Source of the DNA: Buxus sempervirens
Lineage: Eukaryota; Streptophyta; Magnoliopsida; Buxales; Buxaceae
Assembly (NCBI GenBank): GCA_947561395.2
Contig: OX387182.1
Location: 33,597,949 to 33,661,948 of the forward strand
DNA length: 64,000 nucleotides
Reading direction: 5' to 3'
Notes under the pieces: generated by a model
Told to the model about the DNA's origin: nothing
Seen by the model: only the letters and a program-made list of their open reading frames with translations
The model's database searches: none
Shown here: positions 1 through 64,000 of the stretch, one piece after another
Layout: every line of letters begins with the position of its first letter
Position numbering within the stretch: position 1 is the stretch's first letter
Program-made: the position numbers and the translations under genes

Positions 1-75
1 GGCAAGCTTTGCGACAAAACATAGAAGGAGCCCTACCTGTGGAAGAGGCATGGACAGAAAGAAAGAGGACGAGAC
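1..75 (+). mobile_element. Tat/Ogre-type Gypsy gag fragment (left piece)
   Basis: The window opens inside an older Ty3/Gypsy element. One plus-strand frame here has the lysine/glutamate-rich run typical of the middle of Tat/Ogre gag, just before the linker to the zinc-finger part. The matching right-hand gag sequence resumes at 13325, beyond two later insertions. The last five bases (GAGAC, 71-75) are the target duplication of the solo LTR that follows. Seen: frame and duplication. Inferred: lineage. The element is a broken fossil. Confidence 0.55.
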
Positions 76-3062
76 TGTAAAACCCTGAATTTTCACCTAA
101 TAAATAAATAAATAATAAATAAAAGAAAATATGAGTTAAGTCCTAATTAAAATAAAAAGTGAAGATTTAGAGGATAAGTAATTCGAATAAGTCATAAGTT
201 GTAAATAAAGAAAGACTTTTAATGAAATTAGCCTAAAAGAATAAAAGGGTATTTTGGTAATTTTCAGAAAAGGGTAATTAATAAATAGATGATTAAATAA
301 TAACTAGAATTTGAAAATAGAAGGAAATAATTTATTTTGACAATTTAGAAATTAATAAAAGCCTAAAAGTGGGAAAAAGGGTAATTAGGAGATTTCACGT
401 CTTAATTTGGAGAAAATAAGGTTTTAGGTGATATTAAAGTTTAATTAAATATTATGCACGAAAATAGGTTATAAATATGAGTTTAGATGATAAGAGATTA
501 AATTATTAATGTTTAAGTAGAAAAAAAAAAGGTGGAGAAAAAGTAGGAATTAAATTAAAAGGGTTAGACTTTAATTAAACCATAGTTGGGTTAGCCCAAA
601 TTAAAGTAGCCTATTAGGGTTAGTTTAAGACTTCTAAAGCCTAATATAAATAGGAGGTTAAGGTTAGACAGGACAGAATTTTCGTGGGTCTATTATTGAG
701 AGAAAAGAGGGAGAGAAAGGGAGAAGGCTGCTAAGGGAGATGTCTGACCAGCCATCATCAAATTATGATCGGAGAAAATCCGTACGGTGGATCGCCGTCA
801 AAATTTGGGGTTTTGTTCATGACTGATGGAACTACAATGTGAGCAGTGGAGATGGGAATCAGAGAACTCTAGCTTGGTGATTTTGGGAGCAAAAGTCAGG
901 TCCAGAATTAGAAGCTTCAATGGAAGAAGGATTTGAACGTAAAAGGCAAGTAGCAACCTTGGAAAACGTGAGGAACTACATGATTTTGTTTTCTGTGGTT
1001 ACATATGGTTTGAATGGATTAGTCGGAACTATATTTACATGGAATCAAATTGCTTATAGTTTAATGATTGGTGTTCTTGATGGATTTGTCAAATTAAAGA
1101 AGAAAACTTAGTTTGATTATGTAAATAAATGTAGGAGGGTATTTAATTACTAAGAATTAATCTAGAAGGTTTTAGGAATGTTTTAGAATGTTATTAGATT
1201 AATTTAGACCAAAGAAACATATAGCAAAAGCATAAAAATCCGAACTTTGCAAATCTGAAAAATTCTGTTAAAAATTGCACGAGCGCCTAGGATCGCCCAG
1301 CCCTGTAGAGGTTGGCGCTCTATGTAAAATTTGCAGATTTTGGGGATTTTGTAATATGAATAAATATCCAATAATTTTTCTGATTAGTTAAGCATGTTAG
1401 CATCTTTATAAAGACCTAATTAAGGTATAAAAATTATAAAATTAAATTAGAAAGATTAATCAATAAATTGAAGGTTACAATGAAAGGGTGTGCATAAAAG
1501 GGTCTAAATGGTATGGGATATTGATAGAAATAATTCTACTGGAATTCCTAGGGTAAAAACATCTTCTAAACTTTATTTTAGTTCTGTAGGACATGCTGGA
1601 GAAATAAAATACAGAAAACCTAAATAGAAACTATCTTGGGTGTTAAGATAGGAAATTGGATTCTAATAAAGGGATTAATAAGGAAAACACTAAGTAAGAT
1701 TTGATTCACTTTAATTGAGCTTTCAATATGAATGTTGGCTACTGGAATTTCATAAACTATGAATTTTATCAACCACATGATACATGAGTGTTATTTTGAA
1801 TATATTTGGAAAATTGCATATGTTATTCTGAAAAAGCCTTTAATTGAATTTGTAAGGATTGAATCATGGTTTTCACATGGAATGGAATACTTGGGTATGG
1901 TTTGGTATGTGGTATGATGTTCACTTTACTTTTACGGTTGGGTGATACGGCTTCTGTTGTTGAGTTGATACTAACTTTTACGGCAGAGATGTGTAATCCT
2001 CTGTGTAGAGATGTGTAATCCTTTACGGGTAAAAGTGTGTATGCCTTCTACATTAGCGTGTCCTCCCGTATGTGGTTTTATCGTGGTTTGTGTCAGTGGG
2101 CTTAGCTGTATATGGATCCATAGTTTCTGGCTAGTTAGCTAAGTGGTATTTAGTTTGGGTTGAGTTACTCCTATATGCGAGCGCGCTTCCCTTGCAAGTT
2201 AGTTTGCTCTACGAAGGTCCTATGTCTGGAGGGACACCCCAGTGCGCCGCTGGTGATTCCCTGTACATGTGGATAAGTGACCATCTCCATGTATTGATTC
2301 TGGTGCTGCATGCTGGTGGTACATGCCAACTCTGTTGAGCTCGTGCACAATAAGCCGAAGCCGGTGACTACGGCTCTTGTCTATAGCTACGCTGCATGGG
2401 GCTTGAGTATCATTAAGTAGCATTGCCCCTAAGCCGCACGGTGGTATAGCAGTTAGTTGTGTGTCATCTCAAATACTTATCATCTTTGTGAGTCCTGCAA
2501 TGGCACGTGTTTTATCACTTTTGTCTGTTTTACCCCGTTAACATCCAATTACTGGTATTTATACATGATCATCTATTTTATCGCTTTATTTGTAATTACC
2601 ATGGATAACTTGGATTTCTCATCTTATCATTGATTAATCGAATACCTCATGACTATTTGCTTACATTGGACTGTTTCTAATTGCATGCACCTGCTACTTG
2701 CTGAGATGTAAATCTCACTCCGTTTTCCCCTATTTTTTCAGATTGCTTGGAGAGATCGCAAAGATGGGGTTTTAATTTGATGGGTAGAATTGTAATTGGT
2801 ATTAATGGCACATGTCGATTAGATAAACTTTATTGTAAACTGAGTTGATATTATCAAATAAAGAATTGTTTATTTGGACCATAACTCTGATGTAATTTAA
2901 TTAGTAAAGTTTAAAAATTATTGTGAATCTTAGTTTGTATCTGACCCCAGCTCCGTGGTAACACCTCGAGTTTGGTTGTTGAACCGGACTTGGGTTGTTA
3001 CAATAGTGAACCGGGTTCGGGTTGGGTGCCGGTTTGCACTGACCCAGGTTCGTGGCGTTACA
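76..3062 (+). mobile_element. Solo LTR, Ty3/Gypsy (Del/Tekay-like)
   Basis: A 2987-base LTR that begins TGTAAAACCC and ends GGCGTTACA. Its end closely matches, in reverse complement, the LTR at 34543 that lies next to a Gypsy gag-pol frame and a Met primer site, which fixes the family. The target duplication GAGAC lies at 71-75 and directly after the LTR, where the second copy is split by the Copia insertion (GAG at 3063-3065, whole copy readable at 13322-13326). No primer site or polypurine tract adjoins it, so it is a solo LTR. It contains the conserved block CTACTTGCTGAGATGTAAATC near 2694-2714, a GC-rich cassette at 1277-1320, and two same-loop hairpins at 1984-2026. Short frames inside it are not credible genes. 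Confidence 0.88.
1984..2026 (+). repeat. Two hairpins with one loop inside the Gypsy LTR
   Basis: Two neighbouring stem-loops share the ten-base loop ATGTGTAATC. The stems differ: CAGAG/CTCTG (1984-2003) and GTAGAG/CTTTAC (2005-2026, with one pair that would be G-U in RNA). Confidence 0.7.
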
Positions 3063-3065
3063 GAG

Positions 3066-4184
3066 TGAAAGAGTAGAGGACTACTCAATAGGTCCACGAT
3101 CTACAACAATTCAGAATTTAACAATGCGGAAACAATACACAGAGAATTATACGAGGAAACCTGGATCCAGATCCAGGAAAAACCTCGAGTCTATATGAGG
3201 CGACTAACCCTTCGAAAATCAACTATTGAATGAAACGACAATTACAAAGGAGTACACACTTAACCTTTACAATTGAACTCACTCAACAGCAATCCACAGT
3301 TCGAATCCACGAACTGCAACACAGCTTGAATCCACAAGCTACAGAACACGATCAGTCCAGATCGCAGACAATCACTCACCAGTGATCCACAGTTCGAATC
3401 CACGAACTGCAACACAGCTTGAATCCACAAGCTGCAGAACACGATCAATCCAGATCGCAACAATCACCTCAGAATCCACTGAGATGATCCAATGCAGTAG
3501 GAATCCACCTACGCATCAATCAAAGCCGATCACCAGTCCAGGCGATCACACGATCAGATGAAGTTCCGAATTGAAGAAGAATCCTCTACCTTCAATTCCA
3601 GGTGATCTATCTCAGATCTCCCCCTCACTCGATCGCCGACTCTTTAAAAAAGATTTGATCGAATCTCAAACACCTCAAGATTCGAAATCAAAATGATCCA
3701 AAAAAAGTCCCAATTAAAAATTACAACACGTCTATTTAAAGAATAAAACTCAGATCGTGTAGAGCGCTGGTGGCGTCGTGAAGCAATCGGTGTAGACGGC
3801 TGGAAGCTAACTCAAGTCCCGTTCAGAACAAGTTGAATCAGTTAAAAGCGCGCTGCCAGCGAGCTGCTAGCGGGAGAGTACGCGGCATGTGCACGGACCT
3901 TTCTTTCAAAACACTAATTCACTTATGCGCTGCCAGCGGGGTGGCAGCGGCGTTAATCTTCGCAAGTGCCTTTACAATAACATACTCTGTGTAGAAAATC
4001 TTTCATTTCATTGGGCTACCAGCGGCGTGGTAGCAGCGTGGTAGCTGTGTGGTAGCATCGTCTTCTTCTTCTTTACTAAATTCACTGAATTTTCATTGTT
4101 TAATCTGCACATCTTGAAGATTTATTAGAAGACATAATTTGTCAAACATTTGCCATAACAGGAGTGTGAGTTTTCACACTTACA
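3066..4184 (-). repeat. Copia 3' LTR
   Basis: An 1119-base LTR (TGAAAGAG to CACTTACA on the plus strand). It is nearly identical to 12119-13319 but has two rather than three copies of a 93-base internal unit. A minus-strand TATA-like TTTAAATAG lies at 3732-3740. The hairpin array corresponds to 3297-3547. The U3 carries repeated GCTGCCAGCG and GGTAGC words (3850-4060). Confidence 0.93.
3297..3547 (-). repeat. Shared-loop hairpin array, 3' LTR copy
   Basis: Nine consecutive small stem-loops, mostly with loop AATCCA or AGTCCA (plus strand), equivalent to the array at 12350-12693 but with one 93-base unit fewer. Stems include CAGTTCG/CGAACTG, CAGCTTG/CAAGCTG, CTCAG/CTGAG and GTAGG/CCTAC. Confidence 0.85.
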
Positions 4185-4198
4185 ATCTTCCCCTTGGC
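4185..4198 (-). promoter_or_regulatory. Polypurine tract of the Copia element
   Basis: On the minus strand the bases just before the 3' LTR read GCCAAGGGGAAGAT. This is a purine-rich tract in the position where plus-strand DNA synthesis is primed. Confidence 0.7.
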
Positions 4199-4553
4199 AA
4201 ATGCTTGACAACAACCTTAAAACAGTGTTTAATATCAAACTCAGTTAATATTGATTTCCATTTAAGAATTTTAAAACCACACTGATAAGGAGAGACACAA
4301 TGATTGTGAAGAATCCAGAATTTCATTCATTCACAAAAGGTATACAGAAATCAGAAACATATACAGTGTTCAAAAATTACAGTTTCTCCCCCTTAATCAT
4401 CACTCCCCTTTATACCTTCTTTCAGGAGAAACAAACAGAACACAACACAACAAAAAGTATCATATTCACAGCACAGCAAAAAAAATTTACAAGCAGCAGC
4501 AACAACCCAGCAACCAAGCAAAACCATCAATAGAAACATCAACTCCAGCAGCA
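4199..4553 (-). other. Copia noncoding tail before the 3' LTR
   Basis: AT-rich, rich in CA and AAC words. It lies between the extra frame and the polypurine tract. No coding signal seen. Confidence 0.6.
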
Positions 4554-5888
4554 TCATCCAAAAAACTCCCCCTTTCTAGAAGGTGGTTTGGGTTCCCAAG
4601 TCCTTGAGTAATGCTTGTATGCATCTTGGGATCTGGAGTGCAGCCAACAGAGTTTGTGATCCATCTCCAGCTGAGTCTTCCGAATGCATTCCAGAAAATG
4701 ATCTGCTTCATTTTGCATTCGTTGCTGAGCAGCAAAGTCCCTTTGTACCTCACCACATGTAAAATCAACATCCTTTGCCAATTTCTCCAGCCTCTCTTGG
4801 GTCTCTGATTTGAACATGCTCATCATGAGCATGTGAGACCTAACCTCAGAATTGAAAGCCTCTTGGGAGGCTTGCATGGAATTTAGTTTTTCCATAATTG
4901 CCACAGCATCAGAGCTGGACAAAGAGGACTGAGAAGAAGAGGGTTCAGAAGACACCAAACGAAAAGGATTTGCTCGTTTACTTCTGGTCAGAGTGGAGGA
5001 ATCAATGGGAGGTCTGGGATGAACGATCAATTCAGCCGGAGCAGGTAAGATTCCCTGGTGAATGCACATGAAAGAAATGAAAATCCCAAATGGAAGAGCA
5101 GCAGTCTTGGATTTTAGATTCCGAGACTGAAGGATTTGATTGAATATGATGGAGGGAAGACAAACACTGTCTCTGTTCCAGATGGCATGAAGAAGTCTTG
5201 CCCTAGAGTGAGAGATCTCTGAGTGATGATCAGATGGAACAAGAGAAGCACACACAAACAGATTCAAGATCCAGAGAAGATCTTGAAGAGAGCCATGAGG
5301 CATATAGTTGGGCTTATTCTTTATAGAAGTGGGAGCACCCGGAACTATTAGAGAAGAAATGATGGACTCCATAGGAGAATCAGTATGAGACTCAAGAAAG
5401 TTAAAGGAGGGAGAATCAACAAGAGGCAGTTCAAGAAGAGAGGAAATAAGCTCTTTCAAGAAGTCGAAAGAGATTCCCCTGACATAGGCTTTGACATAGC
5501 CTTGATTGGCAAGATGGAGATGATGAAGATTAGAATAAAATTCTTGAACCAGGGCCGGATATGCAAAACCACTGATTAAAGCAAATTTTTTCCAACCATT
5601 GTCCGAAAACAATGAGTAGAGAGGAGATTCATAAAATGACTCAAGCTTGATGGCCCTTTCTAGAAGAAGTGGCCTGTGCTTGAAGAACTCATTGAAATCA
5701 GATAAACCATTCCCCACAAATGGTTCAGAAGAATGAGAAGGGGACGGGGATCTCACTGGAGGAGAAGAGATAACAGGAGAGGACCTCACAGGAGGAGACG
5801 ATGTTGAAGGAGAATCAGTTCTCGACTTTCTCTTGAGAGGCATGGTGAAGAGAGAATTGAAAGAGAAAGAGCAAACAGACAGAAACAA
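4554..5888 (-). CDS. Env-like third ORF (putative plant transposon protein domain) of the Sirevirus-like element
   Basis: A continuous frame of 444 codons. A better start may be the methionine at codon 16 (MPLKRKSR, base 5843). The N-terminus is basic, then rich in Ser and Pro (about residues 15-55). Residues about 70-280 resemble the so-called putative plant transposon protein domain, known from Sirevirus and Athila third ORFs that are labelled envelope-like: LESFYESPLYSLF, then GFAYPALVQEFYSNL, then a VRGISFDFLKEL-like segment. The C-terminal third is a likely coiled coil (about 325-400). I see no clear signal peptide or transmembrane helix, so an envelope role is not supported by the sequence itself. 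It lies 1.2 kb after RNase H, so expression would probably need splicing or an internal start. Function is unknown. Confidence 0.75.
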   Translation of the reverse strand: MFLSVCSFSFNSLFTMPLKRKSRTDSPSTSSPPVRSSPVISSPPVRSPSPSHSSEPFVGNGLSDFNEFFKHRPLLLERAIKLESFYESPLYSLFSDNGWKKFALISGFAYPALVQEFYSNLHHLHLANQGYVKAYVRGISFDFLKELISSLLELPLVDSPSFNFLESHTDSPMESIISSLIVPGAPTSIKNKPNYMPHGSLQDLLWILNLFVCASLVPSDHHSEISHSRARLLHAIWNRDSVCLPSIIFNQILQSRNLKSKTAALPFGIFISFMCIHQGILPAPAELIVHPRPPIDSSTLTRSKRANPFRLVSSEPSSSQSSLSSSDAVAIMEKLNSMQASQEAFNSEVRSHMLMMSMFKSETQERLEKLAKDVDFTCGEVQRDFAAQQRMQNEADHFLECIRKTQLEMDHKLCWLHSRSQDAYKHYSRTWEPKPPSRKGEFFG

Positions 5889-7093
5889 CCGACAAACGAA
5901 AAAGCCCTAATGGCAGAACAATCTACCAAACCCTAGCGTAGAATAACGAGAGAAGATTCCTGAACTAGGAAGCAGAAAAAGAAGAAGCAGGATGAAGACA
6001 GTAAAAAAAAAAATTTTACCTGAACAGTAGACAGGAAGAAGGAAGGTGAAAATGACAGCAGCACAGGGACACGACAAGAGAAGCGAGAGGAACCGAAGAC
6101 AGGTAAAAAGAAACAGGGGTAAAAAAATGAATGCGATTTCACCTTTATATAGGAAAAAAAATACGCTGCCAGCGAGCAGCTGGCGACGTAGAAATAGGCA
6201 TGTGCCAAAGCAAGCTATACCAGAGAAGGCTACATGCACGCTTCTAGCGACGTAGAAGGTGCACATGCACACACAATGAAAAATACAGATTCAAGGCAAA
6301 AATTTATAAAAGATGTTTGAACTATTATTCATGACAAATTCATACATCAAAACACAAAGCTAAGATTTTAGCTAAACTAAAAATCAACCAGATAATCAAC
6401 TTATTCAATCCAAGAAGTACTTATCACAAAACTGATCTTGAAGCACCTATCAAAGTTAATTCAGATGTGGCACATTTCATATCAAAGAGCAAAATTTCCT
6501 TCATGGTTTCTCGTACTATAAATTTTCTTCAAGATATTGAGTACATATGCATATTAATGAATCAATGCTGGAGAGAAGAGAGCAACATTTTTTACTTTTA
6601 CACTTCATACATATGGAAGATTATTTCAGTGTAAACATTCTTGGAAAGTATAGCCATATCCCAACTTCATTTTGGTGGCTTTCGCACATCAGAGATAGGT
6701 AGCCTTTTCTGATCTCTTTTTCTTTTCTTTTTAAAGATGGCATTGACCCTTAAAAAACCTGAGTTTACAGTTCATTCCAAGAATATACCTTCTTTCTCTT
6801 TTTCTTTTTCAGATTTACAGTGGCTTTCACTCTAATCTCTATGGCAGCCATTTCCAAAACTTTTCTTTTCATAAAGGTGATAGCCCATAGATCCCAAGCT
6901 TTACCACACAATAAGCTTCAATACGTAAAGGTGTTTCAGACAAAGTTGCTGGTTAAAAATAAGACATTTCTGTCAATATGCATAGACTCAATCTTCCTGA
7001 ATACAGATTTTAGTAACAAGAACACACAAATTCATTTTGAACAGACATGTAAGACATTTTTCATCAAAATTAACTCAAAATAGAACCTGAATT
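5889..7093 (-). other. Copia spacer between pol and the third ORF
   Basis: About 1.2 kb without a credible coding frame. A pyrimidine-rich stretch (on the minus strand) near 5980-6130 could hold a splice acceptor for the downstream frame, but this is only inference. Short frames on both strands look like chance. Confidence 0.5.
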
Positions 7094-7813
7094 TCAGTTT
7101 TGAGAGCATACTCCTAGGGATTTCCTAAGAGTTTCAAATCTGTTCTGATCTAAAGGTTTAGTAAAAATGTCAGCCAACTGTTTTTCAGTAGATATATATT
7201 CAATCATAACAGTTTTGTCTTCAATCAACTCTCTTATAAAGTGATGCCTGATATCTATATGTTTGGTCCTTGAGTGTTGAACAGGATTCTTGGAGATATT
7301 TATGGCACTTTGATTGTCACAGAAGAGAATCATTTGATCTTGATCTAACCCATAATCAAATAACATTTGTTTCATCCATATAAGTTGAGTACAGCTGCTT
7401 CCTGCAGCAATATACTCAGCTTCAGCAGTACTTAGAGAAACACAGTTTTGCTTCTTGCTTAACCAGGCAATGAGATTATTACCCATGTAAAAACAACCAC
7501 CAGAGGTGCTTTTTCTGTCATCCATACACCCAGCCCAATCAGCATCAGTGTATCCAGTAAGATGTGGGTTTGTCTCTTTGGAAAACCAGATTCCCAGATC
7601 AGCAGTTCCATTAACATATTTTATAATCCTTTTTACAGCATTCAGATGAGATTCTTTAGGATTAGCCTGATATCTAGCACAAACTACCACACTAAAGCTT
7701 ATATCAGGTCTACTTGCTGTTAAGTACAGTAGACTCCCAATCATTCCTCTGTACAGGGTAGGGTCTATAACTTTTCCAGATTCATCTTTTCCAAGTTTTA
7801 AACTAGTACTCAT
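7094..7813 (-). pseudogene. Copia RNase H part of pol
   Basis: A 239-codon stretch with Copia RNase H hallmarks: TDADWAGCMDDRKSTSG, SLSTAEAEYIAA, CDNQSAINISKNPVQHSRTKHIDI and a C-terminal QLADIFTKPL. It begins with the end of the RT-connection segment (YRGMIGSLLYLTASRPDI). It degrades the RNA strand of the hybrid during reverse transcription. It is part of a broken polyprotein. Confidence 0.93.
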
Positions 7814-7900
7814 AGGAGTCCTAGCATGTTTAGCATAAGTTAAGCTGAATCTCTTAACAAGATTTCTTGAATATTTTGCTTGAGAGAAAAAAATTCCTTG

Positions 7901-8596
7901 TTAAGATTGATAAATCTGAAGACCTAAGAAAAAGTTCAGTTCACCCATCATACTCATCTCAAATTCACTTTTCATTAAGTCAGCAAAGGAGTGAGCATGA
8001 TTTTCAGAAGTAGATCCAAACACTATGTCATCAACATAGATTTGAGCAATCAACATATGTTTGGACTCTCTTTGAATAAAGAGAGTTTTATCCACATTTC
8101 CTCTCATAAAACCAGATTCAAGTAAAAAAGAGGTGAGTCTCTCATACCAAGCTCTAGGAGCTTGTTTGAGTCCATACAAGGCTTTGTTCAGTTTATAGAC
8201 ATATTTAGGATGATTTGTGTCCTCAAATCCTTTAGGTTGCTCTACATAAACCTCTTCATTCAGATATCCATTCAAGAATGCACTCTTAACATCCATTTGA
8301 AACAGTTTAAACTTCAAGTAACATGCAATAGACAACAGTAATCTGATTGATTCTAACCTAGCTACAGGAGCAAAGGTTTCATCAAAATCTATTCCTTCTA
8401 CTTGAGTATACCCCTGAGCAACAAGCCTAGCCTTATTTCTGGTTACTATCCCATTCTCATCAGATTTGTTCTTAAAAATCCACTTGGTTCCTATCACATT
8501 CAGATCAGAGGGTCTTTCAACCAATTCCCAAACATTATTTCTAGTAAATTGATTCAGTTCTTCATGCATAGCATTTAACCAAGAATCATCCAACAA
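7901..8596 (-). pseudogene. Copia reverse transcriptase part of pol
   Basis: A 231-codon stretch matching the Copia RT family (RVT_2): NVWELVERP and TKWIFKNK at the start, [54 protein letters not shown], and the catalytic YVDDIVFGS box (plus-strand bases about 8012-8037). It copies the element RNA into DNA inside the virus-like particle. The whole polyprotein is broken. Confidence 0.94.
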
Positions 8597-8704
8597 AGCA
8601 TCTTTATAGGATTTGGGCTCAAATTGAGATAAGTAGGAAGAAAATCTTACCTCATTCTGCAGTTGATGTCTTGTTCTTACTCCATCTGAAATTTTTCCAA
8701 CAAT

Positions 8705-11335
8705 TTACTCAGTTGGGTGGTCTTTGAGAGTTCTAATCAGAGGAATAACTTCATTACTTGGGGATGCATCTCTGAGTTCATCCTCTTCATCTACAGCCTG
8801 CAAAAATTCACTATCATTACCTTCATCATCTATTAGCACATTTATAGATTCCATTACAACAGATTTCTGCAAATTAAAAACTCTGTATGCTCTACTAGAA
8901 GAAGAATATCCTAGAAAAATTCCTTCATCACTTCTAGAATCAAATTTTCCTAGATTTTCTCTATCCCTTAAGATATAACATTTACTTCCAAAGACTCTGA
9001 AATATTTCAAGTTTGGCTGTTTTCCTTTCCAAAGTTCATAGGGAGTTTGTTTCCACCCAGATCTGATATAAACTCTGTTACTAATGTAACAGGCAGTGTT
9101 TATAGCTTCAGCCCAGAATTTTGTTGAAATTTTCTTGGCTATCATCATGGTTCTAGCCATTTCTTGTAAAACTCTGTTCTTCCTTTCCACAACTCCATTT
9201 TGTTGTGGGGTCTTAGGAGCAGAAAATTCATGTTTGATTCCTTGTTCTTCACAGAAATTGGAAAACATTTGATTTTCAAATTCTGTCCCATGATCAGATC
9301 TGATTCTAACAATCTTTCCTATTTGCAAGTTCTTTTCAACTTGAATTTGACAGCACAGATGTTTAAAACAGTTAAAACATTCAGATTTTTTTCTTAGAAA
9401 ATCTACCCAGGTATATCTGCTGTAGTCATCTACAGCAACAAATATATATCTCTTTCCTCCCAGACTTTCAGTCTTTGTAGGTCCCATTAAATCCATATGA
9501 ATCAGTTCTAATGGTCTTGATGTTCCTACAATGTTGGTTTTCTTGTGTGTGGCTTTGATTTTCTTTCCTTGATTGCAAGGACCACACATTCCTTTCTTTT
9601 TATTATTCCCAAACTTGGGAATTCCTCTAACCAACTCAGACTTAGAGATTTTTGACAAATCTCTATAGTTAATGTGGCCAAGTCTTCTATGCCACAATTC
9701 AATTTCATTGCATATGGAGGATTTTAAAGAACACTCATTGTTTCCAATGATTCCATAGCAATTGTCACTTGTTCTTACACCTACAAGAACAGTTCTACCA
9801 GATTTATCCAAAATTTTGCATTCTTTTCTGGTAAAGTTTACAAATAATCTGGAATCACATAACTGGCTAATGCTAATCAAATTTGCCTTTAACCCAGATA
9901 CAAATAAGACATCTTTCAGACAAACACCATTTGGACCATTTACAGTTCCTTTACCTTTAACTTGGGAAGTGCTTCCATCACCAAATGTAACACTTCCACC
10001 AAAATATTCTTCAAAGGTACTGAACATAGCCTTATGACCACACATGTGTCTTGAACAACCACTGTCCAAGTACCACATGTTGACATCATGAGCTTTTAAA
10101 GCTACATGAACCACATTAGCAACTAAGGAATCTTTTCTTACCCAAATCTGTTTTTCAGGAGTCTTCTGAAAAGTACCTTCATCAACTACTTGAGTTTTTG
10201 AAGGAAGCTTCTTTGACAGATTTGTGACTTCCTGATTTAATGTTTCAGTCAATTTTAACAGGGAGTCAAATCTGTTGTATAAGTCCAGGGACTGACTTTG
10301 ATTCACTTTTCTCATATTATCAAAATATCCATCAGGAAAACCATGCAGTGCATAACACTTTGGTCTTATATGACCCTTTTTATTGCAGTGATGGCATACA
10401 GGTATGAACCTATGTTCAGAAAAATCAACATTTCTAGATTTGCCAGTATTTCTAAACTGTACAGATTTAGATTTCTCAGAAGTTGAAGGTTTACCTGTTG
10501 GTCTTACTTCTCCAGCAGAAATTTTCTGTGAAGATTCCTTGTTTTGATTACTTACACTCATTCTCTTTTCAGCAGAATTTGAGCTTTCAGGAACTTCCTT
10601 TGAAATTGATTCCTCATTAATTTGATGATTACCTGCAGAAGAATTTGAAGCATTAGATTTACTTGAATTTGAAATTTTCTCAAGTTCAATCACTTTACCT
10701 TGAAGTGCAGAAATCTGAGCTTCCTTTTCTTTTAGTTTTTCAGTTTTTTCAGTTAAAGAAGTTACCAGAGAATCTTCTTTGGCATGTCTTTCAAGTAACT
10801 TCTGGTTTATTGAATCTATTTCTACAAGAGCTTTATTTTTCTCTGTTTCTGATTCGTTCAATTTTTTACTCAGTTTCTTGACTTTCTTCTGAGCTCTATT
10901 GAATTCCTTATAGAGCTGATTGTAGGCTTCTTGTAGTTCTTCTTCATCATCTGATAAAGTCTCTTTATTATCTCCTGCAATTCCAGAGATTGAACTACCA
11001 GAAGAGGATGAGTAAAAGGAATTGAAAGCAGTAAAATTAGCAGAAATATCCTCATAGGATTGTGAAGAATTATCAGTGTTACTGTCATCCCAAGTAACCT
11101 GATAATTAGTCTTTTTCTTTTTATCCTTTGAGGGACAATCAGATGCAACATGTCCAAATCCTCTACATTTGTAACATTGGACTTCATCATTCTGAGAAAA
11201 GTTCTTCTCCTTTCTTGGATCAGACATTTTCTTATCAGATCTCCTATTAGATCTGTCCATGGATGATGAAGAATTGGATTGTCTCTTTTTAAACATTTTC
11301 TTAAACTTTTTGGCTAAGAGAACAAGTTCATCCAT
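8705..11335 (-). pseudogene. Copia gag C-terminus, protease and integrase
   Basis: An 876-codon frame. Domains in order: a CCHC zinc knuckle CYKCRGFGHVASDC (residues about 55-68), a long Glu/Lys/Ser-rich coiled-coil segment (about 125-230), a second Cys/His cluster CHHCNKKGHIRPKC (about 315), the aspartic protease core DSGCSRHM (about 425), the pre-integrase HHCC domain with LWHRRLGHINYRDL (about 550), and the integrase core with HMDLMGPTKTES, VDDYSRY, SDHGTEFEN and PQQNGVVERKNR (about 615-735). The C-terminal integrase domain follows (PYELWKGKQPNLKYFRVFG). The double Cys/His arrangement with a long coiled coil fits Sirevirus-like gag. It belongs to a broken element. Confidence 0.93.
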
Positions 11336-11437
11336 ATCAACATCAGAATTATCTGATTCTTCAGTATTTACAGATTTTACAGATTTTAGAGCTATTCCTT
11401 TACTTCTTTTAGGAATATTCAGATCTAGCTCATAAGT

Positions 11438-12058
11438 CTATAAAGATCCTACCAGATCTTCAATTCTCATGTTATCTACATCTTTTGCCTCTTGAATTGC
11501 AGTTACTTTAGGTCTGAATTTTTCAGGCAAAGATCTTAAGATTTTTCTAATAACCTTTGATGTAGAGATTTTTTCTCCAAGATTAAAACTAGAATTAACA
11601 ATATCTGAGAGTTTAGCATAAAACTCATCAAAAGACTCATCATCTTTCATATACAAAGTTTCGAAAGATGTAGTAAGTCTTTGAAGTCTGGACAGCTTGA
11701 CAGCTGAGGTTCCTTCATAAGTGACCTCAAGAATGTCCCATGCTTCCTTAGCGACTTCACATGAGGAAATTCTCCTGAATTCCTCAACACTAACAGCACA
11801 AAATAAGGCATTCATTGCCTTGTTGTTCCATCCACATTGATCAGATTCAGTATTAGTCCACTGATCATGAGGTTTAAGGATCACAACACCTACTTCTGTT
11901 GTGATCTCAGGTGGATGATAACAATTACAAACCGAGAGCCAGACACGCTCATCGATTGATTTCAGGTAAGCTCTCATTCTTGCTTTCCAGTAAGAATAAT
12001 TGTTACCTTCAAATAATGGAGGTCTAGAGGCAGATCCTCCTTCTTTTCCAAAATCCAT
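11438..12058 (-). pseudogene. Copia gag N-terminal part
   Basis: A 206-codon frame that starts 60 bases inside the primer site and 5' LTR. It holds the N-terminal Copia gag domain (PPLFEGNNYSYWKARMRAYL) and the UBN2-type core (AKEAWDILEVTYEGTSAVKLSRLQ, ESFDEFYAKLSDIV, KILRSLPEKFRPKVTAI). It would form the capsid of the intracellular particle. Confidence 0.92.
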
Positions 12059-12103
12059 GCTATAGATCTAGATCACACTTTGTATAGCAATTCAAAGTGA
12101 ATA

Positions 12104-12116
12104 GGCTCTGATACCA
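12104..12116 (-). promoter_or_regulatory. Primer binding site, initiator tRNA-Met (Copia)
   Basis: The minus strand reads TGGTATCAGAGCC two bases inside the 5' LTR. This is complementary to the 3' end of plant initiator tRNA-Met and is the standard primer site of Sirevirus and many other Copia elements. Confidence 0.95.
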
Positions 12117-12349
12117 CTTGAAAGAGTAGAGGACTACTCTATAGGTCCACGATCTACAACAATTCAGAATTTAACAATGCGGAAACAATACACAGAGAAT
12201 TATACGAGGAAACCTGGATCCAGATCCAGGAAAAACCTCGAGTCTATATGAGGCGACTAACCCTTCAAAAATCCACTATTGAATGAAACGACAATTACAA
12301 AAGAGTACACACTTAACCTTTACAATTGAACTCACTCAACAGCAATCCA

Positions 12350-12693
12350 CAGTTCGAATCCACGAACTGCAACACAGCTTGAATCCACAAGCTACAGAAC
12401 ACGATCAGTCCAGATCGCAGACAATCACTCACCAGTGATCCACAGTTCGAATCCACGAACTGCAACACAGCTTGAATCCACAAGCTACAGAACACGATCA
12501 GTCCAGATCGCAGACAATCACTCACCAGTGATCCACAGTTCGAATCCACGAACTGCAACACAGCTTGAATCCACAAGCTGCAGAACACGATCAATCCAGA
12601 TCGCAACAATCACCTCAGAATCCACTGAGAGGATCCAATGCAGTAGGAATCCACCTACGCATCAATCAAAGCCGATCACCAGTCCAGGCGATC
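12350..12693 (-). repeat. Shared-loop hairpin array, 5' LTR R/U5
   Basis: Twelve successive perfect or near-perfect stem-loops. In plus-strand terms, loop AATCCA occurs with stems CAGTTCG/CGAACTG (12350-12369, 12443-12462, 12536-12555), AGCTTG/CAAGCT (12376-12393, 12469-12486, 12562-12579), CGATC/GATCG (12588-12603), CTCAG/CTGAG (12614-12629) and GTAGG/CCTAC (12643-12658). Loop AGTCCA occurs with CGATC/GATCG (12402-12417, 12495-12510) and GATCACC/GGCGATC (12674-12693, one pair G-U in the minus-strand RNA). In the transcript the loop reads UGGAUU or UGGACU. Confidence 0.88.
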
Positions 12694-12877
12694 ACACGAT
12701 CAGATGAAGTTCCGAATTGAAGAAGAATCCTCTACCTTCAATTCCAGGTGATCTATCTCAGATCTCCCCCTCACTCGATCGCCGACTCTTTAAAAAAGAT
12801 TTGATCGAATCTCAAACACCTCAAGATTCGAAATCAAAATGATCCAAAAAAAGTCCCAATTAAAAATTACAACACGT

Positions 12878-12886
12878 CTATTTAAA
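12878..12886 (-). promoter_or_regulatory. TATA-like box of the Copia 5' LTR
   Basis: Minus-strand TTTAAATAG, about 185 bases upstream of the hairpin array. Its position fits a U3/R border. No other TATA-like word in this LTR fits as well. Confidence 0.5.
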
Positions 12887-13324
12887 GAATAAAACTCAGA
12901 TCGTATAGAGCGCTGGTGGCGTCGTGAAGCAATCGGTGTAGACGGCTGGAAGCGAACTCAAGTCCCGCTCAGAACAAGTTGAATCAGTTAAAAGCGCGCT
13001 GCCAGCGAGCTGCTAGCGGGAGAGTACGCGGCATGTGCACGGACCTTTCTTTCAAAACACTAATTCACTTATGCGCTGCCAGCGGGGTGGCAGCGGCGTT
13101 AATCTTCGCAAGTGCCTTTACAATAACATACTCTGTGTAGAAAATCTTTCATTTCATTGGGCTACCAGCGGCGTGGTAGCTGTGTGGTAGCATCATCTTC
13201 TTCTTCTTTACTAAATTCACTGAATTTTCATTGTTTAATCTGCACATCTTGAAGATTTATTAGAAGACATAATTTGTCAAACATTTGCCATAACAGGAGT
13301 ATGAGTTTTCACACTTACACAGAG

Positions 13325-13777
13325 ACTATCAACTACATCCAACAGAATAGGCCCTTCCACTTTTCGGCACCCGACAGGAGAGAAAATCGGAATAGTGGCC
13401 AAGGGGCACAACCCGCATGGCAGCCAAGGTGGACTAAAGAGGAGTATCAAGCAAGGATGAATAGGGTATTTACCCCTCTCCCTTATCCATTGTCGGAGCT
13501 GCTTCCAACCCTATTGAAGAAGGGATACCTACAGAAGAAGCAGCCGAACCACCAACCATCCAACAGTCTCTCCTACAACCCCAATGAGTGCTGTGAGTAT
13601 CATATGGGAGCTCCTGGGCATCACACCAACCGCTGCTGGGACTTGAAGCATGATGTGCAAGACCTGATCAACAGCAAGCGTATCTCACTTGATCCCCCAG
13701 TATCGACTCCTCCAGCGGCCACTACAACGAATCCTCTCCCTAACCACAATCAGGCGTCTTCAAGTGGCACCAGCTGA
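13325..13777 (+). pseudogene. Tat/Ogre-type gag, right piece with zinc-finger region
   Basis: A continuous plus-strand frame carrying Tat/Ogre gag features: PYPLSELLPTLLKKGYL (linker helix) and the zinc-binding block CEYHMGAPGHHTNRC followed by WDLKHDVQDLI, typical of this lineage. It continues the gag begun at 1-75, with the solo LTR and the Copia element between. The apparent start codon at 13274 is inside the Copia LTR and is not meaningful. Older than both insertions. Confidence 0.8.
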
Positions 13778-14108
13778 ACAAGTTGGTAAAACTGCAAGGC
13801 AGAGAACAATCCCGAAATCCAAAATCTTCACCAGGTGCGGTTCCACTCCGAGTCCGCCACAACAAGGATAAGTTGAATTCTACTTTTTGCACCAAACATC
13901 CTTGGTAGGAGTGGTTGTCTTGTAAATATTTTAAATACTTTTTACTTTCATGCAAGTTTTTGTAAAAACCTCTTGAAAAATACAAAAAAAGAAGATAAGT
14001 TTTGAAAAAATACAAGTCTTGGTCGATGATGACATCGCTCTGAGACCACGCACCTTTTTGGTATGACCATGATCATGGAAAAATGCCAAGTTGCTCCAAG
14101 GTGTCTTC
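13778..14108 (+). other. Tat-type element noncoding stretch
   Basis: No coding signal. It has the T- and A-rich texture typical of sequence after pol in Tat elements. No pol domains were seen anywhere in this element's span in the window. It ends TCTTC, the left half of an imperfect target duplication. Confidence 0.5.
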
Positions 14109-15739
14109 TGTAAAACCCCTAATTTTCCCAAATATTAAAATAAAATAATAATTAATATTCTGGAGGATTATTATGGATGGAAATAATTTATTATTGTAGG
14201 TGATATTATAATTAGTGGAGATCAGGAGTTCGGAGCAAATCGAACCATCTAATTGTGAGATATTTCGGTAAGATTTATATTCTAATTCAAATGTGTTTTG
14301 ATTGGGCGATGTGCATTGAGTTTGTTATGTGTGCGTTGCGTGGGATAGAAGGTATATATATAAGCTAAAATAACCTAATAGAATACAGAAGGTATTCTAA
14401 TCGTATTCGTTTGTATCCCTTAGCCGCAAGTTAGAAAACGCACACTAAGAGCGTCTGTGGGAGACCAGAGAAGAAGGAGAAGAGAAGAAGAAGAAAAGGA
14501 GAGAGTTTCTGGTTGGATTCTTCATGCTTTGAAGTGTCTTCGCGTTGGTGTTATTGCTGGTTAGAGGAACGCACATTCAATAGGTAGGTAGTACCGATTT
14601 TTTGTTTCGTTTTGTGTTCTGGAGGTTAATCGACTGTGTTGCATGATTTTGGGTTGTATTTACATGTATTTAGCATAGTAGAAATGTTATATGTATGCTA
14701 GAACTGATTAGAACATGAAAAATTGAGTTTTGGTACACTGAGTGGCCGATTTCGGGGGGACCGCCGACCTCTCTGTGTTCAGTGATCCTCGGGGCTCTTA
14801 GACACTAGTGCAAAGGGCTTAGACTGCCGTCGACCGCCTAGTGACAGGCAGTCGGCGCTCTAATTTAAACTACCACCGACCTTTGACCGCCCAGGCGATC
14901 CTGAGCGATCCTAGGCACTCTAGCTAGAAAATGTAATTTTGATAGTTTTTCATCCCCTTTTCTTCTCCAACCCTTTTCCAAATAACCCGAGCCTCCTACA
15001 CAGCACCCTTATTTACCTGAAAGACATTTAAGTAAATGTCCTGTGTATTTATTGCTCCATTTACTTAAGTCTTTACATGTAAATAAGGTTTTACCCCCCA
15101 ATTGGAGCCAATAAAAATACTCCCAAGGCCCAATTCCCAACCAATAAAAAGTCAACCTTTCAATTTATGCCTAAATTTCCAGTTTTCCCGATTTTTATCA
15201 AAAATCCAGTTTTGAGTTTGGTACCCAGATGAGTGATTTAAAAGCCCATAAAATTCTAGAAGATTTGTTTATCCCTAACTAGACTATAACCAGAATTTGA
15301 GCCGAAAACTCCTCGTGGATTGGTCTAGAAAAATTATATACCCAAAAGTCAACGTTTAACCAGACTTGGAATATTATTGGGGTCCGAAACTTTTTGTTTC
15401 GGAATCGATTGATTTTTGGTATGGTGACCTTATTGGGAATCCTAAGACTATTCCACTCATCCAAAATGTATTTTGAGAATTTTATGACATTCTTAGTCCC
15501 GAATCATTGTAAAATAGGTTATTTGGATTTCCACCACTTGTCACACTTCTCTAAGATTATTCTTAAGGTGTCTCTAAAGGCCAATTATATTAAAAAGTTC
15601 ATATTAGATATTTAACCACCTTGTTCTATGATTTAGTACAATTTGGGGTTTAAAGAGGATCAAATTTACTTGAAATGATTACAAGGATTCTATATAGGTA
15701 ATTTCCTTCTCCAAATACTTGTAAGAGATTCTTACCATC

Positions 15740-15944
15740 TGCGGATGACATTTGATACCACCTGTAGGTGAGATGAGACCTCTTGTGAGGGAGATGTAAT
15801 CAGATGTGATTACATCCCACAGGGGAGATATGTGACCACCTGCGGATGAGATGAGACCTCCTGTTGGGGGAGATGTAATCAGATGTGATTGCATCCCACA
15901 GGAGAGATATGTGACCACCTGCGGGTGAGATGAGACCTCTTGTG
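15740..15944 (+). repeat. Minisatellite in Gypsy LTR, first part
   Basis: Units of roughly 75-80 bases built from GATGTGATTGCATCCCACAG, ATATGTGACCACCTGCGG and GAGATGAGACCTC. Each unit contains hairpins, for example GATGTAATC/GATTACATC around a six-base loop (15793-15816) and CACCT/AGGTG (15760-15771). The array continues at 19582 on the far side of the inserted LTR. Confidence 0.8.
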
Positions 15945-16073
15945 GGGGATGTAAGCACCTCATTTTTGCGCTCCCAGAAAACCAGAAATGCAAACCCTGG
16001 ACAAAAAGTCAAACCCTGAGGGGTCAAAAGTTGACTTTTTAATCAAGTGAAAATTTGCCACCTTGCTCTATGT

Positions 16074-16808
16074 CATTGGATAGAGGGCTCCGATACGATT
16101 GTAACGCAACTGAGTTTGCAGGAATCGAAGTCCGGATGAAGGTTCTGCGGGCGGTCAAACTTGAAGGGAACCAAAAGTTGACTTTCTGCTAAAACCCAAT
16201 CCAGATGCTTACCTTTATATCATTGGATAGAGAATCTCGACACGGTTCCAACGCAACTGAGTTTGCAGGAATCAGAGTCCGGATGAAGGTTCTGTGGGTG
16301 GTCAAACTTGAGGGGAGCCAAAAGTTGACTTTCTGCTAAAACCCGATCCAGATGCTTACCTTTATATCATTGGATAGAGAATCTCAACATGGCTCCAACG
16401 CAACTGAGTTTGCAAGAATCGGAGTCCGGATGAAGGTTCTGCGGGCGGTCAAACTTGAGGGGAGCCAAAAGTTGACTTTCTGCTAAAACCCAATCCAAAT
16501 GCTTACCTTTATATCATTGGATAGAGAATCTTGACACGGTTCCAACGCAACTGAGTTTGCAGGAATCGGAGTCCGGATGAAGGTTCTGCGGGCGGTCAAA
16601 CTTGAGGGGAGCCGAAAGTTGACTTTTTGCTAAAATCTGATCCAAATGCCTACCCCTAGGTCATTGGATAGAGGGCTCCGATACGATTCTAACGCAACTA
16701 AGTTTGCCCAGATCGGAGTCCGGATGGAGAAAATATGAGCTGACGAAGTTTCCGAGCAGCCAAACCGGCAAACTTCACACATGGCAAAAAGCTGCACACT
16801 TGGCGAGT
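16074..16808 (+). repeat. Tandem repeat of 147-base units (five copies)
   Basis: Units start at CATTGGATAGAG: 16074, 16221, 16368, 16515 and 16662, each exactly 147 bases apart. Each contains GACACGGTTCCAACGCAAC, GAGTTTGC, and GGAGTCCGGATGAAG, then AAAGTTGACTTTCTGCTAAA. Confidence 0.93.
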
Positions 16809-17063
16809 TGCGCAGGAAAATATCTCGGGGATCAAATTCGTAAATATCCAAACGTACGAAATATCCCAGGGACTAAATCTGTAAAAATCCAAGAATATCG
16901 GATTAAATTGAAAATACCAAGGGACTAAATCCAAAAAATCGGATTTTTCCGACCACCGAGCGGCCGCATTGATTGATTTTCAATCATGTTGCCGCTCGCG
17001 CAAATGTGGCAAGCGCAATATGCGCTGAGCGCAAGCTTGGCGGATCCTCTCTTTTTTCTCTCC

Positions 17064-17070
17064 TATATAA
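17064..17070 (+). promoter_or_regulatory. TATA box of Tat-type solo LTR
   Basis: TATATAA preceded by a pyrimidine-rich tract and a hairpin cluster. It takes the same place as TATA boxes at 23574, 41948, 45247 (minus), 50651 and 53323 in sister LTRs. Confidence 0.7.
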
Positions 17071-18109
17071 ACCGCGTGACACTTCGTCCAAGGGGTTGAA
17101 AAAATTTTTGGCTGGCTCATTTCAGGTTGGTCAGTAAAAAAAAACTTTTCTTGGTCGAGGGGTTTTCTCTTGGTTGGTTCCCTTGGGATCACTGGACCGA
17201 CTCCCTTTTCCCCCTGCCTTCCTTCACCCAAACATCCGGCCTTACCTTCCTAACTCCCTCTCTTCTTCTTCTTCGTCACTCTTCTACCGAAAGCCGGAGG
17301 AAGTCGGAGGTAGCCGAAGGAGTCACTTGCCCAAGCTGTTGGAGAAGAAGCTGATCGCTGGTGTGTTCGCTCAAGGAGGTCACACGCTTCCACAAAAGGG
17401 ATAAGAACTCTCAGGTATTGTTCCTAGCCCAGTTTCACTTTACATATATGAAAGTGGGAGTTGTATGAGCAGATTAACGGGTTTGTTTTGTTCTCCTGGA
17501 TATAACATGCACGTCCTTCTATTTTGATAACATGGAAGTCTCCGAGGGTAAAGGAGACCCCATGAGAAGATGGGAAGCTTGCCATCCCACCTTCGGCCAC
17601 CGTTCGGAGGGTTTCTATTTGTGGATTATTGAGTAAAGGGAGTCTGTTCCCTCGTTTCGAGCATGTCCTGTGTATCCCATGTAAACCCCCCTCCCTTTCT
17701 ACTTCTCTTCCCCGAGTGTTCGCATGCATGCACGGAGGTCCAGTCAGGCATAGGTAAAAATGTCTCTCACTCATGCTATATCTGCTTGTCATTGTTCTTT
17801 TTTCTTCTTCTTTGTATATTTGCTAGACTTGCCAATTGCTCCCCCAACCCCCTGCCTGTGTGCCTGCAAGCATGGTCCCTTCCCCCATTACCCCTGTAGC
17901 GGTTAGTCTGTGTTGTTTTTTTGTGATAATCGGGTTTGGTTTTCTTTTTTAAGAGATTTAGTCGTGTCTTCAAGTAGGTTAGAATAACTTCAAAACATGA
18001 TTAAGTGGTCTTTTGGGAGTCTGGGGAACACAGGGGAGGTGTTACAGGGCTAAAAAACCAGTCAGTAATGGAGTTTGAGCAAGAAACAGAAGATTGAGTT
18101 TCGTAGTGG

Positions 18110-18370
18110 GTATGCGCCGAGCTTGCGCTGAGCTCGCGCTGAGCTCGCGGGGAGCACTTTTGCATCCGCCGAGCTCGCGCCTAGCTTGCGCTGAGCTCAC
18201 ACTGAGCTTCGCGCTAAGCTCATGTGAAGCTCGCGCCTAGCTCGCGCGGAGCATTTTTTGCATCCGTCGAGCTCGCGCTGAGATCGCGCCTAGCACGTGC
18301 GCGGATGCCCTTTTCATCGGTTTTCAATCCGCCCAGCTCGCACTGACCTCGCGCCTAGTGCCTGAGGTCA
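18110..18370 (+). repeat. GC-rich short-unit array (GAGCTCGCGC words)
   Basis: Degenerate repeats of GAGCTCGCGCTGAGCTCGCGCC about 10-22 bases long, with many GCGC and GAGCTC palindromes. It matches in flavour the GCGCTGAGC words just before the TATA box of the same LTR (17010-17035). Confidence 0.8.
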
Positions 18371-19581
18371 GCGCATCCTCTTAAAAAATGCCAAATTACT
18401 TATTTATTTTTTTTTAAAACCTGAAAATGCCCTTTACCGTACCGCGGGGGGCGACCCCCTTTGTTCGCCGCACGTTTAACTCGTTACTTGGTGTAGGGAG
18501 GGGCCCTGGGTCCCTCCCCTTGGACCCAATATAATGAGCCAGTCTCTCCCTGACAAAACGTCAATTTTGTGCATTTTCTGTGATTATTGCTAGATGTGGG
18601 TGTCATTTCCAAACCAACCAAGTCACCCGGAAACCCAACTTGGGACATGGTCCATCGGTCCAATTTTGTACATTAGTGGGCCTTCCAACGGGGCCCACCA
18701 AGCCCAATAAACACAATGAAATGTATGCATGTAACTTAATTAAGATAAGTAAAATTAACTGATTAAATCGGGCAGGCCAAACCTAATGCGGCCCACCCGA
18801 ACTTATTAGTGAATGGATGCATGAAATGCGTGGTTTGGCCGAGACCAAGGGCAAGGGGCCTATCGGGCCCGCCAAAGCCCACGAACCAACCAAGTAAGGG
18901 TTCAAAACCCTAACTTCACATAACCTAGGCTTTCAAGCCCTAATCAAGACTACGGGCCCCAAGCCCAATGTCCCACCCATTTTTGGAAACTTAAGTAAGA
19001 TAAATCCAATAAATTACCTGGCCACCATGTGCGAGCCACCCAATTGGCCCACAAACCGAACCGGCCCACTTTGCATGTAAATCACTTAATAATCCAACTT
19101 GAACTCCAAAATAAAATCAACTCATTGAACCAAAAATCCAAAGGGCCTCTCAGGCTTAGAATGAGGCCTACAAGGGTACATGGGCTTGACCAAAACCCAC
19201 CAAGGACACCGTGGGCCTTCCAACGGGGCCCACCCAACCAGACTCAGATTACCTAATTAATCAAGATAATAGCAATTAAAGGGACCCACACCACTCAGGT
19301 GGTCCCACCAGACTTAACCAAACTGCATATCGGATTAGGAATCGGGTGAGACCAAAGTAAGCTGACTCAAACTAGGATAAACCTAAGGGACCCGTCACCC
19401 GACGGGGTAGACCAGGGTGTCTACGGACTTCCCCGGACCACAACCGAGAGCCTACTTAGATTCTCAAAAGCCGCAGACCCAAGCCTTAATAGACAAGATT
19501 AGGCACCCAGGTGTCCGCCTGCACCCCATCAGGCGGTGGCGACTCCATATTTCCCCGTGCCATGTTTCCGACGCATGCACA

Positions 19582-19800
19582 GGGGAGATGTAATTAGATG
19601 TGATTGCATCCCACAGGAGAGATATGTGACCACCTGCGGGTGAAATGAGACCTCTTGTGGGGAAGATGTAATCATGATGTGATTGCATCCCACAAGGGAG
19701 ATATATGTGATTACCACCTGCGGGTGAGATGTGATGACTCCTGCGGGAGAGACCTCATGTAGGGTGGATGTGATTACTACCTGATTGCATCCTACATGGG
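19582..19800 (+). repeat. Minisatellite in Gypsy LTR, second part
   Basis: Continuation of the array at 15740-15944 after the inserted LTR, about three further degenerate units. Confidence 0.78.
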
Positions 19801-20443
19801 AGAATGTTGATATCAAATTGTGAGATTCCCTATTAATTATGAATGACATGATTTACATTTAAATAAAATCTATTTATTTCAAGCAATGAATAAATGTTGG
19901 TTTCATATGGTGATTAATCGTTCTTATTATCTACCGTGACTACCCGATTATTTTTTCGTGCATGAATGATTACTTTTATATATAAACTGTTTCTAGCATG
20001 CATGTGTTACCTACTGAGATATTCGTATCTCACCCTACTTCATTATCTTATTTTTTAGCTGTTTCACGTGAGAGCATCCTTGGGGTTGACACGAGGGGGA
20101 GTTGCTAATTACTGAGCTAAGGATCTTTCTTATTTCATTTAGATCTTTCTTTAGAGGTTGATATAGATGTACCTTGATGGATATTTTATGATTTAATTGA
20201 ATATGAGAGAAAGTGTGCTAGAAAACCCATTTACCAGATTTATGAATTTATATTGATGAGTTAGTTTAATGGATATAGTTAGCCACGCATATTGATGAAA
20301 TTAATGTTTTAATTCTCCGCACTCTGATAATTAATGGAATTAGTTGAATTTAAATGTCTAGTAATTAGTAGCTTTGGGCCCAGTATCACTTCGGATTCGG
20401 GTTTGGTGCTTGTTTTGCATAGACCCGGGTTCGGGGCATTACA

Positions 20444-22877
20444 TCTTGAGCTGGGTGCAACATACTGCTCCCATGAGAACCCTAACTGAGCCAAACGCAA
20501 TCTTTCCTGATCCATGCCTTGATTTTCCTTCCCCAGCCTATCTTTACACTGGAAAGAGCGATCCTTGAGAGAAAAGAAAGAAAGAAAAGTGAAAGTGTCT
20601 AAACCAGCTAAGGGTCAAGGCTGGCTTTAGCATCATGTCTCTAAGAAAGGATGAAAGGCCATCCTTCATGCATCCTGAATTTTAAAGATCTGCTAGTCAA
20701 AACACTTTGGGCTTGATCGTATCATTCAAATACCCGTGTTATGTCTAGCCACTCCACATTGGGGCAAAGCTACAAAAGAAAATAAAAAAGATGAATAGAT
20801 TCTCGAATGAATTTGCATGAACATTTCAAGTTGTCACAACTTCTGCAAAAGGATGAGAGGCCATACTTGCTTTATTTCCCCAGTTTTCAAAGTTATATCT
20901 CTAGTCAAACCATTTGAGCCAAATTTTCTTTCCTCTAACCCACGGAGTCATGAGCCCTAAATCTGGTGCTGGGTAAAGAAGAGAAGACATGAATGAGCAG
21001 AAACAAAGAAGAGGAAAAGAAAGCAAAAAATACACTGGGACTTTCTAATCAAAGCAAAAAGCTAAGATAATCCCCAGAGCGAATGAAAGGAAAAAAGCAA
21101 AAGGAAAAGGCAAAGGCCGCAAAAAGAAAAATGAAGGAAAGCAAAAATGTATTGGCAAAGCCCAAGCAGCCAAAAAAAGGGTAGAACATGACTCGACCCA
21201 TTTGCAAAGAGACTTTGAGCCATATTCCCTTTCTTTCATGAGCCAAAAACCTCAGCCTTCATTTCGTCCCATTAAAAAGTCCTTTCTGATTGCAGAAAAT
21301 GTGACAAATGGAATTCATGCAGATCAATGATGAAGGAATCTAAAAAGAAGAACGAGCTTTGGCAAGACATAGAGTAAAACTTGAAAATGAAAAGGTAAGA
21401 ATTTGAGCCTTATATCCCTTCAATTTTCAGATTTAAAACCAAACCAATGTTTCGTCCTAATGTAAAGACCTCTCTGATCTAGGGGACATGATGCACAAAA
21501 GTCGGCCAAAAACCCTTAAGCTGTGGCAGGCACTAACCCAAGGGAGAAGAAAAATGGAAAAATCCTCAGCTGCAAAACCCTGAAATCACCCTGAAAACTG
21601 GGGTCAAGGTGAGAGAAAACCAAAACTGGGAAAGGAAAAACATCCCTTGAGATGCCCCTTAACTTCTAAACCTTTGCAAAGCCTCTGTTGAAACAAGTCA
21701 GGAATTTCATGGGAATGCGTATCAAGCACATAGTCCCAAATCCCTTCGAGTTGACAAGGCAATTTACCATGGTCATTGGTCCTGCCATTTCTTTCAAAAA
21801 TCACCTGTATAAATTTTTGAAAAAAAAGAAAAAAACTTTTTGAAAAATGTTTCATCTCAATCACGTGCACTTGCACAGACATTAAAAGCAAGTAAGCTAC
21901 AAGAATTTCAGATACCTCACTGCTCTGTGAGAATTTTGTAGACCCAGGTAAGGCGAAAGAACCAGAAGAAATCAAGAAGTTTCAGGAAGCCAATAGCAGA
22001 AGAAAGGCAAAACAAATAAAAGCCAAGGCAGTAATACACTGACAGGGAAATGGCGAAGACTTCCTTTCCTTTCCCCAGCAGAGTTTTCAAGAAATCTAAG
22101 GCAGTATGTCAAAACCATGCCCAGTCTGAAGAGGCTGGTTTTGGCAAATGATAGACGGATACAAGAAAGTGAAATGGTAAGGACCTCCACCAATCCCCAG
22201 TAGAGTTATCTCAAACCGGGAGACCCCTACCTCACAAGAAACGGGGACTGGCAGAAGCACCCTCCCCCTGGAAAAGCGGAAAGAGACGAAGACCCTCTCA
22301 GGAAAAAGAAGACAAAAAGAAGAAATCTTCGGGCAGGATGGCCCCATTTGTAAATTTTTCATTTCCCACTTTTGTAAATAGAATAGGACAGGTGTGTGAG
22401 TTCCCTTGAGGCACCGGACAGCGCTGAGAGCACCTCCTCACCAAGGGCACCTCCTCCATCTCTCCTTCCTGTCCCTAATCAAAACACTCTAAATAATCAA
22501 AACTCTCTAAAAAAAACTATCCCCAGAAGTCCCAAGTCTGGAAAAGGGATAAAAGAAATCAAATCTGAAAACACCTAAAAGCTTTAATGAAACAAACAAG
22601 AGAAAAAGAACATTGTTGAGCGCTTTGCATCAATGTCGAAACAGGTTAGCGAGCTCAAGTCCCATCTAATTCCTTTAAAACTCAAATTAAATGCAAAAGA
22701 AGCTGCTCCAGAAAACCCAAAACTAAAGGGTGAGCCAACTTCAAAGCCTAGTAGATGCAAAACATCAAAAGGACTAAGCTCGTCAACCATGTCGACAAAA
22801 ATGCAAGGCGCAAAAACGAGGTTCTTCTTTTTTCTTTGCCGTTCATCCCCAAGGTCACTCCAGCAAAGAGGGACTGC
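20444..22877 (+). mobile_element. Tat/Ogre-type 3' noncoding region
   Basis: About 2.4 kb of A-rich sequence without credible plus-strand frames. It carries imperfect repeats of a phrase around GAGCCATATTCCC and CCTTCATTTCGTCCC, a texture common in the long noncoding part before the 3' LTR of Tat-lineage elements. Frames on the minus strand (for example 21604-21975) show no domain. A purine-rich GCAAAGAGGGACTGC ends the stretch at the LTR border and is the likely polypurine tract. Confidence 0.6.
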
Positions 22878-25666
22878 AGTCAGCACCTCATTTTTGCACC
22901 CCCGGAAGTGCCAGAAATGCAAACCCTAACTGAAAAATCAAACCCTAAGGGGGCAAAAGTTGACTTTTTGATCAAGTGATAATTAGCCACCTTGCTTTAT
23001 TTCAATGGATATAGAATCCCGACATGGTTCCAACACAATTGAGTTTGCCAAAATCGGAGTCCGAATGAGGAAGATATGAGCAATTCAAGTTTTCGGGCAG
23101 CAATGCCAGAAACTGCCCACGTGGTGAAAGAGCAGAAAAATATCTCAGGGGTGAATCCGTAAATATCAAAAGTTCTAAAAATATCTCAGGGATTAAATCT
23201 GTAAATATCCAAAATACTAAAAAATCGCAGGGACGAATCTGTAAATATTCAAGGACTGAATCTGTAAATAATCCAAAAATTTAGATAATATATCAGGGCC
23301 AAATCGGGAAATATCTTAGAATAACTGGAATTAAATTTTGGTTATACACAAAATGTGTATAACCGGAATCCAATTCCGGTTCATAAAGTGAAAATCCGAA
23401 TCTTCTGATAGATTTCCCGACAATTTTCTGCATTTCTCATGATTGAATGTCGGGAAAAGGTGTAACCGAAATTCAATTTCGGTTACACATGTTTATAGCA
23501 TAACCGGAATTAAATTCCAGTTATACTATATATCCTTCATAACCGGAATTGAATTCCAGTTACCAATTTTCGTCTATAAAAGCTGCTCAGCAACTCATTT
23601 GTAGGGGTTAGACACTCTGCTCTGCCCTCTCTCACCCTACCCTATTCGAACCACTTTCCCCTTCCTTATTAACCCCCCAAACCATAATCTAACCACTCTA
23701 GATCTACCTCCATCCTCTTCTCCTTCATTCCTAACACTTGGAGGAAGCTTGGGAGAGCTTTTTGGCGAGAGGAGGAGGAGTTCAAGCTGCTGGTTGAGCT
23801 TCAAGTGGACTCCATCACCATCCTAGGAGGTTTTCAACCTCAAGGTATGTCTCCCCACTGGTTTTCATTTAACATATATGAATTTTAGAGGATTTGAAGT
23901 ATGTAGATATATCTTTGTACTACCGCCTAGTATTCCTTGGTGTTGTCTCAGTTCCTCCCTCCCTTTTTCTTCTTCTGTGCGTTGTTTCTTCACGCGATTG
24001 AGCTCCTACGGTAAGGAGATGAGTTTGGTCGACGAAAGAGAGATGGAGAGGTCATTTTAGAGGAGTATGCATTCTTTTGGGGGTTTCAGTAGGTTCTATT
24101 CTTTAAATTAATAGGGGAGCATGTTCCCCTCCTCTACCTCCATCTAACGTATCCCTTTTTAATCCCCCTAAGACCCCTTCTTGTTTTTTTAAAGTTTGAA
24201 GCATGCCTATTTCTACCCGTCTTTTTTTTTACATTTGAAAAGTAGGCTTGCGTAGTGATATGTTTTTTTCTGATATGATTTGCATGGTCACTCACCACTT
24301 TCACACATTTTAGGCACATAAATACCTATTTAGGCTCATTTAGAAAGCATGCTTGGATCACTTCCCACGGTTTCGTGTTGTTTGAATGCCTTGAAAAGCA
24401 TGATCCCCCTCCCCTTGGTTCCTAGAAATCCCAAAAAAAAGTGGCCTAAAGTGGCCTCTTCCCTTTAGTTACACCACGGTGGGCCCACACATGGGCCCAC
24501 CCAGTCTCCAAATACCCCAAGGGGTCCAGGGAATCAGTCCCCCTTTTGGAAATCAAAAAAACCTGTTTTCCAAGTTTGCCCGAGAACTCAGTTCGGGCAA
24601 ACTTCCTGCTGTGCATAACCGAAATCAAATTTTGGTTATGTAGGGAATACAGTATGACCGAAATTTAATTTCAGTCACACTGTACCAGACCACCCAGCAA
24701 GGTTTCCGGGTCAACCGGAAACCCACTGTGGGCCTTGGACTACTCGAGTCCAACTTGATTCATGTGGGCCTTCCAACGGGCCCTACCCAGTCCAACTCTC
24801 AGGCTTTGTTCCAAAATCAAAGGTTAAGCAACTTAAATCAACCAGGTGGGCCACACCATATAAGGCCCACCAAAGCCCAAAAATGATGCATGCAAGCTTA
24901 GCATAGGAATGGTTTGGCCGTGACTGCGGGTACGGGCCCACTAAACCCATTAGCCCAACTAGGTAGGGTCCAAAACCCTGACCCATCGAACCATGGACCA
25001 TCTGGTCCAACCCTAGACTAATGGGCCCCAAGCCCAAGGTCTAGCCCACTTTGAAAACTTAAAGAAGATAAATTCGAATAAATCACTTGGCAACCATGTG
25101 TGGCCCACGCAATGGGCCCACAAACCAACCCGGCCCACCTTTGCATGGAAATAACTTAATTTTCAACTTGAACTTTAAACCAAGGCCCAAATGGCCTCTC
25201 AGGCTAGACTGAGGCCCACCAGAGGCATATGGGCTGGACTCAGCCCACCAAGGAATCCGCGGGCCTTCCAACAGGGCCCGCCCAACCAGACTCATCTCAA
25301 TTTAAGCTAAAAATATAAAATCAAGTAAAGGGACCCACACCACTTTGGCGGTCCCGCAAGACTCAATAAAACTGTGCATGTTGGAATAGGAATCGGGTGA
25401 TATAACCAAAATTGACTCAAACCAGGAAAACCTATGGGACCCGTCATCCGACGGGGTGGACTGGGGTGTCTACGGACTTCCCCAGACCGAAACCGAGAAC
25501 TTTCTTTGATTCTCAAGCTGCAGACCGCCTAATAAAAAAACATAGGCACCCGGGTGTCTGGCTGCACCCCATCAGGCAGTGGCGACTCCAAATTCCCTAT
25601 TTTTACCCATCCAGAGGCACGCGCGATTCGCGTGCACCCCACCGTGTGTGATTTCCCATGCGCACA
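22878..25666 (+). mobile_element. 3' LTR of the Tat/Ogre-type element
   Basis: About 2789 bases ending TGCGCACA. The start aligns with TGTAAGCACCTCATTTTTGC of sister LTRs. No matching target duplication is found on its two sides, and a purine-rich tract precedes it, so it is read as the 3' LTR of the element whose gag pieces lie at 1-75 and 13325-13777. Palindromes of the type AACCGAAATNNATTTCGGTT lie before the TATA box (23325-23570) and again at 24610-24690. TATA is at 23574-23580 and a donor-like AAG|GTATGT at 23845. GGGCCTTCCAAC boxes are at 24765 and 25261. Confidence 0.75.
23325..23570 (+). repeat. Palindrome cluster upstream of TATA
   Basis: Five or so inverted repeats: GGTTATACAC/GTGTATAACC (23339-23363), then ACCGGAAT/ATTCCGGT, GTAACCGAAAT/ATTTCGGTTAC (23462-23486) and two AACCGGAATT variants. 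The same motif returns at 24610-24690 in this LTR. Confidence 0.85.
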
Positions 25667-26340
25667 GTGGTAGATCTGGTGGATTCCACGTGTAGATCTG
25701 TGCTAGATTTGGGGAGAAGTCTTTGGCTTGATCTTCAGCTTGTAGGCTTGTTGAAGATCTTAAGAAAAACTTCGATATTTGATGTAGATCTCTAGGCTGT
25801 AAAGCGTGTCAGAGACAAGATGTTTGAATCTTCAGATCTTGAATGCACTTTTTTAGTCTTCAAGTCTTCAATTCTTCAAGGCTTGTTGGATCTTCAGAAC
25901 AACAGAGCTTCAGTTTTTCAGGATTTAAGTCTTCAGAGTAGCAGAGCTTCAGTTCTTCAGAGCTTAGGTCTTCAGAGTAGCAGAAATTTGCTTCTTTTCT
26001 TCTGTAGACTTCATGTGTTTTTGAATGAAGAGAGAACCACCCTATTTATAGATTTTGGGAGGATAGAGCTCTCTAGATTTAAAATTCTTGTGAGAATTAT
26101 CACAATTTGCAGATAATTCTCTACTTTTTGTGAAGAATTATTAGTATTTAGAGATAATTCATTTATTTTAAAAATTATCAAAACGATAATTCTTCAATTG
26201 GACCCACAAACAATTTATTAGCTATCTTAGAGAGAAAATTCTATTTATTTTATTTAAAGAATTTATCTCTAAATGGGGTCTACACTTTTGTGAGATTTTG
26301 CCATGTGGCATTTTTTTAATCTCAAAATGTCCCTTCCTAC
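25667..26340 (-). mobile_element. Minus-strand promoter-like LTR remnant, unclassified
   Basis: On the minus strand this reads as the R/U5 end of an LTR. A TATA-like CTATAAATAGGG lies near 26036-26047, followed by a transcribed-type leader with repeated CTTCAGAG/CTGAAGAC words (25830-25990). No target duplication or clear outer end was found; the left edge abuts the LTR ending at 25666. Confidence 0.4.
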
Positions 26341-26600
26341 AGGGCCTTCTTGACAGCTATGCTATCCCGTTTAGGGGAAGGGTAGCTGAAGCTGTGCTAT
26401 CCCAAACACGAGAAGGGTAGCCCAAGGGTGGTCGTCTTGAAAGCTGTGCTATCCCGTGCATGAGAAGGGTAGCCGAAGCTGTGCTATCTCAAACACGAGA
26501 AGGGTAGCCCAAGGGTGGTTTGTGAGCTGTGCTATCCTGTGTATAGGAAGGGTAGCTCGAAGGTGAGCTGTGCTATCCCGTGGATGGGAAGGGTAGCTCG
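26341..26600. repeat. Minisatellite 1 (GCTGTGCTATCCCG units)
   Basis: Five to six copies of GCTGTGCTATCCCG followed by GAAGGGTAGC. Each copy is a small hairpin (GCTATCC against GGGTAGC). Confidence 0.85.
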
Positions 26601-26639
26601 AAAAGGGATTGTTGTGTATAGCAAAATGCATTTGAAAAT

Positions 26640-27010
26640 TTTTAGGGTGTTGTGAATGACACAGTAATTTTTGAAATCTTGGTTTTGCTGTCGTGGATGG
26701 CAAATGGAATATTGAAAATATTTTATTGGCTCTATGCCATGAATGGCACATGGATTTTTTTGAGAACTAGTAAGGTGCCATGGATGGCACCATGTGCTTG
26801 AAAGCTTTACTGCACCGTGAATGGCACTGTGAATTTTGAAATCTCTCTTTCTCTTTTGTTTTGTGCCGTGAATGGCAAAGGAGTTTGAAAACTTTATGAT
26901 TTGTGCCGTGCAAGGCACAGTGGTTTTGAAAATTTTAGGACTGTGCCGTGCATGGCATAATGATTCTTTGGAAATTTTGTGAGTGTGCCATGGATGGCAC
27001 AAGGATTTTG
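26640..27010. repeat. Minisatellite 2 (TGTGCCGTGNATGGCACA units)
   Basis: Seven or more copies of a hairpin GTGCC...GGCAC spaced about 50-65 bases apart, linked by AT-rich sequence with TTTTGAAA. Confidence 0.8.
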
Positions 27011-27304
27011 AAAGATCAGTTTAAAACACTTTTTGGAAATCTTTTCTAAGGTTTTTCCATTTGATGGCGAAATCTGAGATCATGCTGTGACTGACAAACT
27101 TTGAAATCATTGCTGTGAAGTTGGGAAACCATTGGAATTGGTTCCAAATGTCATGCTGTGGATGGCATTGCATCAGTTGAAAAGAATGTATGCCACAAGA
27201 AGGCAATTCGATGTTTCTCCTTAATGACAGCTCCATATAACCATGGAAAGTGGTTTATCGGGGTCATGGGAAATCAAATGTACGTCATGAAAGATGATTT
27301 TGAT

Positions 27305-27482
27305 GTTGGCCCAGAGGCCACTTTAATCTGTGCTTTTTGAAAAACAAAGTGCACCTCGGAAGGCGGCTCGATGTACGCCCGAAGGCGATTTAATGTATGC
27401 CCAAAGGCACTTTGATGTACGCTCGGATGCGATTTGATGTATGCCCTGAGGCACTTTGATGTACGCCCAAAGGCGATTTGAT
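27305..27482. repeat. Minisatellite 3 with alternating compensated stems
   Basis: Units of about 24 bases, GATGTAYGCCCRAAGGCRMTTT. Stems alternate CGCC/GGCG with TGCC/GGCA; a GGCC/GGCC form occurs at the edge (27309). The stem changes on both sides together. Confidence 0.85.
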
Positions 27483-28908
27483 TTTGAAAATTCTTTTTGT
27501 CCAATTTTTTCAAAGCAATTTTGACCAAAAGTATTGGTGTGGTTTTGATTTTGAAAAGGGTGCACTTTGATGTGCAAATGGTTTATGCATGCGTAGGAAG
27601 GTAAGAGCAAGTGTTGTAGGGCTTACCATCCTCTGACATAGTGTCAAGCAAAACACACAAACGGAATTGAAATGTGTGTGCAGTCCTATGAAGGTTCGCG
27701 CCAGTGAAGGCACGACTCCTAGACGTATTTGTGTGAGGAAGCACGCCTAAGTCTTGATCAATCTTTTCTCTCATCTGTTCTGAAGACTCACTACTGTTTG
27801 GCTGAAGGAATGCTTACAACTTGCCAGCTAGGGCAAAATTACTTGAAGCTTAAAAAGCTAGAAAAGTGTTCGATCCCAGGGTTGTTGGGAACCCTAGGAA
27901 AGGATACAATGATTTCAAAGGGGTAGGCTAAAAAGTCCTAGATCTAGGGTTTCATTGCCCCTGCTCTGATCTGGCTTGCTTTCATTTGCTTTTTCTGATC
28001 TGGCCAGCTTTCATCTGCTTAAAAAGACCGATCTGGACTCAGGGTGCTTCCAGCGGACTCAATGGGTCAAGGCCCACGGCTCACAAGACTCAATGCATGG
28101 ATCTGGGGTGGTTCCCCTGATCAAAGTTTGATTGGCTTCCTAAATTAGGGCTGAGGTAGCCCATAAACCAGGGTTTGCTCAGTTTGATGCAAAAAGACGG
28201 GGGTTGTTGCCCCTAATGGACTCTTGGGTTTTAGATGGATTTTACTTCTCTTGTATTCATCATTCACATCCATTCACAAAATCGCGGTTTATTCAGAAGC
28301 GATAGGTAGGGAAGGATACCCAGCTCGAGATATATGCCTATAAGGGTCTGGACAAGTACTAGATCCTCACATACCACGGCAAGAAACCAGTGGCGCTATA
28401 GAACTCTAGAAAACTGGGGAGATGGGTTTACCCTGCTTTCCCTGGCAAGCCACGGGAACGTAGGGCTAATACCATCCCAAAAGTCAGTTTATAGGAATCA
28501 GAAGGGTGGCTGCTAGAGAGATCTAGGTCTTGGTGGAGAAGATGCAATATCCGTAGATTCATTCATACAAGATCGGATCATTCACGCAGTCTCCTTCGTG
28601 CGTGTCACCCCATGCAGTTATTAAAACTATAAAAATCCATCCACGGTGTGGTGGGTGCCCATGTGTGCAATTGGGCTGAGTGCTGTGTCTAATTGGGAGA
28701 GTCCCCAGGTAATTGGAGGGGTTACAGTGGTCCCACTTAAAACCCAATTTCCTTAGGCAATTATCTCGTCCTTTATGACAGGACTCCCCAGAATACGTAT
28801 TTACGTGTATTCTACACTTAACTAAAGCGGGGTAGAAGAGCTTCCCTAAATCAATCTATATCCCACTTATGTTGACTCATTCTAACCAGGGTTCAATTGG
28901 GTCAAGAG
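27483..28908 (-). mobile_element. Tat/Ogre-type leader, minus orientation
   Basis: Noncoding sequence between the primer site at 28909 and the minisatellites. It shows no gag domain; its identity rests on its position next to the Tat-type primer site and LTR. Frames of 60-95 codons on either strand show no domain. Confidence 0.45.
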
Positions 28909-28926
28909 TCCCCAGTGGAGTCGCCA
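28909..28926 (-). promoter_or_regulatory. Primer binding site, Tat/Ogre type
   Basis: The minus strand reads TGGCGACTCCACTGGGGA, three bases inside the LTR that starts at 28930. A TGGCGACTC...GGGGA primer site is the usual form for Tat/Ogre elements, which are reported to use tRNA-Arg. The exact tRNA was not checked. Confidence 0.75.
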
Positions 28927-28929
28927 AGC

Positions 28930-30274
28930 TGTGCGCATGGTCGCACGGATGGGCGCGCCTCCTAAAGCGTAATTCAGGAAGGTTGGAGTCGCCACTGCCT
29001 GATGGGGTGCAGGCAAATACCTGGGTGCCTAGATTTTTCTATTAGGCTGGTCTGCAGCTTGAGATTCTAAGCAAGGTCTTAGTTACGGTCCAAGAAGTCC
29101 GTAGACACCCCGGTCCGTCCCGTCAAATGACGGGTCCCACAAGTTTCCTGGTTTTGAGTCAACTTTAGTCTATCTCACCCGGTTCCTAAACCAGTATGCA
29201 CATTTTATTGAGTCTGATGGGACCACCTGAGTGGTGTGGGTCCCTTTACTTAATTTTATCTTGCTTAATTAAGTGGTCTGAGCCTGGAGTGTGGGCCCCG
29301 TTGGAAGGCCCACGGATACCAATTTGGACTTTAGTGGAAGCCCAAGTCCCATTTGGGGTTAAATTGGATAACCCCTTTCAGCTTTGGTTGATTTTGATTG
29401 ATTTTATTTAAGGTTTGATCCAAAGAGTTTAAAATTTATGCTTGGTGGGCCGGATGGTTTTGTGGGCCCATTGGGTGTGCCACACAGTAGTTGCCAAGTG
29501 ATTTGATTTATCTTGATTCATTTGTGCCAAAGTGGGCTAGGCATGGGCTTGGGGCCCATTACCTAGGTTTGGGCTTGAAAGCCCAAGGCATTAGGGTTGG
29601 GGCTAGTGGATCCCCTCCTTTGGTTTATGGGCTTCTCTTGAAGGGAGCTGGGCCCAATAGGCCCAGGCCCATGGTCACGGCCAAACCACCTAGCCTAGCC
29701 AACATGCTTCAAATTGGGCTTTTGGTGGTCCTCAAATGGTGTGGCCCACTTGACTTATTTAATTATCTTTCTTAAATTCAAATAAGTTAGTTGGACTTGG
29801 TGGGCCCCGTTGGAAGGCCCACTGTGAATCAAGTTGGACCAGGTGAGTCCAAGGCCCATGTTGGGTTTCCGGTTGACCTAGAAACCCTACTGGTTTTGTA
29901 TGATTCAATTGAAATGGGTTGAAAAATGGGCAAAGGGCTGAAAATCTGCATTTTTGGAAATTACTGTATGTATCCGAAATTGTATTTCGGATACAAGCAG
30001 TAAAGGGCTTAACCAACCTGAGTTGTCGGATGAGCCCAAAAAACCTAATTTTTGGCTTTTTGAAATGGGATTGGTTTTCTTGGACTTTTAGGGCTTGCTT
30101 GGGCCTGTGTGGGCCCACAGTGGTTCAGGGGAAGGGTGAGAGCCTCATTTGGCTCTCCTTTGGCTTCTTTTGGGAATCAAAGGGGAAGGGGTGAGGCTAG
30201 GGGCCTTTGAACCCTCATGGCGGCAAACAAGTGAAACAAATAAAGTTCATCTAAGCAACAAACAAGATGCATGC
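28930..30274 (-). mobile_element. Tat/Ogre-type 5' LTR, partial
   Basis: It begins TGTGCGCATGG on the plus strand (the LTR 3' end in reverse) and continues with the shared terminal block (GACGGG, CTGATGGGGTGCAGGC), two reversed GGGCCTTCCAACGGGGCCC boxes (29293, 29802) and one palindrome (TCCGAAATTGTATTTCGGA, near 29974). Another LTR piece interrupts it at 30275. Confidence 0.75.
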
Positions 30275-31007
30275 TGTGTACACCTAAAAATCCTAGATCG
30301 CACACGGGGTGCACGGGAGTTCGTTTGTACCTCGGGACTTTCGGAGTCGCCACTACCTGAGAGGTGCAGGCAGACACGGGAATTACCTATCTGGGTCTAA
30401 GTCTGGTCAGCGGCTTATTAGAGATCTAGCTAAGTCCTCGGTTACGTCCGGGGAAATCCAAAGACGCCCCGGCCCGCCCCATCAGTTTGACGGGTCCCTC
30501 GGGTCTCCCTGGTTTTGAATCAGTTTCACCCTTTCTAGATCAACATACCACTTTGTTTGGTCTGGCGGGACCCTTTGGTGGTGTGGGCCCCCTTTTTATT
30601 TTATTCTATCTTTTTATTTAAGTGAGGTGGGTCGGATGCAGGCCTCGTTGGAAGGCCTGTGGTTTGCCAGGTTTGGGCTTGGGCCCAATAGGGTTATTGG
30701 GTAACCCTATTTTGGTTTATTTATTTATTGAACAAGTTAAGAAGCTAAATGGGTCTACTGGGCTTGGTTTTGGCTTGAAGACGATTAAAGAGGCGGCCTT
30801 GGGCCCATTTATTGAAAACGGGCCGGGTTTGGGCCAGTCAAAATGTGGGCCACTCATGTGGGCCAAAGGGGATCTTGGTGGGCCCATCCAGGCCCATGGT
30901 CCAAAAGTGGACTTAAACAGTCCAATTTATTCATTGGGTCTGGTCAAAACCAATTCGGTTCGGATTAGGATCCAATCGGGTCGAAAATTCTTATTTTTTA
31001 TGTTATT
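30275..31007 (-). mobile_element. Tat/Ogre-type LTR fragment
   Basis: It starts TGTGTACACC and is close to the 3' part of the LTR at 49874-52252 in reverse (GATCTAGATTTAGGTGCGCACA-like end). One reversed GGCCTTCCAACGAGGCC box lies at 30641-30658. The flanking CATGC (30270-30274) may be one half of a target duplication. It abuts the Gypsy element. Confidence 0.7.
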
Positions 31008-34000
31008 TCAAAACTGCCCATATTTTCTATACGAGCTGGCCTTGCTCGTAAATATTTTCTCCTTAATTTCTTCATTAGCTGGAACACAAATACCACCTCT
31101 ATATCTCAATAGCCCATCTCTATCTGCAAAATCTACAGCTCCCTCAGATCCTCTACTCATCATCTCCCTAGTCTGGATCAACTGTGGGTCAATCAACTGT
31201 TTCTCCCGAATCAACTGAACCAAATCTGGTTCAATCTGAACACGAGCAACTCGAATTACTCCATCCTGTGGCATGCTAAACTCTCCCTGCCAATCTCTGA
31301 CTGAATCAATCAATCTACACTGGCTCATCATGAAAGCTGCTAAAGTGGCTATTTGACCTTCAACTGAACTTTTTCTACTCAAAGCATCCGCCACTACATT
31401 TGCCTTACCAGGGTGGTATTGCAAAGTAAACTTGAAATCCTTTAGCAGATCCATCCACCTTCGCTGCCTCCTATTCAGGTCTTTTTGTGAAAACAGATAT
31501 CTCAAGCTCTTATGATCAGAAAAGATCTCAAACTCTACCCCATAAAGGTAATGCCTCCATAGCTTCAGTGCAAAGACTATGGCTGCAAGCTCCAAATCGT
31601 GGGTAGGGTAGTTCTTCTCATGCGGCCTCAACAATCTCGAAGCGTACGCTATAACTCTACCTTGCTGCATCAATACACATCCCAAGCCTATCCTAGAAGC
31701 ATCACAATATACTGCAAATGCCTCATCCATGGATGGCACAATCAAAACTGGTGCAGTAGTCAATCTCTGCTTCAATTCCTGGAAACTCTGCTCACATTTC
31801 TCATCCCATTGGAATTTCACTGCCTTCTTGGTTAGATTAGACAAGGGTGCAGCTATACGTGAAAATCCAGCGATGAATCTCCTGTAGTAACCTGCCATAC
31901 CAAGGAAACTCCTGACCTCTGTCACTGTAGTAAGCCTAGGCCATTCTGCCACTGCCTTTACCTTCTCAGGGTCCACAGATATACCCTCTCCTGAGATAAC
32001 ATGACCTAAGAAAGAAATTTGCCTTAGCCAAAACTGACACTTGCTAAATTTCCCATACAACCCGTGGTCTCTCAAAGTGTGCAATACTGCCTTCAAATGC
32101 CCTACATGTGCTTCTCGGGTCTTAGAATATACTAGGATGTCATCAATGAACACCACTACAAAACTATCCAAGTATGCATGAAAAATCCTGTTCATGAGGT
32201 CCATGAAAACGGCTGGGGCATTGGTCAACCCAAAAGGCATAACCAAGAACTCATAATGCCCATAGCGTGTACGAAAAGCTGTCTTCTCTATGTCCTCCTC
32301 TGCTACCCTCACCTGATGATATCCTGACCTCAAGTCTATCTTGGAGAACCAAGATGCTCCTCCTAACTGATCAAACAGGTCATCAATCCTAGGCAACGAA
32401 TACTTGTTCTTCACTGTTACTTGATTCAGTTGCCTATAATCAATACACATCCTCATACTTCCATCCTTCTTCTGGACAAATAGAACTGGAGCGCCCCACG
32501 GAGACATACTGGGTCTGATGAAACCTTTTTCCTGGAGCTCATCTAACTGTTTCTTAAGTTCCTCCTGTTCTGGTTTCGCAAGCCTATAGGGTGGTTTCGA
32601 AACTGGAGCCGTACCAGGCATCAACTGTATCCTGAACTCTACTCCTCTAGCAGGTGGTAATCCAGGCAAATCCTCTGGAAACACATCCGCAAACTCCTGT
32701 ACAACAGGTACATCGGAGATGACAAGGGTGTCACTCCTAAGCTCCTCTACTATCACAGATGCTACCAGACCAATCCACGACTTCAACCCCTCACATTTGA
32801 AACAATGAGTGGTCTGATCTGGCCCTCTAACTATCACTGTACCCGCATAACAATCCAACGTCACATGGTGTCTACATAGCCAATCCATCCCCAATATCAC
32901 ATCAAAACCTCCAATGTCTAAGGCAATCAAATCACCAGACAACTCTAATCTACCCAATCTAATCATACAGTCTCTATACATATGCTCCACTCGAGTAGAT
33001 TCTCCCAAAGGTGTGCGCACAGACAAAGCAGTATCCAATTCAGTGGGTGACAAACCAATCCGTTGTGCACAAGCAGGCGATATAAAAGAATGGGAAGCAC
33101 CAGAATCAAACAGAACACATGCTGATCTACCACAGATGAAGAGAATACCTCCAATCAACTCAGGTGCCTCGGGATCACCCTCAATATCCTCCACACGATC
33201 AGGCTCACGCTCCTCATGTGCATCCACTGCATATACCCTCGCTGGCTGCTGCTGAGCAGGTACTGCCTGCCTCTGGCCTCCTCTCTGAACTGGTCCTCTG
33301 CCCTGGGGCTTCTGCCCAACCGGTGCTCTCTGAGCTGGTTGCTGGAACTGTGGCCTCTGTGGAAAAGCAGGCGCGGTCTCTGGCGATGGTAATGCCGGTC
33401 GTGGCACAGCTAACGGCTGATAACTAGAAGGAAACAGACAATGCGTGATCCTGTGACCCGGCCTACCGCATCGGTAGCAGGTGCCTGGCGCTGCAACGCA
33501 CGGTCCAGGTACATGGTATCTGCCGCAACTGGCACATGCCCTCGGAACTGCTCTATACTGTCCTCCTGCAGGCTCTGCCCTAGTCCAGTCTCTGGGTCTC
33601 TTGTTCCCACTAAGGAAACCTCTCTGATCTGCCGGCCTCATAGGCTGCCTAGCTCTGCTCTGGCTCGCTCTAGCCTCTAAGTCACTCTCAGCTCTAGTGG
33701 CTCTACGTATCACGTCCTTCAGTTCAGTGCACAAGAGTACTGTCAGCATACTCCTAATCTCAGGCTTCAGACCCCGCTCAAAATGTGAAGTCAGCCTCCT
33801 CTCATCCTGTGTCATATGAGGTGCAAATCGGGACAAGGCTGCAAATCTAGCCTCGTACTGAGCCACTGTCTGGCCTCCCTGAGTAATCTCCATAAATTCC
33901 CGCTCCTTCTTGAGCCGGACTTCCTCAGAAAAATACTGATCATAGAAGACCTCTCGGAATCTGTCCCAAGTCATGTACGTAGCCTGTGGATCCTGCCTCT

Positions 34001-34424
34001 TCCTGGCTGTCCACCAGTGCACTGCCTCTCCCTCAAACAAGAATGCTGCCAAACGCACTCTCTGGTCCATAGGGCATCCCATAGCCTCAAAAATCCACTC
34101 GACTCGCATCAGCCATCTCTCAGCCTCCATAGGATCTGGTCGTCCACTGAAGATAGGTGGATCCAATTTCCTGAATTGCTCAAGATCCTTGGCCGTATGT
34201 ATGGCCTGCTCATGTATAGGCTCCTCTCCGTGACCATTGCCACCATTCCCGCCATTGCCATGCTGGCTCAGTCTCTCCTCTCTCTCCTTAGCAAGAAGCT
34301 CTGCCAAGGTGCCAACAACAGTCCATATATCACCCCCTGGAGGTGGTGGAGGTAGTGGAACATCCTGCTGCTCCTCCTCAATAGGATCAACTCTAGCACG
34401 TCTTCCCCTACCAGCCATCTGCAA
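31008..34424 (-). CDS. Gypsy gag-pol polyprotein (gag, protease, RT, RNase H)
   Basis: A continuous 1138-codon frame. A retrotransposon gag domain is at about residues 95-215 ([37 protein letters not shown]), an Arg/Gln/Pro-rich linker with a CCHC knuckle [14 protein letters not shown] near 320, and a protease core [11 protein letters not shown] near 440. RT is at about 590-770 ([43 protein letters not shown], catalytic FIDDILVYS at bases about 32128-32154). RNase H is at about 850-970 ([46 protein letters not shown]). The frame looks young. It lies 118 bases after the LTR, and the second codon pair MQMAG leaves the exact start open. Confidence 0.93.
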
Positions 34425-34526
34425 AATACAATTTCACTTGTTAGAATCCAATAATTCTAGGGGTTCTATCTAGCGTACTCACAATCCCATTCCCCTAAAG
34501 CTGGCTAATATAAGGTTAGGACCATT

Positions 34527-34538
34527 GCTCTGATACCA
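34527..34538 (-). promoter_or_regulatory. Primer binding site, initiator tRNA-Met (Gypsy)
   Basis: Minus-strand TGGTATCAGAGC, four bases inside the LTR end at 34543. Confidence 0.94.
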
Positions 34539-34542
34539 TCTC

Positions 34543-36905
34543 TGTAACGCCCCGAACCCGGGTCAGTGCAAACCGGCACCCGACCCGAACCCGGTTCGCT
34601 ACTGTAACAACCCGAATTTAGTTCAACAACCAAATCCGAGGTGTTACTGGCCCATATCAATTACAACATCAATAACATACCAGACCAAAGAAATCAAATC
34701 CAATCCATATATTAAACTATCAGAGTTGCGGAAACAAGTATGTGCGGAAGTGTAGATCAAAATCCTCAACTAAGCATAAAGCTTGACCATCAGTCAGTAA
34801 TATCAAAGTCTGGTAAAATGAACTGGTTACTATCTCTCTCTCTTATCTCTCTCATACATCAATCCGTATAAAATGATAATAAACCAATCAAAAATGCTAA
34901 ATCTATAACATCAATCCACCTCAGATGAGATCTGGATAATAATAATCCTCTGGCGAATACTCGGCTATCTCTCCCTGGAAGTCTAAGAGATCCCCCTCTC
35001 GCGTATCAGCTGAAAAAATGGAATAGAAGTAGGGTGAGATACGAATATCTCAGTAGGTAACACATGCATGATTAAACAGTTAATATAAGCAAAGTAACAT
35101 TTCATGCACGATTAAGCAACATCGATAAATCAGGCTTGCATAATCATTTATACCATTCATGAACACAAAACAGTTTGATAAACAGTTCTAGAAATGATTT
35201 TCAGCAAGTTTTAATATAAGAATTCAATAGCCAAATCAGTAGCATAATCCACACATTGCCAGGATGTACTAAGCAGTCACATCCAACCAATATCCCAATC
35301 ACATGCATCCCGCACGTGCACAATAATAATAATCATATCAAGTGTTGTGTTTTCAGTGTCATTGTAGAACTCACAAAGTTAGATAAACCTTTTGAGATGA
35401 TTCTCAACCAATTGCTATACCACCGTGCGACTTAGGAGCGATGCTACTAATGATACTCAAGCCCCATGCAGCGCAGCTTAGACAAGAGCCGTAGTCACCG
35501 ACTTATTGCACACGTACCCATCAGAGTTGGCATGTACCACTAGCATGCAGCACCAGAATCAATACATGGAGATGGTCGCTTATCCACATGTACAGGGAAT
35601 CACCAGCGGCTCACCGGGGTGTCCCTCCAGACATAGGACCTTCCCAGACAAACTAACTTGCAAAGGAAGCGCGTCGCATATAGGAGTAACTCAACCCAAA
35701 TGACATATCCCTCAGCTATCTAGCTACGACTATGGATCCATAACCAGCTATGCCCACTAGACTCCAAAATTCCCTAAAGTATCATAATTCTATAAGGGTT
35801 GGTGCCTAGCGGCATATAATGGTTATATCTGTACATTTACTTCATTATTCAGTCATTCGGATTCTGAATTCTCTTTATAATGTCTTATGATTTATAATGC
35901 CATTTAGAAGTGTTTAGATAATCAATTGGTAGTTAGGCTTTTCCAAAATCACATTTCTCATTTTCCTTCAAAACTTGGCAACTAATGTCCTAAATAACTC
36001 CCTAATTTGTTTTTCTGTAAAACAGGGAATTAGATAGTTTATTTTGGTCTTAAAAGACCTTAGTTAATCATTAAAATTGTCTAAAAATAGTTTAGAGTTG
36101 AATTAGGTTCGAAAATATGAAAAATTGGAATTCCTGCTTAGAACGCCTGGGATCGCTCAGGATCGCTCCGGGCGGTCTTCAGTCGGCGGTAGTGCAAATT
36201 CAAGCGCCCACGGTCCGTCGTCCCGCGGTCCACGGCGTCCTCAAATTTATAACCAGCGCCTAGGATCGCCGATGAGCGCCTAGAACAGTCGAGGTCGGCG
36301 GTCTCACCAAATCGAGCAGAAACAGTTCTAAATCGTGATTTTTCTCGTCTAAACTCATTCTAATGTATTTCTATCATGCTTAGCTAACTAAATACAACAT
36401 TACATATCATAGAAACATGCATTTGCGATTAAACAAGGGTAAATCCAATTTTAAACCAAAACGATGTCACCTACCTCTATACGCTGATTTCTCCTTATCT
36501 ATTCTGCACAATGGCGAACCTCTATCACTGAGAACTCTCTGGACGATGAACGCACGCCCAGCCCTTCCTTCTTCTTCTTCTTCTTCTTCTCTTGGTCGTT
36601 CGAACAGTTCGTCGCTTGCGGCTTCAATACGAGCGAGAATACACGTATAAGAATTAGGTTAATTCTTTATACCTATATATACCCCCTGATCCTATGCATC
36701 TCCCATGCAACTCTTCTATACACCTTGCCCAATTAGAATACATACCTCGATATCTCACGATCGGACGGTCAGATCTGCGTCTAATTATGGATCTCCGCTA
36801 AGTTGATCACCCCCTACAATATTAAAATGTTTCTATCAATCATAACTCTCAGTAATATTATTTGCTAATTTAATTTCTTATTTAAGGAAAATTCGGGGTT
36901 TTACA
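34543..36905 (-). repeat. 5' LTR of the Gypsy element
   Basis: 2363 bases; on the plus strand TGTAACGCC to GGGTTTTACA. It contains the conserved block GAGATACGAATATCTCAG (35036-35053), a GC-rich cassette (36140-36305) and a (CTT)n run (36560-36590). It ends in, or next to, a related LTR piece. Confidence 0.85.
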
Positions 36906-37418
36906 CGTAAATACAAACACAGACGATAAAACGGTGTCACCTACCTCTGTTCACGTGGTTTCTCTTTCTCCTCTTGAACAACAACGAACTCTAACACCAA
37001 GCAACGTTCAGAAGGCCAAACTCAACGTTCTCTCTCTCCCTTTTTCTTCTTCTCCTTCTTCCAATCGCCAGCGGTCGCTCATGGTCGCAGTTTGTATTTC
37101 GGCTGCTGAATACAAAGGATACGTCGATAGGTATTCCATGCGTATAAAATTAGGGTATTAAACAAGTACTTATACCCCCTGATCCCATGTAACCCACTCA
37201 CTAACGTTCTATGCACACTGCCCAATCAAAACACAACAACTTAAAATATGAATCATACCTTGATAACTCATGATCGGACGGTCGGATCTGCGTCCAACAC
37301 TTGATCTCCACTAATATCACGCTCACCTACATAAATAAATTATTTCCATAAATTATAATTCCCAAAGATATTATTTATTAATTTATTATATTATTTAAAG
37401 AAAATTCGAGGTCTTACA
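36906..37418 (-). mobile_element. Gypsy LTR fragment, related copy
   Basis: About 513 bases that repeat the outer part of the LTR just before it (GATAAAACGGTGTCACCTAC against ACGATGTCACCTAC at 36460) and end GAGGTCTTACA. It looks like the older LTR into which the younger Gypsy element was inserted. AGACC follows it. Confidence 0.65.
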
Positions 37419-37703
37419 AGACCGAACAAAATTTTATGCTGGATTAGGAAAGGGTGAGATAGTTGACTCAAACCAGGGAGACCCAAGGGACCTGTCAAAC
37501 CAACGGGGCGGGCCGGGATGTCTTCGGACTTCCCCGGACGTAACCAAGAACTTACCCGAATCTCTAAATAAGCCGCAGACCAGTAACATTAGACCCAGTT
37601 AGACTCCTTGTGTCTGCTTGCACCTCTCAGGCAGTGGCGACTCCGATAGTCTCGAGGCACGCATCTTGCATTCGCCTCGTCGTGCGAAAATTATGTGCAC
37701 ACA
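37419..37703 (+). mobile_element. Tat/Ogre-type LTR 3' end fragment
   Basis: Contains the shared terminal block (CAAACCAACGGGGCGGGC, GACTTCCCCGGACGTAACC, CTCAGGCAGTGGCGACTCCG) and ends ATGTGCACACA. The rest of the LTR is not on the far side of the Gypsy element in matching orientation. Confidence 0.75.
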
Positions 37704-38266
37704 TTAGTAATTAAGGTTTAACATTTACAATTTTCCACAAGCTCATAAACTACTCTACAACTAAAAAATTACTACCCCTTTTAAAAACTAGCTCAAAGCT
37801 TGTCGTCCTCACCAAGAGTACCTGAAAATGGGGAAAACTAGAGTGAGAATAAATCTCAACAAGTAGCAATGTGCATGAGGTAAAACAGTCCATAATTTTT
37901 ACAAAATAAGTCATGAGGTATACGATTAAACAAAATCACGATATAATATTCTAAGCAATCATTGAACCAAACCAAACATGTGTGACATGATAGGACTCAT
38001 GAACTGAAACCACTTAATAAGATATTCCTGCCCCCATTGTCGCCACCTCACGACTTACATGATAATTGAGCCGAAAATACAGATCATCCATTCCTCCATC
38101 AACCATCAATGCGGATCACCCCCGAGATACACGGATAGAATACCGCGTACAATCCAATCAACTGCAAATAAGTAACTAGGGGAATACCAATCTGATCATA
38201 GATATATGGATCCTCGACACACACGGCTAATACCAGTGCATGTGCAAGTCACAAGTGAACTACAAG
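37704..38266 (-). mobile_element. Old Gypsy LTR, first visible piece
   Basis: Minus-oriented LTR sequence with the conserved block GTGAGAATAAATCTCAACAAG (37852-37872). It continues at 40605-40889, 48358-49873 and 52253-52462, between four Tat-type LTR insertions. No outer ends are seen. Confidence 0.6.
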
Positions 38267-40604
38267 TGTGAGACACGGGAAAAAATCACCCGAAGATGAT
38301 CATCCCCTCCGTCAGCACACGGGCTCAACGCAAATTGGGAGAGTCGCCACCATTCAGAATTTTGGGGTGTGAATGGACACCAAAAAGTTCAAAAATATGC
38401 AAAAATAGCTAAAAGGCAAATTCTAGGGTAAAAATAACCCTACTTGAAAATCAAATCCAGAGATGGGTAAGGGGATTAGATTATAAACGGGGGAAGGTGT
38501 TAGGCACCCCCATTCACCCACACAAGGTGGTTGCCAAGTGTTTGTTCATGCAAAAAAGATAAGAAAGCTTGCTAAAAATCATTAAAAACATTGGAAAAGA
38601 ATTAAGCCAATGTGTGATGTTTTCACAAGGGGAATCCACAGGGATTCTAGATCCTCTTTTATGTCAATATCACTTCTGGAATATCACAAAAAGATGGAAG
38701 TCAAAGCACAAGTTGCACAAAACCAAGTTGAGGCAAATCCAGGAAATTTGGTAAAAAGCAATGCCATTTGTCTTGAAATCATTCAAATCCAATTTTAAAT
38801 TGAACCAAACCAAATCCATTTGAAAGATTATGGTAAATAATAGTCTCGTGCAAAATTTCAATTAATTCCGGTTGAAATCCTAAGAGTTATGGCTCATTTA
38901 AAGTTGCTGCCGGAGAAAATCAAAAGTAGCAAGTAGGCAACTTTGGAAAATCACCTAGAAAAATCTACTCCATAGAAATCCGTGAAATTTGGTGTCAATG
39001 AAGTCTGTATGGCCATCATTCAAAAGAAACTAGCCACATACAAAAACTCATTCGGATGTGCCTTGGGTGACTTCCCGAACAGGCCCCAAGGATCACAGAT
39101 TGACCCAGAAAAGTGCTGTTGAGCAGTTCTGAGTAAATCTGCTCTCCACGACACAATTTAAATCAAAAAATTATGAAATCAATTGGATTTAAAAATAGAC
39201 TTATAAAGGAGTGCCCAGAAACAAAAATCACTCGAATCGGACTTAAAACGAACACATGGCGCTCCATCGAAGTGACAAGTTCTGTATTTGAACCTGAACT
39301 GTCCAATCAACTTCGACAGAGAGGTGTTAAAAATCCGCTTGATAGAAATTAATGAAATTTGGTGGACAGAAACTAGACAGCCTCACCTTTCCCATGGTGC
39401 TGGAATCACTCCAAAATTCATCCGGACGATGAAGTTATGAGTGTCTGAAGTCGGGGTACAGTTGCTGTCAAGTTAAGCCCTTTTTGGAGAAAAACAATGC
39501 AAAACTGTGACAAAGTGTGTGTAATTCGTGCAAGATGAATACAAAACCTTTAAAAACCTTTTAAAAACATTCCAGAATTGATTGAGGCCATTTATTTGAG
39601 ATTTATCACAATGAAAGTAATAAATCCCCAAATGTGAGCCTATCCCACCAAAATAGTGCTATGTATGTGCAAGTGTGAAAAACCATACAAGATCAATACA
39701 ACAACATAGCATGCATACATATTCATCAAAATAAGGTTCTAAAACAACCTAGGGTTCCGTTCCATTATCATTTCCCTTTGATCTCTCTCCCCGTTAAACA
39801 CGGTTCTTCAAGATAATCATGGGGTACTTTGAATATGAAACGGTTTTCAATCATTCAAAAGGCTTATGCTACATAGGTTCTAGCACTAGGGTCAATCCCC
39901 AGTCTCGTTTCTCCTAGATCCCGCCTTCACGTTTTACGGCTAGGGGGAGTCTTGAGATACTTTGAGCCAGGGAAGGGTTTTCACACACAGATCAATGCCT
40001 TATTCTACAGAAAGGTAGAAGAAGAGATCTAGATCTAAAAATGTAAAGACAAAAATTAAAAAGAGGTTTGAGGCTTACCTGGGTTCTGGAAGCACTTCCG
40101 CAGTGGTTTCCCTCTTCTCTTGGAGCTCTTCTTAGCGAGAATTCAAGGCAAGAGTTAATGGCCTTTTGCTTAAGGAGGAGCCTCCTATTTATAGGCAAAG
40201 GCTAGGGTTAGGATTGGTGAGAATGGTAGACACAACATAATGTCTATAGCCCACCAACCTTAACCCTAAGGCTATTTCCGAGATTTCCTTTCATTTAATG
40301 AAGGATATGATGGTAAAAAGTGATTTCTCTCGGAAGACCCTAATTTTGAGCAAAACTAATGTATCCGGCATGTCAGGCCGGATACACAAGTGTCTTAATG
40401 TATCCGGTCTATGCTGCCGGATACACTGAGGTCTGCTTGTATCCGGCCTGTTCCATTGGATACGAAGAAAAACACTTGTATCCGGCCTGAGTTGCCGGAT
40501 ACAAGGAAAAAACTCATTTTCCCAAATTATGTGCTGGCCTTCAAGGAGATAAGGATTTTTTATGATTATTGATCATTTTGACAGTGCAATTTGGGGTGTT
40601 TACA
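38267..40604 (-). mobile_element. Solo LTR, Tat/Ogre-type (second family)
   Basis: 2338 bases, plus strand TGTGAGACAC to GGTGTTTACA, with a perfect target duplication ACAAG (38262-38266 and 40605-40609). It holds GAGTCGCCACC and GGGGGAAGGTGTTAGGCACC near its 3' end, as in Tat/Ogre LTRs, but the rest differs from the other copies here. A minus-strand TATA (CTATAAATAGG, 40187-40197), a donor-like CAG|GTAAGC (near 40077) and four GTATCCGG palindromes (40360-40505) are present. Confidence 0.87.
40360..40505 (-). repeat. GTATCCGG palindrome cluster
   Basis: Four inverted repeats with arms GTATCCGGC/GCCGGATAC and differing loops, upstream of the minus-strand TATA box. One is identical over 21 bases to a palindrome at 43683-43709 in another LTR family. 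Confidence 0.9.
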
Positions 40605-40889
40605 ACAAGCACAGCCAAAATATAGCTCTCATGTGCGAGTCACAAGTAACCTAAAACATGAACACTATAAAGCTCGTGTAAGCTGATGTCTCATTAAAAC
40701 ACACGGTGGTAACCCAAATAAACCAATACCAAACAAACTCGGCTAAGACCAGGTCGAGGTAACACGACGGTCTAGATTACTGCCCTCATCAAAAAACACA
40801 ACGGAATGCATACTGTGGAAAAACTAACAAGTATAACTTACCAGACAACTTCATTTCACTTCCTAGCTAAGCTATGGATCCATACTAAG
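40605..40889 (-). mobile_element. Old Gypsy LTR, second piece
   Basis: Continues 37704-38266. Contains GTGCGAGTCACAAGT repeats and CTATGGATCCAT, a word also found at equivalent positions of the LTRs at 76-3062 and 34543. Ends with CTAAG, the left target duplication of the next LTR. Confidence 0.65.
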
Positions 40890-41014
40890 TGTTAGCACCT
40901 CATTTTTGTACCCTGAAAAATGAAAGAATAAAACCCTAATTAAAAAATTCAAACCTGAAGGGGTCAAAATTTTGACTTTCTGATTGGGTGCAAATTGACC
41001 ACCAAACTTCATAC

Positions 41015-41600
41015 CATTAGATAGAGGATTCCGATACAATTCTAATGACACTGAGTTTGTTCAAATCGAAGTCCGGATGAAGAAGTTATGGGCTGGTCAA
41101 ACCTGGAAATAGCAAAAATCGGCTTTCTGCTAAACCCCAGATCAACTGTCCAAATTAGCTCCAACAGAAAGAGCACTTCGACACGATTCTAACGCAACCA
41201 AGTTTGCAAAAATCGGGGTCCCGGATAAAAAGTTATGAGCAGAACCAACTCCCGGGGAGCAGTTTTGCCTTTCTGCTAAAATCTAAATCAACTGCTCAAT
41301 TTTATCCCAACGGACAGAGATTTCCGACACAATTCCAATGCAACTGAGTTTGCCAGAATCGATGCCCAGATTAGGTAGATATGAGAAAATTAAGATTCCA
41401 GACGCGACTTCGACCTTCTGCTAAAACCCTGGATTTGCTGCCAAACTTTAGCTCAATGGGTAGAGGATCTCAACCTGATTCCAACGCCACTAAGTTTACT
41501 AAAACCGGATATCAAATGGAAAAGTTATGAGCAGTCAAAATCTTGGGAAAACTGCCCACGTGGCAAAGAATAAAGAAAGGACAAAAAAATAAAATCTAAG
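41015..41600 (+). repeat. Tandem repeat, units of 146-147 bases (four copies)
   Basis: Starts at 41015, 41162, 41308 and 41454. More diverged than the array at 16074 but with the same core: GACACGATTCTAACGCAAC, then an AGTTTGC word. Confidence 0.8.
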
Positions 41601-43631
41601 AATAAAATATTAATATAATCTAAAATATCTAATAAAAAATCAAAAACACATGTGTAGAATGCGTTTAGGCGAATAAAAGTTCTAAAGAATAAAATAATAT
41701 TATACTTAAATATCCAACTATTTAAATTAAATAAAAAATAAATTGAAAATGAAAAATCACATGTGAGAATTCGGCCAAGGCAACACCTGTCAAGGCGGAT
41801 AAGATTGAATTTAATTCGATCTTATCCACTTGTATCTGACATATATAGTCAAATACAAGTAAAACATGGTGTATCCGACATATATGGTCGGATACACATG
41901 TAAATATGTGTATCCGACCAATATTGTCAGATACAAAATATCTCACCTATAAAAAGGGGGCAGCAGCCCCATTCTGATGGTTGGCTGGCCCCCCTCTCCC
42001 TTCTCCCCCTTTGCCTTTGACGACCCCTCCTCTCCTCTTCCCACTTCATTCCAAGATTAACAAACCTCTCCATAACCCCTTTTTCCTCTTTTGATCCAAC
42101 CAAAGCCCCTTTAAAGCCTTCTCTCATTCCTTCTTGGCTAATCTAAGGTCTTAATAAAGGCTAGAAGGAGTTTGGTGCATGAAGAAAAGGTGCCTTTACT
42201 GTTGGTGGTGCCTCCAAGGGGTTCAACACCCTTCAAGTGTAACCCTAAACCACAAGGTGAACTCCTTTGTGTCTTTTATTCAAAATATGTGAGAATGAAT
42301 GGAATATGAGTAGTTTGGTATTTCTTATACTCTGTACATACTGTTTTTCTTTATTATGACATATTTGCTCACTTTCTCTTCAATTTTTTCTCATTTCTAA
42401 GCACAAACAACCTCCCTTGGAAAGGGGAAAGCTTTGTGGGGCTCCAAGGGAGGACAAGAGGTCCTTTTATTTGGTTTTAAGTGTTCCAAAGTCTTTTTTT
42501 TTTTTTTTTTTGCTGCTGTTTTCTTCCCTTTTGCTGCTGTCTTCACTTTGTTTAAATGGGAGCTTGTTCACCTCTATACATATTCCGATGTTCCCCTCCA
42601 TACTGTGCGCGCGTGGGAAACGCGGCACGGGGTAATTCGGAGTCGCCACCGCCTGATGGGGTGCAGGCGGACACCTGGGTGCCTAATCTTGTCTTAATTA
42701 GGGCTTTTGGTTTGCGGCTTGAGATTCTAAGTTTGGTTCTCGGTTGCGGTCTGGGGAAGTCCGTAGACACCCCAGACCACCCCGTCGGATGACGGGTCCC
42801 GTGGGTTCCCTGGTCTGAGTCAACCTTATTTTGGTTTCTCACCCGATTCTTAATCCGGCATGCCATTAGGTTAAGTCTTGTCGGGACCACCTGAGTGGTG
42901 TGGATCCCTTTAGTTGATTTTATCTTTGCTTAACTTAAATTGTCTGAGTCTGATTGGGTGGGCCCCGTTGGAAGGCCCACGGTGTCCTTGGTGGGTTTGG
43001 GTAAGCCCATGTGCCCATGTGGGCCTCTGTCCAAGCCTAGGAGGCCCTGTGGGCTTTGGTTAAGTGTGTTGGTTTTATTTAGTTTGTTCAAGTTGGATAC
43101 TTAAGTGATTTCCATGCAAGAAGCAGGCCGGCATTGATTTGCCGGCCCCTGGGTGGGCCCCCATGTTGGTTGCCAAAATGTCTTTAATTTATTTTATTTA
43201 AATTCACCCAGGTGGGTTGGATGTTGGGCTTGGGGCCCGTAGTCCAAATTTGGGCTCAAAAAGCCAAGTTCCTTGGGGCTTAGGGTTTGCACCCTTCCTT
43301 GGTTATGTTAATGGGCTTTGGCGGGCCCGACAGGCCCTAGCCTATGGTCTCGGCCAAACCATGCAATTCATATGTCCATTACACATTACAGGGCACGGGT
43401 GGGCCGCATTGGGTTTGGCCCGCCCGGTTCAAATGGCTCATTTTACTTAAGTTGTTTAATTAGCATGCTTTGGGGTTCATTAGGCTCGGTGGGCCCCGTT
43501 GGAAGGCCCACTAGTGTATCAAGTTGGACCGGTGGTCCAGGTCCCAAGTTGGGTTTCCGGGTGTTGGTTCAGTGGTTTTGGTTCAAATTGCTCCAAAAAT
43601 TCGGCAAGGATCAAAGTTATACAAAAAGACA

Positions 43632-43709
43632 CATTTCTGGGTGTATCCGGCCTTAGTGGCCGGATACACGTAGGCCGCAGGTGATCCGGCCTGAGTTGCC
43701 GGATCACAC
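43632..43709 (-). repeat. Second palindrome cluster of this LTR
   Basis: GTGTATCCGGCC/GGCCGGATACAC (12-base arms) and GTGATCCGGC/GCCGGATCAC (10-base arms), about 1.5 kb downstream of the TATA box in the LTR's sense. Confidence 0.9.
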
Positions 43710-45487
43710 TGAAGTGGCCTTTTTCAGAGTTCTGCCCTTTGGGATGGTTTCCAGGGGTTCCTAGGAGGTTTCTACTAGCTGTGTGGGCCCTTGAGAGGCC
43801 CACCTTGGCTCGGGTTTGGGGGGAAGCATCCTAGTTGGCCTCCTTTGTGGTTTCCAGCGAAGACAAAGGGAAAAAGGGGGAGGGATGGGGCTGTTGCCAC
43901 CTCGTCTCCTAGCCGTCCACAGCAGCCAAACAGGGACCAATGTGTCCCTGTTTTGGTCTCTTGTTTCCAACAAAACAACAAGCTTAAGGGAGGGCACCTA
44001 TTCAGACTAAACCGGCGAGGCGGAGGCGCCTCATATGTGCATTATCGAAGGATAAAAGCCTGCTGTAGGCGAAGGTACAGCACCAAACCAAGGAAAGGAT
44101 AAGCATGCAACAAGGGTGGATATACATGGGTATTGGGGGTGGGGTTGGGCGACTAAACGGGTGAGCAACTTGACGGAACAGCCGCTGTCCCGGGGGTTTC
44201 ATGCATGCTACAACCAGCATAGGTGCGGAGGGAGGGGATCATGCTCGCATGCATATGCAAATATAACAAATGGTGGGGGGATTAGGGGAACATGCTGGTA
44301 TACATGTACAAATAATTAAAGAACAACAAATAAGCAAACAAATCATGCATCTAGACCAAACAAACCATCAAGCAAATTCTAAATGTATGCATGGAGATAA
44401 CCTGCCGAGGATGGAGGTGCTGCTGCTGCTTCCAGCAGCAGCTCAGGTATGCCACACTCATGGATAAAAACAGCAAATTCACAGAAAAAAAAAAAAAGAA
44501 AGGTGCATTCCCTCCTAATGACAAATAGCAAGCAAGCACATGACCTCCAAAGAGGAGAAGACAATAAAAAACTAGAGCAAAGCTGCGGCCACCAACCCAC
44601 TAAAAAAACATAGAAAAAGATGAGAAGAAAGAAGAACTGGGAAAGGCATGAGGGCTGGTATATGAGTACATTAGATTGTAACTAAGAAGGAACATGCTCC
44701 TTCTGAAAAATACTTAAGATGAGCCCAGGGACAGCAGCCCGAGGACACTAAAAAGGGGGGTAAAAATAGACTCCCATGCTTCCCTAGCAACCCTACGTGG
44801 ACTCCCTACCTAGGGTGGCTTGCATGCAATGAAAAGGATAGTAAGTGCATGGTTAAGCCACTACGGGAATGCTTATGCCAAGAAAGAAGAAAATAGTAGA
44901 ACAAAGACAGTAAAAAAATCTGAAATTAATATATGATGAATACAACCTGATGAGGAACCTTACCTGGAGGTTCTCGGCTCTTCTAGGGAGGTGGAGACAC
45001 TTCCTTGAGGTCGGACAGTTGCTGGAGGCTCCCTCTCTAGCAGCTACAGCAGGTTCTCCTTCTTGTTGGGTTGCAAGTGAAGGAGGAGGAGGAGAAGGAG
45101 AGGCGGTGGAGCAACTCTAGGGTGGTGTGGAGAGGTGGTGGAGGCAAGGGAGGTTGAGAAGAGAGGGATTCGGAGAGGCAAAAGTGGGCCAAGAAGCTGC
45201 AAGGCCGGAAAAATGACCCAACCCTTGGAAAGGGGGCTGCTGCCCCCTTTTATAAAAAACTTAATGTATCCGGACTTGAAGTCCGGATACACTATATATC
45301 ATGTGTATCCGGACTCCAAGTCCGGATACATTAAGTTGCCTTTGTATCCGGACTTGGAGTCCGGATACAAAACATAATAATTGGCAAAATTGATTTCCGC
45401 CGCGAATTTGTCGGAGAATCGGCGCAAATCTTGCCGAGCAAATCTTCGTATCCGGTCTTGGAGTCCGGATATACACAAGGGTATGTG

Positions 45488-45842
45488 CAGTGGCGGAACG
45501 AGGTATTGGCTAGGGGGGGCAAATGCCCCCCCTAACTTTTATTTTTTTATTAAAAAGGTATATATTTTATATATATTTTAATTAAAATATATGTTTTGCC
45601 CCCCCTAAAATTTTTGGTTTGCCCCCTTAACCCATTGAAAATTTTTCTATTTCATGAGAATCATTTCTAAAATTTTTGGTTTGCCCCCCCAATCCATTGA
45701 AAATTTTTATATTTTATGAGAATACCCTCTAAAATTTCTGGTTTGCCCAGCCCCAACTCATTAAAATTTCTATATTTTATGAGAAGTGTTAATTGAAAAT
45801 TTTTTTTGCCCCCCCAGATTTAGAGTCCTGGTTCCGCCACTG
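45488..45842. mobile_element. hAT-type MITE
   Basis: 355 bases with terminal inverted repeats CAGTGGCGGAACGAGG and (reverse complement of the right end) CAGTGGCGGAACCAGG, one mismatch in 16. An exact 8-base target duplication GGTATGTG (45480-45487 and 45843-45850) is the hAT signature. The interior is AT-rich with repeated TTTGGTTTGCCCCCC. No coding sequence, so it is nonautonomous. It sits inside the palindrome cluster of the host LTR and is the youngest layer of this nest. Confidence 0.93.
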
Positions 45843-48357
45843 GGTATGTGTATCCGGCATATTTGACCGGATACAAATCGAAAAATTACGGATTTGCCCT
45901 TCGACTTGATTGATTCGACCGATTTGACACTTTTGGATATCTACGGATTGCCCCGCACGAATTTTGGTTTAGTCCTTGAGGTTTTTAGATATTTAAGATT
46001 TAGTCCCCGAGATATTTTGCTGCGTTGGTTGCCACGTGTGCAGTTCCTGCGCCACGTGTGCAGTTTCCGACTCTCGCTGCCCGGAAACTTCGACAGCTCA
46101 TATCTCCTTCATCTGATCTCAGATTTGAGCAAACTCAATTGCGTTGAACTCGTATCGGAGCCCTCTATTCAATGACATAAGTTTAAGCACTTGGCACGGG
46201 GTTCGAGGAAAAGTCAACTTTCGGCTCATCCTCCAGTTTGACCGCCCGTAGAACCCTCTTCCGGACTCCGATTCCAACAGACTCAGTTGCGTTGGAACTG
46301 TGTCGAGATTCTCTATCCAATGGTATAGGGCAAGGTACTTGGCACGGAAATCGAGGAAAAGTCAACTTTTTGCTCATCCTCAAGTTTGACCGCCCGCAGA
46401 ACCTTCATCCGAACCCCGATTCCAGCAAACTCAGTTGCATTGGAACCGTGTCGAGATTCCCTATCCATTGAGATGAAGCAAGGTGGCAGATTATCACTTG
46501 ATCAAAAGGTCAAATTTTGACCCATCAGGGTTTGACTTTTTGACCAGGGTTTGCATTTCTGGCTCTTTCGGGGGCGCAAAAATGAGGTGCTTACACATAC
46601 ATATTCCGATGTACCCCTCGTGTAACCCCCCTTGTCCCTTCTCTAAATGATTTTGGGCTGAGTGAATAATATGTGCTTGTGTGGTTTCTTGTTACAAATC
46701 ATGTTTGATAAGTGCTAGTTTTTTTTTTTAATTATACATGGCATACTCACGTCCCTTCTTCACATGATTTTTCAAAGTGTATGCTTCTCTTTTATCCATT
46801 GTTGTGAGGCTCCTTTAGCTGCTAGTAAAGTGCCATACATATCCCTTTCTTAGCTTCATGTCAATATTTATCAAGCATGTACATGCACCCGAATCTCACA
46901 AAGCATGCTTCATTTCTTTTTTTACCGTTTCCTGCATGTTAGCCATAATCCTATTCTCTTTTAGATACTACTTTGCCTACATGAGATTAATTCCTCATTT
47001 TTTGTACACTTCCCACATATTACTTACACCTCCACTTATTAAAAGCATGTTTAGGTCATTCCCGGTTTGTTCCACCACCTGATTTTTACATGCATGTAAA
47101 CACATGTTATGAGCACAACAAAATACATGCATATGCACTTGGGATGAAGAATGTTTCTTGAGTTCGTTGGGTTAGGCTTCTCTTATGCACTTTAGTTGTT
47201 GTTTCATGGAATGGAAGAAGCTAGAACAGGGACATTCTAGCCCTTGTTTGATGAATAGGTTCAAAAAGTGAAGAAGGTAAAACCTAAGCCTTCTCCCTTT
47301 CTTTTTGGTTTCTAAACACCCTAAAAGAAGACTAGGTGCCTCCACTTGAACCACGGTGGGCCCACACAGACCCCAAGCAAGCCCAAAACCCAAAGGATCA
47401 TTTCTCTGTGAAAAATTTCGAAAAGCTGATTTTTTATACTTTACCGAAAACTCAAGTCGACAAACAATTTTATTGCTAATAGCCGAATATTTATTTCGGT
47501 TAAGCTTAAATATAATATGACCAAAAATAATTTTCGGTTATATTACATTTTTGTTTAACCGAAATACATTTTCGGTTACACTTAAAAAATGCCAAAAACT
47601 GCATTTTTAGCCTTTATTCATTTATTGGTTTATTTTACTTGTACCAGGTCAATCAATAAGGTTTCTAGGTCAATCAGAAACCCAAAATGGGCGTTGGGCC
47701 TTCCAAGCCCAATTTGATCCACTTGTGGGCCTTCCAACGTGGCCCACATCCAGTCTAGCCCATACCAGGGCCCATTTTTATGATGGGTCCAAGGCCATTT
47801 GGTTAATTGCCTGTGGGCCAACTCCAAGCCCAACGGGCCGTTAAAAGCTTGAGTCCATTAATTTTGTAAATAAAATTAAATCCAAAATCAAATAACCTAA
47901 TCCAATAAAGGTTACCCAATAACCCTAATTGGGCCTTGGGCTTAACTTAAGTCCAACTTGGATTCCAATGAGCCTTCCAACGGGGCCCACATCGGACCCC
48001 TTTCACTAAGAGGCTAAAAAAGATAAAATCAATTAAACTAAAGGGGACGCACACCTTTGGTGGTCCCCACCCAGACCAAATAAAGTGCATGCTGGCTTAG
48101 GGAATGAGGGTGAGACTAAGTTGACTCGAACCAGGGAGACCCGAGGGACCCGTCAAACCGACGGGGTGAGCCGGGGTATGTTCGGACTTCCCCGGATGTA
48201 ACCGAGAACTTACCCAGAAACTCTAATAAGCCGCAGACCAGTCATGATAGACCCAGTTAGGTACCCTGGTGTCTGCCTACACCTCTCAGGCAGTGGCGAC
48301 TCCCGAGTATCCCGAGGCACGCACTCCCACATGCACCTCCATTGTGGGAAGCGCACA

Positions 48358-49873
48358 CTAAGCACTACCCGCTAGACACAACTCACAATCAAAAACATTT
48401 ATTAACTTGATAATACATAAATCAATAACGAACCGCCATACGAGGAGATATAAACATGTCAATAACAAACCCCATACGAGGAGACACCAACATGTCGAAT
48501 AATGTGTCTACAATCATCACCAAAATCTCGGTTGCAACCCAACAGATATTTAAAATAACAAAAATCAGGTCTTAAATAGAGTTCCAAATCTTTAAAACAA
48601 GATAAGTATGAAACCATGTCATCGTTACCAAAATATGCCAAATTATTTGATTAATTATTAAACTGTAATTTATTAGTGGGAACACTCCTAATTTACCCAT
48701 ATGAAAGTGTTAAGTTATTAGCCAAATCAGTATTTTATGATTTACTAAGATTCATCCCCTAGTTGGTTGTTATTCTAGATATTCACTAAAGAATACCCAA
48801 ACTTCCCTTTTTAAGAACCTAAGGTGTCAAAATTTATTAGCTTTGATGTTTAACTCTTCCAGGGGTAAATCTAGGTCTGTGGTGAAGTTTAGGAATAGCT
48901 GAAACTACCCAAAATTAAATCTAAATAGATTGTGACCTCTTTCTACTCATAACCTCTCCGAAAATTTCATCTTTACAAACATCGTCCCAAATTACTATCC
49001 TTTAATCCAAATTTAATTCCGCCACTTCCTACATCTCATATTAACCTAATTACAAGTGTTACAACTTTAAAATTCCAAAAAAAATCATTAAAAATTAGAT
49101 CTGGGCTCGAATCCCAAAATCTGGAAATTCTGACATAGGTCGCTTGAATGGGCGCTCGAGCGACCTGACGGACGTTGGTGAATTGGTTTCTATTAAAATA
49201 CACAGGTGGGGCACCTGTATTGGCGCTCAAGCAGTTTTTTGAGCACTCGACCACATTTCTTAATTTTTCTGGGTTTTACATATTTCTGAAATCTCTAAAT
49301 TTTTATAGTTTTAATTTGTGTCTAAACATATGAATTTCCTTCTAAACTACTTCTGAGACAACCCTAATCTAATCCCATTGACTATGCATTTATCTAATTT
49401 TTCTCACTAAATTTAATCTCTCATGATTAATACTTTTCTAGGTTCTCAAAGAGGGTATAAAGCAAAAAGGAATCAGGATTTTAAATCATCCAATTCTTCA
49501 AACGAAATCTAAATCAGATTAAACTACGATTAATCCTCTGAAACACATGAAAATCATGCAATCTCCAATTTTCTAAAGGGGTTGCTACTTGCCTCATTGT
49601 ATAAACCCAGATCTGCCGAAATCCCTATCTGTGTACCCATTTTCTGAGCTCTATCGCACCCCTTTAGGCTTCTCCAAATCAAATCTCTACCGTTCAGATT
49701 GAACTCCCTCATGTGTAGATCAAAACCTCAAAATTTCAGGTCGATCCAATGGTTGGATCTCCTTAGATCTTCACGCGAACAGGGCTGGTCGGCCATCTGC
49801 AGCACTTCTTCTTCTTCCTAAAACTCTCTTTCCTTTTCTCTCTTCTTTCCCCTTTTTTTTCTCCAGGCCTAGG
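48358..49873 (-). mobile_element. Old Gypsy LTR, third piece
   Basis: Continues the minus-oriented LTR. It has two CATACGAGGAGA repeats (48437, 48472), a GC-rich cassette with CGCTCGAGCGACC (49125-49255), and a pyrimidine-rich run (49800-49865). No gene seen. Confidence 0.6.
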
Positions 49874-52252
49874 TGTTAGCACCTGATTTTTGTACCCCCA
49901 AAATAAAGAAAAATGAAAAGTCAAACCCTGAGGGGATCAAAAATTGACTTTTTGATTCAAGTGAATTTGGCCATCAAATTTCATCTCATTGGAAAGAGCA
50001 TTTCGACACGATTCTAACGCAACCGAATTTGCTGGAATCGGAGTCCAAACGAGAAAGATATGAGCTGGTCAAACTTTTGGGGAACAAAAAGTTGACTTTT
50101 TGCTCGACCCCAATTCAGCTGCCAAACTTGACCCTAGTGGACAGGTGGTTCCGAACCGGTTCCAACGACACTAAGTTTGCTCAAATCGGACACCGAATGA
50201 AGAAGTTACGAGCAGTTGAAGTTTCAAAAAAACTGCCCATGTGGCAAAAAGGGCAGCAAAAATGCAACAAACCAATAAGATAAATAAGATAAATGTGTTT
50301 AATAATATTTTAATAAAGAGAATCTCGCTTTTTAATAAAATAATCGTAAAAATCGGATAAGAATCTTGCAAAAAACCAAATTGAATAAAGTTTTGAAGTC
50401 CAAACATTTAAAAAACGTGCTGGACCGTATTTCAATTACGGGTAGGGCATGCCCGTATTTGAAATACGGGCAAGATTCTCTAAGCAGACACGCGTCGCTG
50501 TACGGCGAAACACGCGTCCCGTACGGCGGATTCGCGAGATTTGTAAATATTCGTTTTGTGCCCGTATTTGAATTACGGGCAAGGCAGCCCGTATTTGAAT
50601 TACGGGCAGGGTATGCCCGTACTTCAAATACGGGCACGTCCCTTCTTGCCTATAAATAGAGAGGCCACCCCCCTCATTTGAAGAAGCCATAACTGAAGGC
50701 CTCCTCCCTCTCCCTTTCCTGCTAGCCACGTCCAAGCTCTGCCCAGTTGCCGCCACCCCTAAAACCAAATCTTTTTTGTTCCCAAAGTACCCCTCCCTCA
50801 CCAAAACCATGTCTAAGCTTTTCTTTTTTATCCTTTGAATATCAAGGATCCACCAAACCTCTGCCAAAACCATTCCAAGAAATCCCAGAGGACGCGGAAG
50901 CGCTGCCCAATTCTATCGGAATCAACAAATAATATTACTGTAAGTATGTTAAATTTTATGATATAATGTTATTGATTTCAATGTTTCTTCAAGTTTCTTT
51001 CCTACATTTTATTCTTATAATCACTAATCCCATTGCTGTTTTTTGAATGACATGAGAGACCAACTTCAGGAAGATGGTCATTATAAAAAAAAAAGGAGAT
51101 AGAGGAAGAAGGAAGAAATGATCTAAATGACACTTTAATCAACCAGTTTAACTACTCATTTTGTTTCTTTGAAAATGTATGTATTCTTGTAATATCTCCT
51201 CCTCTCTCTTGAATAAGGGATGTGGTTGGTTGAACAAACAAAAGAAGGAAAGAAGCTTAAGACTCAAAAGACATCAAAGGAGAAGAAAAGATGGCTTTGG
51301 AAGCCTAATGGAGCCAATACAATGTTTTGAAGAAACCCAAAAATTTAACCAAGGTATCTGGAACACTTGAAGGGGCCACGGAATTGATCCCAGGAAGAAT
51401 CGGCAGCAAAAGTGCAGAATAGGAGGCGCCCGTAAACTCAGAACGGTCCCGTCTAGACCGTGTTTACTTCACGGGCAAGCCCAACCGGAATTTGTCCACG
51501 GGCAAGGGTAGACCGTATGAAAAATACGGGCAATTGTAAAATAACCTAAAAAATGTAACTTTTCGGCCCGGTTGGATCTGTTCCGACCTGAACCGGCCCC
51601 TTTAACAATTTGGGCTATCTTCAGCCCACTTTTGGACCATGGGCCCAAATGAGCCCACCATGACCTCCTTTTGGCCCACATAAGTGGTCCACCTTAGAAT
51701 GGCCTATACCAGGCCTGTTTTCAACAAACAGGCCCAGGCCCTTTGAGCTTTGGCTAATGGGCCAAATCCAAGCCCACTAAGCCCATTTGTATCTGTAAAT
51801 AGCCTAAGTAAATAACCAAATGGGTTACCCAATAACCCAACTGGGCCCTAGGCCCAAGCATGGCAACCCACGGGTCTTCCAACGGGACTCGGGTCTGACC
51901 CACTTCACTTAAATAAATAAGAAGATAAAATCAAATAAAAAGGGACCCACACCTCCAAAGGGCCCCGCCAGACCCAATAAGCAGCATGCTGGTCTAGGAA
52001 GGGTGAACTTGACTCAAAAACCACGGAGACCCGAGGGACCCGTCAAACCAACGGGGCGGACCGGGGTGTCTTAAAGCTTCCCCGGACGTAACCGAGGACT
52101 TAGCTAGATCTCTAATAAGCCGCAGACCAGACTTAGACCCGGATAGGGCAAAACCGTGTCTGCCTGCACCTCTCAGGCAGTGGCTACTCCGAATGTCCCG
52201 AGGCACGCACTAAAAGTGCACCCGGAGTGCGATCTAGATTTAGGTGCGCACA
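49874..52252 (+). mobile_element. Solo LTR, Tat/Ogre-type
   Basis: 2379 bases, TGTTAGCACC to GGTGCGCACA, with a perfect target duplication CTAGG (49869-49873 and 52253-52257). Two repeat units about 148 bases apart (49987, 50135), CCCGTA/TACGGG palindromes (50420-50640), TATAAATA (50651-50658), a donor-like ACT|GTAAGT (50940), a second palindrome cluster of the same type (51425-51535), and a diverged GGGTCTTCCAACGGGACTC box (51872). Confidence 0.9.
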
Positions 52253-52462
52253 CTAGGCACGAATTTTCCTTCTCTTTTCCCCTCATTTTAGTCTAATTTC
52301 GAAACCCTAAACTCCTCTAAACCTCTCTTTTTATAGTCTCACTATTACGCAACCCTAATTAGGTTAACCTTACTTTAAACTCTAAAACTATTCCCTCTTT
52401 TACCCCTCTTCCCAAATTATTTCCTTTAAACTCTCTTTTAAAGTGTTTTCTAATTAATTTCG
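52253..52462 (-). mobile_element. Old Gypsy LTR, fourth piece
   Basis: Short AT-rich remainder between two Tat-type LTRs; contains CTCTTTTTATAGTCTC. The outer end of the LTR is not visible. Confidence 0.45.
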
Positions 52463-53940
52463 TGTCTTAGCACCTCATTTTTGCACCCTCTAGGAATACA
52501 AAAAATGAAAATCCTAACTAAAAAGTCAAACTCTGAGGGGTCAAAAAGTTGACTTTTTGATCTGATGCAAATTAGCCACCCTGCTTCTTCCCTTTGAAAA
52601 CGAGATTCCGACACGATTCTAACGCAACTGAGTTTACTCGAATCGGAGTCCGGATGAAGAAATTATGAGCTGGTCAAACCTGGGGAAAGCAGAAATTGCC
52701 TTTCTGCTCAAGCCCAATTCAGCTGCCCAACTTGATCCCAAAGGGCAGAAGATCCCGACACGCTTCTGACGTAACTGAGTTTGCCGGAATCAGAGTCCCG
52801 GAGAAGAAGATATAAGCAAAACTGGATCCCGAGACGCAGTTTTGCACTTCTGCTAAAAACCTGAATTTGCTGCCAAACTCTAACTCAGTGGATAATGAAT
52901 CTTGACCTGATTCCAATGCCACTAAGTTTGCTAAAATCGGACATCAGATGAGAAAGTTATGGCAAGTCAAAGTTTCAGAAAAATTGCCCATGTGGCGCAG
53001 AAGCAAAAAAGGACAAAACAAATAAAAATCGAGAATAAAATAATCATTTTTGCTCATGCGCAATCTCAGCAAATCTGCCAGCTGGCACTATGGATAAGGA
53101 TGGATCCGCATAGTATGTACGGACAGGGCACGTCCGCACATACTATGCGGACGCGCACGTTTTAATTGCGCGGATTTCAAATCTCTTCCCATTTTGACGA
53201 ATTTTGACGATTTTCTTATTTATTTAAATCTCTTCCCATTTTCAAATCTCTTCCAATTTTGACGAATTTTCTTATTTAGTGTCCTGACAGCACACTAAGT
53301 GCGGTCAGGACATGTTTTTCTCTATAAAAAGGGCCCACAGCCCCCATTGTCCAAGGTTCTCTCCTCCACCCTTCATCCCCACAAGACCTTTGACGATATG
53401 TCCCTTTCACCCTAATACCCCACCAAATTCCCAAAATACCCTTGAAATTCCTTCCTTCTTCTCTTCTTTCCTTCCTATTCATTACAAGAGGACAAGAGGA
53501 GGATTTTTGGAGTCAAAGAAGGCTTCCAAGTTGCCGTTCACATCATCTAGAACACCATCACTTCTTTCAAGAATAAAGGTAATTCCAAGGTTAGTCTTCT
53601 TGTCAACTTTTGTTTCATATATGTAAAAATGAGTGTGTTACAAGCATGGCTTGGTCTTAAACTACTTTGAGCACTCTTTTATCATGATTTCTCACCTCCT
53701 CTTCTTTTGCAAGTAATCGGAGTCCCCATGGTAAAGGGGAGACTCCGTACAAAAATGGGAGGAGAGCTATTCTTGTAGAATAAGGAAGTGTCACTCAAGC
53801 AAGCTCCCTTGTGTTTATCCTTTTGCTGTTATTTTTATGATAGGCGTTTGTCCTCTTTCAACATCTGCTGTAACCCTAATTTATCACCCTCTTCCCCTTC
53901 CCTTATGGAGTTATTTGTTGTTTCCTGCTTACACAATAGT
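52463..53940 (+). mobile_element. Tat/Ogre-type LTR, 5' part
   Basis: Starts near TGTCTTAGCACCTC. Three units about 147 bases apart (52592, 52739, 52885), two large palindromes (14-base arms at 53105-53151; TGTCCTGAC/GTCAGGACA at 53280-53312), TATAAAAA (53323-53330), and a donor-like AAG|GTAATT (53579). A Gypsy solo LTR interrupts it at 53941. The continuation after 56438 is short and unclear. Confidence 0.72.
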
Positions 53941-54529
53941 TGTAACGCCCCGGATCCGTGTTGTTCATTAAAGATATAACACGTCTCACGGAGGTTAGGC
54001 AAGGATCGTTAATCAATTTATGATCGCTGGATAATCATACATCTATAACCTAACAGAGTGCACATTTCCATTTATGCAATATTGTAACATTTAAACTGAA
54101 CTGAAATCATATGGTTCATCCCCAATTACTTTAATACATCTCAATTAATTCAAGTTCTCAAATTCGGAACAGATAACCTACAAGTCTAAGGAAGGTAATA
54201 GTAGTCTTCCTCCCTATATGCCTCAGCAGGATCTACCCCAGTAATCGCCTCACCACGAGTATCTGAAAAAATAGAACAGCAACAGAGTGAGATACGAATA
54301 TCTCAGCGAGTAGCACATGCATGCAGAAATAGTTGAATCACATTTTAAAACTATGCATCGACAACACTACAATACGTTTAAACAACCAACATCAATTTCC
54401 CAAGTTCAAGTCAAACAAATCACATCTCAGTTAAATACAATAACACATCGATTGGTCAATGTCATGACTATCGTTTGGTTGATAAATTAAACATGCCAAG
54501 TAGACACTCCACACCTCCATGTACACAGT

Positions 54530-54650
54530 TCCGGCCTACTCAGGGTTTCGGATACTCTGAAATGACGGCCTACTCAGGGTTTCGTCATCCAATGCAGGCC
54601 TACTCCCCGGGTTTCTGCATTGACAACCAAGCCTACTCAGGGTTTCTGGC
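54530..54650 (-). repeat. Same-loop hairpin array in Gypsy solo LTR
   Basis: Three clear stem-loops and one weak one around GCCTACTCAGGGTTT: TCCG/CGGA (54530-54552), ATGACG/CGTCAT (54562-54588), CAATGCAG/CTGCATTG (54590-54622, loop slightly longer), and CCA/TGG (54627-54648). Confidence 0.85.
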
Positions 54651-55255
54651 TGCTCTACACCGGTCGTGGCAACACACAAGGCCATGCAATTCCAACAACC
54701 AACAATAACATCACATTACTAAGCTTAAACATCTGGATCCAGGACAAGCTAGACCAAAACAGTAAACATCGTATAATCTCGATTTCAATATCAAAACAAA
54801 ACCATTCATTCCACATCATGTAAGAACTCATCACAATTCATCACCTGTCCCTCTGGACCAAGCAGTACCTCAAGTACATTCAGTATTTTCTCATTTCCAT
54901 AACACAAGTCATATGAAAGTAAAACTCAATCCATTCATACCAAAGAAAACCTTTCAATACGTATAAAGTTTCCAACAAGTGAAACCAGAAATACAAGAAC
55001 TTCTCAATCAAAACAGTGTATAGAATAAGGAAAAGTAACTGGTAACTCTTACTAGTTTGGTGTCCGGCACAATACTCATAAGCAACCTAAACTCAACTTA
55101 AAACTCATAAGATGTTCACAAATTTTTCCTCTATTAATTTCATAGGCAAAATGGTTTCCCAGGTTCCTAACCAAGTGAATAGTGAAGTGGTTTAACCCCT
55201 AAGTAATGCAAATACTCTTGGTCAAATCAGAAATTCCATTTCGGTAAGCAAAATA

Positions 55256-55530
55256 GGTCTGCCGCTCACCTATTGAGGTGGGCGCGAGGTGAGCGCCGGT
55301 CGGCGGTGAAGAAAAAGGGCAAAATCGACCTGCCGCTCACCCGACGCTAGGTGAGCGCGAGATGAGCGCGAGATGGGCGTGAGGTGGGCGCGAGATTCGC
55401 GCGAGATGGGCGCCTCGTTTTCTACTTCGCGCGAGATGAGCGCGAGGTGGGCGCGGGATCGGCGGTAGGTCATTATTAACGGGGCGCCTACCTCCGAGGT
55501 GAACGCCGGTGAGCGCGAGGTGAGCGGATA
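55256..55530 (-). repeat. GC-rich GAGCGC cassette
   Basis: Dense short repeats of GGTGAGCGCGAGATGGGCGC type, in an otherwise AT-rich LTR. Equivalent cassettes of different sequence occur in the other Gypsy LTRs. Confidence 0.8.
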
Positions 55531-56437
55531 CCCCCTGTGGTTTTCATTTCTCTGTTATTTTGAGATCTACATGACTGGCCGGTTTGTGAAGGTCTGTAAC
55601 TACTCCAGTACACTCCTAATACTCCCAGAAGACTTCCCAACCATATTTGAAATTAATCTAAACACTTTCATTTTCAATTATAATTTCAATCCGGAGACTC
55701 TGTTCATGTAACTTTCCGAAAACCAGAAAAACCCAGAAAACTCACACAATCACTTTATATGTAACCCATGCATCAGAATAATCTCGAAAGAAACAGAAAA
55801 ACACAATCCCAGTTGTAAAACAGTGCTACTCACCTGAGTGTGCTTATTCTCGAATGGTAAAACCTCGACCGATCACTTCTCCGGCCACGCACGCGAATGA
55901 AAAGTCTACCGAAACTAATCTTCTCGAGCAGAGAGAAATAACCCAATGAATTTCAGCTCCGAACTCCTTCTTCCAGCACTTGCGATTTATGGTTCTTCAC
56001 GAACAGAAGCCCTAGTCGCCACTCCAGCCGAATCGCGAGTTCGCCTGATCTCCAGACTTAACGAAAATGTTTCCGTAAGTATACGCGTATTTCGTTTAAA
56101 ACTAAAAACCCTACTTTCCCTTATTTGCTCATTTAACACTTACCTTGCGAGATGTATACTCCGGTGGATCAACCCTTTTAACCCCTTGATCCTATGCATG
56201 CTCGCCCACCGAAGATACTACATGTTCAACATCTATTCGCGTTAATAATCACATAACTACACCTTAATAATACCAATGATAATACTACGATTTTTCGGAA
56301 AAATGGCTATATAACGCCTGTACATATGAGTATGGGCTAAGCCCTCAAACCACAAAATAACCTGATAAACACAGTTTATACATCAGAATAAATATCTAAA
56401 TAAATAAATAAATACTCACAAAATTCAGGTTCTTACA

Positions 56438-57786
56438 ATAGTTCACCACATTACTATAGTTGTATATGCGTAGAAAGCACCACACACACTTTCACTTCAT
56501 TTTTTATTCTTTGTTTTAGCATCAAAATATTAAACTATTTTGATGCTAAAAATATGTTTTGGGGTTCTACACTAGATTGCAAAGATTTTTAAGGATTTCC
56601 ATTTATGTAATCATTGTATTTAATCATGTTTTAGATAAATAAACCTCTGAGATTACATTTCTGGTCAGATTTGGAAATTTTGTATTTTTGAGCTCTATTT
56701 TGGGTTGTTTTGGATTAGTTTGACTTTGTTGGAAAACTTGCATTGATTTCAACTATTGTGAATTATTTCCAAAGATTTGAGATTTATATTATTCCTAAGA
56801 TTGAGATTTGATTTTTGATTTGGTTTTTCTCCATGTACTTGGAGAGATGGATTGAGGTGTCATGTACTTGGGTAGATGCTATACCTCCTTGTACTCGGGG
56901 ATGCCCCGTATATTTGGGATGATGATACCTCTGTGTACTCAGAGATTCCACGTGTACTCAGGATGTGATGAGATGTTTATGATTGAGATGAGTTGAGCTT
57001 AATAAACATCGTACTCGGTTTTGTTTTAGAGTCTAGTGGACATAGCTTGATATGGATCCATTTAGGAGCTATATAGTGAGAAGGGTTGTTCTTGCTACTT
57101 GTAATTATTTGTTCGCGCATGCTTTCCATCATGTACTCGATGAGGCTTCTCTATACTACTGGCCTACGGCTTTTTCTCATTTTATCGTGTACTCGGACTA
57201 TGACAGGATAATACATGCCAACCCTTCGCTATACTGGTTGGGTTCTCCGGCAATAAGACGATGATCGTGTACTCGGCTTCACACATAAGCCAGGAGGTGG
57301 CATAGTGGACATTGATATACTCTAGTTAAAGGCAATTTTATTTCATGAGTCCTACTGTGACTTAATGATTTGAAATTGACACTTCAAATTTGATTTACAT
57401 GCTAGATTATTTGAGATTCTACTTATATGATTTTGGTTTATGGATGGATTATTCGGATTAACTGCGTTATCGTCACTATTATATGTTTTAAAACTGTATT
57501 TGGGCATGTATGTGCTACTTGCTGGGATATTTGTATCTCATTCGATTTTGTTTTATTTTCAGATCTTGGAGAGGATGGATACCGGAGGGTAAATGCTTGG
57601 ATCATGTTTATTTAGATTTGAGCTATGGTAGTTTATATTGAATTTGGGAATCGTAGATGACTCTGCTACTATGATATTTGCTCTATTCATGTTTTCCTTC
57701 ACTCTTATATATAGATCATGTGATTTAATTAACTCCTTGGAGATGAGTACGGTTTCATTTATGTAACTTAGATGTGGGGCATTACA
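56438..57786 (+). mobile_element. Gypsy LTR 3' part, plus remainder of a Tat-type LTR
   Basis: The right part is a plus-oriented Gypsy LTR. It has about nine TGTACTYRG words (56832-57275), CTATATGGATCCAT-like sequence, the conserved block GCTACTTGCTGGGATATTTG (57512-57531), and the end GTGGGGCATTACA at 57786. No primer site follows. The left 60-100 bases may still be the interrupted Tat-type LTR. A perfect hairpin TTAGCATCAAAATA/TATTTTGATGCTAA lies near 56515-56550. Confidence 0.6.
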
Positions 57787-59144
57787 CAGCCTTTCTCAAA
57801 CCTGGAAAATTGCATGGTTTCATGTTTAAATGACAAACAGTGGTTAATAGGATTTCATGTATATGTTTTGACTTGCTTTGAAGGTTTTAAGATGGTTTTA
57901 TCATCTAAAACGGATTCTATGAAGATTTACAGATGTGAATATGATTTAGAAATACGATCATGACATTTCCCTATCAGTTTATGATAGATTCCATGAGGAT
58001 GATGAACTCTAGTTATTAGACTAATCCCAAATGTGTTTTGTTTTGTTTTATTTTATAAGAAGATCGTTTGGATTATTAATTTTATGCTAAACTATTAGAT
58101 TAAACTCGTGTTTTACAAATTCTAAAATATATTAGATTGTTTAATAATGATTTCGAATGAATTTCAAAGGAGAGAAACCCAAAAAGATTAAAGATGAACC
58201 TCAAATACGAACCCAGAACATGAAATCTTAGAAAAATCATAATTTTTCCAGTTTTCGCCGTGACGCACGAGCCGAGCTTGAGCGTGACGACCAAAACAAG
58301 GGCCAGTGACCAGAGCTCGAGTGACTGTATTTTAAAATCAAAACCCAAGACAAAATTTGTCCGCTCAAACCCCGCCCGAGCACCAACATGAGACTTTTTA
58401 AGCCTTTGCGCCCAACACCCTTGGCCACGCTTGAGCACAACCTCCCACGACCTCACGCACTCGATTGCCTCGACCGTGCACCCAACAGACACCGAACTCA
58501 GATTAATAAGGTTAGCCTTGCCAGCCAATGCTCGCTAGACCCAAGCTGGAACAGCAAACTGCAAAATTTTAGTATTGACTATTTTGACCATATTTTTAAT
58601 TCTAAACCTATTTTTATAGATTTAAACTAAACTGTCAATAGGATTAGGAGGTTTTAAAAAGGTTTTCACTAGTAAAATGATTTTTTGAATTTTGGAAAAG
58701 ATTTTCGACACATTTTGATAAAATCCAAGGCCTTACTCAACATACTACGGTTTGAGGGTTTAGGCACGTTTTATAAAAAGATTTTGGGCACAGAAACCAA
58801 GGTTAAAGATTCGAGAGTAATTTGAGGGCTCTGCCCTTGAAAATCAAACCCAAGGCCTTACCTAACATAATACGGAGCTTAACCAATCTGGAAACCTATC
58901 CATGTCCCTAGGTTTTAGGCACTTTGACAACCCTGAAGTCACAAAAGTTCAATAGGCTATATTTGGAACCTTAGATTTGGGGAGAAAAGAATAAAAAATG
59001 CTAAAATTTCTTTTCTCTCGTTTGATTAGAATGAAAAAAAGTGAGATTTTCCTTTCAAATGTTCTGTTCATGTAAAAACTTATCTTCAAAAAGGTAGATT
59101 TTAACAGAAAAGAAAATTCCCCATCACTTACCACTTCTCAGACC
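57787..59144. other. Decayed repeat-like region
   Basis: No credible gene. AT-rich, with a GC-rich cassette (58246-58520, CTCGAGTGAC and GAGCACAA words) resembling those in Gypsy LTRs, so probably an old LTR. Frames such as 58100-58528 (minus) show no domain. Confidence 0.4.
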
Positions 59145-59290
59145 ACCCACCCACCCTACTCCTGCCACCCCCCACCAACACCACCATTACTAGCGCCTAC
59201 CACTAACACCACCCACTGCCCCACCATTGCCATTCCTACCACCACCCCTACTACCCCACAACCATCACCACCCAACACCGCCCACCACCC
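59145..59290. repeat. CCACC low-complexity tract
   Basis: About 145 bases almost entirely of CCACC, CACCA and CTACC words on the plus strand. It is not part of a long frame. Confidence 0.85.
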
Positions 59291-60091
59291 CACCAAAGAA
59301 TTATGTCCCTTAAACCTAACAGTCCAAAGATATCTCTCTAAAGCCCCTCATCAAAATTCGAGAGGCATTTTTAAAGTTCTTAAGCTTCGGAGGACACCAC
59401 AATGTCCTCAAGTTCACAGGCACCTATGAAGGTCCCTGATTGCCTTCCATATCCTACTCATGGAACCATCTGAATTCTCAAAGGTTTAAAGGACAACTCC
59501 ATATCCCCAGGTTCTTGTGCACTCGTACAAGTTCCCAAGGTTTGCAAATGCCCTGAACATCCTACTCAAGTTCAAAAACACTTCCAGAGCAATCAATGTT
59601 TGGCAGATATCACTAAGTCTCCAATGTTTGAAGGGCAGCTCTTCAAATTTTGATTGGAGGGTTTTAGCAGACACCACTAAGCTGTACACTATTCTTCACA
59701 AATCCTACACACACAGACGTTAATGTTTACTAAAAGACTTCCTTACCTGCGGCCAATCAACCAGCCTCTGCAGAGAATCTGCTGGGGTTGACAGCAAGAA
59801 TCATACCTTGCCAGTAGTCCAAAGGGGAAGAGTAAGCCATCACAGCAATACTTACTAATTACAATTAGTATAATAAGATACAAAATGAAAATACAAATAT
59901 TGAAAAATCCACATCCATTATCCACACTGCTATGAAATTAAAGAAGCTAGGTATAAGCGTGTAGAAAAGATTTATACATATAATAGACTGCAAATTATAA
60001 CACCAGTAGACCATTAAGGAAATGAGTCTGACATTAACCTCAGAAGTGTTAATCTATTTAGTGTCGAGATGAAAATTTCTGCATCACCCAT
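59291..60091. other. Intergenic, nothing recognised
   Basis: Unique-looking sequence without recognisable repeats or a long frame. Lower end may hold the 3' UTR of the minus-strand gene-like pieces that follow. Confidence 0.35.
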
Positions 60092-60164
60092 TCATGAGCA
60101 GTTTGTGTCATATGCTGCTAGTCCCTGCAACTCCGGACCTTCCAATCGAGGGTTGTTCTCAAAG
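60092..60164 (-). pseudogene. Possible terminal exon of an unidentified host gene
   Basis: Minus-strand open stretch preceded by a splice acceptor (GGTGGTGCAG) and ended by TGA. It reads [18 protein letters not shown] and four further residues ending Cys-Ser. Composition looks exonic rather than repeat-like, and the surrounding sequence is not an LTR. It may belong with the coding-like stretch at 60640-60960. I do not recognise the protein. Short length keeps confidence low; chance is possible. Confidence 0.3.
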
Positions 60165-60639
60165 CTGCACCACCAAAAGGGAAAATATCATTAATGAAGA
60201 TGAAAAAAAATTAGCCATACTATGGTATAGTGGACTGAAAACCTGCATTTTTCTGTATCAAATATTGTTCACAACTTATAATTCCTTCCCAAACCTACCT
60301 ATCAAAATGATTTTTTTTACTTGCCACCTTCAACCCAAACACAACCCTTAACAAACTATCACAGTTTAGATTTCGCGTGAAAAATTCAAGTCATTAGTAT
60401 GAATGAAGTTCTAAATCTCAAAATAAAACAGACACCTAATTTACTCAGAATATGATTGCACACGCATGCCACGTACTTGCTACTAGTTAATAGCTCTTTG
60501 TGATTAATGAGATGTTTGCCCAGACATCATGAAATTCTGAAAAAAAAAATTTCTGTATAGATATTTGACAGAAGCTTTTGAAAATGTAGACCATGAAGGA
60601 AATAGTTCTCCCTTGGTAATTGTGCTACCAAATGCAATG

Positions 60640-60960
60640 CCAAATACTTTAGTAAATTTTTATTATCAAAAATAAATGGTGAAGAAAAGGTATAATCCAG
60701 GAATTGAGTTAAATACACATTTCCAGTGGTAGTCACACTAAAGGCAGCCTTCTCCTTTAACAGAATGCAACTTGTAGATACAAATAATTTTTCTTCAATG
60801 ATGGGAACGAATTGATTTGGGCTTCCTGTTCCAGATTTTTTTTCATGTTTCCCTGCTATAACATGTCCTGATAATTCCATTGTTCAACCTAAAGATTTCG
60901 CTATAGCAAAAGTACCATGTAATGCCTCTGGGCTCACACAAACCTGCAAACTTTGGTGCC
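60640..60960 (-). pseudogene. Exon-like coding stretch, unidentified host gene remnant
   Basis: On the minus strand one frame has coding character over about 100 codons (SPEALHGTFAIAKSLG, then MELSGHVIAGKHEKKSGTG, FVPIIEEKLFVSTSCILLKE, AFSVTTTGNVY). An in-frame TGA separates the first part from the methionine at 60880, so either an intron boundary lies there or this is a gene fragment that has decayed. After TTGNVY the frame runs into AT-rich, intron-like sequence. No domain recognised. Confidence 0.35.
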
Positions 60961-61001
60961 CAGGAATTTCAATAGGATGTAAAAATTTTAAAACTCAACA
61001 A

Positions 61002-61110
61002 AGAATAAATATAAACAGGGCCATCTTCAACAAGCATTCACACAGAAAAACTGGACAAAGAATAAATATAAACAGGACATCTTCAACAAACATTCATACA
61101 GAAAACTTTA
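61002..61110. repeat. Tandem duplication of about 55 bases
   Basis: AAAGAATAAATATAAACAGG followed by ATCTTCAACAARCATTCA occurs twice, with a few base differences. Confidence 0.85.
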
Positions 61111-61149
61111 ATTTTCGAAGAGAAGTAGTGATCAATCAATCAATAGCCA

Positions 61150-61640
61150 TGTGCCTATCCAACTAGTTACAGTCGGCAAAATGAATCCTTCTCCTCCATC
61201 CCAATCTATCCAATACAATATCTTCAGTGAACATGAGTATTCAGGTCCTTTAAAACCGACTCTATCCATGTTCCCCCATTTATTTATTATTTTTTTATTT
61301 TTTTGTCTTGGTCTTCCCTAAATCCTCTTAGATCTTTCAACAGAGTACCCTCTCACACCATCTAACAGCTACCTCCCTAGGTCTCCACATTCAATGTCCA
61401 AACCATCTTAACTACTCTCTGTTGCCCTCATTCAATGCATTTGGTTGTTCAATGTTCTGATCTGTACATCAAAATAGGCATAATAGCTGTCTTAAATAAA
61501 GTTTTCCTTTAAGTAGGACACTTTCATCACATAACCCCAAATGCACTTCTCCATGCAAGCCATCTACCTTTAAATATATATGCAACATCCCTGTCTACAT
61601 AGCTGACTTTAGGTTACTAATATTCAAGAAAGACACACAA
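61150..61640 (-). mobile_element. RTE-type LINE 3' fragment
   Basis: In reverse complement this matches the end of plant RTE LINEs: a phrase corresponding to the post-RT region (AAGATGGTTTGGACATTGAA, as in LRWFGHV), and a KGKLY-like segment from AAAGGAAAACTTTATTTAAG, followed by the region before the 3' end. Only the last part of the RT frame and tail remain, so it is 5'-truncated and decayed. No poly-A or target duplication could be fixed. Confidence 0.65.
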
Positions 61641-62577
61641 GAGAAGTACACAAAAACTAGATGGAAAGGAGTATCCAAATAAAGACTGTAAGATTATATA
61701 CAATATGTCTGAAGAAAGGGGCACTGAAAGTCATTCTCTGAAAGTGAAACATCCTGATAATAGGTTCCCTGAAGTTGGCTAGATTTCAAGTAGAACAAAA
61801 CTTAAACCAAGCTAAAATGAAGGCAATACTAACTGGCTGAGTTTCAGTTTCAAATGGTAAGAAAATATAATAAGGAGAAGAAATGGACAAGACTTGGCTA
61901 TCGAATTGTATGGTCAATTGGATAAATCATACAATTCACATATTATAACTTACAATTCACAATTTAATCACACAATTTATAAACAATTTGAATCTACAAC
62001 CTTTGAAAAGTGTTTATTATTTTACTGAATGACATTTTTTTAATAGTTCTTTATATAAAATCTCGTACTCTAAAATGATTAAATTTACATAAAGAAACAA
62101 ATATAACTTTCCTTTCTACAACACGAAAATCCATTTCTGACGTGGAATCCCAACACATGAACCAAAATCCAATTTCTATTACACTTGCTATAAATAATAC
62201 ACTTTGAAATTAAAAGTTAAAGTTATGTTCTAACTTCTAAGCACCCTGAAATTTTTCAATCCAATTCACTGTCTAACAAACTTGGAACAAGATAAGAGGA
62301 CAAAGCCTGACAATCTAAAAAAAATGCCCATTAAAACACCTTGGACATCTACCCTGATATTGGACAACCCAAATAAAAAGAAGAAATCCAATCAGTAAAA
62401 GCAGAAAATAGTATCTTTATAAATTTAAAAGGAAAAATATTTTCATTACTCATCAAAATTAATGAAACCAATGGTATTTGTATTTTCAAAGCAAAATGTA
62501 AATGTTATCACCACCTTTCCTATTCTTATTGCCACAGTTTCAAGATTATACTATTGGACAAAAGATATCTGTATCTT
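61641..62577. other. AT-rich sequence, nothing recognised
   Basis: No frame over 60 codons with coding character and no clear repeat. Confidence 0.4.
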
Positions 62578-62915
62578 ACAACTAACACAAGTTTAGTATA
62601 ACACACAAGAATTTGAAAATCTTATTAAAATTCTTGAATAATGGAAACAATTATATCAAGATATATCTCTAGATGTTTTAGCTAGAAATCATATTCTGTC
62701 TTAAATGCAAAACCTATATTTGGAAAATGAATCATTGTTAACACATTTCAATTATGAGTTAATGACTTTTTTAGATGATGAAACAAACAAACCATCCGAT
62801 ATGTCATCTAATGAAACCATAAGCATGGTGAGTTTAGAATCGAATCAACCACATAACCAATCTCAATCCGAGTCTGAATCTTCTGAATCAGAATCTGAAA
62901 ATAACAAATAAAGAA
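62578..62915 (+). repeat. Left arm of a large inverted repeat, with acidic Ser/Glu frame
   Basis: Pairs with 63130-63428 in reverse complement; shared phrases include ATATCAAGATATATCTCTAGAT, TTTGGAAAATGAATCAT and GAATCAACCACATAA. Within it, a 68-codon frame (62705-62911) encodes a protein rich in Ser, Glu and Asn (ending SQSESESSESESENNK). It could be a piece of an old integrated pararetrovirus or a nonautonomous element; no diagnostic domain is present. Confidence 0.7.
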
Positions 62916-63129
62916 TTCAAAAGAAAAAGAAAAATGAAAGAGTCATTAGATTCTGAATTCCATGGTGATTATGGTCAACAAGAAGATGACTTTCCATATG
63001 ACCAGGTACAAAAAATATATGTACAAATAACGAAGATGTAAAACCTTCTTATAGTAGAGAATTTGAGCCAAGTCCTTCCTATTCTAGAAGAGATTATCTA
63101 ACTAAGCAAACAATAGCTCAAATGGAACT
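62916..63129 (+). other. Spacer between inverted-repeat arms
   Basis: About 210 bases, A-rich, with coding-like but short phrases in more than one frame. Identity unknown. Confidence 0.4.
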
Positions 63130-63428
63130 TATCTTTATCTGTGTTTTTTTTTAGAAAATTCCGACTCAGATCGAGACTGATTATGTGGTTGATTCGGTTC
63201 TAAACTCACCACGCTTACAATTTCATTAGATGACATATTGGATGGTCTATCCATTTCATCATCTGAAAGTTCATTAACTCATAATTGAAGTGTGCTAATG
63301 ATGATTCATTTTCCAAATACAAATTTGAAATTTGAGGTGGAATCTAGAGATATATCTTGATATAACTATTTCTAGTGTTCAAGATTTTCAAATTCTTGTT
63401 TGTTATACTCAACCTGTGTTGGTACCAG
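63130..63428 (-). repeat. Right arm of the large inverted repeat
   Basis: Reverse-complement partner of 62578-62915, roughly 80-85 percent similar by eye, with small length differences. Confidence 0.7.
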
Positions 63429-64000
63429 CTCAATACCAGTCAATACTGACAGTACAACTCAACACTAGTCATGGGCAGTACCGCAAACAGTATTGGTTTT
63501 TACAAACTCGACACAAAGCACCAACACAAAAAAATTTTACCACATAATGACAACAAAAGCATAACTTATTGTTTTTCCCAGACAAAACACAACTCTTTGA
63601 TGTTTGACCTTTCTAACGATTTCTACACCAAAATAAAAAATAAAATAATAATATTACTAAATCAATTTTGAAAGACAACTTGAGAATCCAATAAAAGAAT
63701 ATGCATTTAAAACCACTTTGACCTAGGAGCAAAGTCCAAAAACAATCGATTGTTAAGAACCAATCAGAAACTTATTGGATGACATAGTATTTGGGTTTTG
63801 TATTTTATTAATATATTAAAATATTATATTTCTATAAAATAAGAAAACCAAATTCTTTAAAGTTTCAGACAAAGTAGGAATGGATTCAAATTGTTTGAGT
63901 CATACAGTTTGAGTTTTATAACTCATACAAGTCATGAATTAGATGGATGAATCGTACTACTCGACCCAAAAACAATTCAACAACATTATTTGAATTGCTA
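63429..64000. other. AT-rich sequence, nothing recognised
   Basis: No gene or clear repeat to the window end. Confidence 0.4.

Follow-up and report, generated by a model that had tools for sequence, protein, structure and literature searches.

Hairpins recur in several unrelated LTR retrotransposons of this Buxus sempervirens locus, which raises the question of whether they obey a single rule, and whether selection or a mechanism of formation keeps their stems paired. The initial annotation had proposed one design rule for all of the arrays, a constant loop or flank on compensated stems, and had named two possible causes, selection for hairpins and template switching inside quasi-palindromes. 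The window, the whole stretch of 64,000 nucleotides analysed here, spans positions 33,597,949-33,661,948 within one contig and contains chiefly LTR retrotransposons; the genome searched comprises 676.5 Mb in 247 contigs. Two rules were found instead of one. In the first, a constant loop is carried by unit-specific, self-complementary stems; it is observed in arrays A and B and, more weakly, in two further Gypsy-type LTRs (C and D). In the second, palindromes with a constant stem lie upstream of TATA-like boxes (26345-27020, 40355-45480 and 50440-50645; arrays E, F and G).

Hairpin density and the elements of the window

The features that were compared are listed in order of position.

76..3062, plus strand: C LTR, Gypsy-type
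1975..2065, plus strand: C array, loops ATGTGTAATC; unit 1 reads ATGGGTAATC in most other copies
3066-13319, minus strand: element A, CAGAG flanking on both sides
3066..4184, minus strand: A 3' LTR, Sirevirus-type Copia
3285..3690, minus strand: A leader array of the 3' LTR, loop UGGAYU on differing stems, 93-base unit twice
3728..3740, minus strand, second copy at 12886: A TATA-like TTTAAATAG, upstream of the array in element sense
12118..13319, minus strand: A 5' LTR, next to which comes the primer binding site TGGTATCAGAGCC
12335..12835, minus strand: A leader array of the 5' LTR, 93-base unit three times
26345..27020, minus strand: E arrays, constant-stem repeats upstream of a TATA at 26052 (minus)
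27305..27482, no strand assigned: E3 minisatellite with GCC/GGC stems, one outer pair of which alternates
40355..40510, minus strand: F1, TGTATCCGG palindromes upstream of a TATA at 40195 (minus)
41820..41945, plus strand: F2, TGTATCCGA palindromes directly upstream of a TATA at 41946 (plus)
45255..45480, minus strand: F3, TGTATCCGGACT palindromes directly upstream of a TATA at 45256 (minus)
50440..50645, plus strand: G, TGCCCGTA palindromes directly upstream of a TATA at 50649 (plus)
53941..56437, minus strand: B solo LTR, Gypsy-type, ATAGT on both sides
54515..54670, minus strand: B array, core AAACCCUGAGUAGGC on four differing stems
56815..57300, plus strand: D array with the core TGTACT, some of its units paired (units between 56801 and 57300)

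Hairpins were defined by a perfect stem of at least 6 and a loop of 3-20, and the whole window was compared with ten local dinucleotide shuffles. The hairpins in the window are real: 391 were counted against 151-185 across the ten shuffles, and 84 against 7-23 for stems of at least 8. The density controls for single regions were shuffled sequence and other regions within the 64-kb window. The LTRs had been expected to be denser in hairpins than shuffled sequence. With 20 shuffles per region, this holds for the A LTRs (28 hairpins against 5.8), the F region (57 against 18.4), the G region (40 against 10.2), E (15 against 7.8) and B (11 against 5.5), and it does not hold for the LTRs of C (5 against 5.8) and D (3 against 1.9). 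Of two other control regions, a Gypsy pol has 9 hairpins against 9.7, and the stretch at 58-64 kb has 16 against 12.9. The internal region of element A (4185-12117) is also hairpin-rich, with 58 against 25.6 in 20 shuffles.

The locus has further repeated structure. Four places on the same contig, 33452598, 33454015, 33463161 and 33477057, match sites in the window from a constant distance of about 147.23 kb upstream. Three of the four pairs tested are at 99-100% identity or equal score, which points either to a large duplication of recent date or to an artefact of the assembly. Tandem repeats of 147-148 bases occur at 16069-16726 and 46189-46467, and single copies that match them at about 73-84% lie at 22879, 40885, 49916 and 52469.

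Leader arrays with one loop and differing stems

Element A has reading frames for Copia gag and pol (gag, integrase and RVT_2), with a CCHC zinc knuckle inside the pol ORF. We class it as Sirevirus-type because it carries the marks given in the account of PMC2829016, namely the primer binding site, several polypurine tracts and an inverted repeat around the last of them. The 2 kb that precede the 3' LTR contain four polypurine-tract-like matches (391, 227, 210 and 11 bases from the LTR), and the terminal tract is enclosed by the inverted repeat TGTCAAGCATTTGCCA ... TGGCAAATGTTTGACA, whose right arm is within the 3' LTR and which is complementary at 15 of 16 positions by eye.

The Copia LTR arrays that had been marked at 3297-3547 and 12350-12693 are present. 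In element sense, their units read GCAGTTCG-TGGATT-CGAACTGT, GCAGCTTG-TGGATT-CAAGCTGT, GTAGG-TGGATT-CCTAC, CTCAG-TGGATT-CTGAG, CGATC-TGGAYT-GATCG and GATCGCC-TGGACT-GGTGATC. Pairing of the arms was scored over 8 positions, for each unit with its own arm and with the foreign arms of sister units, and the permutations that reach the observed sum were counted. Own arms in A pair at 6.69 and foreign arms at 2.96, a sum reached by 4 of 40320 permutations, and the identity of arms between units is 0.34. Two more TGGATT, one at the array edge to the right of the last unit and outside the stretch scored, the other farther out, lack matching arms. The units appear as separate hairpins in the minimum-energy fold, and the sense strand folds better than shuffles in both LTRs (z -7.4 in the 3' LTR and -6.6 in the 5' LTR). 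The antisense strand is as exceptional (z -8.8 and -11.3), and folding therefore cannot separate RNA from DNA. Low change rates in the stems and loops of A were dropped as evidence, since the copies had been chosen as best hits of the array itself and flanks outside the query were counted in the columns for the rest. The 93-base unit occurs twice in one LTR (3279-3467) and three times in the other (12332-12613) of the same element, so the number of units changed during or after one insertion.

The Gypsy solo-LTR array that had been noted at 54530-54650 is likewise present, with the core GCCTACTCAGGGTTT in 4 units, one of which has a longer core. The four units are built around the 15-mer AAACCCTGAGTAGGC. 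The core has 11,578 exact copies in the genome (5801 and 5777 on the two strands), with none for the reversed control; places were taken from the first 100 listed among the 11,578. Own arms pair at 6.50 and foreign arms at 3.50, which is reached by 1 of 24 permutations, the smallest possible share, and arm identity between units is 0.40. Across a sample of 33 arrays, taken from the window and 50 retrieved loci, the units keep their positions, and three unusual stems around the B core in other contexts (L019, the second site of L011, and L086) are complementary too. Among 31 arrays, a set that leaves out L086 and the second L011 site, copies compared in pairs differ on average by 0.064 in the loops, by 0.080 in the stems and by 0.132 in the spacers; the constancy of the loops is inflated because the copies were found by their exact loop, an advantage that the stems do not share. 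Compared with shuffles, the B array shows no better folding (z -0.67). Its fold resolves three of the four units, and in two of them the constant core forms an inner helix of 3 base pairs.

An asymmetry of wobble pairs in B was considered as proof of selection at the RNA level and rejected. C>T changes exceed G>A changes in the stems (0.068/0.031), and the same strand bias is present in the loops (0.046/0.022) and the spacers (0.063/0.041). The excess of G.U over A.C in the stems, 2.2, equals the bias in the loops (2.1; 1.5 in spacers), so this excess is mutational.

For the Gypsy LTR array at 1984-2026 with the loop ATGTGTAATC, two clear units stand and the third has an A.C mismatch. Own arms pair at 5.83 and foreign arms at 4.17, which 2 of 6 permutations reach and which is not significant, and the array folds no better than shuffles (z -0.97). 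Array D, absent from the initial annotation, sits in a third Gypsy-type LTR around 56442-57795. Its own arms pair at 4.50 against 3.61 for foreign arms (583 of 40320 permutations, significant), and it is half decayed, with only 4 of 8 units scoring at least 5. LTR C and the upstream LTR of a Ty3/gypsy gag-RT-RNase H element at 31008-34433 match at 86% over a stretch of 418 bases. LTRs B, C and D may belong to the lineage known as Tekay/Del-type chromoviruses.

The constant loop and the self-complementary stems in A and B are thus direct observations, and nothing in the leader arrays is more strongly conserved than the loop. The arrays of A and C are downstream of TATA. For A, the TATA-like TTTAAATAG at 3740 and 12886 indicates that the array belongs to the leader and not to the promoter. 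We infer that the A and C arrays lie in the transcribed leader (R-U5), the transcription start being itself an estimate, and the B and D arrays would likewise lie in a transcribed leader downstream of TATA.

Constant-stem palindromes upstream of TATA-like boxes

Palindrome clusters of Tat-type LTRs, a label for the F arrays that we keep from the initial annotation, had been included under the same rule. They do not follow it. Own and foreign arms pair alike in F3 and G (8.00 and 8.00 in each), E1 (5.17 and 4.77) and E2 (5.78 and 5.44); these scores cover E1, E2, F3 and G. The stems of E, F3 and G are constant, and one shared rule for all arrays was rejected. A shared mechanism had also been invoked for the convergence of unrelated families, but there are two kinds of array and they occupy different parts of the LTR, since E, F and G lie upstream of TATA. 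With the sense strand assigned from the TATA-like boxes, the folds of E, F and G reach z scores of -4.6 to -14 on that strand.

In the account of PMC2829016, the RM boxes of Sireviruses are clusters of palindromes in LTRs that adjoin the promoter and are near-identical within an element, with a kept stem whose core is CGG-CCG in 12 of the 13 elements listed. E, F and G resemble them in layout, having constant stems (as scored in E1, E2, F3 and G) upstream of TATA, and are most likely DNA-level promoter palindromes. The arrays of A and C differ from RM boxes as described there in being downstream of TATA, and those of A-D differ in keeping the loop while the stems vary. In A, the TATA-like box is at 3740 on the minus strand with the array downstream of it, and an arm identity of 0.34 between units is not that of near-identical CGG-CCG palindromes. 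In maize Sireviruses, CACCGGAC palindromes and miRNA-like structures of transposable elements are described in PMC10760457. Secondary structure is concentrated in Copia LTRs there as here; one palindrome is repeated in that case, and the account, as far as it goes, presents no rule of constant loop and variable stem.

The leader arrays could also act as DNA, either as binding sites downstream of the promoter or as cruciforms. The two strands of A fold equally well, and the A loop contains GGATT, which we take to be the core recognised by type-B response regulators. Palindromic repeats are also common cis-regulatory motifs in LTRs according to PMC2829016 and PMC10760457. However, a reader of a short duplex needs no matching arms that differ between units, and the A and C arrays are downstream of TATA. 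We consider action as DNA unlikely for the leader arrays.

The E3 minisatellite at 27305-27482 had been cited as compensated, and one compensated pair is indeed found, with C-G in three of five units and T-A in two. It is organised as a 44-base dimer in tandem, so this pair perhaps arose in a single event. Such tandem organisation, together with the two and three copies of the 93-base unit in the LTRs of A, would fit hairpin clusters that are mainly products of duplication, in which a few ancestral hairpins were multiplied with little function. Duplication alone is nevertheless insufficient, as arm identity between units is low (0.34 within one A unit, 0.40 in B) yet complementarity is kept, and we regard this origin as distinctly unlikely. 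The F3 palindrome region is interrupted at about 45488-45841 by CAGTGGCGGAAC...GTTCCGCCACTG, flanked on each side by GGTATGTG (by eye). The insert looks like a MITE of what we assume to be the hAT type, with an 8-base target duplication.

Selection, template switching and a possible role in packaging

Template switching in quasi-palindromes, during reverse transcription or replication, would rewrite one arm from the other and keep stems perfect without selection. The mechanism has been published for RNA genes, where hairpins with perfect stems and compensated changes are described (PMC8794818). The perfect stems are alike here, but two-sided changes are absent from the young copies. The paired stem changes that had been expected between such copies were sought in 68 rows (28 of A, 27 of C and 13 of F), each a best match. 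There are 48 changed cells, which represent 37 distinct stem changes, and none is two-sided (at most 7.8%, 95% upper bound, if changes are independent). As the copies are best matches and most of the changes probably arose after insertion, this is only a limit on template switching at reverse transcription. Inverted loops were not found either among the 33 B arrays, where 75 loops are in sense and 0 in antisense orientation.

Four pairs with a two-sided change were observed in older B copies, and for two of them one-step intermediates are in the sample: unit 3 pair 2 (C-G 28, T-A 1; intermediates T-G 1 and C-A 1) and unit 4 pair 2 (C-G 19, T-A 1; intermediate T-G 5). The other two are transversions. 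Unit 1 pair 2 (A-T 26, C-G 1) has no intermediate in the sample, and unit 2 pair 2 (C-G 13, A-T 10) has neither A.G nor C.T there, which speaks for template switching. The stepwise changes in units 3 and 4 speak against it, and it leaves the constancy of the loop without a reason. The 37 stem changes and 75 loops do not support template switching as the main cause, and we judge it very improbable.

Selection on hairpins, the other option raised at the outset, fits the leader arrays better. Conservation of the loop is not protected by template switching and the stems vary yet remain complementary, which is the pattern expected of RNA hairpins read by a protein. We estimate at about one half the probability that the leader arrays are RNA hairpin arrays under selection, acting presumably at the RNA level. 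The loop would be read by a protein and the stem would merely present it, while differing stems would keep neighbouring units from mispairing. The likeliest reader would be the element's own Gag, through zinc-knuckle RNA binding in genome packaging or dimerisation, and Gag on many loops could form a multivalent packaging signal. Gag as the ligand is a guess, and another RNA-binding protein is the alternative.

The arrays of B and C are enclosed by splice-like boundaries.

54263..55836, minus strand: candidate intron in B, CAG/GTGAGT ... polypyrimidine-CAG, contains the array
946..2741, plus strand: candidate GC-AG intron in C, AAG/GCAAGT ... CAG, contains the array

Common to both is a hairpin 321-322 bases before the LTR end (GAGAUA-UUCG-UAUCUC with a UUCG loop in B, GAGAU-GUAA-AUCUC with a GUAA loop in C), followed by a polypyrimidine stretch and CAG. 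This combination was seen in 36 distinct contexts (18 of B and 18 of C) from 80 loci scanned, several of which overlap. Upstream of this combination, the donor-like CAG/GTGAGTAGCA, with varying preceding bases, is found in 16 of 26 B arrays and AAG/GCAAGTAG in 19 of 26 C copies; the pattern is absent from the other 10 and 7, respectively. Splice-like boundaries are thus conserved in the B and C LTRs, and on this sequence pattern we propose LTR-internal introns as candidates that would be spliced. Since the arrays lie within them, only unspliced, genome-length RNA would carry the array. None of the literature titles searched deals with constant-loop arrays in the leader of an LTR or with an intron located in such a leader, which is a statement on titles and not a claim of absence from print.

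These features may be combined in a tentative and rather doubtful proposal: two superfamilies of plant LTR retrotransposons would have independently evolved multivalent leader arrays, with one loop on many orthogonal stems, for genome packaging, and in Gypsy the array would lie in an LTR intron, such that splicing separates messenger from genome. Hepatitis B virus reportedly has dispersed packaging signals, many stem-loops with an RGAG loop motif read by the core protein. The leader arrays are similar to such signals of RNA viruses in that many stem-loops share one loop motif; the signals are dispersed there and form a dense LTR-leader array here, and we do not claim membership of that class. 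Retroviruses are said to package unspliced RNA. As there and in BARE, for which separate RNA pools are described (PMC3735527), the RNA that serves as genome has to be distinguished from RNA that is spliced or translated. The BARE intron is at the end of gag in that account, whereas the candidate intron of B and C is inside the LTR leader.

Separating leader arrays from promoter palindromes corrects the idea of one cause behind LTR hairpins. Packaging in plant retrotransposons and the division between messenger and genome RNA are little known, with BARE as one case (PMC3735527). If the leader arrays are RNA signals read by a protein, they would provide short, countable and mutable targets for testing packaging, in families with thousands of copies.
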